Positions 1-64,000 of a stretch of DNA of 64,000 nucleotides are shown piece by piece (positions within the stretch are counted from its first letter, which is position 1; every line of letters begins with the position of its first letter). The notes beneath the pieces were generated by a model that was not told the DNA's origin, searched no databases, and was given only the letters and a program-made list of their open reading frames with translations. The DNA is taken from contig NZ_WJXZ01000014.1 in assembly GCF_009668025.1 (NCBI RefSeq), positions 1,260,448 to 1,324,447 of the forward strand, written 5' to 3'. Made by a program: the position numbers and the translations under genes. The DNA is from Larkinella terrae (GTDB lineage Bacteria > Bacteroidota > Bacteroidia > Cytophagales > Spirosomataceae).

Positions 1-1
1 G

Positions 2-814
2 CTCTTTTACCTGCTTTCCCGAAAACCGCCCCTGAGCGTCACCGAAATCGCGGATGAGCTGGGTTTTTCGCATCCGGCTATTATTCAACTCGCGAAGGAA
101 CTGGAACTGGCCGGTTTAATCCGTTCGGAAAAATCGGGGAAAGATAGTCGGAAACGGTTGCTGTCTTTGAGCGACAAAGGCCGGGAATTGCTACCGGAAC
201 TGGAGAAAATCTGGCAGGCTATCAACGAGCTAAATACCAAACTCATTAATAAACAGCGCCATAACCTCATTTTTGCGATGGAAGAAATGGAAGAAACGCT
301 GGCGGAAGAGCATTACCTGAGTCGTTTCAAAACCTATTTCAAGATGAAACAGCTCGACGAAGTTGAAATCATCGATTTTGATCCGGCTTACCGGGAGCAG
401 TTCAAACAACTGAATCTGGCCTGGATCGAGAAGTATTTTAAAGTGGAAGAACCGGATATTCGGGCGCTGAGCAATCCCGAAGGATACATTATCGACAAGG
501 GCGGACGCGTTTTTTTTGCCCGCTACAACCACGAAATTGTCGGAACCTGCGCCCTGTTGAAACAAAGTGAAGGGGTTTATGAGCTTGTCAAAATGGCGGT
601 TTCACCGGAAGCGCAGGGGAAACAGATCGGCAAGAAACTGTGCATTCACGCCGTGGAAATGGCCCGGCAGATGGGAGCCAGGCAGGTGTACCTCGAATCG
701 AACACCCGCCTGACCCCCGCGCTCGAGCTATACAAAAAAGTGGGATTCTACAAGGTGGAGTCCAGCCCGTCGCCCTACCAGCGGTCGAACATCAAAATGC
801 AGATGGATCTGTAA
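2..814 (+). CDS. MarR-type HTH regulator fused to GNAT acetyltransferase (5' truncated)
   Basis: The reading frame is open from the left edge of the window, so the true start lies outside; 270 residues are visible. The first part is a MarR-type winged helix: SVTEIADELGFSHPAI is the recognition-helix region and EKSGKDSRKRLLSLSDKG the beta wing. The C-terminal half is a GNAT fold with the acetyl-CoA loop EAQGKQIGKKL followed by YKKVGFYKVE. This domain order is a known fusion family in which the acetyltransferase is thought to modify a small molecule linked to the regulated genes; the substrate cannot be read from the sequence. An internal ATG at 158 would remove most of the HTH and is unlikely to be the start. 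The gene is followed closely by convergent genes on the minus strand. Confidence 0.85.
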   Translation, partial: LFYLLSRKPPLSVTEIADELGFSHPAIIQLAKELELAGLIRSEKSGKDSRKRLLSLSDKGRELLPELEKIWQAINELNTKLINKQRHNLIFAMEEMEETLAEEHYLSRFKTYFKMKQLDEVEIIDFDPAYREQFKQLNLAWIEKYFKVEEPDIRALSNPEGYIIDKGGRVFFARYNHEIVGTCALLKQSEGVYELVKMAVSPEAQGKQIGKKLCIHAVEMARQMGARQVYLESNTRLTPALELYKKVGFYKVESSPSPYQRSNIKMQMDL

Positions 815-821
815 AGCCGGT

Positions 822-1166
822 CTACGAAAGCTGAACGCCCAGGTTGCGTAACGCAGCCGAAAGCCCTTCCAACTGGGTAGGCATCTCGCCCTCGGGGCCA
901 ACTTCGGAGCTGAACTCCTCGGTGGCGTCGGCAATTTCGTTCAAAAGCCGCTGAATCGTTGCCGTATCGGGCGATTCTTTTGATAATGTTTCGCTTAGTT
1001 CGGTCAATTTGTTCCCCAGCGGGCGGGTGTTTTCGGCCTGATTCAGAATACCAATCCATTGCTGAATCAGGTTTACGCTATCGTCGCCCGGAACTTTATT
1101 CTGATCATTGCTCAGAATTTCAATGGTATCGTCCAGCAGGTTGGTTGTATTTGCGATTGTGGCCAT
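822..1166 (-). CDS. Small acidic protein, third member of a tandem paralog family
   Basis: This 114-residue protein is soluble, acidic and predicted to be largely helical, without signal peptide or membrane segment. It aligns over its whole length with the two genes upstream on the same strand. Shared features are an N-terminal helix, then LIQQWIGIL (family pattern LI-x-x-W-hydrophobic), then a leucine-rich helix with KLTELSETL, an SPDTATIQRLLNEIAD stretch, and a C-terminal helix ending LRNLGVQLS. I do not recognise the family and assign no function. The preceding gene ends 1 base before this one starts, so the set is probably one operon. Confidence 0.7.
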   Translation of the reverse strand: MATIANTTNLLDDTIEILSNDQNKVPGDDSVNLIQQWIGILNQAENTRPLGNKLTELSETLSKESPDTATIQRLLNEIADATEEFSSEVGPEGEMPTQLEGLSAALRNLGVQLS

Positions 1167-1167
1167 G

Positions 1168-1503
1168 TTATAAGGAAGTAGCTAGGGTCTGAATTGCGTT
1201 GGCCAAATTACGAAGCGGTACGCGGAAATCCGAATCAGCGTTGGACGCCAGCACGCTTAATTGTTCCGACATATCGAGTAAAATAGCCTTGACCGTGACC
1301 GTATCGGGCTCTTCGCTTTCCAACTGACTTTTCAGTTCCTCCAGTGACGTAACCACCTGCTGGTTCGCGGGCGAACGATCGAGTTTTTCCAGCCACTGAT
1401 TGATCAAAACCGGGCCGTCGACCGGCACAATGCTGGTGATTCCGCCGTCATTCAGGGCCGAGGCTGTTGTTTGAATAAGATCGGTGAATGATTGCTCTGT
1501 CAT
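1168..1503 (-). CDS. Small acidic protein, second member of the tandem paralog family
   Basis: This 111-residue protein is clearly related to both neighbours. It has LINQWLEKL near residue 33, then SLEELKSQLESEEPDTVTVK, where the proline-aspartate turn between two helices is conserved in the family, and a C-terminal helix LRNLANAIQTLATSL. It is acidic and lacks transmembrane segments or cysteines. The gap to the downstream paralog is 1 base and to the upstream paralog 28 bases, which argues for co-transcription from the right. Function unknown. The copies have diverged well beyond a recent duplication, so each is probably kept by selection. Confidence 0.7.
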   Translation of the reverse strand: MTEQSFTDLIQTTASALNDGGITSIVPVDGPVLINQWLEKLDRSPANQQVVTSLEELKSQLESEEPDTVTVKAILLDMSEQLSVLASNADSDFRVPLRNLANAIQTLATSL

Positions 1504-1531
1504 ATCAAATCTGTTTAATACCTAACTAAAT

Positions 1532-2026
1532 CTACCGGCCGCTCTGACCGGTTTTTTCGTCGGCACTATCCATTTTTTCCGAAATGGCCGGGTTAAATCC
1601 GGGGTTGCCCGCAGCACTTCCCGTACCGGTTTGGGTAAAAATCTGCGCCCGCCCGTGTTTCTCTTCCAGCGAACCGCCTTCTCCATTGACGGTTCGGCCG
1701 AAGTCGCGAAGGGTTTCCGACAGGTCATGGAGTTGTAATTTTGACTTGTCATCAGCCGATCCGGCAACTTTTTGAGTCTGATCAGCCAGTTCATTGAGGA
1801 TGACTTTTATTTGCCCGCCATTCGGATTATTTTCCTGCAATTGCATTTTTAACTCGCTGAGGGTGTGGGCAATGGGATTTAGATTTTCATCCGAGTCTCC
1901 GCTTCGGAGGGCCGTCAGCCAGTGGTCGATGAGTGAAATACCGTCGGTGGTCGAAATAGACGTGGTATCCCCATTGAAGGTGTCCATCGTCGAACTGATC
2001 AGGTTAATTGCCTGTTGATTTGCCAT
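1532..2026 (-). CDS. Small acidic protein, first and longest member of the tandem paralog family
   Basis: This 164-residue protein is the promoter-proximal copy. Residues 1 to about 113 match the two downstream paralogs: LIDHWLTAL, then TLSELKMQLQENNPNGGQIK, then LADQTQKVAG, then LHDLSETLRDFGR. Beyond that it has a private tail of about 50 residues rich in Gly, Ser, Ala and charged residues, likely disordered (for example GTGSAAGNPGFNPAISEKMD). There is no signal peptide. Function unknown; the tail could mediate a copy-specific interaction, which is a guess. Confidence 0.7.
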   Translation of the reverse strand: MANQQAINLISSTMDTFNGDTTSISTTDGISLIDHWLTALRSGDSDENLNPIAHTLSELKMQLQENNPNGGQIKVILNELADQTQKVAGSADDKSKLQLHDLSETLRDFGRTVNGEGGSLEEKHGRAQIFTQTGTGSAAGNPGFNPAISEKMDSADEKTGQSGR

Positions 2027-2056
2027 TTAGCGTTGTTGGTTATGGTTTTCTGAAAA

Positions 2057-2131
2057 TTATTTGGCCATCGCCATATTGAAGTTCGGTAAGATGTCAATCA
2101 GTTGATTCAGCGCCTGCCGCTGTCCACCCAT
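2057..2131 (-). other. Possible 24-codon ORF or 3' remnant of a lost gene
   Basis: Reading leftward, an open frame ends at 2057 and encodes QALNQLIDILPNFNMAMAK at its C-terminus. An ATG at 2131 would give 24 residues, but the frame stays open further right under the likely ArfB promoter. It could be a tiny first gene of the paralog operon, the tail of a decayed gene, or chance. It shows no clear similarity to the adjacent paralogs. Evidence is weak. Confidence 0.2.
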
Positions 2132-2221
2132 TGCATCGTATCGATTTTTCGTGGTGTGCCATTGTGCTGATCCGGTTGATTTTCGGGTACGGAATTGAAC
2201 GCATGATCCGCCGTATTGTTC

Positions 2222-2229
2222 GTACCTTT
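2222..2229 (+). promoter_or_regulatory. Putative -7 box (TACCTTTG) for arfB
   Basis: TACCTTTG matches the Bacteroidota -7 consensus TAnnTTTG. A TTG lies at 2195-2197, giving a 24-base spacer, slightly long. Transcription would begin near 2236, which supports the ATG at 2254 as the arfB start rather than the upstream in-frame ATGs at 2203 and 2233. Confidence 0.4.
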
Positions 2230-2253
2230 GCGATGTTTTTAGCTAAACGACGG

Positions 2254-2658
2254 ATGGACCCAACGCAGCTTTACCCCGAAATACAATTCCAGTTTGCCCG
2301 CAGTGGCGGGAAAGGCGGTCAGAACGTCAACAAAGTTGCGACCAAGGCCGAACTCTATTTCGATATTCCCAACTCAGCGGTTTTAACAGCGGAAGAAAAG
2401 GCGGTTTTGCTCGAAAAACTGATCAATAAAGTCACGACCGAAGGGGTGCTGGTCTTGTATCACCAAACCGAGCGGACGCAACTCGCCAACCGCGATAAAG
2501 TAACCGAGAAATTCTACCAGCTCATTCAAAAAGCCTTCGAAAAAGCCAAGCCCCGGAAAGCTACCCGCCCAACGAAAGCGTCGCGCGAGGAAAAACTAGC
2601 TGAAAAGAGAAAAAGGGGCGAAGTGAAAGAACGACGGAAAAAGGTCGATTTTGACTAA
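2254..2658 (+). CDS. arfB: Alternative ribosome-rescue factor ArfB (peptidyl-tRNA hydrolase)
   Basis: This is a 134-residue class I release-factor-like domain without codon-recognition domains. The catalytic GGQ lies at residues 21-23 within SGGKGGQNVNKV, where it hydrolyses peptidyl-tRNA on stalled ribosomes. The C-terminus, from about residue 95, is a strongly basic tail rich in Lys and Arg, as in ArfB, where it enters the empty mRNA channel. Length fits the family (about 140). I chose the ATG at 2254 because the product then begins just before the conserved domain and the promoter box at 2222 overlaps earlier candidates. The FAD-oxidase gene starts 5 bases downstream, so the two may be co-transcribed. 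Confidence 0.9.
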   Translation: MDPTQLYPEIQFQFARSGGKGGQNVNKVATKAELYFDIPNSAVLTAEEKAVLLEKLINKVTTEGVLVLYHQTERTQLANRDKVTEKFYQLIQKAFEKAKPRKATRPTKASREEKLAEKRKRGEVKERRKKVDFD

Positions 2659-2663
2659 AAAAC

Positions 2664-4052
2664 ATGGAAACACTTCAGACTGAACGCATTTCGTCGGCTT
2701 TTCAAATCCTGCTGGGCGACCGGTTTACGGGTCAGCTCGACGTCCGGAAGGAGCACGGTTCCGGCTTTAGTTACCACACCTGCATGCCGCCGGATTGGGT
2801 AGCCTTTCCGCGTTCGACGGAAGAAGTTGCCGCGATCGTGGCCATTTGCAGTACCTACCAGCTTCCCATTATTCCGTTTGGCGCCGGAACGTCGATAGAA
2901 GGTCACATCTTGGCTGTGAATGGGGGCGTTTGCGTTGATCTGCGGTTGATGAATCAGGTGCTGGAAGTCGATACCGCCAACATGTGCGCGACCGTTCAGG
3001 CAGGTGTGACGCGCAATCAACTGGACGACGTCCTGGAAGGCAGCGGTTTTTTCTTTCCGATCGGTCCCGGCGTCAACGCCACTTTGGGCGGAATGGCGAG
3101 TACCCGGGCGTCGGGAACGAACGCCGTTCGCTACGGAACGATGAAAGACAATGTGTTGTCGCTGACGGCGGTTTTGCCCAGCGGACAGGTCATCAAAACC
3201 GCCAGCAAAGCCCGAAAATCGTCGTCGGGCTACGACTTGACCCGCTTACTGATCGGTTCGGAAGGAACGCTCGGCATTATTACCGAGTTAACGATCAAAC
3301 TGCACAGTTATCCGGAAGCGATTTATGCCGCGATTTGTTCGTTTCCTGAGGTCGAAGCGGCCGTTAATACCGCCATTAAAACCATTCAGAATGGCATCGC
3401 AATTGCTAAAATCGAGCTGCTGGATGCACTTTTGATGCGCGCCGTCAACCGGTTTTCAAAGCTCGATTACCCGGAAAAACCGACGTTATTGCTGGAATTT
3501 CACGGTTCGCCCGCCGAAATAGAAGGGCAGATTTCGAAAGTACAGGCGATTGCGCGGGCATTTGGCGGGGACGATTTTTGCTGGGAAAAAGATGAAGTCG
3601 CCCGCTTGCGGTTGTGGCGTGCCCGAACCGATGCCGCTCCGTCGGCTCAGGCGATGGTACCCGGTTCCAAAATCATGTCAACCGACGTTTGCGTGCCGAT
3701 TTCCCGACTGGCCAAATGCATTGTCGATACCCAAACTGATATTGCCGAAACCGGTCTTTTCGCGCCCATTCTCGGGCACGTTGGCGATGGGAATTTCCAC
3801 CTGTCCATCCCGCTCGATCCCACCGACCCCAGCCAGTTTGAGCGGGCCAAAGCCCTGAATGAACGGCTGGTACAGCGGGCTTTGGCGCTGGAAGGAACCT
3901 GTTCCGGCGAACACGGCATTGGGGTTGGAAAACTGGCGTATATGAGCCAGGAACATGGCGAAGCGGTCGAAGTGATGCGTGCCATCAAAACCGCCATTGA
4001 CCCGGCCAATTTGATGAATCCCGGAAAACTGCTCCCGCCCGAAAAAAAATAA
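2664..4052 (+). CDS. FAD-binding oxidase, GlcD / D-lactate dehydrogenase type
   Basis: The 462-residue product is a full-length member of the FAD-linked oxidase family that oxidises D-2-hydroxy acids such as D-lactate or glycolate. The N-terminal FAD-binding (PCMH) domain includes PFGAGTSIEG at residues 71-80 and the GPGVNATLGGMASTRASGTN stretch. The C-terminal domain carries HVGDGNFH and GEHGIGVGK followed by DPANLMNPGK, the usual flavin-site and C-terminal motifs. There is no signal peptide and no iron-sulfur motif, so an electron-accepting partner is expected elsewhere. D-lactate, glycolate or D-2-hydroxyglutarate cannot be separated from sequence alone. Confidence 0.88.
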   Translation: METLQTERISSAFQILLGDRFTGQLDVRKEHGSGFSYHTCMPPDWVAFPRSTEEVAAIVAICSTYQLPIIPFGAGTSIEGHILAVNGGVCVDLRLMNQVLEVDTANMCATVQAGVTRNQLDDVLEGSGFFFPIGPGVNATLGGMASTRASGTNAVRYGTMKDNVLSLTAVLPSGQVIKTASKARKSSSGYDLTRLLIGSEGTLGIITELTIKLHSYPEAIYAAICSFPEVEAAVNTAIKTIQNGIAIAKIELLDALLMRAVNRFSKLDYPEKPTLLLEFHGSPAEIEGQISKVQAIARAFGGDDFCWEKDEVARLRLWRARTDAAPSAQAMVPGSKIMSTDVCVPISRLAKCIVDTQTDIAETGLFAPILGHVGDGNFHLSIPLDPTDPSQFERAKALNERLVQRALALEGTCSGEHGIGVGKLAYMSQEHGEAVEVMRAIKTAIDPANLMNPGKLLPPEKK

Positions 4053-4085
4053 CCGGTACCTGCCGTTGGGCCGATACCGGTTTTG
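4051..4085 (+). terminator. Hairpin between convergent genes
   Basis: AACCGGTA (4051-4058) pairs with TACCGGTT (4075-4082), followed by a short T run. It lies between the convergent oxidase and DUF3500 genes and could stop transcription from the left. Confidence 0.5.
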
Positions 4086-4100
4086 ATGAGGAGTCGCTCC

Positions 4101-5132
4101 TTAATGATGCGACTTGTAATGTTCGGCCAACACATCTTCGCCAAAATCGCTCGTCAGATCCCGAACGACGGTGTGCGTGTGGTTCGCCTGATTCTGCGCG
4201 TTATCGTATTCGATCAGAATCGTCGGGCCGTGAATCCGGTAATACTGGCCTTTGCCGGGACCAAAACCGGGTTGGCGGTCGCCCGCCCAGGCAAACACCA
4301 ATTTATCCAGACCAACTTTTTTCAACTTTTCCAACTGCTGATTTTTCAGCGTCACGTGGTAGTTGTTCAGGTACGTATCGAGCAGTGTCAGGAACGTTTT
4401 CTGCTGACTTTCCGTCAGTTGCGGAAATGGAATGCCCTCCATTTTCTCAATCGATGCCTTCCGAACGTTGGTCGTGATGATCTCCTGCGGAGACGTTTCG
4501 CTGAGCAGGGCCAGCTTCATCTGATCGCTGTTCAGGGAGTTCACCAGCGCGAAGCCGAGCTCGGCTTCTTTTTTCAGAATTTGTTTGCCTTTCTGCGGGA
4601 CGTCGATCCGGACAATGTCCGGGTTACTGCCGAGGAAGGTTGGCGTCATGCCGGAAATTTTGCCAGTCAGGGACGAAAACTGCCACAGGAGATGGTGGCC
4701 ATTCAGGCGCCAGCCCCAGGGTTCTTTGGCATTGGGCTCACCAAAAAAAGTAAAAAAGTAATTCACCGGATCGCGGTGCGTATCGTTGGGAGGGCGGTTT
4801 TCCTGCACACGGAGCACGTTTTCCATGTCCATGATAGCCGTGGTTTTCTCGTAGCCCTGTTCACTCATTGCCAGTTTCACCAGCGCCATGGCGGCTTTCT
4901 GCTGCTCCGGATTCATTTTCTTCATCGACAGGCCTTTGCGCGGAACGGGCGTATAAAACCAGACATACCGCTCATCGTCGCTGAACGGATAGAGCGCCAA
5001 TTTGCGCTGCTCTTCGTCGAGGGTTTTGATGAAGGCGGTAACTGCTGCGGCCATTTCCTTCCCAATGGGTTCGCGGGTAGGGGGCGTAAAGGCCAGCAGG
5101 AACCCGGTCAGGAGAATCAGGTATTTTTTCAT
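4101..5132 (-). CDS. DUF3500 domain protein, exported
   Basis: The 343-residue protein begins with MKKYLILLTGFLLAFTPP, a short signal-peptide-like hydrophobic segment. The rest resembles DUF3500: an early LDEEQRKLALYPFSDDERYVWFYTP region, GYEKTTAIMDMENVLR in the middle, and WGWRLNGHHLLWQFSS, typical of this family of secreted proteins. Near the C-terminus is FAWAGDRQPGFGPGKGQYYR followed by a TILIEYDN strand and HTHTVVRDL. No enzymatic function is established for the family as far as I know. The gene stands alone. Confidence 0.8.
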   Translation of the reverse strand: MKKYLILLTGFLLAFTPPTREPIGKEMAAAVTAFIKTLDEEQRKLALYPFSDDERYVWFYTPVPRKGLSMKKMNPEQQKAAMALVKLAMSEQGYEKTTAIMDMENVLRVQENRPPNDTHRDPVNYFFTFFGEPNAKEPWGWRLNGHHLLWQFSSLTGKISGMTPTFLGSNPDIVRIDVPQKGKQILKKEAELGFALVNSLNSDQMKLALLSETSPQEIITTNVRKASIEKMEGIPFPQLTESQQKTFLTLLDTYLNNYHVTLKNQQLEKLKKVGLDKLVFAWAGDRQPGFGPGKGQYYRIHGPTILIEYDNAQNQANHTHTVVRDLTSDFGEDVLAEHYKSHH

Positions 5133-5287
5133 GAAGGCTTAGGAATTTTGGTCGGAAGATACGGATTTTTGCGTTTTGTGTTACTATGTAATCCATTTGG
5201 AAACGATAATCTCACCAACTTTCAAATCCCGGAAAAAGTACATGTGAGCTAAGTGCAACGGAATACGTATCGAAGATCCGGTTCAGC

Positions 5288-5986
5288 TCACCAAACCGTT
5301 TTAATAAAATTATCCCAGATTGTCAGAATGCGCTGGGTCCGTTGGCCTGAAGTAGAATATTCTAAGTGAACGGATATTCCTTCTTGTATGTCCGGGTGAT
5401 TCAGGAGATTCTTTAATTCTTTAGCAAGGTACTTGCGGACGGAGACCGGGCTATTTCTGATTTCATTCTCAATTTCGATCCGGTTATCGAACACATAAAT
5501 AATGTCTTCAAAATCACTATTCATCCGAAAGTCTTTTCCATGTCGATAGGATTTAAATGCTTCGAGTTTGGAGGCTAGAAAATAGGGAGCTGTGAAAATA
5601 TATATACTACTCTCGCTATCAATTGGATAAAGAATAGCTTGATTGATCCCCTCAGCATACCAACGATTGCTAAAACCCAAACTGGAAGATTCTGTCGGCA
5701 TAACGTCTACCACAATATCCTGGTATATATATCTACAAATTACTCCAGACATTACATCGTTCTTAAAACCCAGATTTACTAATTTTCTATCTAACTCCGT
5801 CGAATCGCTGTAGCTTACCAATGCTATGACAACGTCAATATCCTGAGTTGGTCTTGATTCGGTGGCCGCATAACCTGATGCGTATAATTGAACCGTTGCT
5901 CCTCCGACAAAAACAGCTTTCTCTTCCAGGTTTTCCAATGCCATGGCTACGGCACGTATGTCGGTTAAATTCACATAGTCAGCCAT
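5288..5986 (-). CDS. AbiEii-like nucleotidyltransferase (putative toxin)
   Basis: This 232-residue protein has the nucleotidyltransferase signature: FVGGATVQLYA (GG motif, residues 27-37) followed by PTQDIDVVIAL, whose D-x-D supplies the metal-binding aspartates. Further on, LASKLEAFKSYRHGKDFRMN and SDFEDIIYVFDNR match the KLEAF-D-S-DLEDI pattern seen in AbiEii/AbiGii-related enzymes of type IV toxin-antitoxin systems. Its start overlaps the stop of the upstream HTH gene (TGATG), indicating translational coupling. AT content is higher than in nearby housekeeping genes, consistent with transfer. The target of nucleotide transfer is unknown. Confidence 0.72.
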   Translation of the reverse strand: MADYVNLTDIRAVAMALENLEEKAVFVGGATVQLYASGYAATESRPTQDIDVVIALVSYSDSTELDRKLVNLGFKNDVMSGVICRYIYQDIVVDVMPTESSSLGFSNRWYAEGINQAILYPIDSESSIYIFTAPYFLASKLEAFKSYRHGKDFRMNSDFEDIIYVFDNRIEIENEIRNSPVSVRKYLAKELKNLLNHPDIQEGISVHLEYSTSGQRTQRILTIWDNFIKTVW

Positions 5987-6531
5987 CAGTTCGATAGGAT
6001 TCGCTTTTTCAATTCCTCGATAGCAATAGAGGCTTCCCGGGATTTTCCAACTCGTACGGCATCAGTCAGCGCTAACAATTCGTACATGCGCTCATCATTC
6101 TGGATTGCGGTTTCAACGGTATGATAAAGAGGTTCTATCGCCTGACCTCTTGCCAAACCGTTCGCATTAGGCCATACGTAGACTTCATTTGAAGAAATAA
6201 GGTCGGATAGTGGTTTCGCTGAGTGAGCGGTGGGAATTCCCCGAACTAAAGCGCCAGGTTGCTGCGGAAATACATATTTAAGACCATATTGCAGGAAATC
6301 CATTAATGCCAATGATCGGACTTTCTTATTGGTTGCATCGTATAAACCGGCGTAAGATGAACGATTTAATGATTCAGTCACTTCTGCCGGACTGATCCCA
6401 AGTTCGGAGGCAATGTCTTTTTTAACGAGTGGCGCATTAAAAAAGAGTTCGCCGGGACGATTTTTTAAATGTGAAGCTACTTTCAGCAAGATAACTATAT
6501 CCTGCGGTCTCATTCCATTGTGTTTTTTCAT
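5986..6531 (-). CDS. Winged-helix partner of the nucleotidyltransferase (putative antitoxin/regulator)
   Basis: The 181-residue protein begins MRPQDIVILLKVASHLK after a four-residue leader and contains an HTH at about residues 35-60 (KKDIASELGISPAEVTESLN). The remainder is a domain that often accompanies nucleotidyltransferases in bacterial genomes. It is the first gene of a two-gene unit and its start codon lies inside a 46-bp perfect palindrome, so autoregulation by binding that site is likely, as known for AbiEi antitoxins. An antitoxin role is inference from context. No paralog occurs in the window. Confidence 0.7.
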   Translation of the reverse strand: MKKHNGMRPQDIVILLKVASHLKNRPGELFFNAPLVKKDIASELGISPAEVTESLNRSSYAGLYDATNKKVRSLALMDFLQYGLKYVFPQQPGALVRGIPTAHSAKPLSDLISSNEVYVWPNANGLARGQAIEPLYHTVETAIQNDERMYELLALTDAVRVGKSREASIAIEELKKRILSN

Positions 6532-6567
6532 AATTTGCGATTTGCAAATCGCAAATTATGAAAAAAC
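6522..6567. promoter_or_regulatory. 46-bp perfect palindrome, probable operator
   Basis: The sequence is exactly self-complementary about an axis between 6544 and 6545. The core GATTTGCAAATC is flanked by GCAAAT/ATTTGC repeats and A/T tracts. It contains the ATG (6529-6531, minus strand) of the HTH gene. Because of the symmetry an ATG AAA AAA also faces right at 6558. Repeated half-sites inside the palindrome suggest cooperative binding of a dimeric or tetrameric repressor. In RNA it would form a long hairpin over the start codon, so translational control is an alternative. Confidence 0.75.
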
Positions 6568-6655
6568 TGATTAAAATTTATAAAGAATGGGATAAAATGA
6601 AAGCCTACTTTAAACACGTCTAAAATGTATAAAGCAGTGCTTATTGATCGATCAA

Positions 6656-7279
6656 TTACTCAACAATAATGCCCTTTTTAGCCAGGTATGTTCCGATATT
6701 AAATTTCTGGCCATCCATCAATTCAATATCCTTATCCCAGCTAAAGGTCTCAATTCGCTCTTTGGTTGCAACCATCACTACCTGGGCTTCGGTCAGCACC
6801 CAAATGATTTTTTCGACGCCAAAGTCCAGCAATTTGCCGGTTTTCTTGTAGATGTAGCCGGTTTCGGTTAGCTCCGAGATCGCAATACTGATGTCCACTT
6901 CAACAACAATTTTGGGCGGAACGTCAGCGTATTTTTTGGATATGCTAGTACCCGGTAGAACTGACTGATCAAAAATGGCAATGTCATTTGAAACATTATC
7001 GCGACGATCAAGATGGACGCCAGGCTCGCTGACTAATACATTGTATTGATCCTCATCAATGAATTTCGCTATAAAAGCCGTGAGGTAATAAACAATACTT
7101 GCCTGTAAGCTACTCGAGCCCATGATCTCTTCCAGTGTTTTTTTTCCAGCCAATACGTCCTCGTAGCCCTTGTAATACAAGGGTTTTCCATCCAGTACCT
7201 CGCAAATCAGGTAATCGGGAATCTTACGTTTTGATCGGGAAACCGGTGTCTGCCGGGCTTGCCTTACCGCAACTGCCAT
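6656..7279 (-). CDS. Uma2-family (DUF820) PD-(D/E)XK endonuclease-like protein
   Basis: The 207-residue protein has the Uma2 fold core: SNDIAIFDQSVLPG carries the catalytic-type Asp of the PD-(D/E)XK superfamily and PKIVVEVDIS the E-x-D strand, followed by a helix with Lys residues (YIYKKTGKLLDFGVEKIIWV) and ELMDGQKFNI near the end. The N-terminus has the YYKGYEDVLAGKKTLEEIMGSS region and a short basic tail. Uma2 proteins are abundant in Cyanobacteria and Bacteroidota; their cellular role is not established. It lies 124 bases upstream of the HTH/nucleotidyltransferase pair but is probably a separate unit. A second Uma2 gene is at 56120. Confidence 0.82.
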   Translation of the reverse strand: MAVAVRQARQTPVSRSKRKIPDYLICEVLDGKPLYYKGYEDVLAGKKTLEEIMGSSSLQASIVYYLTAFIAKFIDEDQYNVLVSEPGVHLDRRDNVSNDIAIFDQSVLPGTSISKKYADVPPKIVVEVDISIAISELTETGYIYKKTGKLLDFGVEKIIWVLTEAQVVMVATKERIETFSWDKDIELMDGQKFNIGTYLAKKGIIVE

Positions 7280-7331
7280 CTTCTTTGGTTTACTTAACTT
7301 GAAATACGCAAAATCCGGTCTTCAAATCGGA

Positions 7332-8150
7332 TTAAAAACCTTCATCAATCGGCGGCTCGTTGTCACTAAAAATCCGCTGCCGGACGGCTTCGTACAACAC
7401 CACGCCCGTTGCGACGGAAACGTTCAACGATTCGACCTGCCCCACCAGCGGAATGCGCGCGTGGTGGTCGGCCAGCCGCAGCAGTTCGTCGGAAATACCG
7501 TCATCCTCCGAGCCCATAATAATGGCCGTTGGGCCCGACATGTCGACGTCGTAGAGGTAATGATCGGTTTTTTCGGTACAGGCAACGACTTTAATACCGG
7601 AATCTTTCAGGTATTTGATCGTCTCTTCCAGATTGACTTCGCGGCAAACCGGCAAGTGACTCAACGCACCCGACGACGTTTTCATGGCGTCGGCGTTGAT
7701 GAGAGCTGCGCCCCGCGCCGGAATCACAATTCCTTGTGCACCAGCACATTCGGCCGTCCGGGCGATGGCTCCAAAATTACGAACATCAGTAATCCGGTCG
7801 AGCACCAGCAGCAGGGGAATGTTGCCCTTTTCGTAAACGCCAACAATCACGTTCGAAAGTTTGGCGTAATAAATCGACGAAACAAAGCAAATCGCGCCCT
7901 GATGGTTTTTGCGCGTAATCCGATCCAGTTTTTCCACCGGAACCCGCTGAATCGTCACCCGCCGTTCGAAGGCCAGTTGCTGAATTTCGGGGAAACTGCC
8001 TTCCTTGACCAGATAAAGACGGTCGATGTCTTTCCCGGAACGCAGGATTTCGGTAACGGATTGAATCCCAAACACCATCTCATCGCTGGAATATTGTTTA
8101 GGCTTCTTGTTTTGATAGGTATTTACTCGCGAATTGCTCCGGTTCTCCAT
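7332..8150 (-). CDS. rlmB: 23S rRNA (guanosine-2251-2'-O)-methyltransferase RlmB
   Basis: This is a 272-residue SpoU/TrmH-family SPOUT methyltransferase. The N-terminal substrate-binding domain reads MVFGIQSVTEILRSGKDIDRLYLVKEG. The catalytic domain has the three SpoU motifs: DVRNFGAIARTAECAGA, IIMGSEDDGISDELL, and IPLVGQVESLNVSVATGVVLYE, which form the knotted AdoMet pocket. The first 25 residues are a low-complexity basic extension. Its first 28 bases overlap the 3' end of the upstream GWxTD gene, implying coupled expression. Confidence 0.92.
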   Translation of the reverse strand: MENRSNSRVNTYQNKKPKQYSSDEMVFGIQSVTEILRSGKDIDRLYLVKEGSFPEIQQLAFERRVTIQRVPVEKLDRITRKNHQGAICFVSSIYYAKLSNVIVGVYEKGNIPLLLVLDRITDVRNFGAIARTAECAGAQGIVIPARGAALINADAMKTSSGALSHLPVCREVNLEETIKYLKDSGIKVVACTEKTDHYLYDVDMSGPTAIIMGSEDDGISDELLRLADHHARIPLVGQVESLNVSVATGVVLYEAVRQRIFSDNEPPIDEGF

Positions 8151-9472
8151 GCTTCGACTACGGGATACCAGACGGGTTGATACTCAACGTATCGCACCAG
8201 TTCGTAGTGATCCTCCACAAATTGATTAGGTTTTCGATTAAAGGTAAAGTTAATTTCCGACACATTCGCCCGCTGGTTGTAGACCCAGACTTCGCGGTCG
8301 CGGCTGCGCTGGACGCGGTCGGGTGGCCCGAGAACGATGTAAATCATACCTTTGTCGGTTTTCCAGCCTTCTTTATAGGTCGTAAAAAGCCGGTTTGCTT
8401 CCTCAACCCGTCCGTAATAAGCCTTGATGGCGCCCTTCGCCAGACTCTGGTCGCCCGCCATCAAGGTCAGCCAATACCGGTCGAGCGCCTTTTTGAAATC
8501 CGGCGCATTGTTCAGACTGGTAATTTCGGTGTTGGTACTGACGTACAGAATGGGCTTGATCAGTTTTTCGGGGCGGGTGATTTTCGGGAAACGGTTGTCG
8601 GCCACAACCAACCCCATTCCGAAGGCATCGGCGGTATCTTCCAGAAAATAATACAGCCCTTCTTTTGGCAACGAAAACGGCTGATTCGTCATAACGGTCA
8701 TGGCCGAGTCGAGTCCGAGAACTTTTGCCGCCGGGCGGGGTGTGGTGTTCATCGGCGATTGCGCGGGATCAAAATCGTGCTGGTAGCGGTACAAATGCAA
8801 CGATTTCGCAACCGAGCCCAGAACATCCCGAACGATAACCGTATCACCGACATTCACAAAATGTTGTTGTTGAGGCAGGTTAGTCCTGGGGTCGAAAAAC
8901 GCAAACCGGTCGCTGAGCTTGGTGGCCTTGAACCGGATCGGCATATCGTTCAACACTTTCCGGCCGCTGCTGATCTCGGTAATTTCGGCCAGCATCACCC
9001 CATTGACGGCGTTGGCCGGTTTTTTAACGTCGAAAAAGATCGTCAATACATCCCCCGACTCCGGCGAAGTTTCCCGAACGACCGATTCGGCCGTCAGCGG
9101 GATGTTTCCGTAGCCCAACCGCTCCCGGCTGTTGTAATCCGGGTAGATAACGTAATTGAGCATAAACCGGGAGGTAAAATCTTCGACGGTGGCATGCTCG
9201 CTGCCTTTCCGAACCGTCAGATTGATATAGACCCGAATGGAGGTAGAGTCTTTGCCCAGAAACCGGGCTTTGGTTGAAACCACCCGCCAGTTGGCCTGCG
9301 CCGGTTGGGCGGCTGGCTGCGCGGGAGCTGGCCGGTTTGCTGACCGATCCCGATCGGAGGGGTCGGTAGACCGTTCGGTTTGATTCGTGTTTCTTTCCGC
9401 CATTTTGCTGCGCTTTCCGGAAGCACAGGCCCCGAGCAAAGCCGCACAAAGTAAGATAATTGCTATTCTCAT
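8123..9472 (-). CDS. GWxTD domain lipoprotein
   Basis: The 449-residue product starts MRIAIILLCAALLGACASG, a lipoprotein signal with the acylated Cys at about residue 16. An ATG 81 bases further upstream would bury this signal and is rejected. After a Ser/Pro/Ala-rich linker come beta-sandwich-like segments and, near residues 370-405, YKEGWKTDKGMIYIVLGPPD, which contains the GW-x-TD motif naming this Bacteroidota/Acidobacteria family. The C-terminus ends YVEYQPVWYPVVEAWRTGAI. The family is periplasmic or outer-membrane attached; its function is not established. Confidence 0.87.
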   Translation of the reverse strand: MRIAIILLCAALLGACASGKRSKMAERNTNQTERSTDPSDRDRSANRPAPAQPAAQPAQANWRVVSTKARFLGKDSTSIRVYINLTVRKGSEHATVEDFTSRFMLNYVIYPDYNSRERLGYGNIPLTAESVVRETSPESGDVLTIFFDVKKPANAVNGVMLAEITEISSGRKVLNDMPIRFKATKLSDRFAFFDPRTNLPQQQHFVNVGDTVIVRDVLGSVAKSLHLYRYQHDFDPAQSPMNTTPRPAAKVLGLDSAMTVMTNQPFSLPKEGLYYFLEDTADAFGMGLVVADNRFPKITRPEKLIKPILYVSTNTEITSLNNAPDFKKALDRYWLTLMAGDQSLAKGAIKAYYGRVEEANRLFTTYKEGWKTDKGMIYIVLGPPDRVQRSRDREVWVYNQRANVSEINFTFNRKPNQFVEDHYELVRYVEYQPVWYPVVEAWRTGAIRE

Positions 9473-9687
9473 ACCGCTTTTATACTGTTCAAACTTAAAA
9501 CGAACAAAACGCCCAATCCCGTCAAATCCAATTCGTTTTTTCAAAGCTTCCACAAATGAAGTAACTTTACGGAAAAAGAACTATGATTGAAATGATTAAT
9601 ATGATTCCTGTGATTGAATGCCGGTTCTATTGGTAACGGTTTTTCATATTTATCATCTGCATCACCGTAATCATAGTCCGGAGCTAT

Positions 9688-10455
9688 ATGTATAAAACCA
9701 CTGAAATTACCTCTGCCGAAATCGCTTCCGATAACCCCGTTCACCAGCGGTTGTTGTTTCCGTATGTCGAAGCCGCTAAAATCGTAAGCGGTAACGTGCT
9801 GGAAATTGGCTGTGGCTGGGGGCGCGGGCTGGAATTGCTGACACAGGCGGCTGAGCATTATACCGGTATCGACAAAAATGACGCCCTGATTCAGTCGCTT
9901 CGTCAGGAATATCCGCAATCTACGTTCATTCAGGCCAATATCCCACCGCTGAGCGGTTTGGCCGATAATACCTTCGACTACATTGTTACCTTTCAGGTGA
10001 TTGAACACATTCAGAACGACGATTTGTTCATCAGGGAAGCTTTTCGGGTTTTAAAACCCGGCGGGAAACTGCTGCTAACCACCGTAAACCGCCTGTTTTC
10101 GCTGACCCGTAATCCGTGGCATGTTCGGGAATATACGGCCGACGAGTTAAAGCAATTGATGCTGCGGTATTTTTCGACGGTCGAAACCCGGGGCATTCAC
10201 GGCAACGGGAAAGTGATGGCGTATTACGAGCAGAACAAGAAATCCGTTGAGCGAATTACGCGGTACGATATCTTCAATCTGCAACACCGCCTGCCCCGCT
10301 GGATGCTTCAGGTGCCTTACGATTTGTTAAACCGCCTGAATCGCAATAAGTTACTGCAAGCCGATGGAATAGCCGCCGAAATTCAATACAAAGATTACAT
10401 CCAGACCAATACCCCCGCCGGAAGCCTCGATTTCTTTTATCTGGCGAAGAAATGA
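9688..10455 (+). CDS. Class I SAM-dependent methyltransferase
   Basis: This 255-residue protein has a Methyltransf_11-type fold. Motif I (AdoMet-binding glycine loop) is VLEIGCGWGRGLELL at about residues 38-52, the acidic ribose-binding residue lies in YTGIDKND, motif II is FDYIVTFQVIEHI, and motif III follows in RVLKPGGKLLLTTVN. The substrate cannot be assigned; relatives methylate quinones, lipids and small metabolites. The last 16 codons form the first copy of a duplicated 76-base block at 10402-10605. A weak TAACTTTA box lies at 9562. Confidence 0.85.
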   Translation: MYKTTEITSAEIASDNPVHQRLLFPYVEAAKIVSGNVLEIGCGWGRGLELLTQAAEHYTGIDKNDALIQSLRQEYPQSTFIQANIPPLSGLADNTFDYIVTFQVIEHIQNDDLFIREAFRVLKPGGKLLLTTVNRLFSLTRNPWHVREYTADELKQLMLRYFSTVETRGIHGNGKVMAYYEQNKKSVERITRYDIFNLQHRLPRWMLQVPYDLLNRLNRNKLLQADGIAAEIQYKDYIQTNTPAGSLDFFYLAKK

Positions 10456-10650
10456 GTGAAGTCTTTGGCCGCTGACAAAGCCGCTCACCCTGACAGCGGT
10501 CGAAGACCCTGTCAGCGGTGAATAATCAACAGACCAATACCCCCGCCGGAAGCCTCGATTTTTTTTATCTGACGAAGAAGTGAGTGAAATCGTTGGCCGC
10601 TGACAGGGTCTTCGACCGCTGTCAGGGCTGCCCACCATGACAGCGGTGAA
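10402..10650. repeat. 76-bp duplication of a gene 3' end plus 31-bp inverted segment
   Basis: Bases 10402-10477 (end of the methyltransferase gene and 3' flank) recur at 10530-10605 with 71 of 76 identical; the second copy still encodes the same C-terminal residues up to a stop except for one change (A to T). The block downstream of copy one, 10488-10518, is the exact reverse complement of 10597-10627, within and just after copy two. Words such as GACAGCGG and CTGTCAG recur in both orientations. The intergenic space up to 10677 holds nothing else. Confidence 0.85.
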
Positions 10651-10676
10651 TAGGCAAGAGGCCAAAACACCGGAAT

Positions 10677-11561
10677 CTATTCCTTTGCCGGGCGATTCGC
10701 CTGCTTGATGGCCAGCCCGATGGCGTCCCATTGCTCCGAACTTACGTTTTCCAGGTGGTTAAATTCGCCCGCCGAAAGGACTTCACCGCCATCGATTGTA
10801 ATGCATTCCCCGGTAACAAACGACGAATAATCGGACAGCAGGTAAGCCGCTACATTCGCCAGTTCCTGGTGCTCCCCGACGCGCTTGAGCGGAATGCGGC
10901 TGGTGGGGTCCATCATTTTGACCAGCGGTTCCGGAAAAAGCCGGTCCCAGGCACCCTTCGTGGGAAAAGGACCCGGCGCAATGGCATTCAGGCGAATACC
11001 GTACTTCGCCCACTCGGCCGCCAGCGATTTAACCAGGATCAGGGCGCCACCTTTGGCCACCGCCGACGGTACGACGTAGCCGGAACCCGTTGTGGCATAG
11101 GTGGTTGAGATATTTAAAACCGTGCCCGGAATCTGGTTCTCAATCCAGTATTTGCCGACCGCCAGCGTAAAATAATAGGTTCCTTTCAGTACGATGTCCA
11201 CCACAACATCGAACGCCTTGTACGACAACCGCTCGGTTGGGCTAATGAAATTTCCCGCCGAATTATTCAGCAGACTGTCGATCCGACCGAAACGCTCAAT
11301 GGTTTGCGCAATGACGTTTTCGATCTCCAGCGGGTTCCGAACGTCGCACGCCATTGGTACGACCCGGCCTCCGGTTTCGTCCATCAGCTCAGCGGCAGCG
11401 GCTTCCAAAACCGGTAATTTTCGACTGCAGATAACGACATTCGCCCCGAGTTGTAAAAAATACCGCGCCATCGATTTTCCCAAACCCGTGCCTCCGCCCG
11501 TAACAATAATTGTTTTATCTTTCAACGCGCCTTCGCGCAGCATGCCTTCCGCTTTGATCAT
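10677..11561 (-). CDS. SDR oxidoreductase, 2,4-dienoyl-CoA reductase-like
   Basis: The 294-residue product is a short-chain dehydrogenase. The NADP-binding loop is TGGGTGLG at residues 21-28, with NSAGNF later. The segment TGSGYVVPSAVAKGG followed by KSLAAEWAKYGIRLNAIAPGP closely resembles mitochondrial 2,4-dienoyl-CoA reductase. That family uses Tyr, Asn and a Ser-x-x-x-Lys arrangement in place of the classical Tyr-x-x-x-Lys, and this pattern is visible here. The likely role is removal of double bonds from unsaturated fatty acyl-CoA in beta-oxidation. Two in-frame starts exist, at 11561 and at 11543. Confidence 0.82.
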   Translation of the reverse strand: MIKAEGMLREGALKDKTIIVTGGGTGLGKSMARYFLQLGANVVICSRKLPVLEAAAAELMDETGGRVVPMACDVRNPLEIENVIAQTIERFGRIDSLLNNSAGNFISPTERLSYKAFDVVVDIVLKGTYYFTLAVGKYWIENQIPGTVLNISTTYATTGSGYVVPSAVAKGGALILVKSLAAEWAKYGIRLNAIAPGPFPTKGAWDRLFPEPLVKMMDPTSRIPLKRVGEHQELANVAAYLLSDYSSFVTGECITIDGGEVLSAGEFNHLENVSSEQWDAIGLAIKQANRPAKE

Positions 11562-11571
11562 CTGGTTTACA

Positions 11572-11641
11572 GTTTAGGGTGTATGGTTTATTGTTTAAAG
11601 AGCACCACCATGGCGTTGTAAGCTAACTTTACACCCTAAAC
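11572..11641. repeat. Intergenic inverted repeat between divergent genes
   Basis: GTTTAGGGTGTA (11572-11583) is complementary to TACACCCTAAAC (11630-11641), and related words (GGTTTATTG, CGATAAACA) flank the arms. It lies in the divergent promoter region of the dienoyl-CoA-reductase-like and cystathionine-enzyme genes and is one of about eleven such elements in the window. Confidence 0.7.
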
Positions 11642-11691
11642 GATAAACACCGCTTAAACTAACCTTATTTTCGCTCGTAATCCAAAACCGT

Positions 11692-12825
11692 ATGCATCCT
11701 GAAACGCTCGCTATTTATCAAAACCGCCTGGCCGATGCCAACGCCGGTGCCGTGGCTCCCCCTATTTCCCTCAGCACGACGTTTGAGCGGGCTGCCGACG
11801 GCTCTTTCCCGCACGGACACGTCTACGCCCGGACCAGCAATCCCACCCGGGATGCGCTCGAAACCGCTCTGGCAAACCTGGAGGGCGGTTTTGCCGGACT
11901 GGCGTTTAGTTCGGGGCAGGCCGCTACCTTAACGCTGCTGCTGGCCCTTCGGCCGGGCGATCATGTCATTATTGGCGACGATGCCTACCACGGAACCCCG
12001 GCTTTGCTTGAAGAACTTTTTCATCCGTGGGGACTTACCTACACGCGGGTTGACATGACGAATCCGGAGGCTGTTCGCAGCTCCATTCACGAGAATACCC
12101 GCCTGATCTGGATCGAAACGCCGTCGAATCCGCTGCTGAAAATTGCCGATGTTCAGGCCATTGCCGACCTGGCGCACGAAGCCGGAGCCTGGTGCGCCTG
12201 CGACAATACCTGGGCAACGCCCATCCTGCAACGCCCGCTCGATCTGGGTTGCGACGTGGTGATGCACTCCACGACCAAGTACATTGGCGGGCACAGCGAC
12301 GTGCTGAGCGGGGCGCTGGTTTTCAAAGAAGATGGTGAACTCTATCAACGGGTTCGGCGGTATCAGCTGATTGGCGGAGCCGTTGCGGCTCCGTTTGATA
12401 GCTGGCTGCTGTTGCGGGGTATTAAAACGCTCACGACGCGGGTCAGGGCGCAATCGGCCACGGCTTTTCAGGTGGCTGAATTTCTGAGCCGTCATCCGGC
12501 GGTCGAAGCGGTGCATTACCCGGGCCTGGAAAGTCATCCCGGTTTTGCTGTGGCCCAGAAACAGATGTCGATGTTTGGAGCCATGCTGTCTGTTCAGATC
12601 AGGGATGGTGCCGAAGCCGCCGTCAATGTGGCCGGTCACGTTCAGATTTTCACCCGGGCAACGAGTCTGGGCGGGGTCGAAAGTCTGATTGAGCACCGCG
12701 CATCGGTTGAAGGACCCAACACGACGACGCCCCAGAATCTGCTGCGGATTTCGATTGGACTCGAACACGCCGATGACCTGATTGCCGATCTGGAACAGGC
12801 GCTATTTCACGCAAAACCGGTTTAG
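11692..12825 (+). CDS. PLP-dependent trans-sulfuration enzyme (cystathionine gamma-synthase/lyase family)
   Basis: The 377-residue protein is a fold-type I PLP enzyme of the Cys/Met metabolism family. Visible motifs: YARTSNPTRDALE (phosphate-contacting Tyr and Arg), SSGQAATLTLL, DDAYHGTP, ETPSNPLLKI, DNTWATP, and HSTTKYIGGHSD, where Lys196 should form the aldimine. Near the C-terminus are SLGGVESLIEHRAS and RISIGLEHADDLIADLEQAL. Members make or cleave cystathionine or use O-acylhomoserine; motifs alone do not separate synthase from lyase. Its stop overlaps the end of the convergent SDR by 4 bases. Confidence 0.88.
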   Translation: MHPETLAIYQNRLADANAGAVAPPISLSTTFERAADGSFPHGHVYARTSNPTRDALETALANLEGGFAGLAFSSGQAATLTLLLALRPGDHVIIGDDAYHGTPALLEELFHPWGLTYTRVDMTNPEAVRSSIHENTRLIWIETPSNPLLKIADVQAIADLAHEAGAWCACDNTWATPILQRPLDLGCDVVMHSTTKYIGGHSDVLSGALVFKEDGELYQRVRRYQLIGGAVAAPFDSWLLLRGIKTLTTRVRAQSATAFQVAEFLSRHPAVEAVHYPGLESHPGFAVAQKQMSMFGAMLSVQIRDGAEAAVNVAGHVQIFTRATSLGGVESLIEHRASVEGPNTTTPQNLLRISIGLEHADDLIADLEQALFHAKPV

Positions 12826-13682
12826 ATAGCTACCAGATGCTTTTTTAACTGCGTTAACCGTTCGCTGAGTGCCCAGAGCTGGCTGGCGTAAAAGGCACTC
12901 TGGGCGGCCGCACTGGGTATTTTAGGTCGGCATTTGGCAAAATACAATCCCGTTACCTTTTCGACCTCGGGCGCGGAGGCCAGGTAGATGCTGGTTTCGG
13001 CTCCTTTTTCGGGGCTGATGAAAAAGGGGCGCATCAGGTTGAAAACAACCCCGCGAAAATTGCTGTAATTCTGCGCGAAGTTGGTTTTGACAACGCCCGG
13101 ATGTACGCTGTTCGAGGTAATGCCATCATCCGCCAGCCGTTCAGCCAATTCTCTGGCGAACAGAATGTTGCAAAGTTTAGAAGCACCGTAGGCTTTCATG
13201 CCGTCGTAACTTTGGGGCGCTGCTAACTCGTCGATAATAAAACCGCTGTCCCAGCGGTGCGCTTCAGACGAAACCGTAATGACGCGGGAATGGCTCCCTT
13301 TTCGGAGCAAACCCACCAGCAGGTTGGTCAGCAGAAAAGCGCCGAGGTGATTGGTGGCGAATGTCAGTTCAATGCCTTCGGCGGTATAGTGCTCTTTTTC
13401 AATGTATAACCCGGCATTATTGATCAGCACATCGAGGTGATCGTACCGATCGATGACTTCACGAGCCGCCTGAACCACCGACGATTGGACTGCCATATCG
13501 CACCATAGCAGATCGACCTGACCGGTTTTGCTCACCCGTTTGATTTCCTGCCGAACGGGCCGCGCTTTCTCCAGATTTCGGCAGAGCATGATGATATCGA
13601 ACCCTTTTCTGGCGAGTTCCAAAGCCGTTACGCGCCCAATACCCGAATTGGCACCGGTAATCAGACAAACCTTTGCTGGCAT
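12822..13682 (-). CDS. SDR oxidoreductase, retinol-dehydrogenase-like
   Basis: The 286-residue classical-type SDR has the NAD(P) loop TGANSGIG at residues 9-16, an Arg in MLCRNLEKA favouring NADP, NNAG at 88-91, TVSSEAH with the catalytic Ser, and Tyr165-x-x-x-Lys169 in YGASKL. It then shows VHPGVVKTNFAQNY. The overall pattern matches the WWOX/retinol-dehydrogenase-like group, whose bacterial members mostly lack assigned substrates. It is convergent with and overlaps the cystathionine-enzyme gene by 4 bases. Confidence 0.83.
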   Translation of the reverse strand: MPAKVCLITGANSGIGRVTALELARKGFDIIMLCRNLEKARPVRQEIKRVSKTGQVDLLWCDMAVQSSVVQAAREVIDRYDHLDVLINNAGLYIEKEHYTAEGIELTFATNHLGAFLLTNLLVGLLRKGSHSRVITVSSEAHRWDSGFIIDELAAPQSYDGMKAYGASKLCNILFARELAERLADDGITSNSVHPGVVKTNFAQNYSNFRGVVFNLMRPFFISPEKGAETSIYLASAPEVEKVTGLYFAKCRPKIPSAAAQSAFYASQLWALSERLTQLKKHLVAI

Positions 13683-13747
13683 TGGCAGGAAAGTTGGTTA
13701 TGCTCTGGTAACCGGATGTGGAGGAGAGAAGTTTTGAAATGGAATGA

Positions 13748-13830
13748 AATATCGAACACTGAATAACGAATATTGAATATCGAAATAGATCCCTTCGACA
13801 TTCGGTGTTCATTATTCAATATTCGATATT
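13748..13830. repeat. 37-nt-arm inverted repeat
   Basis: Arms at 13748-13784 and 13794-13830 are about 84 percent complementary with a 9-base loop. Each arm is built of near-repeats of the words AATATCGAA, TGAATAA and CGAATATTG. It sits just downstream of the cysteine desulfurase (minus) and upstream of the SDR start, so it could act as a terminator for the former. Confidence 0.8.
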
Positions 13831-13843
13831 AATACAATTAAAA

Positions 13844-15010
13844 TTATAACAGTTGTTTTTCCCGCTTAAACAACCCCACCAGCGTATCAACCACATAATC
13901 AACTTCTTCGGCGGTATTGTACTTGCTGAAGGAAAACCGGATAGCTCCGCGTTCGGGATCGTTGCCGGGGAGCGCAGACAGGACGTGGGAGCCGAGGTTG
14001 GATCCGCTGGTGCAGGCGCTCCCGCCGGAAGCTGAAATGCCCGCAATGTCGAGGTTGAACAGCAGCATATCGCTCATGTCCGACGCGGGCAGGCTGACGT
14101 TCAAAACCGTATATAAACTCTCGGAAAGGCTGCCCGACAGGCCGTTGAACGAAACACCATCCAGCCGCTCGCGGAGCTGACCGATCATCCGGCTTTTCAG
14201 GGTTTCGATGTAGTTCCGGTGGCTATCCATTTCATTGTAAGCGATTTCCAGCGCTTTGGCCAGCCCGACAATACCGTAGACATTTTCCGTTCCTCCGCGC
14301 ATGTTGCGTTCCTGCGAACCGCCGTGAATGAACGGATGAATGGCCCCGCGCCCGGATTTGGTGTTGGCATTGACGTACAGGAAACCGACGCCTTTCGGCC
14401 CGTGAAATTTATGAGCGGCCCCCACGATAAAATCGACCGGAAGCTGGTGTAAATCATGGCGATAGTGGCCCATCGTCTGCACCGTATCGGAATGAAAAAC
14501 CGCCCGGTGTTCCCGACAAAGATTGCCGACGGTTTCCAGATCGAGCAGGTTACCGATTTCGTTGTTGCCGTGCATCAGCGACACCAGCGTGTTCGGATTG
14601 GATTTCAGCAAAGCTTCCAGATGTGCCAGGTCAATACGCCCGTCTTCGTCTACATCCACCAGACTTAGCTTGACAACACCCTGTTTATCAAGATGCTGGA
14701 GCGTATGGAGAACAGCGTGGTGTTCGAGCGGGGACGTAATGGCGTGCGTCAGACCGTAGGTCTCGATGGAACTCCGAATGGCGGTATTGTCGGCTTCGGT
14801 GCCGCCGGACGTAAAGAAAATTTCGGCTGGCGAGGTATGTAGCAGCGTTGCGACGGTTTTCCGGGCCCGTTCCAGAGCGGTTCGAACTTTCCGACCGTGA
14901 GAGTGAATCGACGACGGATTCCCAAACTCCTCGGTCATCAGGGGAAGCATGGCTTCCAGCACTTCCGGATCGAGCCGGGTCGTGGCTGCATTGTCAAAGT
15001 AAGCGCGCAT
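13844..15010 (-). CDS. Cysteine desulfurase (class V aminotransferase, NifS/IscS family)
   Basis: This PLP enzyme moves sulfur from cysteine to acceptors for Fe-S cluster or thio-cofactor synthesis. From the chosen start it has 388 residues: YFDNAATTRLDP at the N-terminus, GNPSSIHSHGR, TSGGTEADN, the PLP lysine K201 in GAAHKFHGPKGVG, RGGTENVYGI, and the catalytic Cys333 in SGGSACTSGS. An in-frame ATG 21 bases upstream (15031) overlaps a TACCTTTG promoter box, so I take 15010 as the start. No other Fe-S assembly genes are adjacent. Confidence 0.9.
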   Translation of the reverse strand: MRAYFDNAATTRLDPEVLEAMLPLMTEEFGNPSSIHSHGRKVRTALERARKTVATLLHTSPAEIFFTSGGTEADNTAIRSSIETYGLTHAITSPLEHHAVLHTLQHLDKQGVVKLSLVDVDEDGRIDLAHLEALLKSNPNTLVSLMHGNNEIGNLLDLETVGNLCREHRAVFHSDTVQTMGHYRHDLHQLPVDFIVGAAHKFHGPKGVGFLYVNANTKSGRGAIHPFIHGGSQERNMRGGTENVYGIVGLAKALEIAYNEMDSHRNYIETLKSRMIGQLRERLDGVSFNGLSGSLSESLYTVLNVSLPASDMSDMLLFNLDIAGISASGGSACTSGSNLGSHVLSALPGNDPERGAIRFSFSKYNTAEEVDYVVDTLVGLFKREKQLL

Positions 15011-15030
15011 GTGATGTTGTGTAATGGCCA

Positions 15031-15038
15031 CAAAGGTA
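15031..15038 (-). promoter_or_regulatory. Putative -7 box for the cysteine desulfurase gene
   Basis: On the minus strand this reads TACCTTTG, an exact match to TAnnTTTG. No convincing -33 TTG is seen at the usual distance. It lies 21 bases before the preferred ATG and overlaps the alternative one. Confidence 0.5.
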
Positions 15039-15105
15039 CAAAATTAGCAGGAACGCCCATCCCGGTGTGGCCCAATGTTACCAATAGGTAACCCTCAAAC
15101 GAAAA

Positions 15106-15154
15106 ACGGCGGGAAGCGAGTTCTGTAAAAGGGTCAGAACTTACTTCCCGCTGT
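15106..15154 (-). terminator. Hairpin downstream of glmM
   Basis: Arms of about 20 bases (15106-15125 and 15135-15154) pair with three mismatches around a 9-base loop: CGGGAAG at one side, CTTCCCG at the other. It lies in the gap between glmM and the cysteine desulfurase promoter and probably ends glmM transcription. Confidence 0.65.
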
Positions 15155-15200
15155 TTGCCAAAACCGGGTGGCGGTTTAAAAAAAGCCGTTGGCCGGGTAC

Positions 15201-16610
15201 TTATCGTTTATCGGCAATGACTTCCTTGATATCCGAAATAATTTTGTTGGCGAGGTAATCCGCCGTCGAAAGCGTATCGGATTCGGAGTAAATCCGGATA
15301 ATGGGCTCGGTGTTCGATTTGCGCAAATGAACCCATTCCTTGTCGAATTCGATCTTGACGCCGTCGATGGTGTTGATGGGGTTTTTGGCGTATTTGGTCT
15401 TGATCCGATCCAAAACCGCATCGACGTTGATGTCGGGCGTCAGTTCAATTTTGTTTTTGGAAATGTAATAATTCGGGTATGTCCGGCGGAGGATCGAAGC
15501 GGATTTGCCAAATTTGGCCAAGTGCGTCAGGAAAAGCGCAATGCCCACCAGCGCATCCCGGCCCAGGTGCAGATCGGGGTAGATAATCCCGCCGTTGCCT
15601 TCCCCGCCAATGGCTGCGTCGACTTCCTTCATCATCTCGACGACGTTGACTTCGCCGACCGCCGAAGCCGAATGTTTGCCGCCGTATTTCTGGGTGACGT
15701 CGCGAAGAGCCACCGTCGACGACAGATTGGAAACCGTATTACCCGGTTTCAGGTCTTTGGAGCGGTTTTTTAGCACATAATCCGCCACGGCCACCAGCGT
15801 GTATTCCTCCCCAAAGGGCGAGCCATCTTCGCAAATCAGCGCCAGCCGGTCGACGTCCGGATCCACCACAATACCGAGGTCGTATTCGTTTTTCTTGATT
15901 TCGGCGATAATATCCCGCAGGTTTTCGGGCAGCGGTTCGGGGTTGTGCGCAAATTGCCCCGTCGGTTCGCAGTGTAACCGGTGGATCGTTTCAACGCCCA
16001 GTGCTTCGAGCAGCATCGGGACAATAATACCGCCGGTGGAATTGACCGCATCGACAATCAATTTAAATTTCCGGGCGGCAATGGCTTCTTTATCAACCAG
16101 CGGTAGGGCCAGAATGGCGTCGATGTGTTTTTGCAGCCAGGTATTGTCGGTTCGGTAACTGCCCAGTTTCCGGACATCCGCAAAATCAAACATTTCCGAT
16201 TCGGCCAGTGCCAGGACTTCCGCGCCATCTTCTTCGGAAATAAATTCCCCCTTTTCGTTCAGTAACTTGAGGGCATTCCACTGAATCGGGTTGTGACTGG
16301 CCGTCAGAATAATTCCCCCGGCGGCTTGCTCACCCGTAACCGCCAGCTCGACCGTTGGAGTCGTCGACAAGCCCAGATCAATCACATTCAACCCCAGGCC
16401 CTGAAGAGTGGCTGATACCAGTTTGGAGACCATTTCCCCCGACAGGCGACCGTCCCGCCCAATCACTACCGACCGGTTTTCCGGATGACGTTTTTGGATC
16501 CATTGGCCATAAGCAGCTGCGAACTTCACTACATCCAAAGGTGTAAGGCCCTCGCCTGTACGCCCACCAATTGTTCCGCGAATACCGGAAATCGACTTTA
16601 TTAATGCCAC
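15201..16610 (-). CDS. glmM: Phosphoglucosamine mutase / phosphohexomutase
   Basis: The 469-residue alpha-D-phosphohexomutase begins KSISGIRGTIGG. The phosphoserine loop is TASHNP (Ser105), the metal-binding loop DPDVDR is at about 250-255, the sugar-binding loop GEGNGG comes later, and the phosphate-binding loop RKSNTEPIIRI is near the C-terminus. This Bacteroidota type is usually annotated GlmM (glucosamine-6-phosphate to glucosamine-1-phosphate for UDP-GlcNAc), though phosphomannomutase activity is possible. The GEGNGG loop fits GlmM-like enzymes. Confidence 0.88.
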   Translation of the reverse strand: MALIKSISGIRGTIGGRTGEGLTPLDVVKFAAAYGQWIQKRHPENRSVVIGRDGRLSGEMVSKLVSATLQGLGLNVIDLGLSTTPTVELAVTGEQAAGGIILTASHNPIQWNALKLLNEKGEFISEEDGAEVLALAESEMFDFADVRKLGSYRTDNTWLQKHIDAILALPLVDKEAIAARKFKLIVDAVNSTGGIIVPMLLEALGVETIHRLHCEPTGQFAHNPEPLPENLRDIIAEIKKNEYDLGIVVDPDVDRLALICEDGSPFGEEYTLVAVADYVLKNRSKDLKPGNTVSNLSSTVALRDVTQKYGGKHSASAVGEVNVVEMMKEVDAAIGGEGNGGIIYPDLHLGRDALVGIALFLTHLAKFGKSASILRRTYPNYYISKNKIELTPDINVDAVLDRIKTKYAKNPINTIDGVKIEFDKEWVHLRKSNTEPIIRIYSESDTLSTADYLANKIISDIKEVIADKR

Positions 16611-16700
16611 GTTGAAAAGAGAATAGGTGTTAAGGAGCCGGAGGAGTCAGCACTTGAACGTACACCTGAGCGTCCAGCTCCTTAATTCTTGAATTGAAAA

Positions 16701-16708
16701 CAAATATA
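16701..16708 (-). promoter_or_regulatory. Putative -7 box for glmM
   Basis: On the minus strand this reads TATATTTG, an exact TAnnTTTG match, about 90 bases upstream of the glmM ATG. A good -33 TTG is lacking. In between, 16630-16638 and 16677-16685 are 9-base complementary arms (TTAAGGAGC) that could fold in the leader. Confidence 0.45.
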
Positions 16709-16730
16709 GTTCCTTTTTCCGATCCGGTAT

Positions 16731-17573
16731 CTATTCCAATCCGGTAATCGAAAGCGCAACCGTCATGGTCGAACGGGCCTGTCCCCGAAAACTTCCGGCC
16801 AGCGGAGCCAGCCGATCGTGGAAAAAAGAAGCGGCCAGGAAGACGTGGTGATTGATGACCACGGAGCCCTCGGTCGGGTCGAAACCGCGCCAGCCCGCGC
16901 CGGGCAGGTAGACCTCCACCCAGGCATGGAGCTCGTGTTCCTGCATGGGGTCGCCGTAGAGATAACCGCTGACAAACCGGGCAGCAATGCCCAGGCTCCG
17001 GCAGGCAGCAATGTACAGCACGGAATAGTCGCGGCACGAGCCCTTGCGCGAGATCAGGGTCATTTCGGCGGAGGTGGCCGGACCCACATCGCGGACTTCG
17101 TAAACGAAATTATTGCGGATCGTCGTGGCCAGGTGCGACAAAAACGGCACGGTTTGCCACTTGGCTTCGGCCGCGATCTGGCGCGCATACTGTTCCACCA
17201 GCGTCGTTACGGCCGTGCGTTCGAGGTACGGTTCGAGCAGTTTTCGATCGGCTTCGGAATATTGAAACGGGATGCGCTGGGTTTCGAACGGAAACAGAAA
17301 AAAATCGTAGGCGTTGTACAAATCCGATTCCACTTCCATTTCGGCCCGGACGACCAGCGAATCAGTTGGCTGGTTAAAATAGATAACCTGCTGGATATTT
17401 CCCTCAATATCGATATTATTGACCAGTTTACTGGGCTGAGGGTCAACGTTTAAGCTGTACCGATTTAGCCGCTGATGCGGGTAAATTTTGGGGTACAGAT
17501 ACAGCGTATGCGGATCGAGCGAAACCGCTGACGAATACACATACCGGAGTTCATGGCTGACCCGAAGTTTCAT
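16731..17573 (-). CDS. Transglutaminase-like cysteine protease domain protein
   Basis: The 280-residue protein has the bacterial transglutaminase N-terminal beta domain (MKLRVSHELRYVYSSAVSLD) and a catalytic core. The triad is Cys180 in RKGSCRDYSVL, His216 in ELHAWVEVYLPG, and Asp232 in GWRGFDPTEG. Such proteins are usually peptidases or amidases rather than cross-linkers. It lies 38 bases downstream of the Anbu gene on the same strand. A transglutaminase of this type is a known member of the conserved Anbu operon, so the two probably work together. Confidence 0.86.
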   Translation of the reverse strand: MKLRVSHELRYVYSSAVSLDPHTLYLYPKIYPHQRLNRYSLNVDPQPSKLVNNIDIEGNIQQVIYFNQPTDSLVVRAEMEVESDLYNAYDFFLFPFETQRIPFQYSEADRKLLEPYLERTAVTTLVEQYARQIAAEAKWQTVPFLSHLATTIRNNFVYEVRDVGPATSAEMTLISRKGSCRDYSVLYIAACRSLGIAARFVSGYLYGDPMQEHELHAWVEVYLPGAGWRGFDPTEGSVVINHHVFLAASFFHDRLAPLAGSFRGQARSTMTVALSITGLE

Positions 17574-17611
17574 GGATGTGCGGAGACGTTTAACTCAAAT
17601 CGCTTTCCGAA

Positions 17612-18337
17612 TTAGACTATTTTATTGAAAATGGGATTCATCCAGGCCGTTGGAAGTTTCCGAACCGAATTGTTCAGTAACGCACTCCACTGGTTCGAAA
17701 CTGATTCCATATCCTCTTTTTCGAGTCGGTGCTCGGTCAGGTGGAAACTGTCTTTGGCATAAACGACCACGTCCAGCGGATAATCCACATCGTTGGCGCT
17801 GACCCGTGTCGCATCGAAGGCCAGAAAACCCATTTTCAACGCATCCTGCAGGGAGGATTCGTACGTCAGGTTGCGGTATAAAAGCGGTTTTCCGTAGCCC
17901 GAATTGCCGATGATTTTAAACGGCGAGCCCTGGTCTACTTCCACCCAATTGCCTTCCGGGTAGAGCAAAAACAGCTTGTGTTCTTCGTCTTCTTCCAGTT
18001 GTCCGCCCACGATGGCGTTCAGATTGAAGTGCATACCGGCGGCTTCCAGAGCCGCCCGGTCTTCAATGGCGACCCGCCTGACCTGCTCGCCAAAAGCATT
18101 GACGGCTTTGTATAACTTATTGAATGAACGGTCTTTCTCGCCAATCACTTCCCGAAAATAAGTGATGGCTTTGTCGCGCACGGAACGCAGACCGGAGGTC
18201 ATGATAAACAGGGAATGATTTTCCAGTTCATGGACCGAAATCTTACGATTACTCGAAACTTCGGAGCCGGAGGTAAGTCGGGTGTCGGCAATGGCGACTA
18301 AGCCGGTGGCTACTTTGATACCTAAACAATACGTCAT
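17612..18337 (-). CDS. Anbu, bacterial proteasome-type peptidase
   Basis: The 241-residue protein matches Anbu (COG3484): it starts M-T-Y-C-L-G-I, so removal of Met exposes Thr1, the nucleophile of N-terminal hydrolases. VAIADTRLTSGSEVS carries the Asp17 equivalent and NRKIS the active-site Lys. The middle LNAIVGGQLEEDEEHKLFLLYPEGNW and IGNSGYGKPLLYR fit the proteasome beta-subunit fold. Anbu forms open helical rings related to proteasome and HslV; its substrates are not established. Usual partners, a circularly permuted ATP-grasp and an alpha-E protein, are absent here; only the transglutaminase follows. Confidence 0.85.
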   Translation of the reverse strand: MTYCLGIKVATGLVAIADTRLTSGSEVSSNRKISVHELENHSLFIMTSGLRSVRDKAITYFREVIGEKDRSFNKLYKAVNAFGEQVRRVAIEDRAALEAAGMHFNLNAIVGGQLEEDEEHKLFLLYPEGNWVEVDQGSPFKIIGNSGYGKPLLYRNLTYESSLQDALKMGFLAFDATRVSANDVDYPLDVVVYAKDSFHLTEHRLEKEDMESVSNQWSALLNNSVRKLPTAWMNPIFNKIV

Positions 18338-18369
18338 TGAATTTGTAAACTACAAGCTATGGCGAATGG

Positions 18370-18377
18370 CAAATATA
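18370..18377 (-). promoter_or_regulatory. Putative -7 box for the Anbu-transglutaminase operon
   Basis: On the minus strand this reads TATATTTG, 32 bases before the Anbu ATG, a typical distance. No clear -33 element is seen. The divergent NUDIX gene starts 184 bases to the right. Confidence 0.5.
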
Positions 18378-18561
18378 CACGTTTCCGAAATTTGACTTCC
18401 GATTTAGACCGGTTTTTGCAAAAACAACTCATATTTGTTTTTGCATGGTAACTACAAGGAGCAAGAATCGTTCCCTGAAACACTTTTTGGTTACACATTA
18501 AAAAGGTTTGTTACTTGCGGGTCGGCCAGTACCGAAAACAAAGGCTTCAAAACGAACACAT

Positions 18562-19236
18562 ATGAAAAAAGAATCACTCGCTGATGCACCCAAATTCCGG
18601 TTTTGGAAGCAGCAGGCCGAAACGAATGGGTTGGTAATCAACAACATTGATGAGTTTTACGTCCGCCGACGCCACAACGGTGAAGTGCTTTTTGCCATGC
18701 TGGAAGTGGACGCCGACACGCCCGAAGGTGACAAAATACCTCCCGCATTGTTTCTGAAGGGCCACGCGGTTTCGGTGCTGGTGTGTCTGATCGATCGGGA
18801 AACGAAAGAAAAATACGTCGTCCTGGTTCGGCAACGGCGGATTTGCGACGGATCGCACACCTACGAACATCCGGCGGGCATGGTCGACGCGGGTGACGAT
18901 CCCTGGGAAGTGGCGGCCCGCGAGGTGGGTGAAGAAATCGGTCTGGACATCAAACCAGCCGAACTGACCCAATTAAATAACCGGCTTTTGTTTCCCAGTA
19001 CCGGCACCAGCGACGAAGCCATGCATTATTTCTTTGTCGAACGCGAGCTTCCGCGTCAGCGGATCATGGATTTTCACCACAAGGATATGGGCGTGGCGTC
19101 GGAATTCGAACGGATTACGACCGCCGTTACCACGCTCCCCGAAGCGCACAAGCTGATTACGAACATCAACGGGTTGCTGATCCATTTTTTGTACCTGAAT
19201 ACGGTGGGCGATTATGAAACCATGAAGTTGCTGTAA
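18562..19236 (+). CDS. NUDIX hydrolase
   Basis: The 224-residue protein has the NUDIX box at GMVDAGDDPWEVAAREVGEE (roughly residues 112-131). The first Glu of the consensus G-x5-E-x7-REUxEExGU is replaced by Asp, while REVGEEIGL is intact. Upstream, VRQRRICDGSHTYEHPAG is typical of ADP-ribose or nucleotide-sugar pyrophosphatases. The ATG at 18562 is preferred over the TTG at 18508 because the added residues lie outside the domain. The substrate is not assigned. Confidence 0.83.
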   Translation: MKKESLADAPKFRFWKQQAETNGLVINNIDEFYVRRRHNGEVLFAMLEVDADTPEGDKIPPALFLKGHAVSVLVCLIDRETKEKYVVLVRQRRICDGSHTYEHPAGMVDAGDDPWEVAAREVGEEIGLDIKPAELTQLNNRLLFPSTGTSDEAMHYFFVERELPRQRIMDFHHKDMGVASEFERITTAVTTLPEAHKLITNINGLLIHFLYLNTVGDYETMKLL

Positions 19237-19336
19237 GTGAGGGAGAAAAGGTTGGAGCAGAGGGTGCGTGGCATAGGGTAGGAAGGGTGATAGGAGCGGT
19301 TTTTGGGTAAAAAAGAAGAAAAAAGAAAAAGTGGGC

Positions 19337-19368
19337 TTGTGAAAAAGTAGTAACAATCACTATATTTG
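19337..19368 (+). promoter_or_regulatory. Promoter of the tRNA-Arg gene
   Basis: TTG at 19337-19339 is followed after 21 bases by TATATTTG at 19361-19368, a very good fit to the Bacteroidota consensus TTG-N19-21-TAnnTTTG. The mature tRNA begins 29 bases downstream, leaving a short GC-rich 5' leader. Confidence 0.75.
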
Positions 19369-19397
19369 CAACCCGAAACGGGCATCCGCCCGCGAAT

Positions 19398-19469
19398 GGA
19401 CCCGTAGTTCAATGGATAGAATTTCGGTTTCCGGTACCGACGATAGGGGTTCGAATCCCTTCGGGTTCA
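19398..19469 (+). tRNA. tRNA-Arg (anticodon CCG)
   Basis: This 72-base cloverleaf has acceptor GGACCCG pairing with CGGGTTC and discriminator A. The D arm contains AGTTCAATGGATAGAAT. The anticodon stem TCGGT/ACCGA encloses loop TTCCGGT with anticodon CCG. The T arm is AGGGG-TTCGAAT-CCCTT. The 3' CCA is not encoded (AC then T run). It reads CGG arginine codons, common in this GC-rich genome. Confidence 0.95.
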
Positions 19470-19480
19470 CTTTTTTTCAT

Positions 19481-19516
19481 AAAAACCGCCAGATCTCGCT
19501 GATTTGGCGGTTTTTA
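19481..19516 (+). terminator. Intrinsic terminator after tRNA-Arg
   Basis: AAAAACCGCCA (19481-19491) pairs with TGGCGGTTTTT (19505-19515); the right arm supplies the T tract. Confidence 0.85.
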
Positions 19517-19618
19517 TGTTTCAAACGGATTTGACGTCCGCCCATACGGGCACCTTAAGTGCAAATGTTTCAGGTCGTGGTCGGGCTGTACCGGAGTTGC
19601 CGGAGCTGGTGTTCGACT

Positions 19619-20875
19619 TTAGTCAAAATTCCGCCTTGCCTTATTTTTAACGTGAAAAAAAGACTGAAGTTTTGCAAACAAGCCCGGCTGACTTCCCTTG
19701 CCCACTCCCGGATTCATGGCGATTACACTGGAAAAGAATAAGCCACTGGCCAGAAACGCTTTATCCACGACGTACCAGTCGCTCCATTGAAAGGTCGTAC
19801 CCGAAAAGTGCGGAATACGGATAACCAAAAGCAGCAGGATGGCCGGTATCAGGATCAGAATCCGGGTTGCTGAGAAACGTGGCCAAGTAGATTGAAACGA
19901 GTCAATTTGACTGGAAAGCAGGATGACGGAGGTAATAAACCCCATCGACAGCCACCGCCCATAATCCATCGCAATCACGGACAGGGCGCCCGCCATGACC
20001 AGTATAATGCCCAGCGAAAGAATAAGGCCTCCCGGTTTTTTAAACTTGATCCGAAGCCCTGACAAGGAAGATAGCCCGTAGAGTACCCCGAAAGTCCCAA
20101 CGTACAGGAAAAGATAAACGACCGGATTCAGACCGGAAAGATTGGCGTTGGCATTGGTCAGATTCTGCGAAAAGGAGAGCTTTTGAAAGTATTCAAACCC
20201 GTCAAACTGGTCTTTCTGAAAACCCATATGTACCAGTCTGTCAATCAGTAAATCCGTCACTTCGCCTGGCATTCCCGGTGTCACCGATAAAAGGATCGTC
20301 ACCGTAATTCCTGTTGCCAGCAGGGTAAGCATGTGCCAGATTTTGCCGTGGTTTAACCAGTGATAACAAACCAGGAAGGGCAGGAAGAGGAAAAAGAAGC
20401 TTTCGTGAATCAGCGAGCCGATAACGATGAGAAGTACATTTCCGAATAAACTCTTTACATTATAAAGCGTCACCAGATAAAAAAGGAGAAAAAAGAAGAG
20501 TTCTTTCCGAACGGCCAACACATCCTTAAGGCAAAGCGCCGTGCCGAATGGGCAGAAAAAGGCTATCCAAAACAGGATCGGCACCCACCCCGATTTGAAC
20601 GATCGGATGATTAGCAAAGGGCAAATCAGACAGAGCGAGTAGGTACCTGCAATGGCCAATTGAAGGAAAAACCGGTTATGAATCGGCCCAAATAGATTGC
20701 CCACCAGCGCGCGCCGATAAAACCCATTCTGGTAATTCAGCATCGTTTCTGCGACCGTATAGCCTAGCTGATCATGCGTAATGGGGAACCAGATCACCCG
20801 AAAACAAAAGGCGAACGCGAAAAAAATAAAGAATAAGGCAATCAGGGGTGTCAACTTTCCAGCGGGCAGAGTCAT
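19619..20875 (-). CDS. Polytopic membrane protein, EpsG/Wzy-polymerase-like topology
   Basis: The 418-residue protein has about ten or more hydrophobic segments, starting LIALFFIFFAFAFCFRVIWF. Conserved-looking soluble bits are THDQLGYTVAETM, NGFYRRALVGNLF and the intramembrane KDVLAVRKELFFFLLF with HESFFFLFLPFL. A His-Glu pair in a membrane segment and a large loop resemble EpsG-type polysaccharide polymerases or O-antigen ligases, but I cannot confirm the family. It stands alone and ends with a basic cytoplasmic tail. Confidence 0.7.
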   Translation of the reverse strand: MTLPAGKLTPLIALFFIFFAFAFCFRVIWFPITHDQLGYTVAETMLNYQNGFYRRALVGNLFGPIHNRFFLQLAIAGTYSLCLICPLLIIRSFKSGWVPILFWIAFFCPFGTALCLKDVLAVRKELFFFLLFYLVTLYNVKSLFGNVLLIVIGSLIHESFFFLFLPFLVCYHWLNHGKIWHMLTLLATGITVTILLSVTPGMPGEVTDLLIDRLVHMGFQKDQFDGFEYFQKLSFSQNLTNANANLSGLNPVVYLFLYVGTFGVLYGLSSLSGLRIKFKKPGGLILSLGIILVMAGALSVIAMDYGRWLSMGFITSVILLSSQIDSFQSTWPRFSATRILILIPAILLLLVIRIPHFSGTTFQWSDWYVVDKAFLASGLFFSSVIAMNPGVGKGSQPGLFAKLQSFFHVKNKARRNFD

Positions 20876-21081
20876 TTTCGATCAAATCCTGACAGCAATC
20901 TAAGGATTTTCATCGCACCATTCAAACTATTCGCAAGCTGCCCGCAATTCCGAAAGTCATTTCTCGCATTTGATATGATTCTGCCGTTTTAACCGATATA
21001 CATCTTAACAGGCTCAAAAAAGTTAAAAACTACCACATCTTGCTGGTTCAACAACTTTTCTATTTTTCAGCGGTTTTAGAC

Positions 21082-21219
21082 AGACTGTCTAAATTTTAAA
21101 ATTTTCCCTTCCGCTCTGCCCCCAACCCCCTGAAGGGGGCTTTGAGACCCCGATGAAAGCCCCCTTTAGGGGGTTGGGGGCAGAGCTTTACGGTAGAAGA
21201 TGAGCTTTTTAGACAGTCT
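21082..21219. repeat. Nested inverted repeat element, MITE-like
   Basis: Outer arms AGACTGTCTAAA (21082-21093) and TTTAGACAGTCT (21208-21219) are exact complements. Inner arms of 30 bases, 21114-21143 and 21156-21185, pair with one mismatch and consist of GC-rich runs CCCCCAACCCCCT/GGGGGCTTT. Total span is 138 bp. It encodes nothing. Similar CCCCCAACCCCC hairpins are common between genes in Bacteroidota, from general knowledge. The outer arms could be terminal repeats of a small non-autonomous element; no target duplication is evident. Confidence 0.75.
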
Positions 21220-21515
21220 CATTAAATTCGAAATTTACGATTCCGCTCATTTCGATTGAACGTGTATTGGTGACCCCTGGAAACACCCATCATTTGGCCT
21301 GATAAAATTAATCCAAAATTCGCTCCGGCTTAATTTTATTTAACCTGTGATTTTTCTTTTTGAATAAATTAGTAAAGGAATTAACTGCTATAGATTCCAT
21401 TTAAAACCGTAACCGTATTTCGTATGCTTCCTATTTATCAATCAGTTCTCACAGAGCCTCTTTCGCCTTTTGTAGTTTAAGCGGTCGGTCAGGTTGCACT
21501 TTAATCGACAGAAAA

Positions 21516-21656
21516 ATGGATAAATTTGATTTGGAAAGAAACCAGCAATATCTCCGGAAATTTCAGGATCAAAGTGATTTGATTATCGAAAAATTGCATC
21601 GGTTAATTGCGCGAAAGGATCGGTTTTGTAATCAGATTCATCAGATCATAAAATAG
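21516..21656 (+). CDS. Possible small protein, 46 residues
   Basis: An ATG-initiated frame encodes MDKFDLERNQQYLRKFQD and continues as a charged helical sequence (LIIEKLHRLIARKDRF) ending HQIIK. Heptad-like spacing of hydrophobic residues suggests a short amphipathic helix or coiled coil. Length and composition are plausible for a real small gene, but no homolog is recognised. The A-rich stretch before the ATG is typical of Bacteroidota starts. Confidence 0.4.
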   Translation: MDKFDLERNQQYLRKFQDQSDLIIEKLHRLIARKDRFCNQIHQIIK

Positions 21657-22070
21657 AATATAGAAATAAATAAAGAAACAAAAGAACTGTTGTATTACAT
21701 TAGTTACTTATTTTAACAGGTACGGTTGTTGAATTGAATCTTTTTTGTATACTCAGGTTGTCCCTTTTCAAGGTGTTTTATTTAGGATTTCAGAATAAAG
21801 ATCCACTTTGGTGGGGATACTAAAATACGCGGTCACCCGGTAAGCGCAAAAGTTGACTTTTATGAATCGACACAAGTGCAAAATTCGATGCGCATAAATT
21901 TTCGTCGTCAGCTGCCTTCAAATAGAATTAGTTTTATTTCTCCTTTCTATATTGCAAATTAGTGGGCCCTCCGGTTTGCTCCGTGTGGACGAGCGGTTTA
22001 TCGGAAAGGGTTTCAATGGATACTCAGCAAGGCGGATCAAATTTTCGGATTTTACGCTTGAATCACACGA

Positions 22071-23465
22071 ATGGATAAGCTGTCGCGGTGGTATACTTCA
22101 ATAAAGTGCATTGCCCTGGCAGTGGTAGCGGTGGCTTGCCGGACAGGTGGAGATCTCGTGCCAATACAACAGCCCGATCCCGTTACGGCGGCTCAGGCAT
22201 CGCTCGTAAGTGTACTTCCTACGGGGGCTACAACGGCGGAAGTCATCGTAAAAAGCATCCGACTCGAACCGACGGGCTGGCAAATAACGGCTACCTCCGC
22301 CGAGGGTGGCAACCTGACAATCCCGCCCGGGGAAACCAAAGACTTCACCGATTTCGGGTTGACGACTTTCCGGCTAAACGGATTGGTCAATGGGCAAACG
22401 TACCGGTTTCGACTGGCTTTTAAATTTGCCGATCAGGATTCGATAACCGCCCTGCGCTCGTATACGCACCGACTCCCAACCGCCCCCCGCTGGACCCGAC
22501 TGGCGCCTGCTCCCTTCAGCGGGGGCGATTACACCGCTTATCCTGTGGCCGTGGATGCCATTTGTGGGGCCAATCCGGATAATGGCTGCGGCCATCCCGG
22601 CACGGGCGCGTTCGTGGGAAACCGGGTGCAATTGCTTCGGTATGCGGGTCCGCAACAGGATCGCATGCAGCGCTGGATTTACGACCGGGCGACCGATAGC
22701 TGGCCATTTTATCCGACTGCCGACCTCCGGATACCGCGTCAGGGTGCGGTTCAGTACAACGTGTTTTTTATGGGTGTAGACCGTTACCAGTTCAGCGGTT
22801 TGGGGTACATTGCCGAAGAACGGGCCGCCAGCAAATATTTTTATTACCGCGATATGGCCGTGCTCCTGCCCGTTGGCGGCAGTCCGCTCAAACCGTTGTA
22901 TGCGGGCGAGGATGGTGAAGTGGCTTTTTTTACCACCACTGATGAAGCCTATTTTTTGACCCAGTTTGGCTCACCCGCCATGCGGAGCATTCACGCGACC
23001 TTCACGCAGACGGAACGCGCGCCCCTGCCGGAGCCGCCCGGAACGCTCGCAACCTTTTCCATCCGGAACATCGGATACGTGGTCAACCAGCGTTTGGGCC
23101 AGCCCATCCGACTTTGGGCCTACGACCCCGTCGCCGACAAATGGACCCGGCGGGCCGACTTTCCGGGACCGGCCCGGCAGCGGGGAACGGGTTTCGCGCT
23201 GGCCCGCAACGGTTATTTTGGCCTGGGCCTGACGGCTGACGGGCAGGGACTGCGCGATCTGTGGCAGTATGATCCGGGAACCGACCGCTGGCAGTACGTC
23301 ACGGAATATCCCGGCCAGGGGAATCAGTTACTGGCGGTTTTCAGCGCGCCGGATGGAGCCAAACCCGAACGGGCGTACCTGGGTTGGGGCTACGAGTCGC
23401 AAAAAACCAGCACGGGCGTTAACCGAATCGTTGGCTGCACCGACTGGTGGGAGCTGACGCCCTGA
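22071..23465 (+). CDS. Kelch-like beta-propeller lipoprotein
   Basis: The 464-residue protein has a lipoprotein signal with VAVAC (Cys23). Residues about 40-135 form a fibronectin-III-like domain (LNGLVNGQTYRFRLAFKF). The rest holds Kelch-type repeats with W-T-R-x-A-P/D-F-P blades (PRWTRLAPAPF, DKWTRRADFPGPARQRGTGFAL, DRWQYVTEYPGQGNQ). It is the first gene of an outer-membrane operon with a DUF4249 lipoprotein and a TonB receptor, so a surface-exposed binding or accessory role is likely. Confidence 0.8.
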   Translation: MDKLSRWYTSIKCIALAVVAVACRTGGDLVPIQQPDPVTAAQASLVSVLPTGATTAEVIVKSIRLEPTGWQITATSAEGGNLTIPPGETKDFTDFGLTTFRLNGLVNGQTYRFRLAFKFADQDSITALRSYTHRLPTAPRWTRLAPAPFSGGDYTAYPVAVDAICGANPDNGCGHPGTGAFVGNRVQLLRYAGPQQDRMQRWIYDRATDSWPFYPTADLRIPRQGAVQYNVFFMGVDRYQFSGLGYIAEERAASKYFYYRDMAVLLPVGGSPLKPLYAGEDGEVAFFTTTDEAYFLTQFGSPAMRSIHATFTQTERAPLPEPPGTLATFSIRNIGYVVNQRLGQPIRLWAYDPVADKWTRRADFPGPARQRGTGFALARNGYFGLGLTADGQGLRDLWQYDPGTDRWQYVTEYPGQGNQLLAVFSAPDGAKPERAYLGWGYESQKTSTGVNRIVGCTDWWELTP

Positions 23466-23522
23466 ATGAATCGTTTATTGTTACCGGTTTAGCCAAAGAT
23501 GGACAACTAACCAGTCGACCCA

Positions 23523-24620
23523 ATGATGAAAGAGATACCTAAATTGACCGGTCGGGGGCAACAGTTTAGGGCTGTCGGCCTGCTGTTGTTCCTTGTATGG
23601 GGCTGCGTCGACCCGGTAGAGCTGCCCATTCGGCAAACCGAGCGCCGGTTGGTCGTGGATGGGTTCATTACCGACGAACCTCCTCCGTACATCATTAAAC
23701 TGACCTATTCGGGAAACCTGAACCGGGCGCTGCTGATTCCCGACGAGCTGGCTATCAACGGCGCTGTGGCCACGGTGGAAGACAACCTCGGCAATCAGGC
23801 CCAGCTACAACAAGACCCGCTGAATCCGGCTTTCTACTGGATGCGCGACACCCGGCTTCAGGGCGTGCTCGGACGAACCTACACCTTGCGGATTCAGTTG
23901 CCGGATGGCAGCCGCTACGTTTCCCGGCCGGAACTGCTGGCCCCGGTTCCAGCCATTGAGAAGTTTTACGCAGAATACAAAGTGTCAGACCCGAACCTGC
24001 TGGCATTCAATTCGTTTCAGGTGCGTATCGATACCCGTGATCCGTCTGAACCCGGCAATTTTTACCGCTGGCAGGCAATGAGTTACATGCCAATCTGGGG
24101 GGGCGGCAACGATCCGCAGGGCTACTACAATCGGTCGCGGCCAGCGGGGGAAGGGGCCTATGCGCCTTTTTACGGTCCGCTTACCAACGTCCTCAGCGAT
24201 CAGCTCATCAACGGCAACCGGCTCGAAGGGCAGTTGGTGTTAACCGCTCCGCTGGTTGCGTTAGGAACCCAGTACATGGAAGTCCGGCAGTATTCGCTTT
24301 CCAGGGCGGCTTATCAATATTGGGTTCTCTACCAGGAACAGCTTTCGCGTGCGGGTACGATTTTCGATCCGCAGCCCGCCAGCATTGAGGGCAACGTGCG
24401 GTCGGTGGAGGATACGAATAAGCTGGCGCTGGGGTTCTTCGGCGCTTCGGCCGTGAGTCGGCAGCGGATGGTCATTCACACCGACACCATCAATTACGCC
24501 CGGTTTGTTTCGCGTTTCGGACCGTTGCTGTTTGACGATGTCAGCCCGACGGTTCCTGGCCTGGCGCGGGACCAGGCTCAGGCGGCTCCGCCCACGAAAT
24601 GGCTCACGGACGGGAAATGA
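23523..24620 (+). CDS. DUF4249 family lipoprotein
   Basis: The 365-residue protein carries an N-terminal hydrophobic segment ending LLFLVWGC, a lipobox-like site, then VDPVELPIRQTERRLVVDGFITDEPPP, the hallmark DUF4249 opening. Later regions include LRIQLPDGSRYVSRPE and YRWQAMSYMPIWGGG. DUF4249 lipoproteins usually pair with TonB-dependent receptors, as here: the stop overlaps the ATG at 24617 of the receptor gene by the ATGA arrangement. It probably acts as a receptor-associated surface lipoprotein. Confidence 0.85.
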   Translation: MMKEIPKLTGRGQQFRAVGLLLFLVWGCVDPVELPIRQTERRLVVDGFITDEPPPYIIKLTYSGNLNRALLIPDELAINGAVATVEDNLGNQAQLQQDPLNPAFYWMRDTRLQGVLGRTYTLRIQLPDGSRYVSRPELLAPVPAIEKFYAEYKVSDPNLLAFNSFQVRIDTRDPSEPGNFYRWQAMSYMPIWGGGNDPQGYYNRSRPAGEGAYAPFYGPLTNVLSDQLINGNRLEGQLVLTAPLVALGTQYMEVRQYSLSRAAYQYWVLYQEQLSRAGTIFDPQPASIEGNVRSVEDTNKLALGFFGASAVSRQRMVIHTDTINYARFVSRFGPLLFDDVSPTVPGLARDQAQAAPPTKWLTDGK

Positions 24621-27010
24621 CTTTATTTTTAACAAGTATGCGCCAATTTTCCCTTCGTTTGCGTTTGACTACGGTTCTGCTGTTGCTGGCCGTACCGGCT
24701 TTGCTGGCCCAAAACCGGTACCTGATCCGGGGCAGAATTACCGATGGCGCTTCAGGGCGTGGACTGGCGAATGTGTCTGTCAGCCTCAGGAAGCAGGGGA
24801 TAGGCACACTCAGTGACAGCACCGGGGCCTACAGCCTACGGGTATTGCCCGGACTGTACAGCCTGACATTTTCCCGCTTGGGGTATTACAGCCGCAGCCT
24901 CCCGGCGGAGGTCAGCCGGGCCGACGAAGTCGTAGACGTGACGCTCAATCCCGACATCCGGCAGTTGGAAGAGATCAGCGTAACGGGCCGGGCTCCCGAC
25001 GCTAATGTCTCGGCGGCCCAGATGAGTGTCGTCAAGCTTGACATGAAGAATCTGCGCAACATTCCCGTCGTTTTTGGGGAAGTCGATATTCTGAAAGCAT
25101 TGACGCTGCAACCGGGCGTTTCTACGGTGGGCGAAGGCGCTGGCGGTTTTAATGTAAGGGGTGGGCGGACCGACCAGAATCTGGTGCTGTTAGACGGCGC
25201 ACCTTTGTTCAACACGAGCCACTTGCTGGGATTGCTGAGCAACCTCAATGCCGACGCCATTCAGGACGTAACGCTGTATAAAGGTGGAATTCCGGCCGCG
25301 TACGGCGGGCGCCTATCCAGTCTGTTACTTATGAATACGAAAACGGGCGAAACCGACCGGCTTAGTGTCAATGGCGGAATTGGTTTAATTACGAGTCGGT
25401 TGCTGCTGCAGGGGCCAGTAACGAAGAATAAAAAACTGACTTTTCTGGCCGGAGGTCGCATCGCGTATCCATCACTGTTGCTGGGGCTTTTTCCTGCCCC
25501 GACCAACCGAAACCGGGCTTCTTTCTATGACCTGAACGGCCGCATCACGTACCACTTTAGTCCGAACGGCCAGCTAACGGGCACATTTTACCGATCGTTT
25601 GATACGTTCAAGTTTCCGCAGGACACGCTTTACACCACCCAATCGACCCTGCTCACGGCCCGCTACAGCCAGCGTCTTAACCCGAAATGGTCGTTCAATC
25701 TGACGGGTACCCAGAGCGATTACCGATTCTTTTTAGATGGTCAACGAGTGGCTAACACGTACCGCTACCGCTCGACGATCCGGCAGCGTGACGCCCGTCT
25801 TGACTGGCAGTGGACGCCTATACCAGCCCACCGGATCGAGTTCGGAGGTTCCCTGACGGCTTACGCGTTGTTGCCCGGAGCCATCAATCCAACGGGCGAA
25901 GGCTCAAACATTACCGCCCAGAGGTTATCAAATGAGCAAGCCCGCGAATGGGCGGGTTACCTTTCCGACGACTGGACGCTGATGCGGAACCTATCGGTTC
26001 AGGTGGGGATTCGCTACGCCCGGTTTACCAATATCGGGCCGGGAGCCGGTTTTCAATACGCGGAAGGATTGCCCCGCAGCCGGGAAACCATCACCGATAC
26101 GCTGAATTATGGGAGCGGAAAACCGGTCGTTCGCTACGGCGGCTGGGAACCCCGCATGACGGTGCGGGTCAACCTGACGAGTGTCAGTTCCGTCAAATTC
26201 AGTTATCACCGCACCCGCCAGTTTTTGCACCTGATCTCCAACACAACGGCTATTTCGCCGGTCGATTTCTGGAAGCTCAGTGATCCGCTGGTCCGGCCCG
26301 CAGTAGCCGATCAGTGGGCCGTTGGTTACTTTCGCAACTTTCGGGACAATATCTACGAAACCTCGGTGGAAGTATACGGGAAGCAAATGACCAGCCTGGT
26401 CGAATACCGCAACGGCGCAACGCTTTTGCTCAATCCGGCCCTGGATGCCGACCTGCTGGCAGCTCAGGGGAAGGCTTACGGGGTGGAAATAAGTTTGCAG
26501 AAAACACGCGGGTTGCTGACCGGCCTTTTGGCCTACACCTACGCCCGGACGCTGGCCCGGGTGCCGACGACGTACGCCCGCGACCGCATCAACGGCGGGG
26601 CCTGGTATGCGTCGACCTTCGACCGGCCCCACAACCTGACCGTCGCTACGCAATGGAAATGGAGTCGGGGGTGGACCTTTGGGACTAACTTCGTGTATAC
26701 CAGCGGCCGACCGACGACGTATCCCGACGGAACCTATCGGCTGAACGGCACCAAAGTACTTGATTATTCCCAGCGCAACGTCGACCGCATTCCGGACTAC
26801 CATCGGCTGGATGTGTCGTTTACCAAAGACGGTCGACGGGCGCCGGGTCAGCGTCGGTACAGCAACTGGTCGGTGTCACTCTATAATGTGTATGCCCGCA
26901 AAAATCCGTATTCGATTTATTTTCAACGGGTAAACACAACCACCCGGAGCTACCAGCTCTCGGTTTTTGGTACGGTTATTCCCTCGTTAAGCTGGAATTT
27001 TACCTACTAA
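24617..27010 (+). CDS. TonB-dependent outer-membrane receptor with carboxypeptidase-regulatory-like domain
   Basis: The product has 797 residues from the ATGA-coupled start; an alternative ATG at 24638 gives a tidier signal peptide (MRQFSLRLRLTTVLLLLAVP). After the signal comes a carboxypeptidase-regulatory-like domain (RGRITDGASGRGLANVSVSL, about residues 35-120), then the plug (ISVTGRAPDANVSAAQMSVV, GGFNVRGGRTDQNLVLLDGA) and a 22-strand-type barrel ending LSVFGTVIPSLSWNFTY. It lacks SusC length, so it is a generic Bacteroidota TonB receptor. The ligand is unknown. Confidence 0.88.
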   Translation: MTLFLTSMRQFSLRLRLTTVLLLLAVPALLAQNRYLIRGRITDGASGRGLANVSVSLRKQGIGTLSDSTGAYSLRVLPGLYSLTFSRLGYYSRSLPAEVSRADEVVDVTLNPDIRQLEEISVTGRAPDANVSAAQMSVVKLDMKNLRNIPVVFGEVDILKALTLQPGVSTVGEGAGGFNVRGGRTDQNLVLLDGAPLFNTSHLLGLLSNLNADAIQDVTLYKGGIPAAYGGRLSSLLLMNTKTGETDRLSVNGGIGLITSRLLLQGPVTKNKKLTFLAGGRIAYPSLLLGLFPAPTNRNRASFYDLNGRITYHFSPNGQLTGTFYRSFDTFKFPQDTLYTTQSTLLTARYSQRLNPKWSFNLTGTQSDYRFFLDGQRVANTYRYRSTIRQRDARLDWQWTPIPAHRIEFGGSLTAYALLPGAINPTGEGSNITAQRLSNEQAREWAGYLSDDWTLMRNLSVQVGIRYARFTNIGPGAGFQYAEGLPRSRETITDTLNYGSGKPVVRYGGWEPRMTVRVNLTSVSSVKFSYHRTRQFLHLISNTTAISPVDFWKLSDPLVRPAVADQWAVGYFRNFRDNIYETSVEVYGKQMTSLVEYRNGATLLLNPALDADLLAAQGKAYGVEISLQKTRGLLTGLLAYTYARTLARVPTTYARDRINGGAWYASTFDRPHNLTVATQWKWSRGWTFGTNFVYTSGRPTTYPDGTYRLNGTKVLDYSQRNVDRIPDYHRLDVSFTKDGRRAPGQRRYSNWSVSLYNVYARKNPYSIYFQRVNTTTRSYQLSVFGTVIPSLSWNFTY

Positions 27011-27073
27011 ATGTGTATCTTGATTAAAAATTAAAAAACCGCATCGTCGTTTAGCGACCCATTTTCTGTCCCT

Positions 27074-27793
27074 ATGAAATCCCGTTCGGCCCAACTGGTG
27101 GTGCTGTTTGCCCTGCTGAATTTGTCGGGCTTTAGTCAGTGTGTCGTATCGCAGGATGCTCAGAAGCGGGTGATCACGACCTGCCAGTATTACGCACCCA
27201 AAAACGGCTTGCTGGTCAACCGGCCGGATCGCAGTCAGGCGCTTACGCAGGTTACTTTTCTGGGCAGCGAGTATTTGACCTATCCCATCTGGCAGGATGG
27301 CACGCTGGAGTCCGGCGATCCGAAAAAACCGATACCGTGCCGGATTGCGTTCAACATTGCCACCAACGTCGTTAAATGCCGGTTTGCGGGCGACGAGCGG
27401 GAATACGAAGTGCTGCCGGAAGGGTTTACTATCAACGATATGCGGTTTACCAGTCAGGTAAGCCGGAAAGTCAACAAGACGAACCGTGTGTACTATATGG
27501 TTTTGTACGCGGGCAAAACCCGGTTGCTAAAGCAAATTCGCAGCAATCTGAGTGTCGTAAAAAGAGACGCCTATTCCATGGAGCAACCGTTCGACGGAAC
27601 TTTCATCCACAGTAAAACCTACTTTATTCAGCGGAATAATGAAAAACTCCGGGTGGTGAATTTGTCCAGAAAGTCCGTTCTTGGCGTTCTGAAAGACCCT
27701 ACCAATCAGTTAGACCAATACCTCACCCAGCGTAAGCTGGATGACTACCAACTCGTCAATGCCGTGGCGTATTACGACGGAGTTCAAAAATAA
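27074..27793 (+). CDS. Secreted protein of unknown function
   Basis: The 239-residue product has a signal peptide (LVVLFALLNLSGFSQ). The mature part includes RVITTCQYYAPKNGLL, VTFLGSEYLTYPIWQDG and a C-terminal helical region with SVLGVLKDPTNQLDQYL. I do not recognise a domain. It lies 63 bases after the TonB receptor gene in the same direction and may be co-expressed with it. Confidence 0.65.
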   Translation: MKSRSAQLVVLFALLNLSGFSQCVVSQDAQKRVITTCQYYAPKNGLLVNRPDRSQALTQVTFLGSEYLTYPIWQDGTLESGDPKKPIPCRIAFNIATNVVKCRFAGDEREYEVLPEGFTINDMRFTSQVSRKVNKTNRVYYMVLYAGKTRLLKQIRSNLSVVKRDAYSMEQPFDGTFIHSKTYFIQRNNEKLRVVNLSRKSVLGVLKDPTNQLDQYLTQRKLDDYQLVNAVAYYDGVQK

Positions 27794-27869
27794 GATTTTA
27801 GAAAAGAGACGGTTTTGGATGAGGGCGTCTTCAGGAAGTAAAAGCTGTCCAGTTAGGTTGACGGCTCGT

Positions 27870-28190
27870 TTACGCTTCTGCTTCAAACAACTCCACATTC
27901 GTTACTGCCCACTCGCCCGCAATCATGGGCATGCCGCGCAGCACTCCCCGGTTATTGGTACAAATCAGATAGAGATCGCCGGACTGGAAGATGGCGACGA
28001 TCGTTTCGCCGGACGTCTCCGACGGTTTGCCAACGGTTTCGGTCAGGCTAAATCCGTTGTCGTCGAACGTAATTGAATAAATCCGCAGATCCGTGGTTTC
28101 ATAGCGGTGTTTCAGCATGGATTTCCGCAGAATGCCATGCACTTTCTCAGCCTCTTCGGGATTTTTGGTCGCGGGAACAAAGAATTTCAT
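27870..28190 (-). CDS. Hypothetical small soluble protein
   Basis: From ATG 28190 the protein has 106 residues starting MKFFVPATKNPEEAEKVHGI. It has no signal or membrane segment and appears alpha/beta (LRIYSITFDDNGFSLTETVG, GETIVAIFQSGDLYLICT). An upstream in-frame ATG at 28250 lies within the adjacent inverted repeat and is less likely. Function unknown. Confidence 0.6.
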   Translation of the reverse strand: MKFFVPATKNPEEAEKVHGILRKSMLKHRYETTDLRIYSITFDDNGFSLTETVGKPSETSGETIVAIFQSGDLYLICTNNRGVLRGMPMIAGEWAVTNVELFEAEA

Positions 28191-28205
28191 TGTTTTTGAT
28201 TTAAA

Positions 28206-28307
28206 GTTTACGGTTTTCGGTGGCTGACACATTCCACTAACGTAATGCAAGAATCCTTCTCAAAGCATGCGTCAGCCACCGAAAACCGCATACCGAAAAC
28301 CGTAAAC
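28206..28307. repeat. Inverted repeat with duplicated word in one arm
   Basis: The 23-base left arm (28206-28228) is complementary to the right arm 28271-28307, except that the right arm has an extra 14 bases which repeat the word CCGAAAACCG. The element fills most of the space between the small hypothetical gene and the GNAT gene. Confidence 0.8.
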
Positions 28308-28775
28308 CTATTTTTTCCACATCAGCGTACTGCGTTCCTGATCGACGAAGTCGACGGATTCGTACAACCGCTTCGCGCGGGGATTGTATTTTTCGGTTTG
28401 TAAAAGAATAACTGAAACTCCCAGTTCGTCGGCGGTTTGCTGAATCCGTTGCAAAACCTGACGACCCCGACCACCACTTCTGTGGCTTTCTTCAATAAAC
28501 AGTTCGTCCACCAGAGCGGTTTTTCCGCCGAACTCCAGGGCAAAACCGTACGTCAGCACCACATAACCCACCGGGCGGTTTTCGTCCATCACCAGCCAGA
28601 GCGAGCCCAGCGACGGATTTTCCTGCATTTCCCGAATAAGCTGCTGCCGGAGCGGCCGGTCGAACGGATAGCCGAAATGATGGCAAAACGTTTCCATTAG
28701 TTGCAGTAAGGCGTCAACATCCGCGGGTTGGGTAGCCGGACGAATCAGGTCGGGAATGGGGGTTCGATTTTCCAC
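28308..28775 (-). CDS. GNAT family N-acetyltransferase
   Basis: The 155-residue single-domain GNAT has DENRPVGYVVLTYGFAL (beta4), ALVDELFIEESHRSGGRGRQ (motif A, with R/Q-x-x-G-x-G/A as SGGRGR) and VILLQTEKYNPRAKRLYESV (motif B). The acceptor substrate is unknown. Its start is in a divergent region with the MerR gene. Confidence 0.82.
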   Translation of the reverse strand: MENRTPIPDLIRPATQPADVDALLQLMETFCHHFGYPFDRPLRQQLIREMQENPSLGSLWLVMDENRPVGYVVLTYGFALEFGGKTALVDELFIEESHRSGGRGRQVLQRIQQTADELGVSVILLQTEKYNPRAKRLYESVDFVDQERSTLMWKK

Positions 28776-28832
28776 TTGCGTTGAGAACGGCGGTAAAATA
28801 CGGCAAAGTTTAAAAAAAACTTCACTTTTTTC

Positions 28833-28863
28833 TTGACTCTTCCCTTACGTCATAGCCTACATT
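28833..28863 (+). promoter_or_regulatory. MerR-type promoter with 19-bp spacer
   Basis: TTGACT (28833-28838) and TACATT (28858-28863) are separated by 19 bases, the elongated spacer characteristic of promoters activated by MerR-family proteins. The downstream gene encodes such a regulator, so autoregulation is plausible. Confidence 0.5.
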
Positions 28864-28887
28864 TACAGCGTCAACATCGGTAACGCA

Positions 28888-29667
28888 ATGAGTATGAGAA
28901 CCTATTCGGTCAAACAACTGGCAAAACTGGCGGGAGTCAGCGTGCGCACGCTGCATCATTACGACCGCCTGAGCCTGCTGAAACCGTCCGTTCGCACGGA
29001 AGCCCGGTACCGGCTTTACGGCGAGAAAGAGTTAATCCGACTGCAGCAGATTCTCTTTTACAAGGAACTGGATTTTCCTCTGATGGAAATCCGGCAGGTT
29101 CTCGACGATCCTGACTTCGATCTGGTAGTGGCGCTGAAAAGTCACAAAACCGCCCTGAAAGACCGCCGGGATCGGCTCACGACCTTGCTGAGCACAATTG
29201 ACAAAACCATTTCAAAACTAAAAGGAGAACAGATCATGGTAACAGACGAAGAATTATACGCCGGTTTCCCGAAAGAAACCGCGGAATCGTACCGGCAGGA
29301 AGCCGTCGCCAAGTACGGGGAGAAAGTCGTGGCTGAATCGGAGAACAAACTCCAGAAATTAACCAAAGATGAACTGACGCAGGTCAAAGCTGAGGGCGAA
29401 GAAATCGCCGGTGCGCTGGCCGGATTGATGCACAAAGATCCGACCGACCCGGCTGTTCAGCAACAGGTTGCCCGGCACTACGCGTTTATCCGTAAGATGT
29501 GGGGGCCATCCGTCGGCAACGGCGATCCGTTGGCCGCATACCGCGGACTCGGGCAGTTGTACGTCGATGACCCGCGCTACACCAGCCAGAACGGCGTCCC
29601 TAATCCCGACTATGCCCGGTTTCTGTGCAAAGCGATGCAGCATTTTGTAGACGGGCAGAGGGTATAG
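28888..29667 (+). CDS. MerR-family regulator with TipAS drug-binding domain
   Basis: The 259-residue protein starts MRTYSVKQLAKLAGVSVRTL, the MerR HTH, with HHYDRLSLLKPSVRTEARYR the wing. A coiled-coil dimerisation helix (about 75-115) leads to a TipAS-like domain (about 130-259) including FPKETAESYRQEAVAKYG and HYAFIRKMWGPS. TipAS domains bind thiopeptides and other ligands and often regulate multidrug efflux or resistance. No transporter is adjacent. The final codons lie in an inverted repeat shared with the convergent esterase gene. Confidence 0.87.
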   Translation: MSMRTYSVKQLAKLAGVSVRTLHHYDRLSLLKPSVRTEARYRLYGEKELIRLQQILFYKELDFPLMEIRQVLDDPDFDLVVALKSHKTALKDRRDRLTTLLSTIDKTISKLKGEQIMVTDEELYAGFPKETAESYRQEAVAKYGEKVVAESENKLQKLTKDELTQVKAEGEEIAGALAGLMHKDPTDPAVQQQVARHYAFIRKMWGPSVGNGDPLAAYRGLGQLYVDDPRYTSQNGVPNPDYARFLCKAMQHFVDGQRV

Positions 29668-29805
29668 GGCGTTGGGCAGTGGGCAGAGGGATTTGGGCCT
29701 TTGGCAAAGGGTTTGTATCACAGGCTGTTTGACTAAGGACAAGCATTTTTACTTTCACCCTTTGCCCCATGCCCACTGCTAAACGCCCAAACCTCTATCC
29801 CCTCT
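29657..29805. repeat. Inverted repeat spanning two convergent gene ends
   Basis: The left arm (from 29657, through the MerR stop) and the right arm (to 29805, through the esterase stop) share complementary words such as GCAGTGGGCA/TGCCCACTGC, AGAGGG.TATAG and CAAAGGG/CCCTTTG, with local slips. The arms extend into the last codons of both genes. Confidence 0.75.
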
Positions 29806-30619
29806 TATCAAAATACGCCCGCATGAACAGAAGCTGGTAGTTTAGGGCATTGTTCCAGTAAGTCCAGTTATGGGCGCCGGGGCGGGTGATGAAGTCATGG
29901 GCGATGTTGAGGTCCAGCATTTTCTGGTGCAGATTCGAGTTGACCCGAAAGAAAAAATCTTCGGTTCCGCAGTCGATGATCAGCGCCTGGGAGTTTGGCG
30001 TCAGCAAATGGAGCAGGTTAATGACAGTATTTTGCTCCCAGCGTTCAGGATTCTGGGCGTAGGTTCCCAGCCATTTCGCCATGTTCCAGTTGTTCGGGAA
30101 AGGCCGGATATCGACGCCCCCGCTCATGCTGCCCGCGGCCCCAAACACGTCCTGATGCCGAAATCCCAGGTAAAGCGCTCCATGACCGCCCATGCTCAAA
30201 CCGGTGATGGCCCGGCCCGAGCGGTTTTTGATGGTTTTGTAATGACCATCCACCCAGGCCACCAGTTCGCCGGAAACGTAAGTTTCGTACCGGGATGACG
30301 GATCGACCGGGCTATCAAAATACCAGCTGGAAACGTTCCCATCGGGACAAACGATGATGGATTGGTAGGTATCGGCGGCTTTCTGAACCGACGGTGCTTT
30401 TTTCACCCAATCGGCGTAGTTACCGCCGTGACCGTGCAGCAGGTACACCACCGGGAACTCCGGTCCGTTCGCGTACGAATCCGGCGTAATCACCACCGCT
30501 TTGATGGTTTTCTTCATGGATGCGCTGTAGGTTTCCACGGTATCCACTTTGGACGCCCGAACGGTTTGATGAATAAAAAGGAAAAGAATTAGAACTTGAA
30601 AGATACGTTTTGTAGTCAT
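29795..30619 (-). CDS. Secreted esterase, esterase D / putative feruloyl esterase family
   Basis: The 274-residue alpha/beta hydrolase has a signal peptide (MTTKRIFQVLILFLFIHQT). Motifs are VVYLLHGHGGNYADW (oxyanion region), the nucleophile elbow GLSMGG with Ser142, an Asp in LIIDCGTEDFF and a His in RPGAHNWTYW. The family (PF00756) includes carbohydrate esterases, S-formylglutathione hydrolase relatives and xylan-active enzymes. Export suggests hydrolysis of an environmental ester. Confidence 0.83.
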   Translation of the reverse strand: MTTKRIFQVLILFLFIHQTVRASKVDTVETYSASMKKTIKAVVITPDSYANGPEFPVVYLLHGHGGNYADWVKKAPSVQKAADTYQSIIVCPDGNVSSWYFDSPVDPSSRYETYVSGELVAWVDGHYKTIKNRSGRAITGLSMGGHGALYLGFRHQDVFGAAGSMSGGVDIRPFPNNWNMAKWLGTYAQNPERWEQNTVINLLHLLTPNSQALIIDCGTEDFFFRVNSNLHQKMLDLNIAHDFITRPGAHNWTYWNNALNYQLLFMRAYFDKRG

Positions 30620-30658
30620 TAGGGTACTTTGGATTTGTGGTTTGGGCGAGGGGCGTTA

Positions 30659-30715
30659 GGCAGCGGGGTAAGGGCATAGAGCTCCAAATCTGCCCCATGC
30701 CCTTACCCCGCTGCC
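30659..30715. repeat. Perfect 19-bp-arm inverted repeat
   Basis: Arms 30659-30677 and 30697-30715 are exact complements (GGCAGCGGGGTAAGGGCAT) with a 19-base loop. It lies between the divergent esterase and S9 peptidase genes, so it is not a terminator for either. Confidence 0.85.
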
Positions 30716-30788
30716 CAACACGCAACACCTCCCCGCAAAATAAAAACTTTTCGTATCTTCATGGGCTTATTCCTCTTCAAAACAAACC

Positions 30789-32789
30789 ATGAAATCCATT
30801 TTTCTTTGCCTGTTTTTGACCGGCACCTTACTGGCACAGCCTCCTGCCAAACGTTCCATTCAACCTTCTGACATTCTGAGATTGCAGAACATTGCCGATC
30901 CGCAGGTTTCGCCCGAAGGAACCTGGGTGGCTTTTACGCTTTCGTCGGTCGATAAAGAGAAGGATAAACGGAATACCGATGTCTGGATGGTGAGCTGGGA
31001 CGGCAAACAGACGGTTCAGTTGACGAGCAGCCCCGACGGCGAATCGGCGCCCCGTTGGAGTCCGGACGGCCGCTACCTGTCGTTTGTGGCTACCCGCAAC
31101 GGCGACAAAGACGGCCAGCTGTGGCTCCTCGACCGACGCGGTGGGGAAGGCAAAAAACTGACTGACCTGAAAAGTGACCTGGAAGCCTACGAATGGGCAC
31201 CTGACGGCAAATCCATCGCGCTCGTGATTCGCGATAAAGATTATTCGGATTCCGCAAAAACCAAAATTCGAAAACCGTACGTCATCGATCGCTATCATTT
31301 CAAAGAAGACACCAAAGGCTACCTCGATCGCCGGGCGGCCCACCTGTATCTGTTCAACCTTGAAACGAAGAAACTCGATACGCTCACAACCGGTAGTTAC
31401 GACGAAACCGCGCCGGTCTGGTCGCCCGACAGCAGGCAGATTGCGTTTGTGAGCAACCGCACTTCCGATCCCGACAAAAATGAAAATACGGATCTGTACG
31501 TCATCGAAGCCCGTGCTAAAGCCCCGATGAAGCAACTGACTACCTGGGGCGGTTACGATAACAACCCGGTCTGGAGCCCCGATGGCACTCAGATTGCCTA
31601 TTTGCGGTCAACGGCTGCAACGAATTTTATCATGTACGACCAGCCGGTTTTGTCGGTGATTTCGGCCAATGGTGGCGAACCCAAACTGGTATCCGTCGCC
31701 CTGGATCGCCCGGTTCGGAATCCGCGCTGGTCGGCCGACGGAAAATCGATAGCGGTTTTAGTAGACGACGATCGCCGGACCTACGTCGGCGCCTACGATC
31801 TGGCATCGGGCAAACTAAACCGCCTGGCCGGGGGTGATCTCGCCTTTGCCGATCTGGAACAAAATTCAAAGGGTGGCTGGGCTACGCTGATGAGCAAACC
31901 GCAATTGCCGACGGAAATTTACGCCGTCGAAAATGGTGAAACCCGCCGACTAACGACCTTTCAGGATGCTTTTGTGGCTCCGTTAACGCTGGCGTCGGTT
32001 GAAGGATTTACGTCGCGGAGCAAAGACGGAACGCAGGTCGAAAACATGCTTTTCCGCCCCGCCAATGTTCCGGCCAGGCAGAAATCGCCGACGATCCTGT
32101 TCATTCACGGCGGGCCGGTTGGGCAGGATAATTTCGGTTTCGATCTTTCGCGGCAACTGCTGGCCGGGGGCGGTTACGTCGTTGCGGGCGTCAATTACCG
32201 GGGCAGCAGCGGCCGTGGACTGGCGTTTTGTAAATCCATCTACGGCGATTGGGGCAATAAGGAAGTGGCTGATATTCTGGGCGCTACCGATTATCTGGTG
32301 GCCAATGGCATTGCCGATCCAACGAAGCTGGGCATCGGCGGCTGGAGTTACGGCGGTATTCTAACCAATTACACCATCGCGACCGATCAGCGGTTTAAGG
32401 CGGCCGCAAGCGGAGCCGGAAGTTCGCTGCAACTGACCATGTACGGTTCCGATCAGTACGTTACGCAATATGAAAACGAGCTGGGTCTGCCCTGGAAGAA
32501 TACCGATAAGTGGCTGAAAGTGTCCTATCCGTTCCTGAAAGCCGACCGCATCAAGACGCCGACGCTGTTCATGGGGGGCGAAAAAGATTTCAACGTGCCG
32601 ATTGCCGGAAGTGAGCAAATGTATCAGGCGCTGAAGTCGCTGGGCGTTCCGGCACAGCTCATTATTTATCCCGGACAGTTTCACGGTCTTTCGGTGCCGA
32701 GTTACCAAACCGATCGGTTCGAGCGGTATTTGAAGTGGTTCGACCAGTATCTGAAAACCTCAGTAGCGGTTTTGGGGACGGGTAAATAA
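30789..32789 (+). CDS. S9 family prolyl-oligopeptidase-type peptidase, secreted
   Basis: The 666-residue protein has a signal peptide (FLCLFLTGTLLAQPP). Residues about 25-400 form a WD40-like (PD40) propeller with repeated W-S-P-D/W-A-P-D blades. The C-terminal alpha/beta hydrolase has HGGPVGQDNFGF, the nucleophile Ser520 in GGWSYGG, Asp in GGEKDFNVPI and His in PGQFHGLS. Relatives are dipeptidyl- and acylaminoacyl-peptidases in the periplasm, likely for peptide scavenging. Confidence 0.9.
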   Translation: MKSIFLCLFLTGTLLAQPPAKRSIQPSDILRLQNIADPQVSPEGTWVAFTLSSVDKEKDKRNTDVWMVSWDGKQTVQLTSSPDGESAPRWSPDGRYLSFVATRNGDKDGQLWLLDRRGGEGKKLTDLKSDLEAYEWAPDGKSIALVIRDKDYSDSAKTKIRKPYVIDRYHFKEDTKGYLDRRAAHLYLFNLETKKLDTLTTGSYDETAPVWSPDSRQIAFVSNRTSDPDKNENTDLYVIEARAKAPMKQLTTWGGYDNNPVWSPDGTQIAYLRSTAATNFIMYDQPVLSVISANGGEPKLVSVALDRPVRNPRWSADGKSIAVLVDDDRRTYVGAYDLASGKLNRLAGGDLAFADLEQNSKGGWATLMSKPQLPTEIYAVENGETRRLTTFQDAFVAPLTLASVEGFTSRSKDGTQVENMLFRPANVPARQKSPTILFIHGGPVGQDNFGFDLSRQLLAGGGYVVAGVNYRGSSGRGLAFCKSIYGDWGNKEVADILGATDYLVANGIADPTKLGIGGWSYGGILTNYTIATDQRFKAAASGAGSSLQLTMYGSDQYVTQYENELGLPWKNTDKWLKVSYPFLKADRIKTPTLFMGGEKDFNVPIAGSEQMYQALKSLGVPAQLIIYPGQFHGLSVPSYQTDRFERYLKWFDQYLKTSVAVLGTGK

Positions 32790-32867
32790 GTGGGCAAATC
32801 CCAGGCAGCGGTTCTGAAAAATGATATAAAACAGAGACAGCATTGTAATCATTTAACCCCATTCCCT

Positions 32868-32896
32868 AAAATAGCCTATTTTATATGGGCTATTTT
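32868..32896 (+). terminator. Hairpin terminator of the S9 peptidase gene
   Basis: AAAATAGCC (32868-32876) pairs with GGCTATTTT (32888-32896), ending in a T run. Confidence 0.75.
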
Positions 32897-32950
32897 CGTG
32901 TTATTACATTCGATTTGGTAAGTGGATCGTGTACCACTAAAACGTAATGA

Positions 32951-33355
32951 ATGAAAAATAAACGCGTCTGGGGAATCTTCCTTCGCAAGCCGACGATGGC
33001 GGAATGGATGATTTTTGGAATGAGCGCCGTGCTGATTCTTGTTACGATCCTGCCAACGGTGTCCGCAAAAACCTACCGAATCTCGGGCGTTATCTGCTGT
33101 TTGGGATTTATTGCACTTTTTGTGCGGGAAACGCAGAGTGATTATCCCCGGTATTTTTATAAATGGCTCTGGGCGTTGTTCGGGATCGTTAAAGTCAACG
33201 TAAAGCTGGTGGACGAAATCTTTTTGCGCCAGACCTGGCAGTTGTTCGACCTGGTGCTCATCATCGTCCTGCTCCGTTCCATTCACAGTTACAATACGGA
33301 GAATGACCGAAAACCGCTGTTCTTTCGCCGACCTTACCGGCCCGTGACTCAGTAA
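32951..33355 (+). CDS. Small membrane protein, unknown
   Basis: The 134-residue protein has about three hydrophobic segments: MIFGMSAVLILVTILP, ISGVICCLGFIALFV and WQLFDLVLIIVLL, with basic termini. No family is recognised. Its end overlaps the end of the convergent rarA gene by 7 bases. Confidence 0.6.
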   Translation: MKNKRVWGIFLRKPTMAEWMIFGMSAVLILVTILPTVSAKTYRISGVICCLGFIALFVRETQSDYPRYFYKWLWALFGIVKVNVKLVDEIFLRQTWQLFDLVLIIVLLRSIHSYNTENDRKPLFFRRPYRPVTQ

Positions 33356-34620
33356 TCGTACCAGTCGCCCCACCAGCGCTGCAATTGCTTCCGGATGTCG
33401 TTTTCCCGCGCATTTTGACCCGGTTCATAGAGTTTTGTTCCTTTCAGGTCGTCGGGCAAAAAGTTTTGCTGGACAAAATTTCCTTCAAAATCGTGCGCGT
33501 ACTGGTAATTTTTTCCGTATCCAATCTGCTTCATCAGTTTCGTCGGCGCATTCCGGAGATGTAGCGGCACCGGCTGGTCGGAGGTGCGTTCGGCCAGCGC
33601 CATCGCTTCGCCGATAGCCATGTAACTGGCGTTACTTTTGGGCGAAGTGGCTAAATAAACCGCTACCTGCGAAAGAACGATCCGGCATTCGGGATAGCCA
33701 ATCGCCTTGACGGCCTGCATCGCGTTGGTCGCCATGATGATGGCCGTCGGATTGGCGTTGCCGATGTCTTCCGACGCCAGAATCAACATCCGCCGGGCAA
33801 TGAATTCGGGATCTTCACCGGCCACGATCATCCGCGCCATCCAGTACAGGGCTCCGTTAGGGTCGCTGCCGCGCAGGGATTTGATGAAGGCCGAAATGAT
33901 GTCGTAGTGCTGTTCGCCGGATTTGTCATACCGCGCAATCTGGTGTTGGGCAACGGCGGTCACCAGCTCATCGTCGATCGTCATTTCCTGGTTATCGGGT
34001 CGGGAAGTTACTACTAACTCCAATAAATTCAGGAGCTTACGACCATCGCCCCCCGAAAGCCGCATCAGCGCATCGTAGGAGTCAACGGTTATTTTTTTCT
34101 CTTTCAGATAACTGTCTTTCTGAAGCGCGTTATCGACCAGTTGCTTGAGTTCGTTCGCGCCCAGCGATTCCAGAATGTAAACCTGGCAGCGCGACAGCAG
34201 GGCCGAGTTGACCTCGAACGACGGATTTTCAGTCGTCGCACCGATCAGCGTAATGGTTCCTTTTTCAACCGCGCCGAGCAGCGCATCCTGCTGGTTCTTG
34301 TTAAACCGGTGAATTTCATCGATAAAAACAATCGGAGGAAACAAACCGGATGGGCGACTCAGCACATCCCGAACTTCCTTGACCCCGGAACTGATGGCGC
34401 TCAGGCTGAAAAACGGGCGTTTGGTCGCTTCCGCAATCAGCTGCGCCAGTGTGGTTTTCCCGACGCCCGGCGGCCCCCATAAAATCATCGATGGAATGCG
34501 GTTGGTTTCAACGGCCCGGCGCAAGGCACTTTTTGGACCAATCAGTTTTTGCTGGCCAATGACATCGTCGAGGGTGCGCGGACGCATGCGTTCGGGTAGG
34601 GGCGTGGTAATGGGGTTCAT
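33349..34620 (-). CDS. rarA: Replication-associated recombination protein A (RarA/MgsA)
   Basis: This is a 423-residue AAA+ ATPase of the clamp-loader clade. MRPRTLDDVIGQQKLIG opens the family, Walker A is GPPGVGKT (residues 49-56), Walker B VFIDEIHRF follows with sensor 1 in IGATTENPSFEVNSALLSR. The C-terminal tetramerisation part has SLRGSDPNGALYWMARM and the YAHDFEGNFVQQNFLPD region. RarA acts at stalled replication forks. Confidence 0.93.
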   Translation of the reverse strand: MNPITTPLPERMRPRTLDDVIGQQKLIGPKSALRRAVETNRIPSMILWGPPGVGKTTLAQLIAEATKRPFFSLSAISSGVKEVRDVLSRPSGLFPPIVFIDEIHRFNKNQQDALLGAVEKGTITLIGATTENPSFEVNSALLSRCQVYILESLGANELKQLVDNALQKDSYLKEKKITVDSYDALMRLSGGDGRKLLNLLELVVTSRPDNQEMTIDDELVTAVAQHQIARYDKSGEQHYDIISAFIKSLRGSDPNGALYWMARMIVAGEDPEFIARRMLILASEDIGNANPTAIIMATNAMQAVKAIGYPECRIVLSQVAVYLATSPKSNASYMAIGEAMALAERTSDQPVPLHLRNAPTKLMKQIGYGKNYQYAHDFEGNFVQQNFLPDDLKGTKLYEPGQNARENDIRKQLQRWWGDWYDY

Positions 34621-34657
34621 GCAGAATTTGCCGTTTGATGTTTACCGGTTCTGGTTA

Positions 34658-34691
34658 CAAAGGTAGCCAAGCTTAGTGGGTAAACTTCAAA
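34658..34691 (-). promoter_or_regulatory. Promoter of rarA
   Basis: On the minus strand TTTG (34691-34688) is followed after 22 bases by TACCTTTG (34665-34658), close to the Bacteroidota consensus, 37 bases before the ATG. Confidence 0.6.
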
Positions 34692-34734
34692 CGGCAAACA
34701 ATAGTTAACACGCCAGCGAACGGGTTAGGTTGCG

Positions 34735-35325
34735 TTACAAAACCACTTTTTCGGGCGAGATGTATTTCTTGAGGTTGGTCAGCGCGCCAAAGATCAGGTT
34801 ATAAACCGATTGGATGTTGATCTGCATCAGCGACGAAATTTCCTCGTTGCTCAAATTCTGGTAATAGCGCAGATAAACAGCTTCGCGCTGACGGCGGGGG
34901 AGTTTTTCGATGGCTTTGGCCACGCAGGAATTAACGTGGTCGTCTTCTTCGTACGAAATCAGCGTCGATTCGTAGGAGGGGGCGCAGCCGGGGAGCCATT
35001 CGCGGTCGTTTTCGACATCGTCCTGGCTGCTGAATTTCATCTCGGCGTTCAGGTGGCGAACCAGCTTCCGCTTGATCGACGCCATGAGATAAAACCGCAC
35101 CGAAGTGGTCTGGCCGATGGTTTGCCGGTGTTTCCACAATTCGACAAACAGGTCGTGAATACAATCTTTGATCAGCGCCCGGTCGGCGGTGAAATGGGCG
35201 CAGTAGTGATACAGCACCTGAACATATTCCTTGTAAAGCCGGGCGAAAGCCACTTCATCGCCACTCCGGAACTGATCCCAGAGTTGCTCTTCGTCTATAC
35301 CGGACGGGGTGCGGTAGCGAGGCAT
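34735..35325 (-). CDS. ECF-type RNA polymerase sigma factor
   Basis: The 196-residue protein has sigma region 2 at about residues 20-70 (FARLYKEYVQVLYHYCAH, then DCIHDLFVELWKHR) and region 4 at about 135-185 (LPRRQREAVYLRYYQNLS, NEEISSLMQINIQSVYNLI). Many Bacteroidota ECF factors of this size regulate SusCD loci with a FecR-type anti-sigma factor; none is encoded here, so its target is open. It could serve the glycan region that begins 2 kb to the right, which is inference. Confidence 0.87.
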   Translation of the reverse strand: MPRYRTPSGIDEEQLWDQFRSGDEVAFARLYKEYVQVLYHYCAHFTADRALIKDCIHDLFVELWKHRQTIGQTTSVRFYLMASIKRKLVRHLNAEMKFSSQDDVENDREWLPGCAPSYESTLISYEEDDHVNSCVAKAIEKLPRRQREAVYLRYYQNLSNEEISSLMQINIQSVYNLIFGALTNLKKYISPEKVVL

Positions 35326-35486
35326 AGTTAAGGTTTAGGATGGGTCGAAAGAATGTACTCAGTGTACAGAATGTAAACTTATTAACAAATCTTGGTAATA
35401 AAAACAGTCCAGGCATTTTTTTAAAAAATCTTGTATTAATTGGATTATTTTTATTCTGGTATGCTTGCATACGGTTTTATCAACCG

Positions 35487-37136
35487 TTAGATAACAATTG
35501 GCGTAAATCGGAAACTTTCTCCGTCAAAGAGACCTTTGTCGCTCAACTTCAACGACGGAATCACCAGTAACGCCATGAAGGAGAGGGTCATAAACGGCGA
35601 CGTCAGTGTGCTGCCCAGTTTGTCTTTCACAAACCGGTCGATCGCGGTATACTGTTCAGCCACAGAATATCCGTTCGCGTCCGTCATGAGTCCGGCGATG
35701 GGGAGGGGGATAAATTGAGAATCACCCGAACCGGATTCCGTGTTGCCGGAAACCGCACTGAGACCGCCTTTGGCTTCAATGACCCGATTGACCGCCTGAG
35801 CAATACTTTCGTCGTCGCAGCCAACGGCAATGATATTGTGGGAATCGTGGCCAACCGACGACGCGATTGCGCCGGTTGTAAGCCCAAAATTTTTGATAAA
35901 AGCCAGCGCCGGAGCCGAATCCTGGTAGCGATTGACCACGGTTATTTTCAGAATGTCGCGGGCCGGGTCGGAAACAATCCGGTTTTCAATCAGCGTAGGA
36001 GGGAGTGTTAACCTGTTGGTAATCAATTGACCGTCGAGGCACTCGATGACCTGAAGTTGTCCGACGGATTCGGCAATGACTTCAAAATCGACCGGTTTTT
36101 TCGGTTGGCAATTGAACTGATTGACGTGTTCGCTGCGCAGATCCGGCAGTTTCGAAACGCCATTTTCGGCCACGATTTCTCCGTTGATGAAGGTTTTCAG
36201 GATCGTTAGGTCCGAAATCGAATCCACGACGATAAAGTCAGCCGGGTCGCCTTCGCGCAGCAAGCCCACCGGCAAACGGTAATGCAGCACCGGATTCAGA
36301 CAGGCCGCCCGCAGCACATCGAACGCATCATGTCCTTTGGCCAGCCCCCGCTTGACCAATTGATTGATGTGGCCTTCCAGCAAACTGTCGGGGTGTTTAT
36401 CGTCGGAACAGAACATGATTTTCTCCGGAAAACCGCTCAGCAGTGGAATCAGAGCCTCGAAATTTTTGGCCGCGCTGCCCTCCCTAATCAGAATGTTCAT
36501 CCCGCGCTGCACTTTGTCCAGCCCTTCCTCGTACGTAAAACATTCGTGATCGGTGGTCATTCCGGCGTCGATGTATTGCTGGGCGTCGTTGCCCCGCAAA
36601 CCGGGCGCGTGGCCGTCGATGGGCTTATTAAATGCCTTCGCCAGGGCAATTTTTGCCATCACGTCGGGGTCCTGCTGCAACACGCCCGGAAAATTCATCA
36701 TTTCGGCCAGATAGCCTATTTCCTTTAATCCCAGTAATCTTCTTACATCCCGAACGCCGATGATGGCTCCGGCGGTTTCGAAGGTGGTGGCCGGAACGCA
36801 GGATGGCGCGCCAAAGCAGAACTTGAACGGAACGCGTTTGCCGTCGGCAATCATGTATTCGACTCCTTCGACGCCCAGCACGTTGCCAATTTCGTGCGGG
36901 TCTGAAACCGTGGAAACCGTGCCGTGCACCACCGCCATCCGGGCAAACTGGGCGGGCGTGAGCAGGGAGCTTTCAATGTGGACGTGCGCGTCGACAAAAC
37001 CGGGCAGCAAATACGGTTTTCCGGGTTGTTCAGGTCCTAATTCATCAATTTGATGAATCCGTCCCTGTTCAATGGTCAACTGACTAAAACGGATGGTGCG
37101 GTCGAAGAGGTTTAGGAGATTGCCGGAAACTTGCAT
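35487..37136 (-). CDS. ade: Adenine deaminase
   Basis: The 549-residue amidohydrolase converts adenine to hypoxanthine plus ammonia in purine salvage. It has LLPGFVDAHVHIESSLLTP (His51 and His53, metal binding), STVSDPHEIGNVLG, PIDGHAPGLRG, MTTDHECFTYEEG and FCSDDKHPD. The C-terminal Ade domain includes VGHDSHNIIAVGCDD. Length matches the family. It is divergent from the dehydratase gene at 37261. Confidence 0.92.
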   Translation of the reverse strand: MQVSGNLLNLFDRTIRFSQLTIEQGRIHQIDELGPEQPGKPYLLPGFVDAHVHIESSLLTPAQFARMAVVHGTVSTVSDPHEIGNVLGVEGVEYMIADGKRVPFKFCFGAPSCVPATTFETAGAIIGVRDVRRLLGLKEIGYLAEMMNFPGVLQQDPDVMAKIALAKAFNKPIDGHAPGLRGNDAQQYIDAGMTTDHECFTYEEGLDKVQRGMNILIREGSAAKNFEALIPLLSGFPEKIMFCSDDKHPDSLLEGHINQLVKRGLAKGHDAFDVLRAACLNPVLHYRLPVGLLREGDPADFIVVDSISDLTILKTFINGEIVAENGVSKLPDLRSEHVNQFNCQPKKPVDFEVIAESVGQLQVIECLDGQLITNRLTLPPTLIENRIVSDPARDILKITVVNRYQDSAPALAFIKNFGLTTGAIASSVGHDSHNIIAVGCDDESIAQAVNRVIEAKGGLSAVSGNTESGSGDSQFIPLPIAGLMTDANGYSVAEQYTAIDRFVKDKLGSTLTSPFMTLSFMALLVIPSLKLSDKGLFDGESFRFTPIVI

Positions 37137-37260
37137 GAATAGGGAAGAATCTTGATTTTTTTATTTCAATATTAGTGATAATTCACAGACTTTTGTCTCT
37201 TGTATTAAACCGAGGGCTCCTGATCCATCAGCACCCACCGAAATTCCTACTCGAATAACT

Positions 37261-38928
37261 ATGCAACATAAAGTTCTGAAAGTACACCCTGCCGATAATG
37301 TAATTGTGGCCCTGCAAAATTTCAAACCGGGCGAACAAATTGATTTTGAGGGTCAAACGTACACGCTGCCCATTGGCGTTGGCATTAAACATAAATTCGT
37401 AACCGAAGACCTGCAAACCGGTGACTCGGTTATTATGTACGGAGTTCTGGTTGGCAAGGCAACGCAACCGATCAAGCGGGGCGAACCCATTACAACGTTC
37501 AATTTGAAGCACGATGCCGATCATTACGGTATCGAAAAAAAACAACCGTATTCGTGGCAGCCGCCCGATGTGTCGGCCTGGAAAAACCGGACCTTCATGG
37601 GCTACCACCGGGCCGATGGGCAGGTGGGAACCGCCAATTACTGGCTCGTCGTGCCGCTGGTTTTCTGCGAAAACCGCAACATTCTGATCCTGAAAGATGC
37701 TTTTGAGCGGGAATTAGGCTACGCCCAATCGGAGATTTACCGCGAACAGGTCCACGAATTGCTGCAACTGTATAAAGTCGGCGACCTGGATCGGGTTCAT
37801 AAAATGGAAGCGTTCCTGGATCCCTCGCAGGTGCGGACGCTCGACGAACCGGTAACGAAGCGGCCGTTTAAAAACATTGACGGCATCAAGTTTCTGACGC
37901 ACGAAATGGGTTGTGGCGGCACGCGGCAGGATTCCGAAGCCTTGTGCGGTCTGTTTGCCGGTTTTATCAATAACCCCAACGTGGTTGGTGTCACGGTTTT
38001 GAGTTTGGGTTGTCAGCATACGCAAACGTCGATGCTGGAAGACGAGGTTCGGAAACGGAATCCGAAATTCAACAAACCGATGCTGATATTCGAACAGCAG
38101 GACGGCACCGAATACGCAATGCTGACCAACGCCATTCGCGAAACGTTTCTGGGGTTGATCGAAGCGAATAAAATTGAGCGGAAACCGGCGCCCCTGAGTG
38201 CGCTGACTGTCGGATTGAAATGTGGTGGTTCAGACGGTTTTTCGGGCCTTTCGGCCAACCCGGCCATCGGACATCTATCGGATATTCTGGTCACGCTCGG
38301 AGCCAAAACCGTGCTGGCGGAGTTTCCGGAACTGAACGGCGTGGAGCAGGAACTGATCAACCGCTCGACTTCGGACGAAAAAGCCCTGAAATTCATTCAC
38401 CTCATGCAGGATTATTCGGCCAAAGCCGAAGCCGTGGGTTCCGGTTTTGACATGAATCCGTCGCCGGGAAATATTCGGGATGGGTTGATTACCGACGCCA
38501 TTAAGTCGGCGGGAGCGGCCAAAAAAGGCGGCACTTCCCCCGTTACCGACGTTTTGAATTACACCGAACCGGCTACCACGCCCGGCCTGAACCTCCTCTG
38601 CACCCCGGGCAATGACGTGGAAGCGACGACTGGTATGGCGGGTTCGGGTACGAATATCATTCTGTTTACTACTGGTTTGGGTACGCCAACGGGAAATCCG
38701 ATTTGTCCGGTTGCCAAGATTTCGACCAATACTGCCCTGCTCCGGCGAATGCCCGACGTCATCGATTTCGACTGCGGCCCGATCATCGAAGGAGAACAAA
38801 CCATTGAAGCCAACGCCGAAGAAATGCTCGAATACGTCATCCGGCTGGCCAGTGGCGAAGTGAAAACCAAAGCCCAACAACTGGGTCAGGACGATTTTAT
38901 TCCCTGGAAACGGGGCGTTTCACTTTAA
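37261..38928 (+). CDS. UxaA/GarD-family sugar-acid dehydratase, probable L-fuconate dehydratase
   Basis: The 555-residue protein has an N-terminal SAF domain (residues 1-100; VGIKHKFVTEDLQTGDSVIMYGV) and the large altronate/galactarate dehydratase domain: GYHRADGQVGTANYWLVVP, HEMGCGGTRQDSEALC, GLKCGGSDGFSGLSANPA, LCTPGNDVEATTGMAGSG and FTTGLGTPTGNP. Family members dehydrate aldonates or aldarates. Since the window encodes every other step of oxidative L-fucose degradation but no enolase-type fuconate dehydratase, I infer that this enzyme makes 2-keto-3-deoxy-L-fuconate. Altronate remains possible, but no other uronate genes are seen. Confidence 0.8.
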   Translation: MQHKVLKVHPADNVIVALQNFKPGEQIDFEGQTYTLPIGVGIKHKFVTEDLQTGDSVIMYGVLVGKATQPIKRGEPITTFNLKHDADHYGIEKKQPYSWQPPDVSAWKNRTFMGYHRADGQVGTANYWLVVPLVFCENRNILILKDAFERELGYAQSEIYREQVHELLQLYKVGDLDRVHKMEAFLDPSQVRTLDEPVTKRPFKNIDGIKFLTHEMGCGGTRQDSEALCGLFAGFINNPNVVGVTVLSLGCQHTQTSMLEDEVRKRNPKFNKPMLIFEQQDGTEYAMLTNAIRETFLGLIEANKIERKPAPLSALTVGLKCGGSDGFSGLSANPAIGHLSDILVTLGAKTVLAEFPELNGVEQELINRSTSDEKALKFIHLMQDYSAKAEAVGSGFDMNPSPGNIRDGLITDAIKSAGAAKKGGTSPVTDVLNYTEPATTPGLNLLCTPGNDVEATTGMAGSGTNIILFTTGLGTPTGNPICPVAKISTNTALLRRMPDVIDFDCGPIIEGEQTIEANAEEMLEYVIRLASGEVKTKAQQLGQDDFIPWKRGVSL

Positions 38929-38946
38929 TTTTATTGAGTGATTTTG

Positions 38947-39002
38947 TGATTGAGTGATTGAGCGAGTTTTAAAAGATTCGCGTCACTCAATCACTCAATC
39001 GC
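38947..39002. repeat. Inverted repeat of GATTGAGTGATTGAG words
   Basis: GATTGAGTGATTGAG words at 38947-38966 are complementary to CTCAATCACTCAATC words at 38982-39002, around a short loop. It lies between two same-direction pathway genes. The same words recur at 60877-60960. Confidence 0.8.
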
Positions 39003-39022
39003 TCATTCACACAATAATAAAG

Positions 39023-39796
39023 ATGTTTAGCTTAAAAGATAAAGTTGCCATCATTACGGGTGGGGCCAGTGGGATTGGGCTGGCGATTTCGCAGACGTTT
39101 GCGCAGGCGGGTGCGTTGGTTCACATCCTTGAATTGAATACTGATCTGGCGAAAACCGTGGCGGAAGAAATCAACGCTACGGGTGGTCGCGCGTACGCGC
39201 ACGCGGTCGATGTGTCGAATCAGGCACAGGTGATCGAGGTAATTGGGCAGGTTGCCGCGGGCGGACCCATCAACATCTTGGTCAACAACGCCGGTATTTC
39301 CCACATCGGAACGGTGGAAACCACCACCGAAGCCGACTTCGACCGCGTTTTTACGGTCAATGTGAAAGGCGCTTACAACTGTTTGTATGCCACCATTCCC
39401 CACTTGAAAGCCAATGGCGGGGGCGTCGTGCTGAACATGGCGTCGATTGCGGCCACGGTGGGCATTCCCGACCGGTTTGCCTATTCGATGACCAAAGGCG
39501 CGGTGGTGTCGATGACGTTGTCGGTGGCGAAGGATTACCTGAAACACAACATTCGCTGCAACTGCATTTCGCCCGCCCGGGTTCACACACCCTTTGTGGA
39601 TGGTTTTATCGCGAAAACGTATCCCGGAAAAGAAGCCGAAATGTTTGCCAAACTGGCGGCCACGCAGCCAATTGGCCGGATGGCAAAACCGATCGAGATT
39701 GCCGCCCTGGCCCTCTATCTCTGTTCGGATGAAGCCGGTTTTAATACGGGTTGTGATTATCCGATCGATGGCGGTTTTGTCCGCTTGAATAACTAA
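39023..39796 (+). CDS. SDR dehydrogenase, probable 2-keto-3-deoxy-L-fuconate dehydrogenase
   Basis: The 257-residue classical SDR has TGGASGIG (12-19), NNAG (88-91), Ser141 in NMASIAATVG, Tyr154-x-x-x-Lys158 in FAYSMTKGA, and CISPARVHTPFVDGFI. It follows the dehydratase in the same direction, so oxidation of its 2-keto-3-deoxy product to 2,4-diketo-3-deoxy-L-fuconate is the likely role. The upstream in-frame start at 38954 lies inside the inverted repeat and is rejected. Confidence 0.82.
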   Translation: MFSLKDKVAIITGGASGIGLAISQTFAQAGALVHILELNTDLAKTVAEEINATGGRAYAHAVDVSNQAQVIEVIGQVAAGGPINILVNNAGISHIGTVETTTEADFDRVFTVNVKGAYNCLYATIPHLKANGGGVVLNMASIAATVGIPDRFAYSMTKGAVVSMTLSVAKDYLKHNIRCNCISPARVHTPFVDGFIAKTYPGKEAEMFAKLAATQPIGRMAKPIEIAALALYLCSDEAGFNTGCDYPIDGGFVRLNN

Positions 39797-39883
39797 AGAG
39801 ACAGGAGAGGTTAGAATTGAGACAGGAGACCGGTTTGCGGGGAGCAATTGGTCTCTTTTCTCACGTCTAACTTCTTGCTTCTT
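39795..39883. repeat. Imperfect inverted repeat
   Basis: AAGAGACAGGAGAGGTTAGA-type words at 39795-39831 are roughly 75 percent complementary to 39850-39883 (GGTCTCTTTTCTC and on). It begins at the stop of the SDR gene and abuts the long perfect hairpin that follows. Confidence 0.6.
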
Positions 39884-39932
39884 CCAACGCAAACGGGCGT
39901 ACCGGATATTCCGGTACGCCCGTTTGCGTTGG
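39884..39932. terminator. 23-bp perfect hairpin with 3-base loop
   Basis: Bases 39884-39906 and 39910-39932 are exact complements around the loop TAT; the stem includes AAACGGGCGTACCGGA. There is no long T tract after it, but its position after the SDR gene and before the SusC leader suits transcription termination or mRNA 3'-end protection. Confidence 0.75.
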
Positions 39933-40078
39933 GAAAAGTTTCCATTTACTATATTTTTTATAAAAAAACAATATCTAAATCATATTTAATAAATATTTTA
40001 TAGTATGTGCTTATATTTTAAAATATTTTATTAATCTTGTGTTAAATTTCTTGAACATCTATTACACTACATCTTTCT

Positions 40079-43000
40079 ATGGCAAAAAATCTACTGAGGC
40101 TTATTATCTTATGTTTGATAATAAGTACTCCCACGTTCGCGCAGACGATCACGGGCAGGGTGACGGCGAGTACCGACGGGCAGGCATTGCCGGGCGTTTC
40201 GATCCTGGTAAAAGGAACGACAATGGGTACTACGTCAGACGCGAGTGGCAAGTACAGTGTTTCTGCCGGTAAATCCGGAACGTTGGTTTTCTCTTTTATC
40301 GGTTACAAATCGAAAGAAGTAGCCATTGAAAACCGCTCCGTGATCGATATTACGCTGGACGAAGATGCCGGAATTCTGGACGAAGTGGTCGTTACGGCTT
40401 TCGGTGTTTCGCAGGAAAAACGCGCATTGGGTTACGCTACGGCAGTTGTTAACAACGAAGCCCTGGTTAAAACCGCATCGCCCAACTTTGCCACGGCACT
40501 TTACGGAAAAGCGCCCGGTGTAACGATCAATGCCACGCCGGGTGGTGCGACCAGTGCGGTGAGCATCAGCATCCGCGGGTTAAGCTCCATTACCGGTAAC
40601 ACGCAGCCCCTGATCGTAATGGACGGTATTCCCATTCGCAACGGCGAGGTTCGGAACAACGATTATTGGGGTGACCAACGCATTCGCGGAAACGGTCTGC
40701 TGGATTTGAACCCGGCCGATATCGAAAACCTCTCGATTCTGAAAGGTGCTTCAGCGGCCGCACTGTACGGTTCGGAAGCCGTGAACGGGGTCGTTCTGGT
40801 GACTACCAAACGCGGAAAAGCCGGAAAAGGGCTGGGCGTTGATTTCAGCGCAAGCTACAGCGTTGATAAAATTGCTTACCTGCCTCGCTATCAGAACGTC
40901 AGAGGTCCGGGTTACATGCTGAACTATTCGAATGGTGGTCAGGATGCCAACGGTTTTATCTCCTACGATACCAACGGCGACGGCGTGGGTGACACCCGGG
41001 GTTTGCTGAATGCGACGGTCAACTTCGGACCTAAATTTGACGGACAGCCGGTAATGGCGTTCGATGGTGTGATCCGTCCGTATTCTCCTTCCAACAACAG
41101 CTACGCTGATCTATTCCAGAACGCGAGCAGCTCGAACATCAACCTGGCGGTTTCGCAGGCCACGGACAAATCCAACCTGCGGTTTTCCTACACCCGCCAG
41201 GACAACGGAATGATCAGCTACAACGCGAAGAACAGCAAGAACATCATGAACCTGAACTCCAGCTTTCACATTAACAAGAAGCTGACGACGGATTTGATGG
41301 TGAACTTTGTGAACCAGACGACGCATAACCGCCCGTATAAAGTCGATCGGATGATCAACAACTTTACGGGGATGATGAACCGGTTTGAAAACGCCGACTG
41401 GTATTTTAACAAGTACCAAACCAGCCAGGGCTACAAGTTCGTAACCGGGACCAACCAGAGTCTGACGCCGGGTGAAAATATCATCCGCAATGGTTTCAAA
41501 TCGGATATCGGTGATTACGTGTGGAGTACGCGGGCCAACACCTACGATGAATACAGCAACCGCGTGATTGCCTCGTTGACGCAGAACTGGGAGATTATCG
41601 ACGGGTTAAACCTCCGGGGCCGGATCGGGACCGATATAACGTCGGAGCGGATTGAAGACAAGCAACGGAGTTCGATTCCTCTTGCCTTCGGTTATTCAGG
41701 TTCTTTTGCGATGAACAATAACCTGTACAATAATGTCTACGGTGACGTGTTGTTGAGCTATTCCCGGAAATTGAATACCGACATTACACTTTCGGCAAAA
41801 GCGGGTTACACGGCCAACAAGCAGTTAAATACTTTCGTAAGCCGATCGACGAACGGTGGTTTGAGCACGGAGAACTTCTTCGACATTTCGGCATCCGTAA
41901 ATACGGCAGGTGGTAGCAATACCCGCGATCGTTACGTCCGGGACGCTTACTTTGGAACGGTAAATTTTGATTACAAAGGCTCATTCTTTGTTGAAGGTAC
42001 AATCCGGAGAGACCGTACCTCGACGCTTATTTCGGGCAACAACGCCTTTACGTACCCGTCCGTGAACGCGAGTTTCGTATTCAGCGACTTGCTGGATCTG
42101 CCGGTGGCGGTTTCATACGGAAAACTGCGGGCATCTTACGGAATCGTAGGGAATTATCCGATTATTTACAGCGCCAACAACGCTTACAACCAGGGTAACC
42201 TGAGTTTACAGCAAACCGGTGGTAGTTCCGTATTGTATACGAACATCAGCAACGCCTACGGGAACGATAAAATCCGTCCGGAGCAAAAACGGGAATATGA
42301 ATTCGGTCTGGAAGCCCGGTTTTTCAAAAACCGCCTGGGCTTAGACCTGTCGTATTATAATGCGCAGATCGTCGATCAGATTCTGCCGTTGTCAATTGCT
42401 GCCAGCTCGGGTGCCAGAACGGTTCTGGCCAACATCGGTACGCTGAGAAACCAGGGTGTGGAACTGGCCCTGAATTACTCACCCATTAAAGGCGCCGGGC
42501 TGAATGACTTCAACTGGGATATTATTCTGAACCTGGCTAAAAACAGTAACAAGGTAGAAAAGCTGGCCAACGGTTCGACGGAGCTACTCCACGCGGATTA
42601 CGACGGAAACGCGGCTCAGTTGCGGTCGGTTGTCGGGCAACCGATGGGTGATATTTACGCGCACGGTATCCTTAAAAATGCCAGTGGACAGCCTGTCGTT
42701 GGAACGAATGGTCTGTATCAACTGGATGGCGCTAACTGGATCAAAGTTGGAAATGCGATGCCGAAACTGACGGGCGGTTTGATCAACAGCGTGAGCTATA
42801 AAGGCTTTAACCTGGATGTCGTGACGGACTTCCGGTACGGTGGTTATATCATGCCGACCGGTATCAACTGGTTGACTTCCAGAGGGTTGACGGAAGAAAG
42901 CTTGACGGCAATGGACGCGGAACACGGCGGCTTGAGCTATTACATTGATGCCAACGGCAAAGGAGTTCAGACGTCGGCAGCCGCCGGACCAAACGGTCAG

Positions 43001-43402
43001 GTTGTTTACCACGACGGGATGCTGATGAGCGGGGTTCTTGCCAACGGGGAAGCCAATACCAATGTAGTTTCTCAGGCTACCTATTACAATGCAACCTACA
43101 ACTGGGGTGGACCGCAGTACGGCAACGCCCGCTACGAGCTGTTCGTGAAGGAGAATTCCTACATCAAGATGCGGGAAATTTCACTGGGCTACCGGATTCC
43201 GGCCAACTTCACCCGGCGCATTGGCACTCAGAATCTGACGCTGTCGGTGTTTGGACGGAACCTGTTCTTCATTTACCGGACCATCAAGGATCTGGATGCG
43301 GAACAGACCAACTCCAGTACCCGGTGGACGGATAACATCAGCAACGCTGGTAACAACCCGTCATTCCGGACGATGGGCGTGATGCTGAGAGCCAGTTTCT
43401 AA
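40079..43402 (+). CDS. SusC/RagA-family TonB-linked outer-membrane transporter
   Basis: The 1107-residue protein has a signal peptide (LLRLIILCLIISTPTFA), a carboxypeptidase-regulatory-like domain (ITGRVTASTDGQALPGVSIL), a TonB-box-like DEVVVTAFGVSQEKRALGYA, a plug (SISIRGLSSITGNTQPLIVM) and a long barrel ending RTMGVMLRASF. The SusD partner follows after 19 bases. The 146 bases before it are very AT-rich, as usual for sus leaders. I infer import of fucose-containing oligosaccharides from the surrounding catabolic genes. Confidence 0.93.
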   Translation: MAKNLLRLIILCLIISTPTFAQTITGRVTASTDGQALPGVSILVKGTTMGTTSDASGKYSVSAGKSGTLVFSFIGYKSKEVAIENRSVIDITLDEDAGILDEVVVTAFGVSQEKRALGYATAVVNNEALVKTASPNFATALYGKAPGVTINATPGGATSAVSISIRGLSSITGNTQPLIVMDGIPIRNGEVRNNDYWGDQRIRGNGLLDLNPADIENLSILKGASAAALYGSEAVNGVVLVTTKRGKAGKGLGVDFSASYSVDKIAYLPRYQNVRGPGYMLNYSNGGQDANGFISYDTNGDGVGDTRGLLNATVNFGPKFDGQPVMAFDGVIRPYSPSNNSYADLFQNASSSNINLAVSQATDKSNLRFSYTRQDNGMISYNAKNSKNIMNLNSSFHINKKLTTDLMVNFVNQTTHNRPYKVDRMINNFTGMMNRFENADWYFNKYQTSQGYKFVTGTNQSLTPGENIIRNGFKSDIGDYVWSTRANTYDEYSNRVIASLTQNWEIIDGLNLRGRIGTDITSERIEDKQRSSIPLAFGYSGSFAMNNNLYNNVYGDVLLSYSRKLNTDITLSAKAGYTANKQLNTFVSRSTNGGLSTENFFDISASVNTAGGSNTRDRYVRDAYFGTVNFDYKGSFFVEGTIRRDRTSTLISGNNAFTYPSVNASFVFSDLLDLPVAVSYGKLRASYGIVGNYPIIYSANNAYNQGNLSLQQTGGSSVLYTNISNAYGNDKIRPEQKREYEFGLEARFFKNRLGLDLSYYNAQIVDQILPLSIAASSGARTVLANIGTLRNQGVELALNYSPIKGAGLNDFNWDIILNLAKNSNKVEKLANGSTELLHADYDGNAAQLRSVVGQPMGDIYAHGILKNASGQPVVGTNGLYQLDGANWIKVGNAMPKLTGGLINSVSYKGFNLDVVTDFRYGGYIMPTGINWLTSRGLTEESLTAMDAEHGGLSYYIDANGKGVQTSAAAGPNGQVVYHDGMLMSGVLANGEANTNVVSQATYYNATYNWGGPQYGNARYELFVKENSYIKMREISLGYRIPANFTRRIGTQNLTLSVFGRNLFFIYRTIKDLDAEQTNSSTRWTDNISNAGNNPSFRTMGVMLRASF

Positions 43403-43421
43403 TTCTAACTTGATCTTAAAA

Positions 43422-45020
43422 ATGAAAAAAATATCAATCTTATTAGTAGCCGGGTTGCTCCTGGGAACCGTGTCCTGCAAGGAATCCGAGTTTGCCGAAG
43501 CGTATCCAAATCCGGCCAAAATTTCGGAATCGACCGTTGAAAAGCAGTTTACCGGCGTGTTGTATTCCAACCGTGAGTATGTTCTGCCGGGCTATACGCA
43601 CTACTTTACGACGCTGCGGCTTTCCCTCAATCCGTACACCCAGGCGATTGGTCGGTTGAATCAATCCGGTCTGTACGTTCCGGGCTCCGCAGGGGTCGAA
43701 AACGTGTGGTACAGCTACTACGATATGATGGCCCAGTATCGGGAACTGCAAAAAATCTACGCTTCCAAACCGGCGGATCAACAGGCCGATCGTAAAATTT
43801 TCATGCTGGCAGCTACGGTTTACGTCTATGATCACACGCAACGGCTTGTTGACGTTCACGGCGCGATTCCATTTACTCAGGCTGGTATGCTGAGCACCAA
43901 CGGTGGAGAGTATGAAAAGTCGACGGCGAAATTCGATACTGCCGAGAGCATTTACGCTTTTATGCTGGATGATCTGAAGCGCATCGCCACCGAACTGAAC
44001 GGCATTACGCTGAACGCCGGGTATCAGAAATCGTTTCAGACGCAGGATTTCATCAACAAAGGTGACATCACAGCCTGGAAACGGTATACGAACTCGTTGC
44101 GGCTACGCATGCTGAACCGCGTATCGGATGTTGAAAGCATGAAAGCACGGTCTAATTCCGAAATCGCGGAGATCCTGGGCAATGCCGCGACGTATCCAAT
44201 TGTGGAAACCAACGCGCAGAACATCCAGATCAACGTGTTCGACATCAACACCGACATCAACTCGAAAGGGTTCCAGGCCGGTTTGGCTTCGGATGGCTGG
44301 TATGGAAATACGGCAGGTAAGGCAATGATCGACAACATGAACGCCAATAAAGATCCGCGTTTGCCGATTCTGTTCGAGCCGGGTGCCAATGCCGCCGGGA
44401 AATTCAATGGAATCGATCCGCTGGCGACCGAAGCCGTGCAAACCGCTCAGTTCAACGCCGGACAAGTTGCCATTTACAACCGGTATACGACGAGCAATAA
44501 CCAGTTTTTCCCCGGTGTGATCATCAATGCTCCGCAGATGAACCTCATCAAGGCGGAATATTATTTGCGGACGGGGAACGATGCGCTGGCAAAAACCGCC
44601 TACGAAACCGGCATTACGCAGTCGGTGGAATTCTACAACAAGATTCTGTCGCTGACCAACGCGACCGGAATTACGGGTTCCACGATTCCAACGCCGGCAA
44701 CGTCCGCTTCCGTGGCTGCTTACCTCGCGGGTGATGGCGTAAACTGGAGCAAGGCAACGACCAATGCCCAGAAACTGAGCCTGATCGCGACGCAGAAATG
44801 GCTGCATTACAACGTGGTTCAACCCTACGAAAACTGGGCCGATCTGCGCCGTCTGGACATGCCAGTATTGAGCTTCCAGACTGATAACGCCAATAACCAG
44901 ACGCTGCCGCCGGTAAAATGGACCATTCCGGGTAACGAGGTTACCTATAACACGGCGAATTATGAGACTGTTCGTGCCACGGATAAGCTGACCACCAAGC
45001 TATTCTGGGATGTGAAATAA
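43422..45020 (+). CDS. SusD/RagB-family surface glycan-binding lipoprotein
   Basis: The 532-residue lipoprotein (LLLGTVSCK, Cys19) has SusD-type features: NVWYSYYDMMAQYRELQKIY, YDHTQRLVDVHGAIPFTQAG, the LKRIATELNG helix and YENWADLRRLDMPVLS near the C-terminus. It resembles the SusD-like nutrient-binding group (PF12771 type). It caps the SusC barrel above. The ATG at 43422 fits the signal; an earlier in-frame ATG at 43410 adds four residues. Confidence 0.9.
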   Translation: MKKISILLVAGLLLGTVSCKESEFAEAYPNPAKISESTVEKQFTGVLYSNREYVLPGYTHYFTTLRLSLNPYTQAIGRLNQSGLYVPGSAGVENVWYSYYDMMAQYRELQKIYASKPADQQADRKIFMLAATVYVYDHTQRLVDVHGAIPFTQAGMLSTNGGEYEKSTAKFDTAESIYAFMLDDLKRIATELNGITLNAGYQKSFQTQDFINKGDITAWKRYTNSLRLRMLNRVSDVESMKARSNSEIAEILGNAATYPIVETNAQNIQINVFDINTDINSKGFQAGLASDGWYGNTAGKAMIDNMNANKDPRLPILFEPGANAAGKFNGIDPLATEAVQTAQFNAGQVAIYNRYTTSNNQFFPGVIINAPQMNLIKAEYYLRTGNDALAKTAYETGITQSVEFYNKILSLTNATGITGSTIPTPATSASVAAYLAGDGVNWSKATTNAQKLSLIATQKWLHYNVVQPYENWADLRRLDMPVLSFQTDNANNQTLPPVKWTIPGNEVTYNTANYETVRATDKLTTKLFWDVK

Positions 45021-45048
45021 ATCTGGAATTTTCGATTTGGTTGGATAC

Positions 45049-45084
45049 AAAAGAGGCAGACCTATTGGTTTGTCTCTTTTTTTG
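45049..45084 (+). terminator. Intrinsic terminator of the first SusCD operon
   Basis: AAAAGAGGCAGACC (45049-45062) pairs with GGTTTGTCTCTTTT (45067-45080) around TATT, followed by more T residues. Confidence 0.9.
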
Positions 45085-45098
45085 TTGAAAACCGGTAT

Positions 45099-46664
45099 CT
45101 ATTTACCCTGGTTTTCCAGCACCAGCAATTGAGGGAATGACAGAATGCCTTTGAAAATCAATTGCGTCATTTCACCGACAGTGTGGAAATAAGAGCCCAG
45201 CACGATATCCACATCGCCGTCGCGGTCGAAATCGGCAGCTTCCATCGTCAGCCATTTGCCGTTGGCCCCTTCCGGAGTAGTAAACGGTTTGAAATTCAGA
45301 CGACCTTCGTTTTTTAGATAAACAAAACCCTGTTCGGGCTGCGCCAGATTCGAGTAAAAGGAGGTGGCGGCAATGTCCAGATCGCCGTCCTTGTCAAAAT
45401 CCCGCGCCACGGCTTTGCTGGCGCCGTACAACGGATAAAACCACGCTTCTTTGAAGTTGTCTTTTTTGTCGTTCAGGTAAATACGGACGCCGTGGTAATT
45501 TTTGCTAACCGACGAATAATCCCAATTGTCGCCGTTGGTCAGCAGAATATCCTGAAAACCGTCCTGGTTAAAATCCGCCAATTCAAAATAACTGGCACCG
45601 AAAAGCGGAGAGAAGCGCAGTACGGTTTTTTCCTTAAACTTCCCGTTTCCCAGGTTATAAAAAATCGATATTTCCTCCCGCGCCTGGGCCATCACAACCA
45701 TAATATCCGATTTCTTGTCGCGATTGAAATCCGCAATTTCCACTTTTCGGGCGCCGGGCAAGGCTTTCAAAACGTGCTCTTTCGTCGGTTCAAAACCGTC
45801 GAGCCAGAACAGCTTTCCGGCATTGTTACCGAATCCGCAGATCACCGCATCCTCTTTGCCGTCGGCATTCAAATCGCCGGAAGCAAACTGCACCGGCCGG
45901 GGCAAGTCCCGAATGTTGATGGGTTTGGTGCCCGGTTTGGCGGATTTATCCATCGTCATCAAGCGGCCCAGGTGTTGGTCGGAGGGGCTGAAAAGACCGA
46001 TGGTAAGCAGGCGGGGAGCCGCATTTTTGGGAAAATCGATATCTGTCGGTGGCGTGTCGATCCACCAGGTATTTGTCAGTTGCATCTGACCATCAAGGAC
46101 ATACAGCGCATTTTGGGCGTCACCGGCGTAAAGCTGAGCGGTATTTTTGTCGTATTTCAGCAAGGTAATCTGCGGCACCTGTTTATCACCAACGGTTATT
46201 TCCCGGGGCTTGAACAGCGGCAGTTGATTCGTCGGAGACGGATGCGGTTTTTGGGGCAGCGGTTCGGCGGGAGCGGTGTTTTCGTAAAACCGCACAATCT
46301 GATTCCATTCGTCCATCGAAAGCTGAGCGGTTTCGGGATAAACATTCAATTTGCTGACGGCTTTTTCTTCGTCGGGAGGGAGCGGTTTTAACGTATCCTG
46401 GCCGGGTAATTTGAGTCCGAGACGCATGGCCATATTGGGCAGCACGCCCGTAACCCAGGTCTTTTTATCCAGCAATTCCGGTTCGGGAAATAAGTGACAA
46501 CTCGCGCAATAGCGCACGGCCAGTTGTTTGCCACTGGCAACAGAATCCTGAACGGTTGTATTTTTAGGAACAGAACCAACCGGAACATTCTCCGTTTTCA
46601 GTACGAAAAAAGAGGTCACCCAGAAGGAGACAAACAGAATCAGACCGGTTTTAAAAAGCGACAT
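45099..46664 (-). CDS. Exported monohaem cytochrome c fused to FG-GAP/VCBS propeller
   Basis: The 521-residue protein has a signal/anchor (LILFVSFWVTSFFVL), one haem c motif CASCH (Cys53, Cys56, His57) and then repeated calcium-binding-like FG-GAP/VCBS units: GDLNADGKEDAVICG, ADFNRDKKSDIMVV, ADFNQDGFQDILLT, RDFDKDGDLDIAATS, ADFDRDGDVDIVLGS. Redox partner and ligand are unknown. It lies between the two SusCD loci on the opposite strand to the first, so a glycan link is only contextual. Confidence 0.85.
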   Translation of the reverse strand: MSLFKTGLILFVSFWVTSFFVLKTENVPVGSVPKNTTVQDSVASGKQLAVRYCASCHLFPEPELLDKKTWVTGVLPNMAMRLGLKLPGQDTLKPLPPDEEKAVSKLNVYPETAQLSMDEWNQIVRFYENTAPAEPLPQKPHPSPTNQLPLFKPREITVGDKQVPQITLLKYDKNTAQLYAGDAQNALYVLDGQMQLTNTWWIDTPPTDIDFPKNAAPRLLTIGLFSPSDQHLGRLMTMDKSAKPGTKPINIRDLPRPVQFASGDLNADGKEDAVICGFGNNAGKLFWLDGFEPTKEHVLKALPGARKVEIADFNRDKKSDIMVVMAQAREEISIFYNLGNGKFKEKTVLRFSPLFGASYFELADFNQDGFQDILLTNGDNWDYSSVSKNYHGVRIYLNDKKDNFKEAWFYPLYGASKAVARDFDKDGDLDIAATSFYSNLAQPEQGFVYLKNEGRLNFKPFTTPEGANGKWLTMEAADFDRDGDVDIVLGSYFHTVGEMTQLIFKGILSFPQLLVLENQGK

Positions 46665-46764
46665 CAGGTGGATGGTTGGCTGACTAGAGTTTTAAAATCT
46701 GAATTGCGGCAAGTTGCTGGTTCGTAAACCGTGAGTTCAACCAGTTCGCTCGTCAGAAGCTTTT

Positions 46765-46772
46765 CAAAGTTA
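46765..46772 (-). promoter_or_regulatory. Putative -7 box for the cytochrome/FG-GAP gene
   Basis: On the minus strand this reads TAACTTTG, matching TAnnTTTG, 100 bases before the ATG. No good -33 element is seen. Confidence 0.4.
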
Positions 46773-46845
46773 CCTGTGAAAGTTGATTTTTAGGACATTC
46801 TGCACCGGAAATGCTCGTGCCGCGCTCATTTCTGTTGGCTTTAAC

Positions 46846-46881
46846 AAAAAAATCGGGATGGCTGGTTGCCACCCCGATTTT
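46846..46881 (-). terminator. Intrinsic terminator of the second SusCD operon
   Basis: Reading leftward, AAAATCGGGGTGGCA folds on TGCC-TCCCGATTTT-type sequence (one mismatch) and ends in a T run, 25 bases past the SusD stop. Confidence 0.85.
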
Positions 46882-46906
46882 CAGAAAAAGTCAGATCCGT
46901 TGGGTA

Positions 46907-48484
46907 TTAGAAGTTTGCTACTTTACCCGTATCCCACCACAGGCGAGTCGCAATATCATCTTTGGCTCCGGTACCCATTTTTGTCACTGCATCCGTAACC
47001 GCTGCCGTATTACCGGTTCTTTCGGCGTTTACAAACGGCATCCGTTTGATCGATTCGCCCGCCGGAATAACGCCCCAGTCACCATTGCTATCATTTTTCG
47101 CAGCAACCGGAATTTTGGGGTAGCCCGTACGTCGGTAATCCACCCACGCTTCCAGCGTGTTGGTAAAGGTATTGAGGTATTTCTGGGTAATGATTTTCTC
47201 TAGTTTCAATTCGTTCGAATCGGACTCATTCCAGGCCACCGTAACGGTTGAAAGCGCGGTGAAATTATTACGGGCGTCAATTGGATCAACGTAATTAATT
47301 GGCTTGCTGGTTTTATCGACCAGATAGGCATCGACGCCACCCGCACCCCAATCGGCGAAGGACAACTTGATACCTTCCTCGTAGTTCGCTTTTGGATCTC
47401 CAGCCCCGGCCCAGCCTCTGAGTCCGGCTTCGGCTTTCAGGAAAGCCACTTCCGCTGCGGTAAAATTCCGTCTGGTCTGAACCGTCTGGAAACTCTCGTT
47501 TACTTTTGAGAACGGTACGTGATCGGCTTTTGCTTTAATGTAAGCGCCGTTCCGGACACCTTTGTAGGGTACCGAAGGGTGATCAGCATACAGGGCCGCA
47601 TTCGTGATAGGGGCAAAATACTTCGAAAGCCGTCCGTCGTTCAAGCCAATCAGGAAAGATTCCATGAGAGCGCCCATCCGGGTGTCATCCCACTCGTAAC
47701 AAATCTGAGCCACCGGAATCTTGTTTCCATTCAATGCATTGATAAAATTGTCCGCATTGGTAGTAATCAAACCGGCCGGATCACTCAGCGCTTTTTCGCC
47801 CTGCGTTTTAGCCTGGGCCGGATCCACTTTTGATAAGCGGATCGCCAATCTCAGCCGCAACGAATTGACAACTTTCGCCCACTTGGTAAGGTCGCCACCG
47901 TAGGCTGAAGGGTCAAATTTCTTGAAACCGGTGTATGCTTTGTTAGCCGCAAAATCAGTCTGGATCGAGTCGAGCTGTTTGAAGAACATCGGATACAAAT
48001 CAGACTCCTTGTCGTAGAGAATCGAGTTCGCCGTGGTACCGTATTGCGAATAAATGATCGGTCCGTGTATGGCCGTTAATTTAGACATGGCTAAAACTCG
48101 AATCAATTTTGCCCAGGTAGCAAAAAGGGGTAACTTATTGTCTGCTGCCAGTTTAATCACCTGTTTGGCCGGCGACATGATGCTTCCGTATTCCCGACCC
48201 CAGAATGAGTTCCAGCGGATGTAGTAGGTTGTGTTATTCACGTTTCCAACAAAGTCCGTAGGTGTTCCCATGTACCCCATCCAGTTGTCGGCACAGAGGT
48301 CTTCTTCGACCTGGTGACCGTTCAAATTGAAGATCATGTTGGAAAACGGAGAGCCTACGAGGTTGAAATCCTGCTTGAGAAGCTCATCCGAAATTTGATT
48401 GGGATTCTGGTTTATATCGACAAAATTGTCAGTACAGGCCGCGAACGCAATCAGGGATATCAGTGCGATAAGTAGTCGTTTCAT
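46907..48484 (-). CDS. SusD/RagB-family lipoprotein, second locus
   Basis: The 525-residue protein has a lipobox ending FAACTDNF (Cys17) and NFVDINQNPNQISDELL, typical of the SusD-like nutrient-binding group. Helical repeat segments follow (LRLRLAIRLSKVDPAQAK, AEVAFLKAEAGLRGWAG), and EAWVDYRRTGYPKIPV lies near the C-terminus. It is 18 bases downstream of its SusC partner. Glycan specificity is not readable; the neighbouring fucosidase suggests fucosylated material. Confidence 0.9.
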   Translation of the reverse strand: MKRLLIALISLIAFAACTDNFVDINQNPNQISDELLKQDFNLVGSPFSNMIFNLNGHQVEEDLCADNWMGYMGTPTDFVGNVNNTTYYIRWNSFWGREYGSIMSPAKQVIKLAADNKLPLFATWAKLIRVLAMSKLTAIHGPIIYSQYGTTANSILYDKESDLYPMFFKQLDSIQTDFAANKAYTGFKKFDPSAYGGDLTKWAKVVNSLRLRLAIRLSKVDPAQAKTQGEKALSDPAGLITTNADNFINALNGNKIPVAQICYEWDDTRMGALMESFLIGLNDGRLSKYFAPITNAALYADHPSVPYKGVRNGAYIKAKADHVPFSKVNESFQTVQTRRNFTAAEVAFLKAEAGLRGWAGAGDPKANYEEGIKLSFADWGAGGVDAYLVDKTSKPINYVDPIDARNNFTALSTVTVAWNESDSNELKLEKIITQKYLNTFTNTLEAWVDYRRTGYPKIPVAAKNDSNGDWGVIPAGESIKRMPFVNAERTGNTAAVTDAVTKMGTGAKDDIATRLWWDTGKVANF

Positions 48485-48502
48485 GGTAATGATTTTGATA
48501 TT

Positions 48503-51500
48503 TTAGAAAGTTAACTTCAGGTTAATCCCATACGATCGGGTGGATGGCATACCAAACACGTCCGTGGATTGCAGCGAGTTGTTGGTACTCATTGCCTGTT
48601 CCGGATCGAAAGGTGCTTTTTTGTAGAAGAAGAACAAGTTCCGACCTACGAGCGACACCGAAGCATCTTTGAAAATTGGGTTTGAACCCTTGGATCTGAA
48701 GTTGTAGCCAACGACAAACTGTCCTAACCGAACGTTGGTTCTTGAGAACACATACGGTTCCATGATCTTATTTCGGTCACCGATTGCCGAATAATACGTG
48801 TAGGGGGCAATGGACGTAACCGCCAGACCTTCGGGCGTAACGGCGTTGATGGCCACACTACCGGCATCCCGATCCGCAGCACTTCTCTCACTTACACCGT
48901 ACGAATCCAGGAATGCCTCGGTTTTGGAGAAGGCCACTCCGCCGAATTTACCGCTAACCAGGGCGCTCGCGAAGAAGTTACCATAACTCCAGTTGTTGGT
49001 CCATCCCAGCATAAGCTTGGGGTTTACATTACCCACGATTGTCTGCGTAGCGGCTTTGGTCGGAACGCCGTTTTTGTCCAGAATGATCTGTCCGGCATCG
49101 TTGCGGGCAAACTTGTAAATGTACACGTCATTGAACGAACCACCGGCTTTGATGATCGACGCAAAACCTTCATTATCACCACCTACCTGATAGTTGGGGT
49201 TCGACGCGATCAATTCAACAATCTTGTTTTTGTTCTGGGATGCGTTGATTGCCGTATTCCAGCTGAAACGATTGCTGCGGAAAGGCTCCGCGTTCACGGT
49301 CAGCTCAAATCCTTTATTCGTAATTTTACCCGCATTCACATAATAGGTTGTGTACCCCGATCCCGAAGGAGCCGCCAGTGAAAGGAACTGGTTGGTACTG
49401 ACACCGTTGTATAATGTAAAATCAGCGCCCAGACGTCCTTTTAAAAACTTGGCTTCAATACCGTACTCGTTGGCTACGATTTTTTCAGGCTTCAGGTTCG
49501 TAAATGGAACCTGCGTGTTCCGGTTGATCCCACCAATACCCGTTGGACCACCGGCACCACCGATGCTATTCAATGGATTTACCACATTGTAAGGCACTTC
49601 GTTCGCTGTTTGTGAGAAGGATGCCCGTACTTTCAGGAATGAAATAGCCTGGGGTAAATTAACCATCTGGCTGATGACCGCAGATCCTCCGATGGATGGG
49701 TAGAAGTAAGACTGGTTACCGGTAAGTGCCAGCGTAGAGGCCCAGTCGTTCCGTCCGGCCAGATCCAGAAACAGGAAGTCCTTGAATCCGAGTGACAAGT
49801 TGGCAAATGCACCCTGCTTGATGGTATTGCTGTAACGTCCATCGTTATTGAACATGACGTTGTACGGCATATTCGCAAACGTAAATACGTTCGGATACTG
49901 CAGTGAAACCGTACCGTTACCAACGCTTATGCCATCGTAGTAGGTGTTTTTCTGATAGCTAAGACCCGCCAGCGCATTCACACTGAAATTCCCAAAAGTC
50001 TTGGTATAGGTAAGGATACCGTCAGTGTAGAAAGACTGATCCGTGTATCGGTTGTACGACCAGGTGCCATTCGGGCTGACACTCACCGAGTTACCACCGG
50101 CCGCGTAGCGCTTGTCATCCAGCACATTATTGTAATCAATGTTACCGCGTACCTCAAACCGAAGATTCTCCGTAATATCATAGGCAAGTTTCGCGTTGGC
50201 AATAATCCGTTTGTTGGATTGCAGTTTCGGATCCTTGTAAATTTCCCAGTACGGATTGTTTTGCTTTTCTTCCGTCGAATACCAGTTCATTTTGTCCATG
50301 TTCCGGTCGGGATTGAAGATGGCGTAATTATTCTTGTAATTGTTGAAGTCGCGATCTCTGGCGAATAAGTACAAACCGGTCAGCGGGTTGTTGTAATAAC
50401 CGGCACCCGGGCGGTTTTTGGATACTTCCGAAGACAGGATGATACCAGAGCTTAGGGTAATCTTGTCTTTCAGCATTTTGGTGCTTTGCCGGAACGAAAA
50501 GTTATGTTTCGTGTAATGGTTCGTTGGCATTACACCTTTCGACGTAACATTGCCGTAGGAGAAATAAACGTTAGTTTTTGCGTTCCCACCCGTAACAGCC
50601 ACCGTGTTGTTAAAGGTTACACCCGTCTGAAAGAAATCTTTAATATAATCTTTCTGGTAGTTGTCCGATTTAACAACCGTTGTTCCAACCGGTGTCCAGC
50701 TATAATCGCCACCAACCGTTCCGTACCGGAATTGAAATTTGGGAAGACCCGATACCTGTTCGACGACCGCACTGGCATTGACGTCTACCGATAATTTACC
50801 TTCTTTGCCTTTCTTGGTCGTGATCAAAATAACCCCATTGGCACCCTGACTTCCATAAAGAATCGAAGCGTTGGCTCCTCTCAAAATGCTGATGCTTTCG
50901 ATATCGCCGGGGTTAATGGCTGAAAGACCATCGCCACCATCAGTTCCGCCGTACGAGCCGGGTTGCCCGCCTTTGTTGTTGGCCATCGGGATACCGTCGA
51001 TCACATAAAGAGCCTCACTGGAGCCCTGCAGCGACTTGTTTCCCCGCAGGACCGCCCGGGTGGAACCACCGGCTCCCGAGCTGCTTATTTTGATATCCAG
51101 ACCGGCGGCCTTGCCCGTTAGCGCGTCAACAAAGTTGGTATTGGAGGCCCGGCGCAATTCGTCGCCACCCAGTTGTTGCGTCGCATAGGTCAGGGCTTTC
51201 TTTTCTCTTTGCACACCTAGGGCGGTGACGACTACTTCTTCCAGGACGGAGGAGGATGCTTCCAGGACCACGTTTACTACGGTTTGTGAACCAACCGGCA
51301 CCTCTTTCGTTGTAAAGCCAATGGATGAAAACACCAGAACGGACTCATCACCGGGAACCTGGATCGAATACCGGCCATCAGATCCCGTCGTCGTGCCAAC
51401 TCCGCCCCCTTTTAAAACCACCGTCGAACCCGGAATTGCTTCCCCTTTTTCGTCGCTTACCTTACCCGTAACTGTTTTTGCGAGAACTTCAGACTTATGC

Positions 51501-51625
51501 TTTAAAGTGTTCTTCGTCAACGTTGGGGTAGCAAACGATACGCTGATGGAGGCCGTAAAAACGACCAGGTGATAGAAAGTAAGTTTCATCCATAGCGGAC
51601 ATTTTACTTCTAGTTGTCTTTTCAT
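48503..51625 (-). CDS. SusC/RagA-family TonB-linked transporter, second locus
   Basis: From ATG 51625 it has 1040 residues; an upstream in-frame start at 51757 adds 44 non-signal residues and is rejected. It shows a signal (TFYHLVVFTASISVSFA), the regulatory-like domain (VTGKVSDEKGEAIPGSTVVL), EEVVVTALGVQREKKALTYA as TonB-box region, the plug (RAVLRGNKSLQGSSEALYVI) and a barrel ending PSTRSYGINLKLTF. It pairs with the downstream SusD. It is divergent from the fucosidase gene across a 561-base spacer. Confidence 0.92.
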   Translation of the reverse strand: MKRQLEVKCPLWMKLTFYHLVVFTASISVSFATPTLTKNTLKHKSEVLAKTVTGKVSDEKGEAIPGSTVVLKGGGVGTTTGSDGRYSIQVPGDESVLVFSSIGFTTKEVPVGSQTVVNVVLEASSSVLEEVVVTALGVQREKKALTYATQQLGGDELRRASNTNFVDALTGKAAGLDIKISSSGAGGSTRAVLRGNKSLQGSSEALYVIDGIPMANNKGGQPGSYGGTDGGDGLSAINPGDIESISILRGANASILYGSQGANGVILITTKKGKEGKLSVDVNASAVVEQVSGLPKFQFRYGTVGGDYSWTPVGTTVVKSDNYQKDYIKDFFQTGVTFNNTVAVTGGNAKTNVYFSYGNVTSKGVMPTNHYTKHNFSFRQSTKMLKDKITLSSGIILSSEVSKNRPGAGYYNNPLTGLYLFARDRDFNNYKNNYAIFNPDRNMDKMNWYSTEEKQNNPYWEIYKDPKLQSNKRIIANAKLAYDITENLRFEVRGNIDYNNVLDDKRYAAGGNSVSVSPNGTWSYNRYTDQSFYTDGILTYTKTFGNFSVNALAGLSYQKNTYYDGISVGNGTVSLQYPNVFTFANMPYNVMFNNDGRYSNTIKQGAFANLSLGFKDFLFLDLAGRNDWASTLALTGNQSYFYPSIGGSAVISQMVNLPQAISFLKVRASFSQTANEVPYNVVNPLNSIGGAGGPTGIGGINRNTQVPFTNLKPEKIVANEYGIEAKFLKGRLGADFTLYNGVSTNQFLSLAAPSGSGYTTYYVNAGKITNKGFELTVNAEPFRSNRFSWNTAINASQNKNKIVELIASNPNYQVGGDNEGFASIIKAGGSFNDVYIYKFARNDAGQIILDKNGVPTKAATQTIVGNVNPKLMLGWTNNWSYGNFFASALVSGKFGGVAFSKTEAFLDSYGVSERSAADRDAGSVAINAVTPEGLAVTSIAPYTYYSAIGDRNKIMEPYVFSRTNVRLGQFVVGYNFRSKGSNPIFKDASVSLVGRNLFFFYKKAPFDPEQAMSTNNSLQSTDVFGMPSTRSYGINLKLTF

Positions 51626-52186
51626 AATTTTTGATTGTTTTTGGTTAAGCAAATTGTTACAGCAGGATTCATCCTTTTGAAAAGATGTTCGAGGGTTAAA
51701 AACCCAAAGTGTGTTGACCTGGGAGGTCCATTTTGTGCGGAAGGGAATGAGGTACACGGTGGCGTCATAGGCAATGTGAAGTTTATGTTATTATAATAAG
51801 TTATTAGGTAATAGAGGTACTTGCTGGCAATTAATTTCGAATTTTTCGTCAAACTACTACTTTTATTAGGCAATTTATACATTAAGCAGGGGATAATTTT
51901 TAAATTTTTTTAATTTCTTTAATTTTGATGCCAAAAATTGGACATTGACAATTAATAATTAAAAGTTTGATAATCCGGAGCGCGTTGATTCCCCAAAAAC
52001 GGAGCTGAAAAGTCTCTCTCAAGCGGCAAAGCTTTTTGGTTCAATATTGATGAGAACGTCGGGAATGACTGATGGAAAACCGGGCAGAATCATTCCGCTA
52101 AGTGGTCGTGATTGCCGCTGCTTCCCGGCTTTATCCTCTGAATGACAATATGGTATTCAATTCATACAACCCAATAGAAAATAAAA
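51626..52186. other. Divergent regulatory region, SusC (left) and fucosidase (right)
   Basis: This 561-base spacer is AT-rich, especially 51780-51960 (runs of A and T, TTATTATAATAAG). It should hold promoters for both operons, but I find no exact TAnnTTTG box. No convincing ORF or RNA gene is present; one 31-codon frame near 52048 looks like chance. Confidence 0.5.
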
Positions 52187-53626
52187 ATGAAGTACTTCTT
52201 TACCGCTTTAGTAGTTGGATTAATTGTTAGTGGATCAGCGATTGCGCAACAGCATTCCGAGCAAAATCACAGTAAATACGTCTGGCCGAAAGACAGTCTG
52301 GTGAAGCAGAAACTGAACCAGTGGCAGGACGTTAAATTCGGATTGCTGATGCACTGGGGAACGTATAGCCAGTGGGGCGTCGTCGAATCGTGGTCGCTTT
52401 GTCCGGAAGATGAAGGCTGGTGCGTGCGCCGGGGACCGTACGCCAACGACTGGTTTGGGTATAAAAAAGCGTACGAAAATCTGCAAACAACCTTCAATCC
52501 GACCCGGTTTAATCCCGAGCGCTGGGCAACGGCCGCCAAAACCGCGGGCATGAAGTACATGATTTTTACGACCAAGCACCACGACGGTTTTTGCATGTTT
52601 GATTCCAAACAAACGGATTACAAAATCACGAGTGCAAAATCGCCGTTCGCGTCGAACCCCCGCAGCAATGTGACGAAAGAAATTCTGGGGGTGTTTCGCA
52701 ACGAAGGCTTTATGGTTGGGACGTATTTTTCAAAACCGGACTGGAATGTGGATTCGTACTGGTGGCCGTATTTCCCGCCGAAAGATCGCAATGTGAGCTA
52801 CGATCCGAAGAAGTATCCCGACCTGTGGAAAAAATATCAGGACTTTACGTTTAACCAGATTCAGGAATTGATGACCGGTTACGGAAAAGTGGATATTCTG
52901 TGGCTGGACGGCGGCTGGGTGCGTCCGGCCAGTACGATCGACTCGACGGTGAGCTGGCAGCGGACAATCCCGTACAGCCAGGACATTGACATGGACCGGA
53001 TTGCCGGAATGGGCCGGAAAAACCAGCCCGGTTTGCTGGTCGTTGACCGTACGGTTTCGGGCGAGTTTGAAAATTACGTGACGCCGGAGCAGCAAATCCC
53101 CGATCATTATATGCCCATTCCGTGGGAGACCTGTCTGACAATGGGCGACAGCTGGTCGTACATTCCAAAAGAAAATTTCAAGCCAGCCCGCAAACTTGTG
53201 CAAACGCTGGTCGATATTGTGGCTAAAAATGGCAATCTGCTGCTGAACATTGCACCCGGTCCGGATGGCGAATGGCACGAAGAAGCCTATACACGTCTGA
53301 AGGAAATTGGCGACTGGATGCAGATCAACGGCGAGTCTGTTTACGGAACAAAACCGCTGGCGCCGTATCGGCAAAACCAGTGGGCCTTTACCTCGAAGGG
53401 AAAGACCGCTTATGCTTCCTACCTGGCGACTGATGCTGAAAACACGCTTCCGTCGCTGGTTACACTCCCCATTGCCCCGGCTCAACCGAAAGCTACACTG
53501 ACGATTCTGGGAACGAAACAGGCCTTGAAATGGAAGAAAGTTGGCACGGGCATCGAAGTGAGTATACCGGAAAAACTGCGTCAGCAACTGACCGGAAAAC
53601 CGGTTTGGGTTTTTAAAATTGCCTAA
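52187..53626 (+). CDS. GH29 alpha-L-fucosidase, secreted
   Basis: The 479-residue protein has a signal peptide (cleavage after AIA, residue 20), then the GH29 barrel: FGLLMHWGTYSQWGV (His56), TKHHDGFCMFDSKQTDY (130-145) and VDILWLDGGW, where Asp241 is the expected nucleophile. A small C-terminal beta domain follows (ATLTILGTKQALKWKKVG). The enzyme removes L-fucose from glycans with retention. It forms an operon with the esterase 14 bases downstream. Confidence 0.93.
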   Translation: MKYFFTALVVGLIVSGSAIAQQHSEQNHSKYVWPKDSLVKQKLNQWQDVKFGLLMHWGTYSQWGVVESWSLCPEDEGWCVRRGPYANDWFGYKKAYENLQTTFNPTRFNPERWATAAKTAGMKYMIFTTKHHDGFCMFDSKQTDYKITSAKSPFASNPRSNVTKEILGVFRNEGFMVGTYFSKPDWNVDSYWWPYFPPKDRNVSYDPKKYPDLWKKYQDFTFNQIQELMTGYGKVDILWLDGGWVRPASTIDSTVSWQRTIPYSQDIDMDRIAGMGRKNQPGLLVVDRTVSGEFENYVTPEQQIPDHYMPIPWETCLTMGDSWSYIPKENFKPARKLVQTLVDIVAKNGNLLLNIAPGPDGEWHEEAYTRLKEIGDWMQINGESVYGTKPLAPYRQNQWAFTSKGKTAYASYLATDAENTLPSLVTLPIAPAQPKATLTILGTKQALKWKKVGTGIEVSIPEKLRQQLTGKPVWVFKIA

Positions 53627-53640
53627 TTACTGAAGTGAAA

Positions 53641-56109
53641 ATGCCTCATCCTATGAGAAATCGAGTTCTTTTGTTTTGCTTATTCTTTCTGAGCGCTTGT
53701 CTGACTATTCGGGCGCAACGCATCCATAACTTTACCACCGGACTGGCGATCGGCCCCTGTCATCAGTACGGTCGGGAAGCCCTGTACACGGATTTGCTGG
53801 CCTACCATTTGTACCGCGGGGATTTGAAAAAACCGGTCGAAGGGCAGGGAATGACCGCAACCAGCACCGATACGCTGCGCTGGCAGACGGTAACTCCCGA
53901 TAAAGAAGGCAAGTTCAGGGGCCGGAATTTCAACAATGGCTATTTGTATCTGACGTACACGGCCGACCGCGATGAAGTGGCTTTGCTGCAAGCAACCGGC
54001 CATAACATGGTGTATGTCAATGGAGCACCCCATGCCGGAGATCCGTATGCGCTCGGCTGGCTGGCCATTCCGGTGGCATTAAAAAAAGGACTCAACGAAA
54101 TTTACGTTCGCACCTCCCAGTTTTCACGTTTTCAGGGTCTGACCGCCAAATTGATTTTTCCGGAAAAACCGGTTTTCTTGAAAATTGAAGATCCGACCTT
54201 GCCGAGTGTGGTTTTGGGCAAGCAGGCCGAGCCGCTTTGGGGCGCGGTTGTCCTCGTCAACACGACGAACAAAGCACTGACTGGCTTGAAAATGAGAAGC
54301 CGGTTGTCCGGTAAAGACCTGATAACCGATCTGCCGACGGTGCCGCCGATGACGACCCGGAAAGTCGGTTTTCGGATGGATGGGTCGGGCGTGACCAGAA
54401 AAGAAGACGGCAAGGTTCTGATCAGTCTGCTCCAAGCCGGAAAGTCGATTGACGAAAAAGAATTGACACTGGGTGTGGCCGGGCCGGGTGAACATTACAC
54501 CCAGACCTTCGTCAGCGCCATCGACGGCAGTGTTCAGTATTTCGGGGTTGCCCCGCAAACCAAACCGGACGGCCAGGCACCCGCTTTGTTCCTGTCGGTT
54601 CACGGAGCTGGCGTTGAGGCCAGTGGGCAGGCCCGCGCGTATCAGCCGAAAGATTGGGGCGTTTTGGTCGCACCCACCAACCGGCGTCCGCGCGGTTTTA
54701 ACTGGGAAGACTGGGGGCGGCTGGATGCGCTGGAAGTGTTCGATATTGCCAAAAAGCAGTACAAGCCCGACCCGCAGCGGATTTACCTGACGGGTCATTC
54801 GATGGGTGGCCACGGCACCTGGTATCTGGGGGCGACGTTCCCCGGCAATTGGGCCGCGATTGCGCCCTGTGCCGGTTATCCGACGCTGGCGGGTTACGGT
54901 TCGCACGACGGAAAAATTCCGGAGGAAGGCGGAAACGCGATGGAAAAAATACTCCTGCGTTCGAGCAATCCGAGCAACGTCATCGCGCTGGCTTCCAACT
55001 ACAAACCGCTCGGGGTTTATATTCTGCACGGCGACGCTGACCGGACGGTTTCGGTGGAATATGCCCGCCAGATGCGCAAACTGCTCGGTACGTTTCACCC
55101 CGATTTTACCCATTACGAATATCCGGGCGGTTCGCACTGGTACGGAAGCGAAAGTGTCGACTGGAAACCGTTGTTTGACTATTTTCAATGGCACCGGATT
55201 GCGGCCGACAGCGCCGTCAATTCCATCGATTTTACCACCGCTAATCCCGCCATTTCGTCGACGATGCGCTGGGTTTCGATTGAGCAGCAGGAACATCCGC
55301 TGCAATACAGCCGTGTTCAGGTGAAGCGGGATAAAAAGTCCAAAACCATTACGGGCAAAACCGATAACGTGGAGCTGTTCTCGCTGAACCTGGCCGATTT
55401 TGCCGCAGGCGAAACCGTATCAATTACGTTGGATAGCCTGAAAACCATTCGTTATCAGGTTTCTAACCCGGCGGAAAAGTTATTTCTGACCCGAAATAAT
55501 CAATGGGAAGTTGGCGCCAAACCGGCCCTGACCCAGAAAGGTGCGCACCGCAACGGGACTTTCAAAGAGCCATTTAACCACCGGATGGTGTTTGTTTACG
55601 GGACTTCCGGAACCGCTGAAGAAAATGAATGGGCCTATAACAAAGCCCGTTACGATGCCGAAACCTGGTATTATCGCGGGAACGGCGCGGTGGACATTGT
55701 ACCGGATAAGGAATTCACTCCGGTACAGTATGCCGACCGGGGCGTGGTGATTTTTGGCAACGCAACGACCAATCGGGCGTGGAGCAAACTCTTGGCCGAT
55801 AGCCCGATTCAGGTCAGTCGAGGCGCGGTAAGTGTTGGCAATGAGCGGTTTACGGGCAATGATGTCAGCGTTTATTTTAGCTGGCCCCGGTCAGATAGTC
55901 CCAAAGCGTCTGTTGCGGTGGTCTCCGGCACCGGTTTGGCGGGCCTGAAAGCCGCCGATGCCAATCAATATTTTGCCGCCGGGAGCGGTTTTCCGGATTT
56001 CATGATTTTTGGTCTGGATATGGCCAAAGATGGCATCAAAGGCGTCCGGCAAGCCGGTTTTTTCGATAACAACTGGAAGCTGGAAAGCCGCGAAATGGTC
56101 GGGAAATAG
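53641..56109 (+). CDS. Secreted prolyl-oligopeptidase/esterase-type alpha/beta hydrolase
   Basis: The product has about 822 residues. The N-terminus LLFCLFFLSACLTIRAQ is a signal, with LSAC a possible lipobox. Residues about 30-290 look beta-rich (carbohydrate-binding or accessory). The hydrolase core has SVHGAGVEASGQARAY, GFNWEDWGRLDALEVFD, the nucleophile Ser387 in TGHSMGGHGTWYLG, HGDADRTVSVEYA (Asp) and YPGGSHWYG (His). The C-terminal 250 residues are another beta domain. Its operon position after the fucosidase suggests removal of ester groups from fucosylated glycans; peptidase activity cannot be excluded. ATG 53653 is an alternative start. Confidence 0.8.
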   Translation: MPHPMRNRVLLFCLFFLSACLTIRAQRIHNFTTGLAIGPCHQYGREALYTDLLAYHLYRGDLKKPVEGQGMTATSTDTLRWQTVTPDKEGKFRGRNFNNGYLYLTYTADRDEVALLQATGHNMVYVNGAPHAGDPYALGWLAIPVALKKGLNEIYVRTSQFSRFQGLTAKLIFPEKPVFLKIEDPTLPSVVLGKQAEPLWGAVVLVNTTNKALTGLKMRSRLSGKDLITDLPTVPPMTTRKVGFRMDGSGVTRKEDGKVLISLLQAGKSIDEKELTLGVAGPGEHYTQTFVSAIDGSVQYFGVAPQTKPDGQAPALFLSVHGAGVEASGQARAYQPKDWGVLVAPTNRRPRGFNWEDWGRLDALEVFDIAKKQYKPDPQRIYLTGHSMGGHGTWYLGATFPGNWAAIAPCAGYPTLAGYGSHDGKIPEEGGNAMEKILLRSSNPSNVIALASNYKPLGVYILHGDADRTVSVEYARQMRKLLGTFHPDFTHYEYPGGSHWYGSESVDWKPLFDYFQWHRIAADSAVNSIDFTTANPAISSTMRWVSIEQQEHPLQYSRVQVKRDKKSKTITGKTDNVELFSLNLADFAAGETVSITLDSLKTIRYQVSNPAEKLFLTRNNQWEVGAKPALTQKGAHRNGTFKEPFNHRMVFVYGTSGTAEENEWAYNKARYDAETWYYRGNGAVDIVPDKEFTPVQYADRGVVIFGNATTNRAWSKLLADSPIQVSRGAVSVGNERFTGNDVSVYFSWPRSDSPKASVAVVSGTGLAGLKAADANQYFAAGSGFPDFMIFGLDMAKDGIKGVRQAGFFDNNWKLESREMVGK

Positions 56110-56119
56110 GGCCGGAAAT

Positions 56120-56734
56120 TCAGGATTCGCTGAATATCTCTTTAATGCTCATTCGAAAACCGCTGACGACTTCTGATTCCAGAAAACCGTCTTTTAATTT
56201 TTGCGCCAGTTCAAAAACGTTTTCGTGGAGCAGGTATTGCTCCACGGTTTCGTGTTCGACATCAACGATCCAGTATTCCTTTACACCATGAAGGGCATAA
56301 TCGGTCATTTTAATACCGTAGTCTCTTTCACGGGTGCTGTCTGACAGGATTTCAACAACAAAATCGGGTGGGGGAAAGGCGGATTGTTTTTGTTCAAATC
56401 GATCCGCTTTTTCTTTGTTCCAGAAGCAAATATCCGGTTGATAATCATTGCGGGTCAGCCGAACCATTACTTTTTCGACTCCAACTTTCCCCAGACGATT
56501 CTCTCTAACGTGGGGAATAAAATAACCCAGAATAGTCGTCGATGCCATCCAATGGCGACCGTAAACCGGTGAATGATAGATGATTTCACCCAGGATAAAT
56601 TCCGCCTTTTTTGCCTCATCGACATCCGCCCAGAACTGGTGACGACGACGCTGTTCTTCCTGCCAGGTGTTTTCAAGTTCATCCAGCAATTCGCGCAGAT
56701 TAGGCGCTTTCAGTAAGTCATCGATGGGAGTCAT
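56120..56734 (-). CDS. Uma2-family (DUF820) endonuclease-like protein
   Basis: The 204-residue protein has the Uma2 core: QPDICFWNKEKADRF, PPDFVVEILSDSTRERDYGI with the E-x-x-S region, MTDYALHGVKEYWIVDVEHETVEQYLL and a C-terminal VVSGFRMSIKEIF. It is a second, divergent Uma2 protein relative to 6656. It interrupts the fucose gene series on the opposite strand. Role unknown. Confidence 0.83.
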   Translation of the reverse strand: MTPIDDLLKAPNLRELLDELENTWQEEQRRRHQFWADVDEAKKAEFILGEIIYHSPVYGRHWMASTTILGYFIPHVRENRLGKVGVEKVMVRLTRNDYQPDICFWNKEKADRFEQKQSAFPPPDFVVEILSDSTRERDYGIKMTDYALHGVKEYWIVDVEHETVEQYLLHENVFELAQKLKDGFLESEVVSGFRMSIKEIFSES

Positions 56735-56756
56735 GGCGAATCAAAATCCATTTCTA

Positions 56757-56790
56757 CAAATATAATAAGATTTCCCCGCGACTGTTACAA
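56757..56790 (-). promoter_or_regulatory. Promoter of the Uma2 gene
   Basis: On the minus strand TTG (56790-56788) and TATATTTG (56764-56757) are separated by 23 bases, 23 bases before the ATG. Confidence 0.5.
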
Positions 56791-56806
56791 TCCGGTTCTT
56801 ACGCTT

Positions 56807-56814
56807 TATTTTTG
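56807..56814 (+). promoter_or_regulatory. Putative -7 box for the fucose catabolic operon
   Basis: TATTTTTG matches TAnnTTTG, 59 bases before the FAH-family gene; no clear -33 TTG. It would drive the gene series 56873 to about 62966. Confidence 0.45.
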
Positions 56815-56872
56815 CGCGCAAGGTTATAAGCCGCCGGTTTTTCTCTTTATTCAAAAAAGTAAACCCTCCATA

Positions 56873-57727
56873 ATGAAACTATTCCGCTTTGGCTCGCCGG
56901 AAAACGAGCGCCCCGGTGTAATGCTGCCCTCGGGAGGCAGCCTCGATGTGTCGGCTTTTGGACAAGACTACGACGAAACGTTTTTCGCCACCAACGGTAT
57001 GGAAAAACTAGCTAAGTGGTTGGAAACCAACGCGGCCAGTTGCCCCGGCGTGTCGGGTAGCGTTCGCCGGGCATCGTGTATCAAACGCCCTTCCAAGATT
57101 GTTTGCGTTGGTCTGAACTACGCCAAACATGCCGCCGAGACCAACGCTCCGGTTCCCGCCGAACCCATTTTATTCTTCAAATCAACCACCGCCCTGGTTG
57201 GCCCTGACGACAGTGTCGTGATTCCGAAAAAGTCCGAAAAAACCGACTGGGAAGTGGAATTGGCAATTGTTATCGGGAAAAAAGCTACCTACGTTTCCAA
57301 GGAAGATGCCTTCGACTACATCGCGGGTTATGCCGTTCACAACGATTACAGCGAGCGGGCGTTCCAGCTCGAGCGGGGTGGTCAGTGGGTGAAAGGCAAA
57401 AGTGCGGATACCTTTGCGCCCCTCGGACCGTTTATGGTCACGAAAGACGAAGTGCCCAATCCGAACAAACTGGGACTTTGGCTGCGGGTCAATGGCGAAT
57501 TGCTCCAGGACTCCAACACGGACGATATGATTTTCGACGTTCCGACCCTGGTCAGTTACATCAGCCAGTTCATGACGCTGCTTCCCGGCGACGTTATCTC
57601 AACCGGAACTCCTTCCGGCGTCGGCATGGGCCTCAAACCACAACGTTTCCTCAAACCCGGCGACGTTGTCGAACTCGGCATCGAAGGACTCGGCACTCAG
57701 AAGCAAACGGCTTTAGCTTATAGTTAA
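56873..57727 (+). CDS. FAH-family hydrolase, probable 2,4-diketo-3-deoxy-L-fuconate hydrolase
   Basis: The 284-residue protein has the fumarylacetoacetate hydrolase fold: SKIVCVGLNYAKHAAE, the metal ligands Glu127 and Glu129 in DWEVELAIVIG and Asp158 in HNDYSERAFQ, KSADTFAPLGP, and DVISTGTPSGVGMGLKP. In the oxidative fucose route, enzymes of this family cleave 2,4-diketo-3-deoxy-L-fuconate to pyruvate and L-lactate. The neighbours (lactonase, fucose dehydrogenase, FucP) support that role. Confidence 0.85.
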   Translation: MKLFRFGSPENERPGVMLPSGGSLDVSAFGQDYDETFFATNGMEKLAKWLETNAASCPGVSGSVRRASCIKRPSKIVCVGLNYAKHAAETNAPVPAEPILFFKSTTALVGPDDSVVIPKKSEKTDWEVELAIVIGKKATYVSKEDAFDYIAGYAVHNDYSERAFQLERGGQWVKGKSADTFAPLGPFMVTKDEVPNPNKLGLWLRVNGELLQDSNTDDMIFDVPTLVSYISQFMTLLPGDVISTGTPSGVGMGLKPQRFLKPGDVVELGIEGLGTQKQTALAYS

Positions 57728-57798
57728 ATGAACAATTAAAAATGAACAATGAACTAGTAACTGAAAGGCTGTTCATTGTTCATTTTTAATTGTTCATT
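57727..57798. repeat. Perfect 28-bp-arm inverted repeat
   Basis: Arms 57727-57754 and 57771-57798 are exact complements around a 16-base loop, made of words AATGAACAAT and TTAAAAATG. It begins at the FAH stop codon and ends just before the lactonase ATG. Confidence 0.9.
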
Positions 57799-57801
57799 AT
57801 A

Positions 57802-58638
57802 ATGTATAAAAACATGACAATTGATTCTCATCAGCATTTCTGGTTCTACAATCCGGAGCGGGACAGTTGGATTACGGAAGATATGCAACGGATTCGGCGG
57901 GACTTTTTACCCGCCGATCTGGAACCGGTTTTGAAACAGAACGGCATCGATGGCTGCGTGGCGGTTCAGGCCGATCAGTCGGAGGCAGAAACACTGTTTT
58001 TGCTTCAGCTGGCCGAAGCCTACGCGTTCATCCGGGGCGTTGTCGGGTGGGTGGATTTGCGGGCCGAAAATCTGTACGATCGACTGGAATTTTTCTCGCA
58101 GTTTGAAGAGCTGAAAGGATTTCGACACGTCGTTCAGGGCGAGTCGGAAGACTTTATGATGCGCCCGGAATTCATTCGCGGTGTTCGGCAATTGGCGGCT
58201 TTTGACTTCACGTACGACATTCTGATTTACCCCAATCAACTGAAAGCCGCCCTGCACCTGGTGCGGACAGTTCCGGAAGTTCCGTTTATCATCGACCACC
58301 TGGCCAAACCCTATATCAAGGATAGGAAAATCGGCACCTGGTCGAATTACATGGCCGAGATTGCCAAAAATCCGAATGTGTATTGCAAAGTGTCGGGTAT
58401 GGTAACGGAAGCTGATTGGCAAAACTGGAAACCGGACGATTTCCGACCGTATTTGGATGTCGTTTTCGAACATTTTGGCCCGGACCGGGCGGTTTTTGGC
58501 TCCGATTGGCCCGTTTGTCTCGTGGCTGCGGAGTACGATCAGATGAAAAGCATTGTCGAGGATTATCTGAAACCGTGGGGCGAAGACGCACGGCAAAAGG
58601 TGTTTGGCGACAATGCCATTAAGTTTTATAATCTTTAA
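57802..58638 (+). CDS. Amidohydrolase, probable L-fuconolactonase
   Basis: The 278-residue COG3618-type amidohydrolase starts IDSHQHFWFYNPERDSWI with His10 and His12. It continues VVGWVDLRAENL, GFRHVVQGESEDFM, FIIDHLAKPYI and CKVSGMV, and ends with VFGSDWPVC supplying the catalytic Asp. It opens L-fucono-lactone to L-fuconate. ATG 57814 is an alternative start that removes four residues. Confidence 0.85.
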   Translation: MYKNMTIDSHQHFWFYNPERDSWITEDMQRIRRDFLPADLEPVLKQNGIDGCVAVQADQSEAETLFLLQLAEAYAFIRGVVGWVDLRAENLYDRLEFFSQFEELKGFRHVVQGESEDFMMRPEFIRGVRQLAAFDFTYDILIYPNQLKAALHLVRTVPEVPFIIDHLAKPYIKDRKIGTWSNYMAEIAKNPNVYCKVSGMVTEADWQNWKPDDFRPYLDVVFEHFGPDRAVFGSDWPVCLVAAEYDQMKSIVEDYLKPWGEDARQKVFGDNAIKFYNL

Positions 58639-58735
58639 TACGCACGGATCGGGCGTGGCTACGCTTAAGTTCGTACCATTTTTTATTCACCATTCTTACC
58701 AGAAACTTCATGGACTTTAGTCCGTGGGTACGTTT

Positions 58736-59518
58736 ATGAACCTGAACCTACAAGACAAAATAATCATCGTAACGGGCGGAGCAAAGGGCATTGGCGAGGG
58801 GATCTCGACCGTGCTGGCCGCCGAAGGTGCTATTCCGGTGATCATTGGGCGGAATGAAGCGGACAATCAGAAAGCGGTTTCGGCCATCACGGCCGCGGGT
58901 GGCAAAGCTTTCCAGATTGCTGCTGAACTGACCAAACCGGACGAATGTAAAAAAGCCGTTGAGCAGACACTGGCGCAGTTTGGCCGGATCGACGGCCTGG
59001 TGAACAATGCGGGCGTTAACGATGGGGTTGGCCTTGAGAAAGGTGATTATGAGCGGTTTATGCAATCACTTCATAAGAACATGGTTCATTATTATTTGCT
59101 GGCCCATTACGCATTGCCCTCCCTAAAAGAATCCAAGGGAGCCATTGTCAACATCACTTCCAAAACCGCCGAAACCGGTCAGGGAAATACCTCGGCGTAT
59201 GCTGCGGCCAACGGCGGTCGCAACGCCCTGACCCGCGAGTGGGCGGTTGAGTTGCTGCCGTACAGCATTCGCGTGAATGCCGTTGTAGTGTCGGAATCGT
59301 GGACTCCCTTGTATGAAAACTGGATCAAGACGTTTGATAATCCGCAGGAAAAACTGGACAGCATTGTATCGAAAATACCGCTGGAAAAACGGATGACAAC
59401 GCCGGAGGAAATTGCCAACATGGTGGTCTTTTTGCTGTCCGATAAATCCAGCCACACGACGGGCCAATTGATCTATGTCGATGGGGGCTATGTCCACCTG
59501 GATCGCGCGCTGACGTAA
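58736..59518 (+). CDS. SDR, probable L-fucose dehydrogenase with Tyr-x-x-x-Asn site
   Basis: The 260-residue SDR has TGGAKGIG (13-20), NNAG (90-93) and NITSKTAETGQGNTSAYAAA. The classical Tyr-x-x-x-Lys is Tyr155-A-A-A-Asn159 here, so the usual catalytic Lys is missing. Later ALTREWAVELLPYSIRVNAV and ESWTPLYENWI fit the fucose-dehydrogenase-like group as I recall it. It should oxidise L-fucose to L-fucono-lactone. The in-frame GTG at 58724 adds four residues. Confidence 0.8.
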   Translation: MNLNLQDKIIIVTGGAKGIGEGISTVLAAEGAIPVIIGRNEADNQKAVSAITAAGGKAFQIAAELTKPDECKKAVEQTLAQFGRIDGLVNNAGVNDGVGLEKGDYERFMQSLHKNMVHYYLLAHYALPSLKESKGAIVNITSKTAETGQGNTSAYAAANGGRNALTREWAVELLPYSIRVNAVVVSESWTPLYENWIKTFDNPQEKLDSIVSKIPLEKRMTTPEEIANMVVFLLSDKSSHTTGQLIYVDGGYVHLDRALT

Positions 59519-59591
59519 TCAAGAGTGATTGAGTGGGCTGCTAACCTGCTGATTGTGGGCCAATTTCAACTTCCTAATTCCCTGACTTTTC

Positions 59592-60890
59592 ATGGCATCC
59601 GTTCCATCTTCAAGTACCGCCAAAGTTTCCAGCTCGACGGGCAGTTATACGCTGGCGTTCGCGCTGGTGACGAGCTTGTTCTTCCTGTGGGCCTTCGTCC
59701 ATAATCTGGAGCCCATTCTGATTCCCCACCTCAAAAAAGCCTGTCAACTAACTGATTTACAGTCGGCCCTGATTGACTCAGCGGTTTATCTGGGTTATTT
59801 CATTATGGCACTACCGGCCGGTTACGTCATGAAAAAGTACGGTTACCAACGGGGCATTATCGCGGGTCTGCTGATGTACGCTGCGGGCGCTTTCCTGTTC
59901 GTTCCGGCCGCCGATACGCGGATGTACGGTTTTTTTCTGGCGGCTTTGTTCATCATTGCGTCGGGTTGCGCGTTTCTGGAAACGGCGGCTAACCCGTACG
60001 TAACCATTCTGGGAAATCCGGCGACGGCAACGACCCGGCTCAATTTTAGCCAGTCGTTCAACGGTTTGGGTGCATTTCTCGCACCGGTTGTGGGCGGAAA
60101 AGTGATTCTCAGCGGCATCGAACATTCCGAAGCTGAACTGACAGCCATGTCGACCGAGCAACTCAATAGCTACTTGCAATACGAAGCCAATCAGGTGAAA
60201 ATGCCGTACGTGGTCATTGGACTGGTGGTGGTGGCCGTTGCGGCCCTGTTTATGTTTACAAAACTGCCGGACATCAGCGATTCGGAAAAGAAAACGCCAT
60301 CGACGCTGGGTTCCGTGTTTCGGCACCGGCACCTGCGGTTGGGTGTCATTGCTCAGTTCTTTTACGTGGGAGCCCAGGTCTGCGTGACCAGCTTTTTCAT
60401 CCGTTTTGCCAAATTTTCCAGCGATGTTCCCGAAAAAACCGCTGCAGAATGGCTGGGCTGGGCGATGCTGGGCTTCCTGATCGGTCGTTTCATCGGCACC
60501 TACCTCATGCGGTTTATTCCGGCCAATCGGTTGCTGACAATCTACTCGCTGATCAGCGTTGGGCTGTTACTGGTCGCGATGACGATGAAATCCGACATTG
60601 CAGTTTGGGCCATTTTCGCGGTTCCCTTTTTCGAATCGATCATGTTCGCAACAATCTTTTCGCTGGGAATCAATCGGTTGGAGGAAGATACCGAGCTGGG
60701 CTCATCATTGCTCGTAATGGCCATTGCCGGTGGTGCCCTGTTCCCGGTCGCGATGGGATACATTTCCGACCAGAGCAACATCAAAGTCGCCTACATCGTA
60801 CCGCTGCTTTGCTTCCTGGTTGTCGCGTACTACGGCTGGAAAGGATATCAACCGGAAACCAATGAGTGGAATGGGCGAATGAGTGATTGA
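59592..60890 (+). CDS. fucP: L-fucose:proton symporter FucP (MFS)
   Basis: The 432-residue inner-membrane protein has twelve predicted helices. It begins FALVTSLFFLWAFVHNLEPIL and has FIIASGCAFLETAANPYVTI and NFSQSFNGLGAFLAP, signatures of the FucP family. It brings free L-fucose from the periplasm into the cell. Its last codons lie within an inverted repeat. Confidence 0.92.
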   Translation: MASVPSSSTAKVSSSTGSYTLAFALVTSLFFLWAFVHNLEPILIPHLKKACQLTDLQSALIDSAVYLGYFIMALPAGYVMKKYGYQRGIIAGLLMYAAGAFLFVPAADTRMYGFFLAALFIIASGCAFLETAANPYVTILGNPATATTRLNFSQSFNGLGAFLAPVVGGKVILSGIEHSEAELTAMSTEQLNSYLQYEANQVKMPYVVIGLVVVAVAALFMFTKLPDISDSEKKTPSTLGSVFRHRHLRLGVIAQFFYVGAQVCVTSFFIRFAKFSSDVPEKTAAEWLGWAMLGFLIGRFIGTYLMRFIPANRLLTIYSLISVGLLLVAMTMKSDIAVWAIFAVPFFESIMFATIFSLGINRLEEDTELGSSLLVMAIAGGALFPVAMGYISDQSNIKVAYIVPLLCFLVVAYYGWKGYQPETNEWNGRMSD

Positions 60891-60960
60891 GCGAATAGCT
60901 ACCGCAATTCAGTTAATTCAGAAGCTTGATCTTTGATCTATTCACTCAATCGCTCATTCA
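60877..60960. repeat. Inverted repeat overlapping the fucP stop
   Basis: GAATGAGTGATTGAGCGAAT words at 60877-60898 are complementary (20 of 22) to 60939-60960, with a 40-base loop. The left arm includes the final codons of fucP. The words match those of the element at 38947-39002. Confidence 0.85.
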
Positions 60961-60979
60961 CTCATTCAAAATTAAATCT

Positions 60980-61306
60980 ATGCGTTACTGCCTTGCTCTT
61001 GACCTCGTTGATGATCCGGTTTTAATTGCCGAGTACGAGAAATACCACGAAAAATTGCGACCCGAAATCGAAGAAAGCATTCGGTCGGCAGGAATTACCG
61101 AAATGGAGATTTACCGCATTGGCAACCGGCTTTTCATGATTATGGAAACGGATGAAACGTTCTCGTTTGAAAAGAAGACAGAAATGGACGCCGGAAACCC
61201 AAAAGTGCAGGAATGGGAAAATCTGATGTGGCGGTATCAACAGGCCTTGCCAATGGCAAAACCGGGTGAAAAATGGCTGTTGCTAAATAACATTTTTAAG
61301 CTTTAA
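60980..61306 (+). CDS. L-fucose/L-rhamnose mutarotase (RhaM family)
   Basis: The 108-residue protein starts MRYCLALDLVDDP and has the RhaM-type EYEKYHEKLRPEIEESI (His23), GNRLFMIMETDETF and WENLMWRYQQALPMAKPGEKW. It interconverts sugar anomers to speed entry into the fucose dehydrogenase reaction. ATG 60980 is preferred to the in-frame ATG at 60926, which lies in the inverted repeat. Confidence 0.88.
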   Translation: MRYCLALDLVDDPVLIAEYEKYHEKLRPEIEESIRSAGITEMEIYRIGNRLFMIMETDETFSFEKKTEMDAGNPKVQEWENLMWRYQQALPMAKPGEKWLLLNNIFKL

Positions 61307-61382
61307 CGGACCGTTGCCAGTTAGAAAACGTCAGTAACGGGATTTGTGCGTATTTTTGGCAGAAACCAGCCCAGGCGAAAGT

Positions 61383-62165
61383 ATGCGAATATTTCTCTTT
61401 CTTGCACTTCTGTCAATTGAATTTTTCCAGGAAGCGAATGCCCAGTCGACCGTTACCGTTCTGACGTACAACATTCACCACGGGACTAACGCGCAGGAAC
61501 ACAATACCATCGTTCAAATTGGCAGGTTGATTCGGGAATACAGCCCGGATATCATCGCCCTGCAGGAAGTGGACAGTGTGACGACCCGCAGCCGACGCCA
61601 GGATCATCTAGGGCAGCTGGCACGACTGACCTCGATGTTTCCGCTCTACGGCAAAGCCATCGATTTTCAAGGAGGTAAGTACGGGACAGCTATCTTATCG
61701 AAGTACCCTATCATTGCCAGCCAGAAGATGATGTTACCGAATCCGGATAAAACTGAACAACGGATTTTGCTTTGTGCGTACGTGGAGTTGCCGAATGAAA
61801 AAACGATCCGGTTTTGCAACTCGCACCTCGACCAGCAATCCCCGCTGAACCGGAATCTGCAACTGGCATTTATCGATAAAACGCTGGAAAACAGCATTCA
61901 ACCCGTAATCTGGTGCGGTGATTTCAACACCGACCCCGACGATCCGGAGATCGAAAAGCTGATGGACCGCTGGCGGGATGCCGGTAAAGATTCGCACACC
62001 TCGACGCTGGTGGGGACCGGGGCACGGATCGATTACGTCATGAGTCTGAAAAAAAGTGAACTGGAACTGACCCGATACCGGGTTTTAAATGTTCCTAAAC
62101 TGTCGGATCACTTGCCGGTTCTGGCAACGTACCGTTTCCGAAAACCCAAAAAAAATGGGCGGTAA
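61383..62165 (+). CDS. Exported endonuclease/exonuclease/phosphatase family protein
   Basis: The 260-residue protein has a signal peptide (FLALLSIEFFQEANA) and EEP motifs: LTYNIHHG, ALQEVDSVT, GDFNTDPDDPE and KLSDHLPVLATY. Such exported members act on phosphodiesters or phospholipid-like substrates; the actual substrate is unknown. A TATTTTTG box lies at 61351. Its presence within the fucose series may be incidental. Confidence 0.84.
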   Translation: MRIFLFLALLSIEFFQEANAQSTVTVLTYNIHHGTNAQEHNTIVQIGRLIREYSPDIIALQEVDSVTTRSRRQDHLGQLARLTSMFPLYGKAIDFQGGKYGTAILSKYPIIASQKMMLPNPDKTEQRILLCAYVELPNEKTIRFCNSHLDQQSPLNRNLQLAFIDKTLENSIQPVIWCGDFNTDPDDPEIEKLMDRWRDAGKDSHTSTLVGTGARIDYVMSLKKSELELTRYRVLNVPKLSDHLPVLATYRFRKPKKNGR

Positions 62166-62228
62166 TCGGATTACGGATCGATTTCGTTAATCCGGTTGAA
62201 ACCGCCCGACGTAAACTGCTCACTTACA

Positions 62229-62966
62229 ATGAAAGTCGCACTTTTTTTGCCGTGCTACGTTGACCAGTTTTACCCGAAAGTTGGCATCGCGACGCTCCAA
62301 CTGCTCGAAAAACTGGGTTGCACGGTAACCTACCCGCTCAACCAGACCTGCTGCGGGCAGCCGATGGCCAATTCTGGTTTTGAAAATCTGGCGCACGACT
62401 GCAATGAGTTATTTGTAACTAATTTTGGGGATAATTACGACGCGATCGTCTGTCCGTCAGGGAGTTGTGCGCTGCACATCAAGCACCACCTGCATTCGGA
62501 CAAACGCGAAGCCGATGCGCAGCAGATCCGCAGTCATATTTACGAGCTGACCGAATTTCTGACCGACGTGCTGAAAGTGGAGCAGTTACCGGCCCGGTTT
62601 CCGTATAAAGTGGGACTGCACCAGAGTTGTCACGGACAGCGCGGATTGCATCTTTCCCAGATGTCGGAACTGGTGGCAGCGCCCTATTCCAAACCGGAAA
62701 AGCTGTTGCACATGGTCGATGAGCTGGAGTTGATCAACCTGGAGCGGAAAGACGAATGCTGCGGTTTTGGCGGAACGTTCTGCGTGTTTGAAGAAGCGGT
62801 TTCGTCCCGAATGGGAGTTGATCGGGTGGAAGATCACGTTCGCAACGGAGCCGAAGTGCTGACCGGTGGAGATATGTCTTGTCTGATGCACCTGGAAGGG
62901 ATCGTTCGGCGGAAAAAATACCCGGTGAAGGTGATGCATATTGCCGAAATACTGAATCAGACGTAA
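62229..62966 (+). CDS. lutA: LutA-type (Fe-S)-binding subunit of L-lactate oxidation
   Basis: The 245-residue protein has two cysteine-rich CCG domains: TCCGQPMANSG at residues 40-50 and ECCGFGGTFCVF near 178, with YVDQFYPKVG upstream, as in LutA/YkgE. LutABC converts L-lactate to pyruvate. L-lactate is the expected product of the fucose pathway encoded just before. The lutB start lies at 63738, after an intervening toxin module. ATG 62229 is chosen over the TTG at 62196. Confidence 0.9.
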   Translation: MKVALFLPCYVDQFYPKVGIATLQLLEKLGCTVTYPLNQTCCGQPMANSGFENLAHDCNELFVTNFGDNYDAIVCPSGSCALHIKHHLHSDKREADAQQIRSHIYELTEFLTDVLKVEQLPARFPYKVGLHQSCHGQRGLHLSQMSELVAAPYSKPEKLLHMVDELELINLERKDECCGFGGTFCVFEEAVSSRMGVDRVEDHVRNGAEVLTGGDMSCLMHLEGIVRRKKYPVKVMHIAEILNQT

Positions 62967-63020
62967 CCGCTGAAAAACCGTCGAGGAGATTTTTCAACTG
63001 GAGGAAACCGATCAGAGCGA

Positions 63021-63596
63021 ATGCCGAATTTATATATTCTTGCGGGATGTAACGGCGCCGGAAAAACCACGGCGGCTTACACAATTCTGCCGGAAGTACT
63101 GAATTGTCGCGAGTTCGTCAATGCGGATGAGATAGCAAGGGGGTTATCGCCGTTTCAACCCGAAACCGTAGCGTTTGAAGCGGGGCGAATCATGTTGCAA
63201 CGGATTGATTATTTGCTTGAACACAACGTTGATTTTGCATTGGAAACGACGCTTTCGACGCGGTCTTACGTTCAGACAATCAAACGGGCGCAGGCAAAAG
63301 GGTATGAGGTTCGATTATTTTATGTTTGGCTGGAGTCTGTCGAAATTGCCAAAGAACGTGTAGCAATTCGGGTTTCAAAGGGAGGACACAATATTCCGCC
63401 TGATATTATTGAAAGGCGTTTTGAACGTAGTTTGGTTAACCTAATGTTACTGTATTTGCCTATATGTGATAATTGTTTAATTACGAACAATTCGTATGGT
63501 GAACTTCAGATTGTTGCAGAATTTACAATGGGCGAAGTAATTGATATAGTTGATGAAAAAGCCTGGCTAGGTATTCAACAGTATGGAAAAAAGTAA
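63021..63596 (+). CDS. Zeta-toxin-like kinase
   Basis: The 191-residue P-loop protein has GCNGAGKT at residues 9-16, FVNADEIARGLSPFQPE and FALETTLSTRSYVQTIKRA, matching zeta toxins/UDP-GlcNAc-kinase-like proteins. Its second half (63420-63590) is notably AT-rich and differs in codon use from lutA and lutB, which suggests acquisition. It overlaps the following small gene by 14 bases. Confidence 0.85.
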   Translation: MPNLYILAGCNGAGKTTAAYTILPEVLNCREFVNADEIARGLSPFQPETVAFEAGRIMLQRIDYLLEHNVDFALETTLSTRSYVQTIKRAQAKGYEVRLFYVWLESVEIAKERVAIRVSKGGHNIPPDIIERRFERSLVNLMLLYLPICDNCLITNNSYGELQIVAEFTMGEVIDIVDEKAWLGIQQYGKK

Positions 63597-63738
63597 ATTA
63601 ACACCCGAAAGCCTGAAAGTCGTTGAAGGAATGCGGCTGGCATTCAAAAGGTTAGTTGAGAGGACGAAACGTGAAGATGGGGAGTTAGTAGTTTGGCGTG
63701 ATGGCAAAGTCGTCCGTGTAAAAGCAAAAGATTTGTAA
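63583..63738 (+). CDS. Small protein following the zeta toxin, possible antitoxin
   Basis: The 51-residue basic/acidic protein reads MEKSKLTPESLKVVEGMRLA, then FKRLVERTKREDGELVVWRD and ends KVVRVKAKDL. Overlap with the toxin gene upstream and with the lutB start (TAATG) downstream implies coupled translation. Similar short partners accompany zeta-like kinases in Bacteroidota as I recall; the antitoxin role is inference. Confidence 0.7.
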   Translation: MEKSKLTPESLKVVEGMRLAFKRLVERTKREDGELVVWRDGKVVRVKAKDL

Positions 63739-64000
63739 TGATGAATCACTCCGAGGCCGCCGAGAAATTTACAGAAGACGTTGATCGGACCACCTGGCAC
63801 GATAAAACCTTGTGGTTTGTGCGTGAAAAACGCGATAAAGCGGTTTTTCAAATCCCGGAATGGGAAGCCTTACGCGAAGCCGCTTCCCGAATTAAGCATA
63901 ATGCCTTGTCCAACCTGGACGAATATCTTCTTGAGTTTGAGCAGAATGCAGTCAAAAACGGGGTCAAGGTTCACTGGGCCGCCGATGGGCACGAACACAA
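63738..64000 (+). CDS. lutB: LutB-type iron-sulfur protein (3' truncated)
   Basis: The frame runs off the window after about 87 residues. The visible N-terminus (TLWFVREKRDKAVFQIPEWE, then LREAASRIKHNALSNLDEYL and NGVKVHWAADGHEH) matches the start of LutB-type lactate utilisation proteins, whose ferredoxin motifs lie further downstream. It starts at an ATG overlapping the preceding stop; ATG 63741 is one codon later. Confidence 0.82.
   Translation, partial: MMNHSEAAEKFTEDVDRTTWHDKTLWFVREKRDKAVFQIPEWEALREAASRIKHNALSNLDEYLLEFEQNAVKNGVKVHWAADGHEH

What the first reader, a model, noticed from the sequence alone, without database searches (positions are those of the whole stretch)
37261..64000. 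Complete oxidative L-fucose route from surface glycan to lactate oxidation
One region encodes two SusCD importers, GH29 fucosidase plus esterase, FucP, mutarotase, fucose dehydrogenase, lactonase, UxaA-type dehydratase, keto-deoxy-fuconate SDR, FAH hydrolase and LutA/LutB. Each step of the non-phosphorylating route L-fucose to lactone to fuconate to 2-keto-3-deoxy to 2,4-diketo to pyruvate plus L-lactate has a candidate, and the lactate product has its own oxidising enzyme next door. Family assignments are from motifs; pathway coupling is inference.
Basis: partly seen in the sequence, partly recalled or inferred. Interest (0 to 1): 0.75.

Follow-up and report, generated by a model that had tools for sequence, protein, structure and literature searches.

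The report
Oxidative L-fucose pathway with lactate oxidation
This bacterium's chromosome carries a full set of genes to cut L-fucose off glycans, oxidise it without phosphorylation to pyruvate and L-lactate, and then oxidise the lactate; the pathway itself is known, and the less expected part is that lactate-oxidising genes repeatedly travel with it.

Summary
Window 37261-64000 has a candidate for every step of the published non-phosphorylating L-fucose route 3: mutarotase, L-fucose dehydrogenase, lactonase, UxaA-type dehydratase, SDR, FAH hydrolase. It also holds FucP, GH29, two SusCD pairs and LutA/LutB; LutC lies just past the window end. The two weakest assignments were tested. The SDR carries the R-R-F-T ligand pattern, with the published spacing, of an assayed type 4 2-keto-3-deoxyfuconate dehydrogenase from Sphingobacterium. 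The dehydratase cannot be assigned from sequence: of 54 long homologous loci 28 have fucose genes nearby and 26 do not, and 14 of those 26 have hexuronate genes. Here context favours fuconate: it is the genome's only such enzyme and adjoins the SDR in 8 of 8 congeners; altronate service is not excluded. No fucose isomerase was found. The lactate link is supported: lutA+lutB occur in 8 of 28 fucose-context loci and 0 of 26 others, in four gene orders. Weak points are the glycan end (SusCD2 is kept in 2 of 8 congeners) and FucP, which has Pro at the E. coli Asp46 position. New member of a known kind, with a modestly new extension.

The parts
35487..37136 (-). adenine deaminase, divergent neighbour of the dehydratase; conserved neighbour, not part of the pathway
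   Evidence: TIGR01178 590.8 bits, cut-off 472.5; next to uxaA in 8 of 8 congeners
37261..38928 (+). UxaA/GarD-family dehydratase, proposed L-fuconate dehydratase (FucC role)
   Evidence: PF20629 312 bits, PF04295, SAF; only PF20629 gene in the genome; beside the SDR in 8 of 8 congeners; substrate inferred from context
39023..39796 (+). SDR, proposed L-2-keto-3-deoxyfuconate 4-dehydrogenase, type 4 (FucF role); the listed ORF starts at GTG 38954, the likely start is ATG 39023
   Evidence: R151-R186-F195-T214 fits type 4 R-R-F-T with the published spacing; R and T positions placed on 4dqx
40079..43402 (+). SusC-type TonB-dependent importer 1
   Evidence: TIGR04056 592.4 bits, cut-off 368.25; follows the SDR in 7 of 8 congeners
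43410..45020 (+). SusD-like lipoprotein 1
   Evidence: PF12771 169.2 bits; 7 base gap from SusC1
45099..46664 (-). FG-GAP repeat protein with a CxxCH motif seen by eye in the translation, role unknown
   Evidence: PF13517; same place in 7 of 8 congeners
46907..48484 (-). SusD-like lipoprotein 2
   Evidence: PF12741 465.2 bits
48503..51757 (-). SusC-type TonB-dependent importer 2, divergent from GH29
   Evidence: TIGR04056 626.5 bits; kept in 2 of 8 congeners; distant SusCD pairs (about 30% identity) stand there in 5
52187..53626 (+). GH29 alpha-L-fucosidase with a signal peptide-like start (by eye)
   Evidence: PF01120 327.6 bits; best solved relative 6gn6, E 4.7e-57
53635..56109 (+). large esterase/S9-type hydrolase with a signal peptide-like start (by eye), 8 bases after GH29
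   Evidence: PF00326 and PF00756, just over their cut-offs; gap
56873..57727 (+). FAH-family 2,4-diketo-3-deoxy-L-fuconate hydrolase (FucG role)
   Evidence: NF053535 338.4 bits, cut-off 500; 8gsr L-2,4-diketo-3-deoxyrhamnonate hydrolase, E 4e-76
57790..58638 (+). L-fucono-1,5-lactonase (FucB role)
   Evidence: NF052480 269.4 bits, cut-off 400; 4dlf, E 2.7e-54
58724..59518 (+). L-fucose 1-dehydrogenase, SDR (FucA role)
   Evidence: NF052481 432.9 bits, over its cut-off of 300; 4gkb, E 2e-93
59592..60890 (+). FucP-type fucose:H+ symporter
   Evidence: TIGR00885 385.5 bits, over its cut-off; 3o7q E 2.6e-94; Asp46 position is Pro
60926..61306 (+). RhaM-family sugar mutarotase, proposed L-fucose mutarotase (FucM role)
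   Evidence: PF05336 106.8 bits; under the rhamnose equivalog, TIGR02625 23.6 against 99.6; no solved relative at E 0.01
61344..62165 (+). endonuclease/exonuclease/phosphatase-family protein, function in the operon unknown
   Evidence: PF03372 92.2 bits; same slot in 8 of 8 congeners, and in the Dyadobacter and Telluribacter loci
62196..62966 (+). LutA-type protein, L-lactate oxidation
   Evidence: PF02754 98.2 bits
63021..63596 (+). Zeta_toxin/AAA_33-domain gene between lutA and lutB
   Evidence: PF06414 55.3 bits; similar gene in 5 of 8 congeners
63738..64000 (+). LutB-type protein, cut by the window end; full frame is L001:3738-5102, LutC is L001:5177-5794
   Evidence: LUD, Fer4, PF11870 LutB_C; under TIGR00273

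Best explanation
The region is a complete non-phosphorylating (oxidative) L-fucose utilisation system. The GH29 fucosidase, possibly with the esterase, releases L-fucose from a fucosylated, perhaps acylated glycan outside the cytoplasm (inferred). FucP imports L-fucose. The mutarotase supplies the right anomer. The SDR dehydrogenase makes L-fuconolactone, the amidohydrolase opens it to L-fuconate, and the UxaA-type dehydratase makes 2-keto-3-deoxy-L-fuconate. The type 4 SDR oxidises that at C4, and the FAH hydrolase cleaves the diketo acid to pyruvate and L-lactate. LutABC oxidises the L-lactate to a second pyruvate. On this reading no lactaldehyde and no phosphorylated intermediate is formed. 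Shown here: the genes, their families, the SDR ligand pattern, conserved clustering, absence of a fucose isomerase match. Inferred: substrate of the dehydratase, cargo of the SusCD pairs, expression, flux.
For: Family assignments. Solved relatives: 8gsr, 4gkb, 4dlf, 3o7q. SDR: type 4 pattern and spacing; of 48 SDR hits of at least 55% identity in loci L033-L159 (a few genomes occur twice), 48 have R-R at the first two positions, 48 have F or Y at the third, 44 have T or S at the fourth (exact R-R-F-T in 24), and none of the 76 hits under 45% has R-R-F or R-R-Y. No PF07881 fucose isomerase match in the 99.94%-complete genome. Synteny: fah-lactonase-fdh-fucP-rhaM-EEP-lutA-lutB-lutC in 8 of 8 congeners; uxaA-sdr adjacent in 8 of 8; compact blocks in other families and in Acidobacteriota. 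lutA+lutB (at least 42% identity) in 8 of 28 fucose-context UxaA loci against 0 of 26 others, Fisher p 0.0045, rows not phylogenetically independent. Distances between tblastn hit ends of lut and fucose genes, read: about 10-110 bases in L113, L121 and L135.
Against: Lactonase and FAH score under their curated cut-offs and LutB under TIGR00273. The only NCBIfam model among those printed that the SDR passes is a broad one, NF005559 'glucose 1-dehydrogenase' (219.4 against 215). 14 of 26 non-fucose UxaA loci carry uxaC or a uxaB-like gene, so this lineage also serves altronate, and the window genome has uxaC plus one mannitol_dh-family reductase that could feed it. FucP lacks an acid at the Asp46 position. 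In 15 of the 31 loci outside the genus (L049-L079) the fucose dehydrogenase has no SDR, FAH or lactonase of at least 42% identity in the fetched stretch (counted; some stretches are short). In G008 the two halves lie 1.8 Mb apart. None of the genes scanned in 37261-64000 is a transcription regulator; an ECF-type sigma factor lies outside at 34735-35325. No expression data exist here.
Confidence: 0.88

Rival explanations
1. The dehydratase is a D-altronate dehydratase of hexuronate catabolism, or serves both altronate and fuconate.
For: 14 of 26 non-fucose long UxaA loci, and 1 of 28 fucose ones, carry uxaC or a uxaB-like gene. A quick tree needs at least 7 switches between the two contexts. 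The genome holds uxaC and one mannitol_dh-family enzyme, which could be UxaB or UxuB, and no other UxaA. A characterised family member acts on D-arabinonate (100%), D-altronate (12%) and L-fuconate (5.6%) (PMC6336799, passages).
Against: The genome's uxaC and mannitol_dh-family gene sit with UxuA, which fits the mannonate route. The window dehydratase is next to the type 4 SDR in 8 of 8 congeners, and in a supported clade of 10 rows of which 9 have fucose context and 1 is a short contig.
Confidence: 0.2
2. The system mainly serves another sugar of related configuration, such as L-galactose or D-arabinose, or L-rhamnose through the shared diketo acid.
For: FAH best model and best structure are named for the rhamnonate diketo acid, which is the same compound as the fucose one (PMC11199699 introduction). 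L-fucose dehydrogenases can also accept D-arabinose (PMC6336799 passages).
Against: The dehydrogenase passes the L-fucose dehydrogenase cut-off. GH29 and FucP lie in the same region. The mutarotase is under the rhamnose equivalog cut-off. The SDR has the 2-keto-3-deoxyfuconate ligand pattern.
Confidence: 0.1
3. The lut genes are a general lactate-utilisation operon that happens to lie downstream.
For: The lut genes are separated from the mutarotase by an EEP-family gene and lutA from lutB by a Zeta_toxin-domain gene. 20 of 28 fucose-context loci have no lutA+lutB in the fetched stretch.
Against: A second lutABC sits elsewhere in the genome (contig C4, 68, 69 and 43% identical). lutABC lies among fucose genes in four orders and in 0 of 26 non-fucose loci.
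Confidence: 0.12

Closest known systems
Non-phosphorylating L-fucose pathway, route 3 (FucM-A-B-C-F-G), with the SDR identified in Xanthomonas, Herbaspirillum, Acidovorax and, as type 4, Sphingobacterium mizutaii (PMC11199699: introduction and section 10 read, passages of the rest)
   Same: Same reactions; the SDR has the same type 4 pattern as the assayed S. mizutaii enzyme; dehydrogenase and lactonase match solved structures recalled to be the characterised Burkholderia enzymes
   Different: Dehydratase is UxaA-type, not the enolase type of Xanthomonas; lutABC follows in the same run of genes; GH29 and SusCD pairs are linked
Campylobacter jejuni fucose cluster (PMC12566272: passages seen)
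   Same: A UxaA-type protein is hypothesised for L-fuconate to 2-keto-3-deoxyfuconate, with an SDR fucose dehydrogenase and an amidohydrolase in the cluster
   Different: There the dehydratase is split into two genes, and the cluster has dapA and aldehyde dehydrogenase pieces; an aldolase ending in place of SDR plus FAH is recalled
lldEFG/lutABC in rhamnose utilisation (PMC3870299 passages; PMC11596606 passages)
   Same: L-lactate oxidation genes in deoxyhexose regulons or operons, so that the pathway ends in pyruvate
   Different: Those are phosphorylating rhamnose routes in other phyla; here it is the non-phosphorylating fucose route in Bacteroidota and, weakly, Acidobacteriota
Gut Bacteroides fucose operon (composition recalled: isomerase, kinase, aldolase)
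   Same: Phylum and substrate
   Different: The window genome has no fucose isomerase match

Membership tests
Non-phosphorylating L-fucose pathway, route 3 | L-fucose 1-dehydrogenase | tested here: met
   NF052481 432.9 bits, cut-off 300
Non-phosphorylating L-fucose pathway, route 3 | L-fuconolactonase | tested here: inconclusive
   Only NCBIfam hit at E 0.001 is NF052480, near full length, but 269.4 against a cut-off of 400; 4dlf E 2.7e-54
Non-phosphorylating L-fucose pathway, route 3 | L-fuconate dehydratase | tested here: inconclusive
   UxaA/GarD family confirmed; homologues split between fucose and hexuronate contexts; context favours fuconate
Non-phosphorylating L-fucose pathway, route 3 | L-2-keto-3-deoxyfuconate 4-dehydrogenase with one of the type 1-4 ligand patterns | tested here: met
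   R-R-F-T at 151/186/195/214; the last three are a constant +3 from 183/192/211 of the assayed type 4 enzyme; S141-Y154-K158 present
Non-phosphorylating L-fucose pathway, route 3 | Diketo-deoxyfuconate hydrolase of the FAH family | tested here: inconclusive
   Best model NF053535, 338.4 against 500; best structure 8gsr
Non-phosphorylating L-fucose pathway, route 3 | Catalysis of each step | not testable with these tools
   No assay or expression data
Phosphorylating fucose pathway (isomerase-kinase-aldolase) | L-fucose isomerase | tested here: not met
   No PF07881 match in the genome; the control search rings in 3 of 14 genomes, E. coli among them
LutABC lactate oxidation | CCG protein, LUD+4Fe-4S protein and LUD protein in the order A-B-C | tested here: met
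   PF02754; PF02589+PF13183+PF11870; PF02589
LutABC lactate oxidation | Score over the curated model TIGR00273 (a yardstick, not a defining feature) | tested here: not met
   419.9 against a cut-off of 444.8; the second copy 411.6; Pfam LutB_C is over its own cut-off
FucP symporter | Curated fucP model | tested here: met
   TIGR00885 385.5, cut-off 280.4
FucP symporter | Asp46 and Glu135 of E. coli FucP (their importance is recalled) | tested here: inconclusive
   Glu135 kept; Asp46 position is Pro with Glu just before it
Polysaccharide utilisation locus | SusCD pair linked to a glycoside hydrolase | tested here: met
   SusC/SusD and GH29 present; cargo untested; SusCD2 kept in 2 of 8 congeners

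The most novel reading that the evidence does not exclude
In Bacteroidota (and perhaps Acidobacteriota) the oxidative fucose pathway has been assembled several times by exchanging one UxaA-type dehydratase lineage between hexuronate and fucose service, and by repeatedly capturing lutABC as a dedicated last step, so that fucose is taken to two pyruvates without lactaldehyde and without secreting lactate. This would be an aerobic alternative to the microcompartment route, which handles toxic lactaldehyde.
Probability: 0.5. Interest if true: 0.45.

Novelty: new member of a known kind. Interest (0 to 1): 0.32.

Why it matters
It gives a clear genetic model for oxidative fucose use in environmental Bacteroidota, a phylum where automated annotation of catabolic genes was found much less accurate than in Pseudomonadota (PMC11378808, passages). 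It links fucose release to lactate oxidation, so the claim is directly testable by induction and deletion. It also shows that close UxaA homologues cannot be annotated without their neighbours, which matters for automated pathway calls.

Tried and rejected
Assigning the SDR by NCBIfam failed: 228 families match and the only cut-off passed among the 25 printed is a broad one; the published ligand pattern was used instead. Assigning the dehydratase by residues failed: only two columns differ by a 70% majority between the fucose and hexuronate sets (H253, D504). On 5 independent pairs, too few to reach 0.05, H253 tends to go with the fucose context and D504 does not clearly. An enolase-type dehydratase as the missing partner in loci with a lone fucose dehydrogenase was not found: the C1 enolase gene has no tblastn hit at 1e-20 in the 127 loci L033-L159. 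Ten proteins scanned from 6 of the 15 lone-dehydrogenase loci gave mixed neighbours, among them aldehyde dehydrogenase with a distant FAH protein, GH29 and DoxX, and no common theme. Promoter and terminator scans of 56100-64000 gave 13 promoter-like sites against 8.0 (sd 2.7) in shuffles and 11 terminator-like against 11.3, which decides nothing. Passages of papers on gut Bacteroidales fucose use and microcompartments did not show this arrangement. A text search for at least three of fucose, L-lactate, LutABC, fuconate and LldEFG listed 18 papers; none of the 18 holds fuconate together with LutABC or LldEFG, but a paper with only those two terms would not have been listed.


Full report
What was checked. 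The window lies in contig 6 of a 7.85 Mb genome that is 99.94% complete. Two genomes that the tool places in the same family have contigs with the same lengths as records of Telluribacter humicola and Emticicia sp. C21, so the organism is in or near the Spirosomataceae (inference). Genes were called from ORFs and the end of the operon was read beyond the window. 'Congeners' are the eight genomes G001-G008 that the tool calls same genus.

Anatomy. Block 1, + strand: UxaA-type dehydratase, SDR, SusC1, SusD1 (37261-45020). Between, on the - strand: an FG-GAP gene, SusD2 and SusC2 (45099-51757). Then + strand GH29 and a large esterase 8 bases apart, and a Uma2 gene on the - strand. Block 2, + strand: FAH, lactonase, fucose dehydrogenase, FucP, mutarotase, EEP-family protein, lutA, Zeta_toxin-domain gene, lutB, lutC, with gaps of 62, 85, 73, 35, 37, 30, 54, 141 and 74 bases.

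Step by step. L-fucose dehydrogenase passes its curated model and matches 4gkb at E 2e-93; that this is a characterised Burkholderia enzyme is recalled. The lactonase has one NCBIfam hit, L-fucono-1,5-lactonase, under its cut-off, and 4dlf at 2.7e-54. The dehydratase is of the UxaA/GarD superfamily, far from galactarate dehydratase itself (233 bits against 731). The FAH protein best matches 2,4-didehydro-3-deoxy-L-rhamnonate hydrolase, whose substrate is the same compound as the fucose intermediate because C4 loses its chirality (PMC11199699, introduction read). The mutarotase is of the RhaM family but is under the rhamnose-specific cut-off.

The SDR test. PMC11199699 (section 10 read) divides 2-keto-3-deoxyfuconate dehydrogenases into four types by four residues. 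Type 4, assayed from Sphingobacterium mizutaii, is R-R-F-T, with the last three at 183, 192 and 211 of that protein. The window SDR has R151, R186, F195 and T214, so the last three are a constant +3 away. Alignment to 4dqx places R151 on Arg170 and T214 on Arg231, the equivalents named in the paper (positions counted by hand on the printed alignment). In loci L033-L159, 48 SDR hits of at least 55% identity all carry R-R-F or R-R-Y, with T or S at the last place in 44 of 48 and exact R-R-F-T in 24; none fell between 45 and 55%; none of the 76 hits under 45% has this pattern. Against it: by NCBIfam the protein passes only a broad 'glucose 1-dehydrogenase' subfamily cut-off among the 25 models printed.

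The dehydratase. Of the 54 with at least 18 kb, 28 carry at least one of SDR, FAH, lactonase or dehydrogenase at 42% identity or more, and 26 carry none; the 26 shorter loci were left out of these counts. Of the 26 without, 14 carry uxaC or a uxaB-like gene; of the 28 with, 1 does (L109, whose only fucose gene was the SDR). On a quick tree of 93 rows the fucose and hexuronate contexts need at least 7 changes. Similarity alone therefore cannot name the substrate. For this genome context favours fuconate: single copy, beside the SDR in 8 of 8 congeners, a supported clade with fucose context, and a separate hexuronate locus that holds UxuA. That locus also holds the genome's one mannitol_dh-family reductase; were it a tagaturonate reductase, the window enzyme would be the only candidate for altronate too, so double service stays open. 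PMC6336799 (passages) reports that one member of the family accepts arabinonate, altronate, fuconate and galactonate. A 2019 paper on this family in L-fucose pathways is known to me here only by its title in a reference list. PMC12566272 (passages) says that C. jejuni is hypothesised to use a UxaA-type protein for the same step.

Alternative fucose route. No fucose isomerase family match was found. Five GH29 genes and three FucP-type genes over the cut-off lie in the genome.

Synteny. The dehydrogenase is found at E 1e-60 or better in 40 of 59 genomes searched. The nine genes fah, lactonase, fdh, fucP, rhaM, EEP, lutA, lutB and lutC lie together in 8 of 8 congeners. uxaA and sdr are adjacent in 8 of 8, and SusC1-SusD1 follows in 7 of 8. 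The dehydratase has one match at E 1e-60 in each congener; it lies on the same contig within about 38 kb of fdh in 7 and 1.8 Mb away in G008. SusCD2 is kept in 2 of 8; distant SusCD pairs (about 30% identity) occupy the place in 5 others. So SusCD1 has comparative support as part of the system and SusCD2 has little. In more distant genomes the set is compact: dehydratase to lutC within about 14 kb in L079, and dehydratase, SDR, FAH, lactonase and dehydrogenase together in Daejeonella, Olivibacter, Parapedobacter, Pontibacter, Algibacter and an acidobacterial MAG (L116, L125, L152, L124, L146, L101). Against: 15 of the 31 loci outside the genus (L049-L079) show no SDR, FAH or lactonase of at least 42% in the fetched stretch; some are short contigs, and G012 for one has its dehydratase elsewhere.

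Lactate. lutA and lutB (at least 42% identity) lie in 8 of 28 fucose-context loci and 0 of 26 others. Five of the 8 (four Dyadobacter, one Telluribacter) share the window's order, so independence is limited. The other three differ: lutABC before uxaA (L113; also L065), between sdr and fah (L121), between uxaA and fdh (L135). A weaker acidobacterial case (L129, 35-41%) follows fdh and was not counted. Among the 31 loci outside the genus, lutA and lutB appear in 4 at 57% or more and in 1 at 37-42%. The genome has a second lutABC on contig C4. Lactate genes in rhamnose regulons and operons are in print (PMC3870299 and PMC11596606, passages), so the principle is not new. The non-phosphorylating fucose case was not seen in the text searches made, which cover open-licence papers only and of which I saw listings and the passages named.

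Doubt about transport. The window FucP aligns over most of its length with 3o7q. At the E. coli Asp46 position it has Pro, preceded by Glu; Glu135 and Asn162 are kept. The same H-N-L-E-P motif is in all 8 congeners and 2 further loci; of the 20 other FucP-type proteins aligned, 2 have Asp there, in a stretch where the alignment is doubtful. The second FucP on C1 reads N-I-N-D there (by eye). Whether the Glu takes over the role is open.

Verdict. It is an ordinary pathway in kind, with a well-supported lactate extension; interest is moderate to low.

Noticed in passing
L163:2423-11269 (genome contig C1, about 914-923 kb): A second fucose-like locus: ECF-type sigma factor, GH29 with F5/8 type C domain, a second FucP over its cut-off with Asp46 kept, a RhaM-like mutarotase (48%), an SDR, an enolase-superfamily dehydratase and an AraC-type regulator. 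It may be a parallel enolase-type oxidative route for fucose or L-galactose.
   Followed up: partly
window 59592-60890: FucP with Pro at the E. coli Asp46 position and Glu just before it, shared by all 8 congeners.
   Followed up: partly
window 63021-63596: Zeta_toxin/AAA_33-domain gene between lutA and lutB, with a similar gene in 5 of 8 congeners at 34-79% identity.
   Followed up: partly
window 61344-62165: Endonuclease/exonuclease/phosphatase-family gene kept between mutarotase and lutA in 8 of 8 congeners and in Dyadobacter and Telluribacter loci; no role in the pathway is apparent.
   Followed up: partly
window 35487-37136: Adenine deaminase is a steady divergent neighbour of the dehydratase in 8 of 8 congeners and in 9 of 80 loci; reason unknown.
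   Followed up: no
window 45099-46664: FG-GAP repeat protein with a CxxCH motif, convergent with SusD1 in 7 of 8 congeners.
   Followed up: no
L081, Flavobacterium sp. SUN052 contig2: A record titled Flavobacterium carries the adenine deaminase-dehydratase-SDR block and falls with Rudanella and Fibrella in the tree: transfer, mislabel or contamination.
   Followed up: no
L001, downstream of the operon (beyond the window): Very long repetitive surface-protein-like frames lie downstream of the fucose-lactate genes.
   Followed up: no
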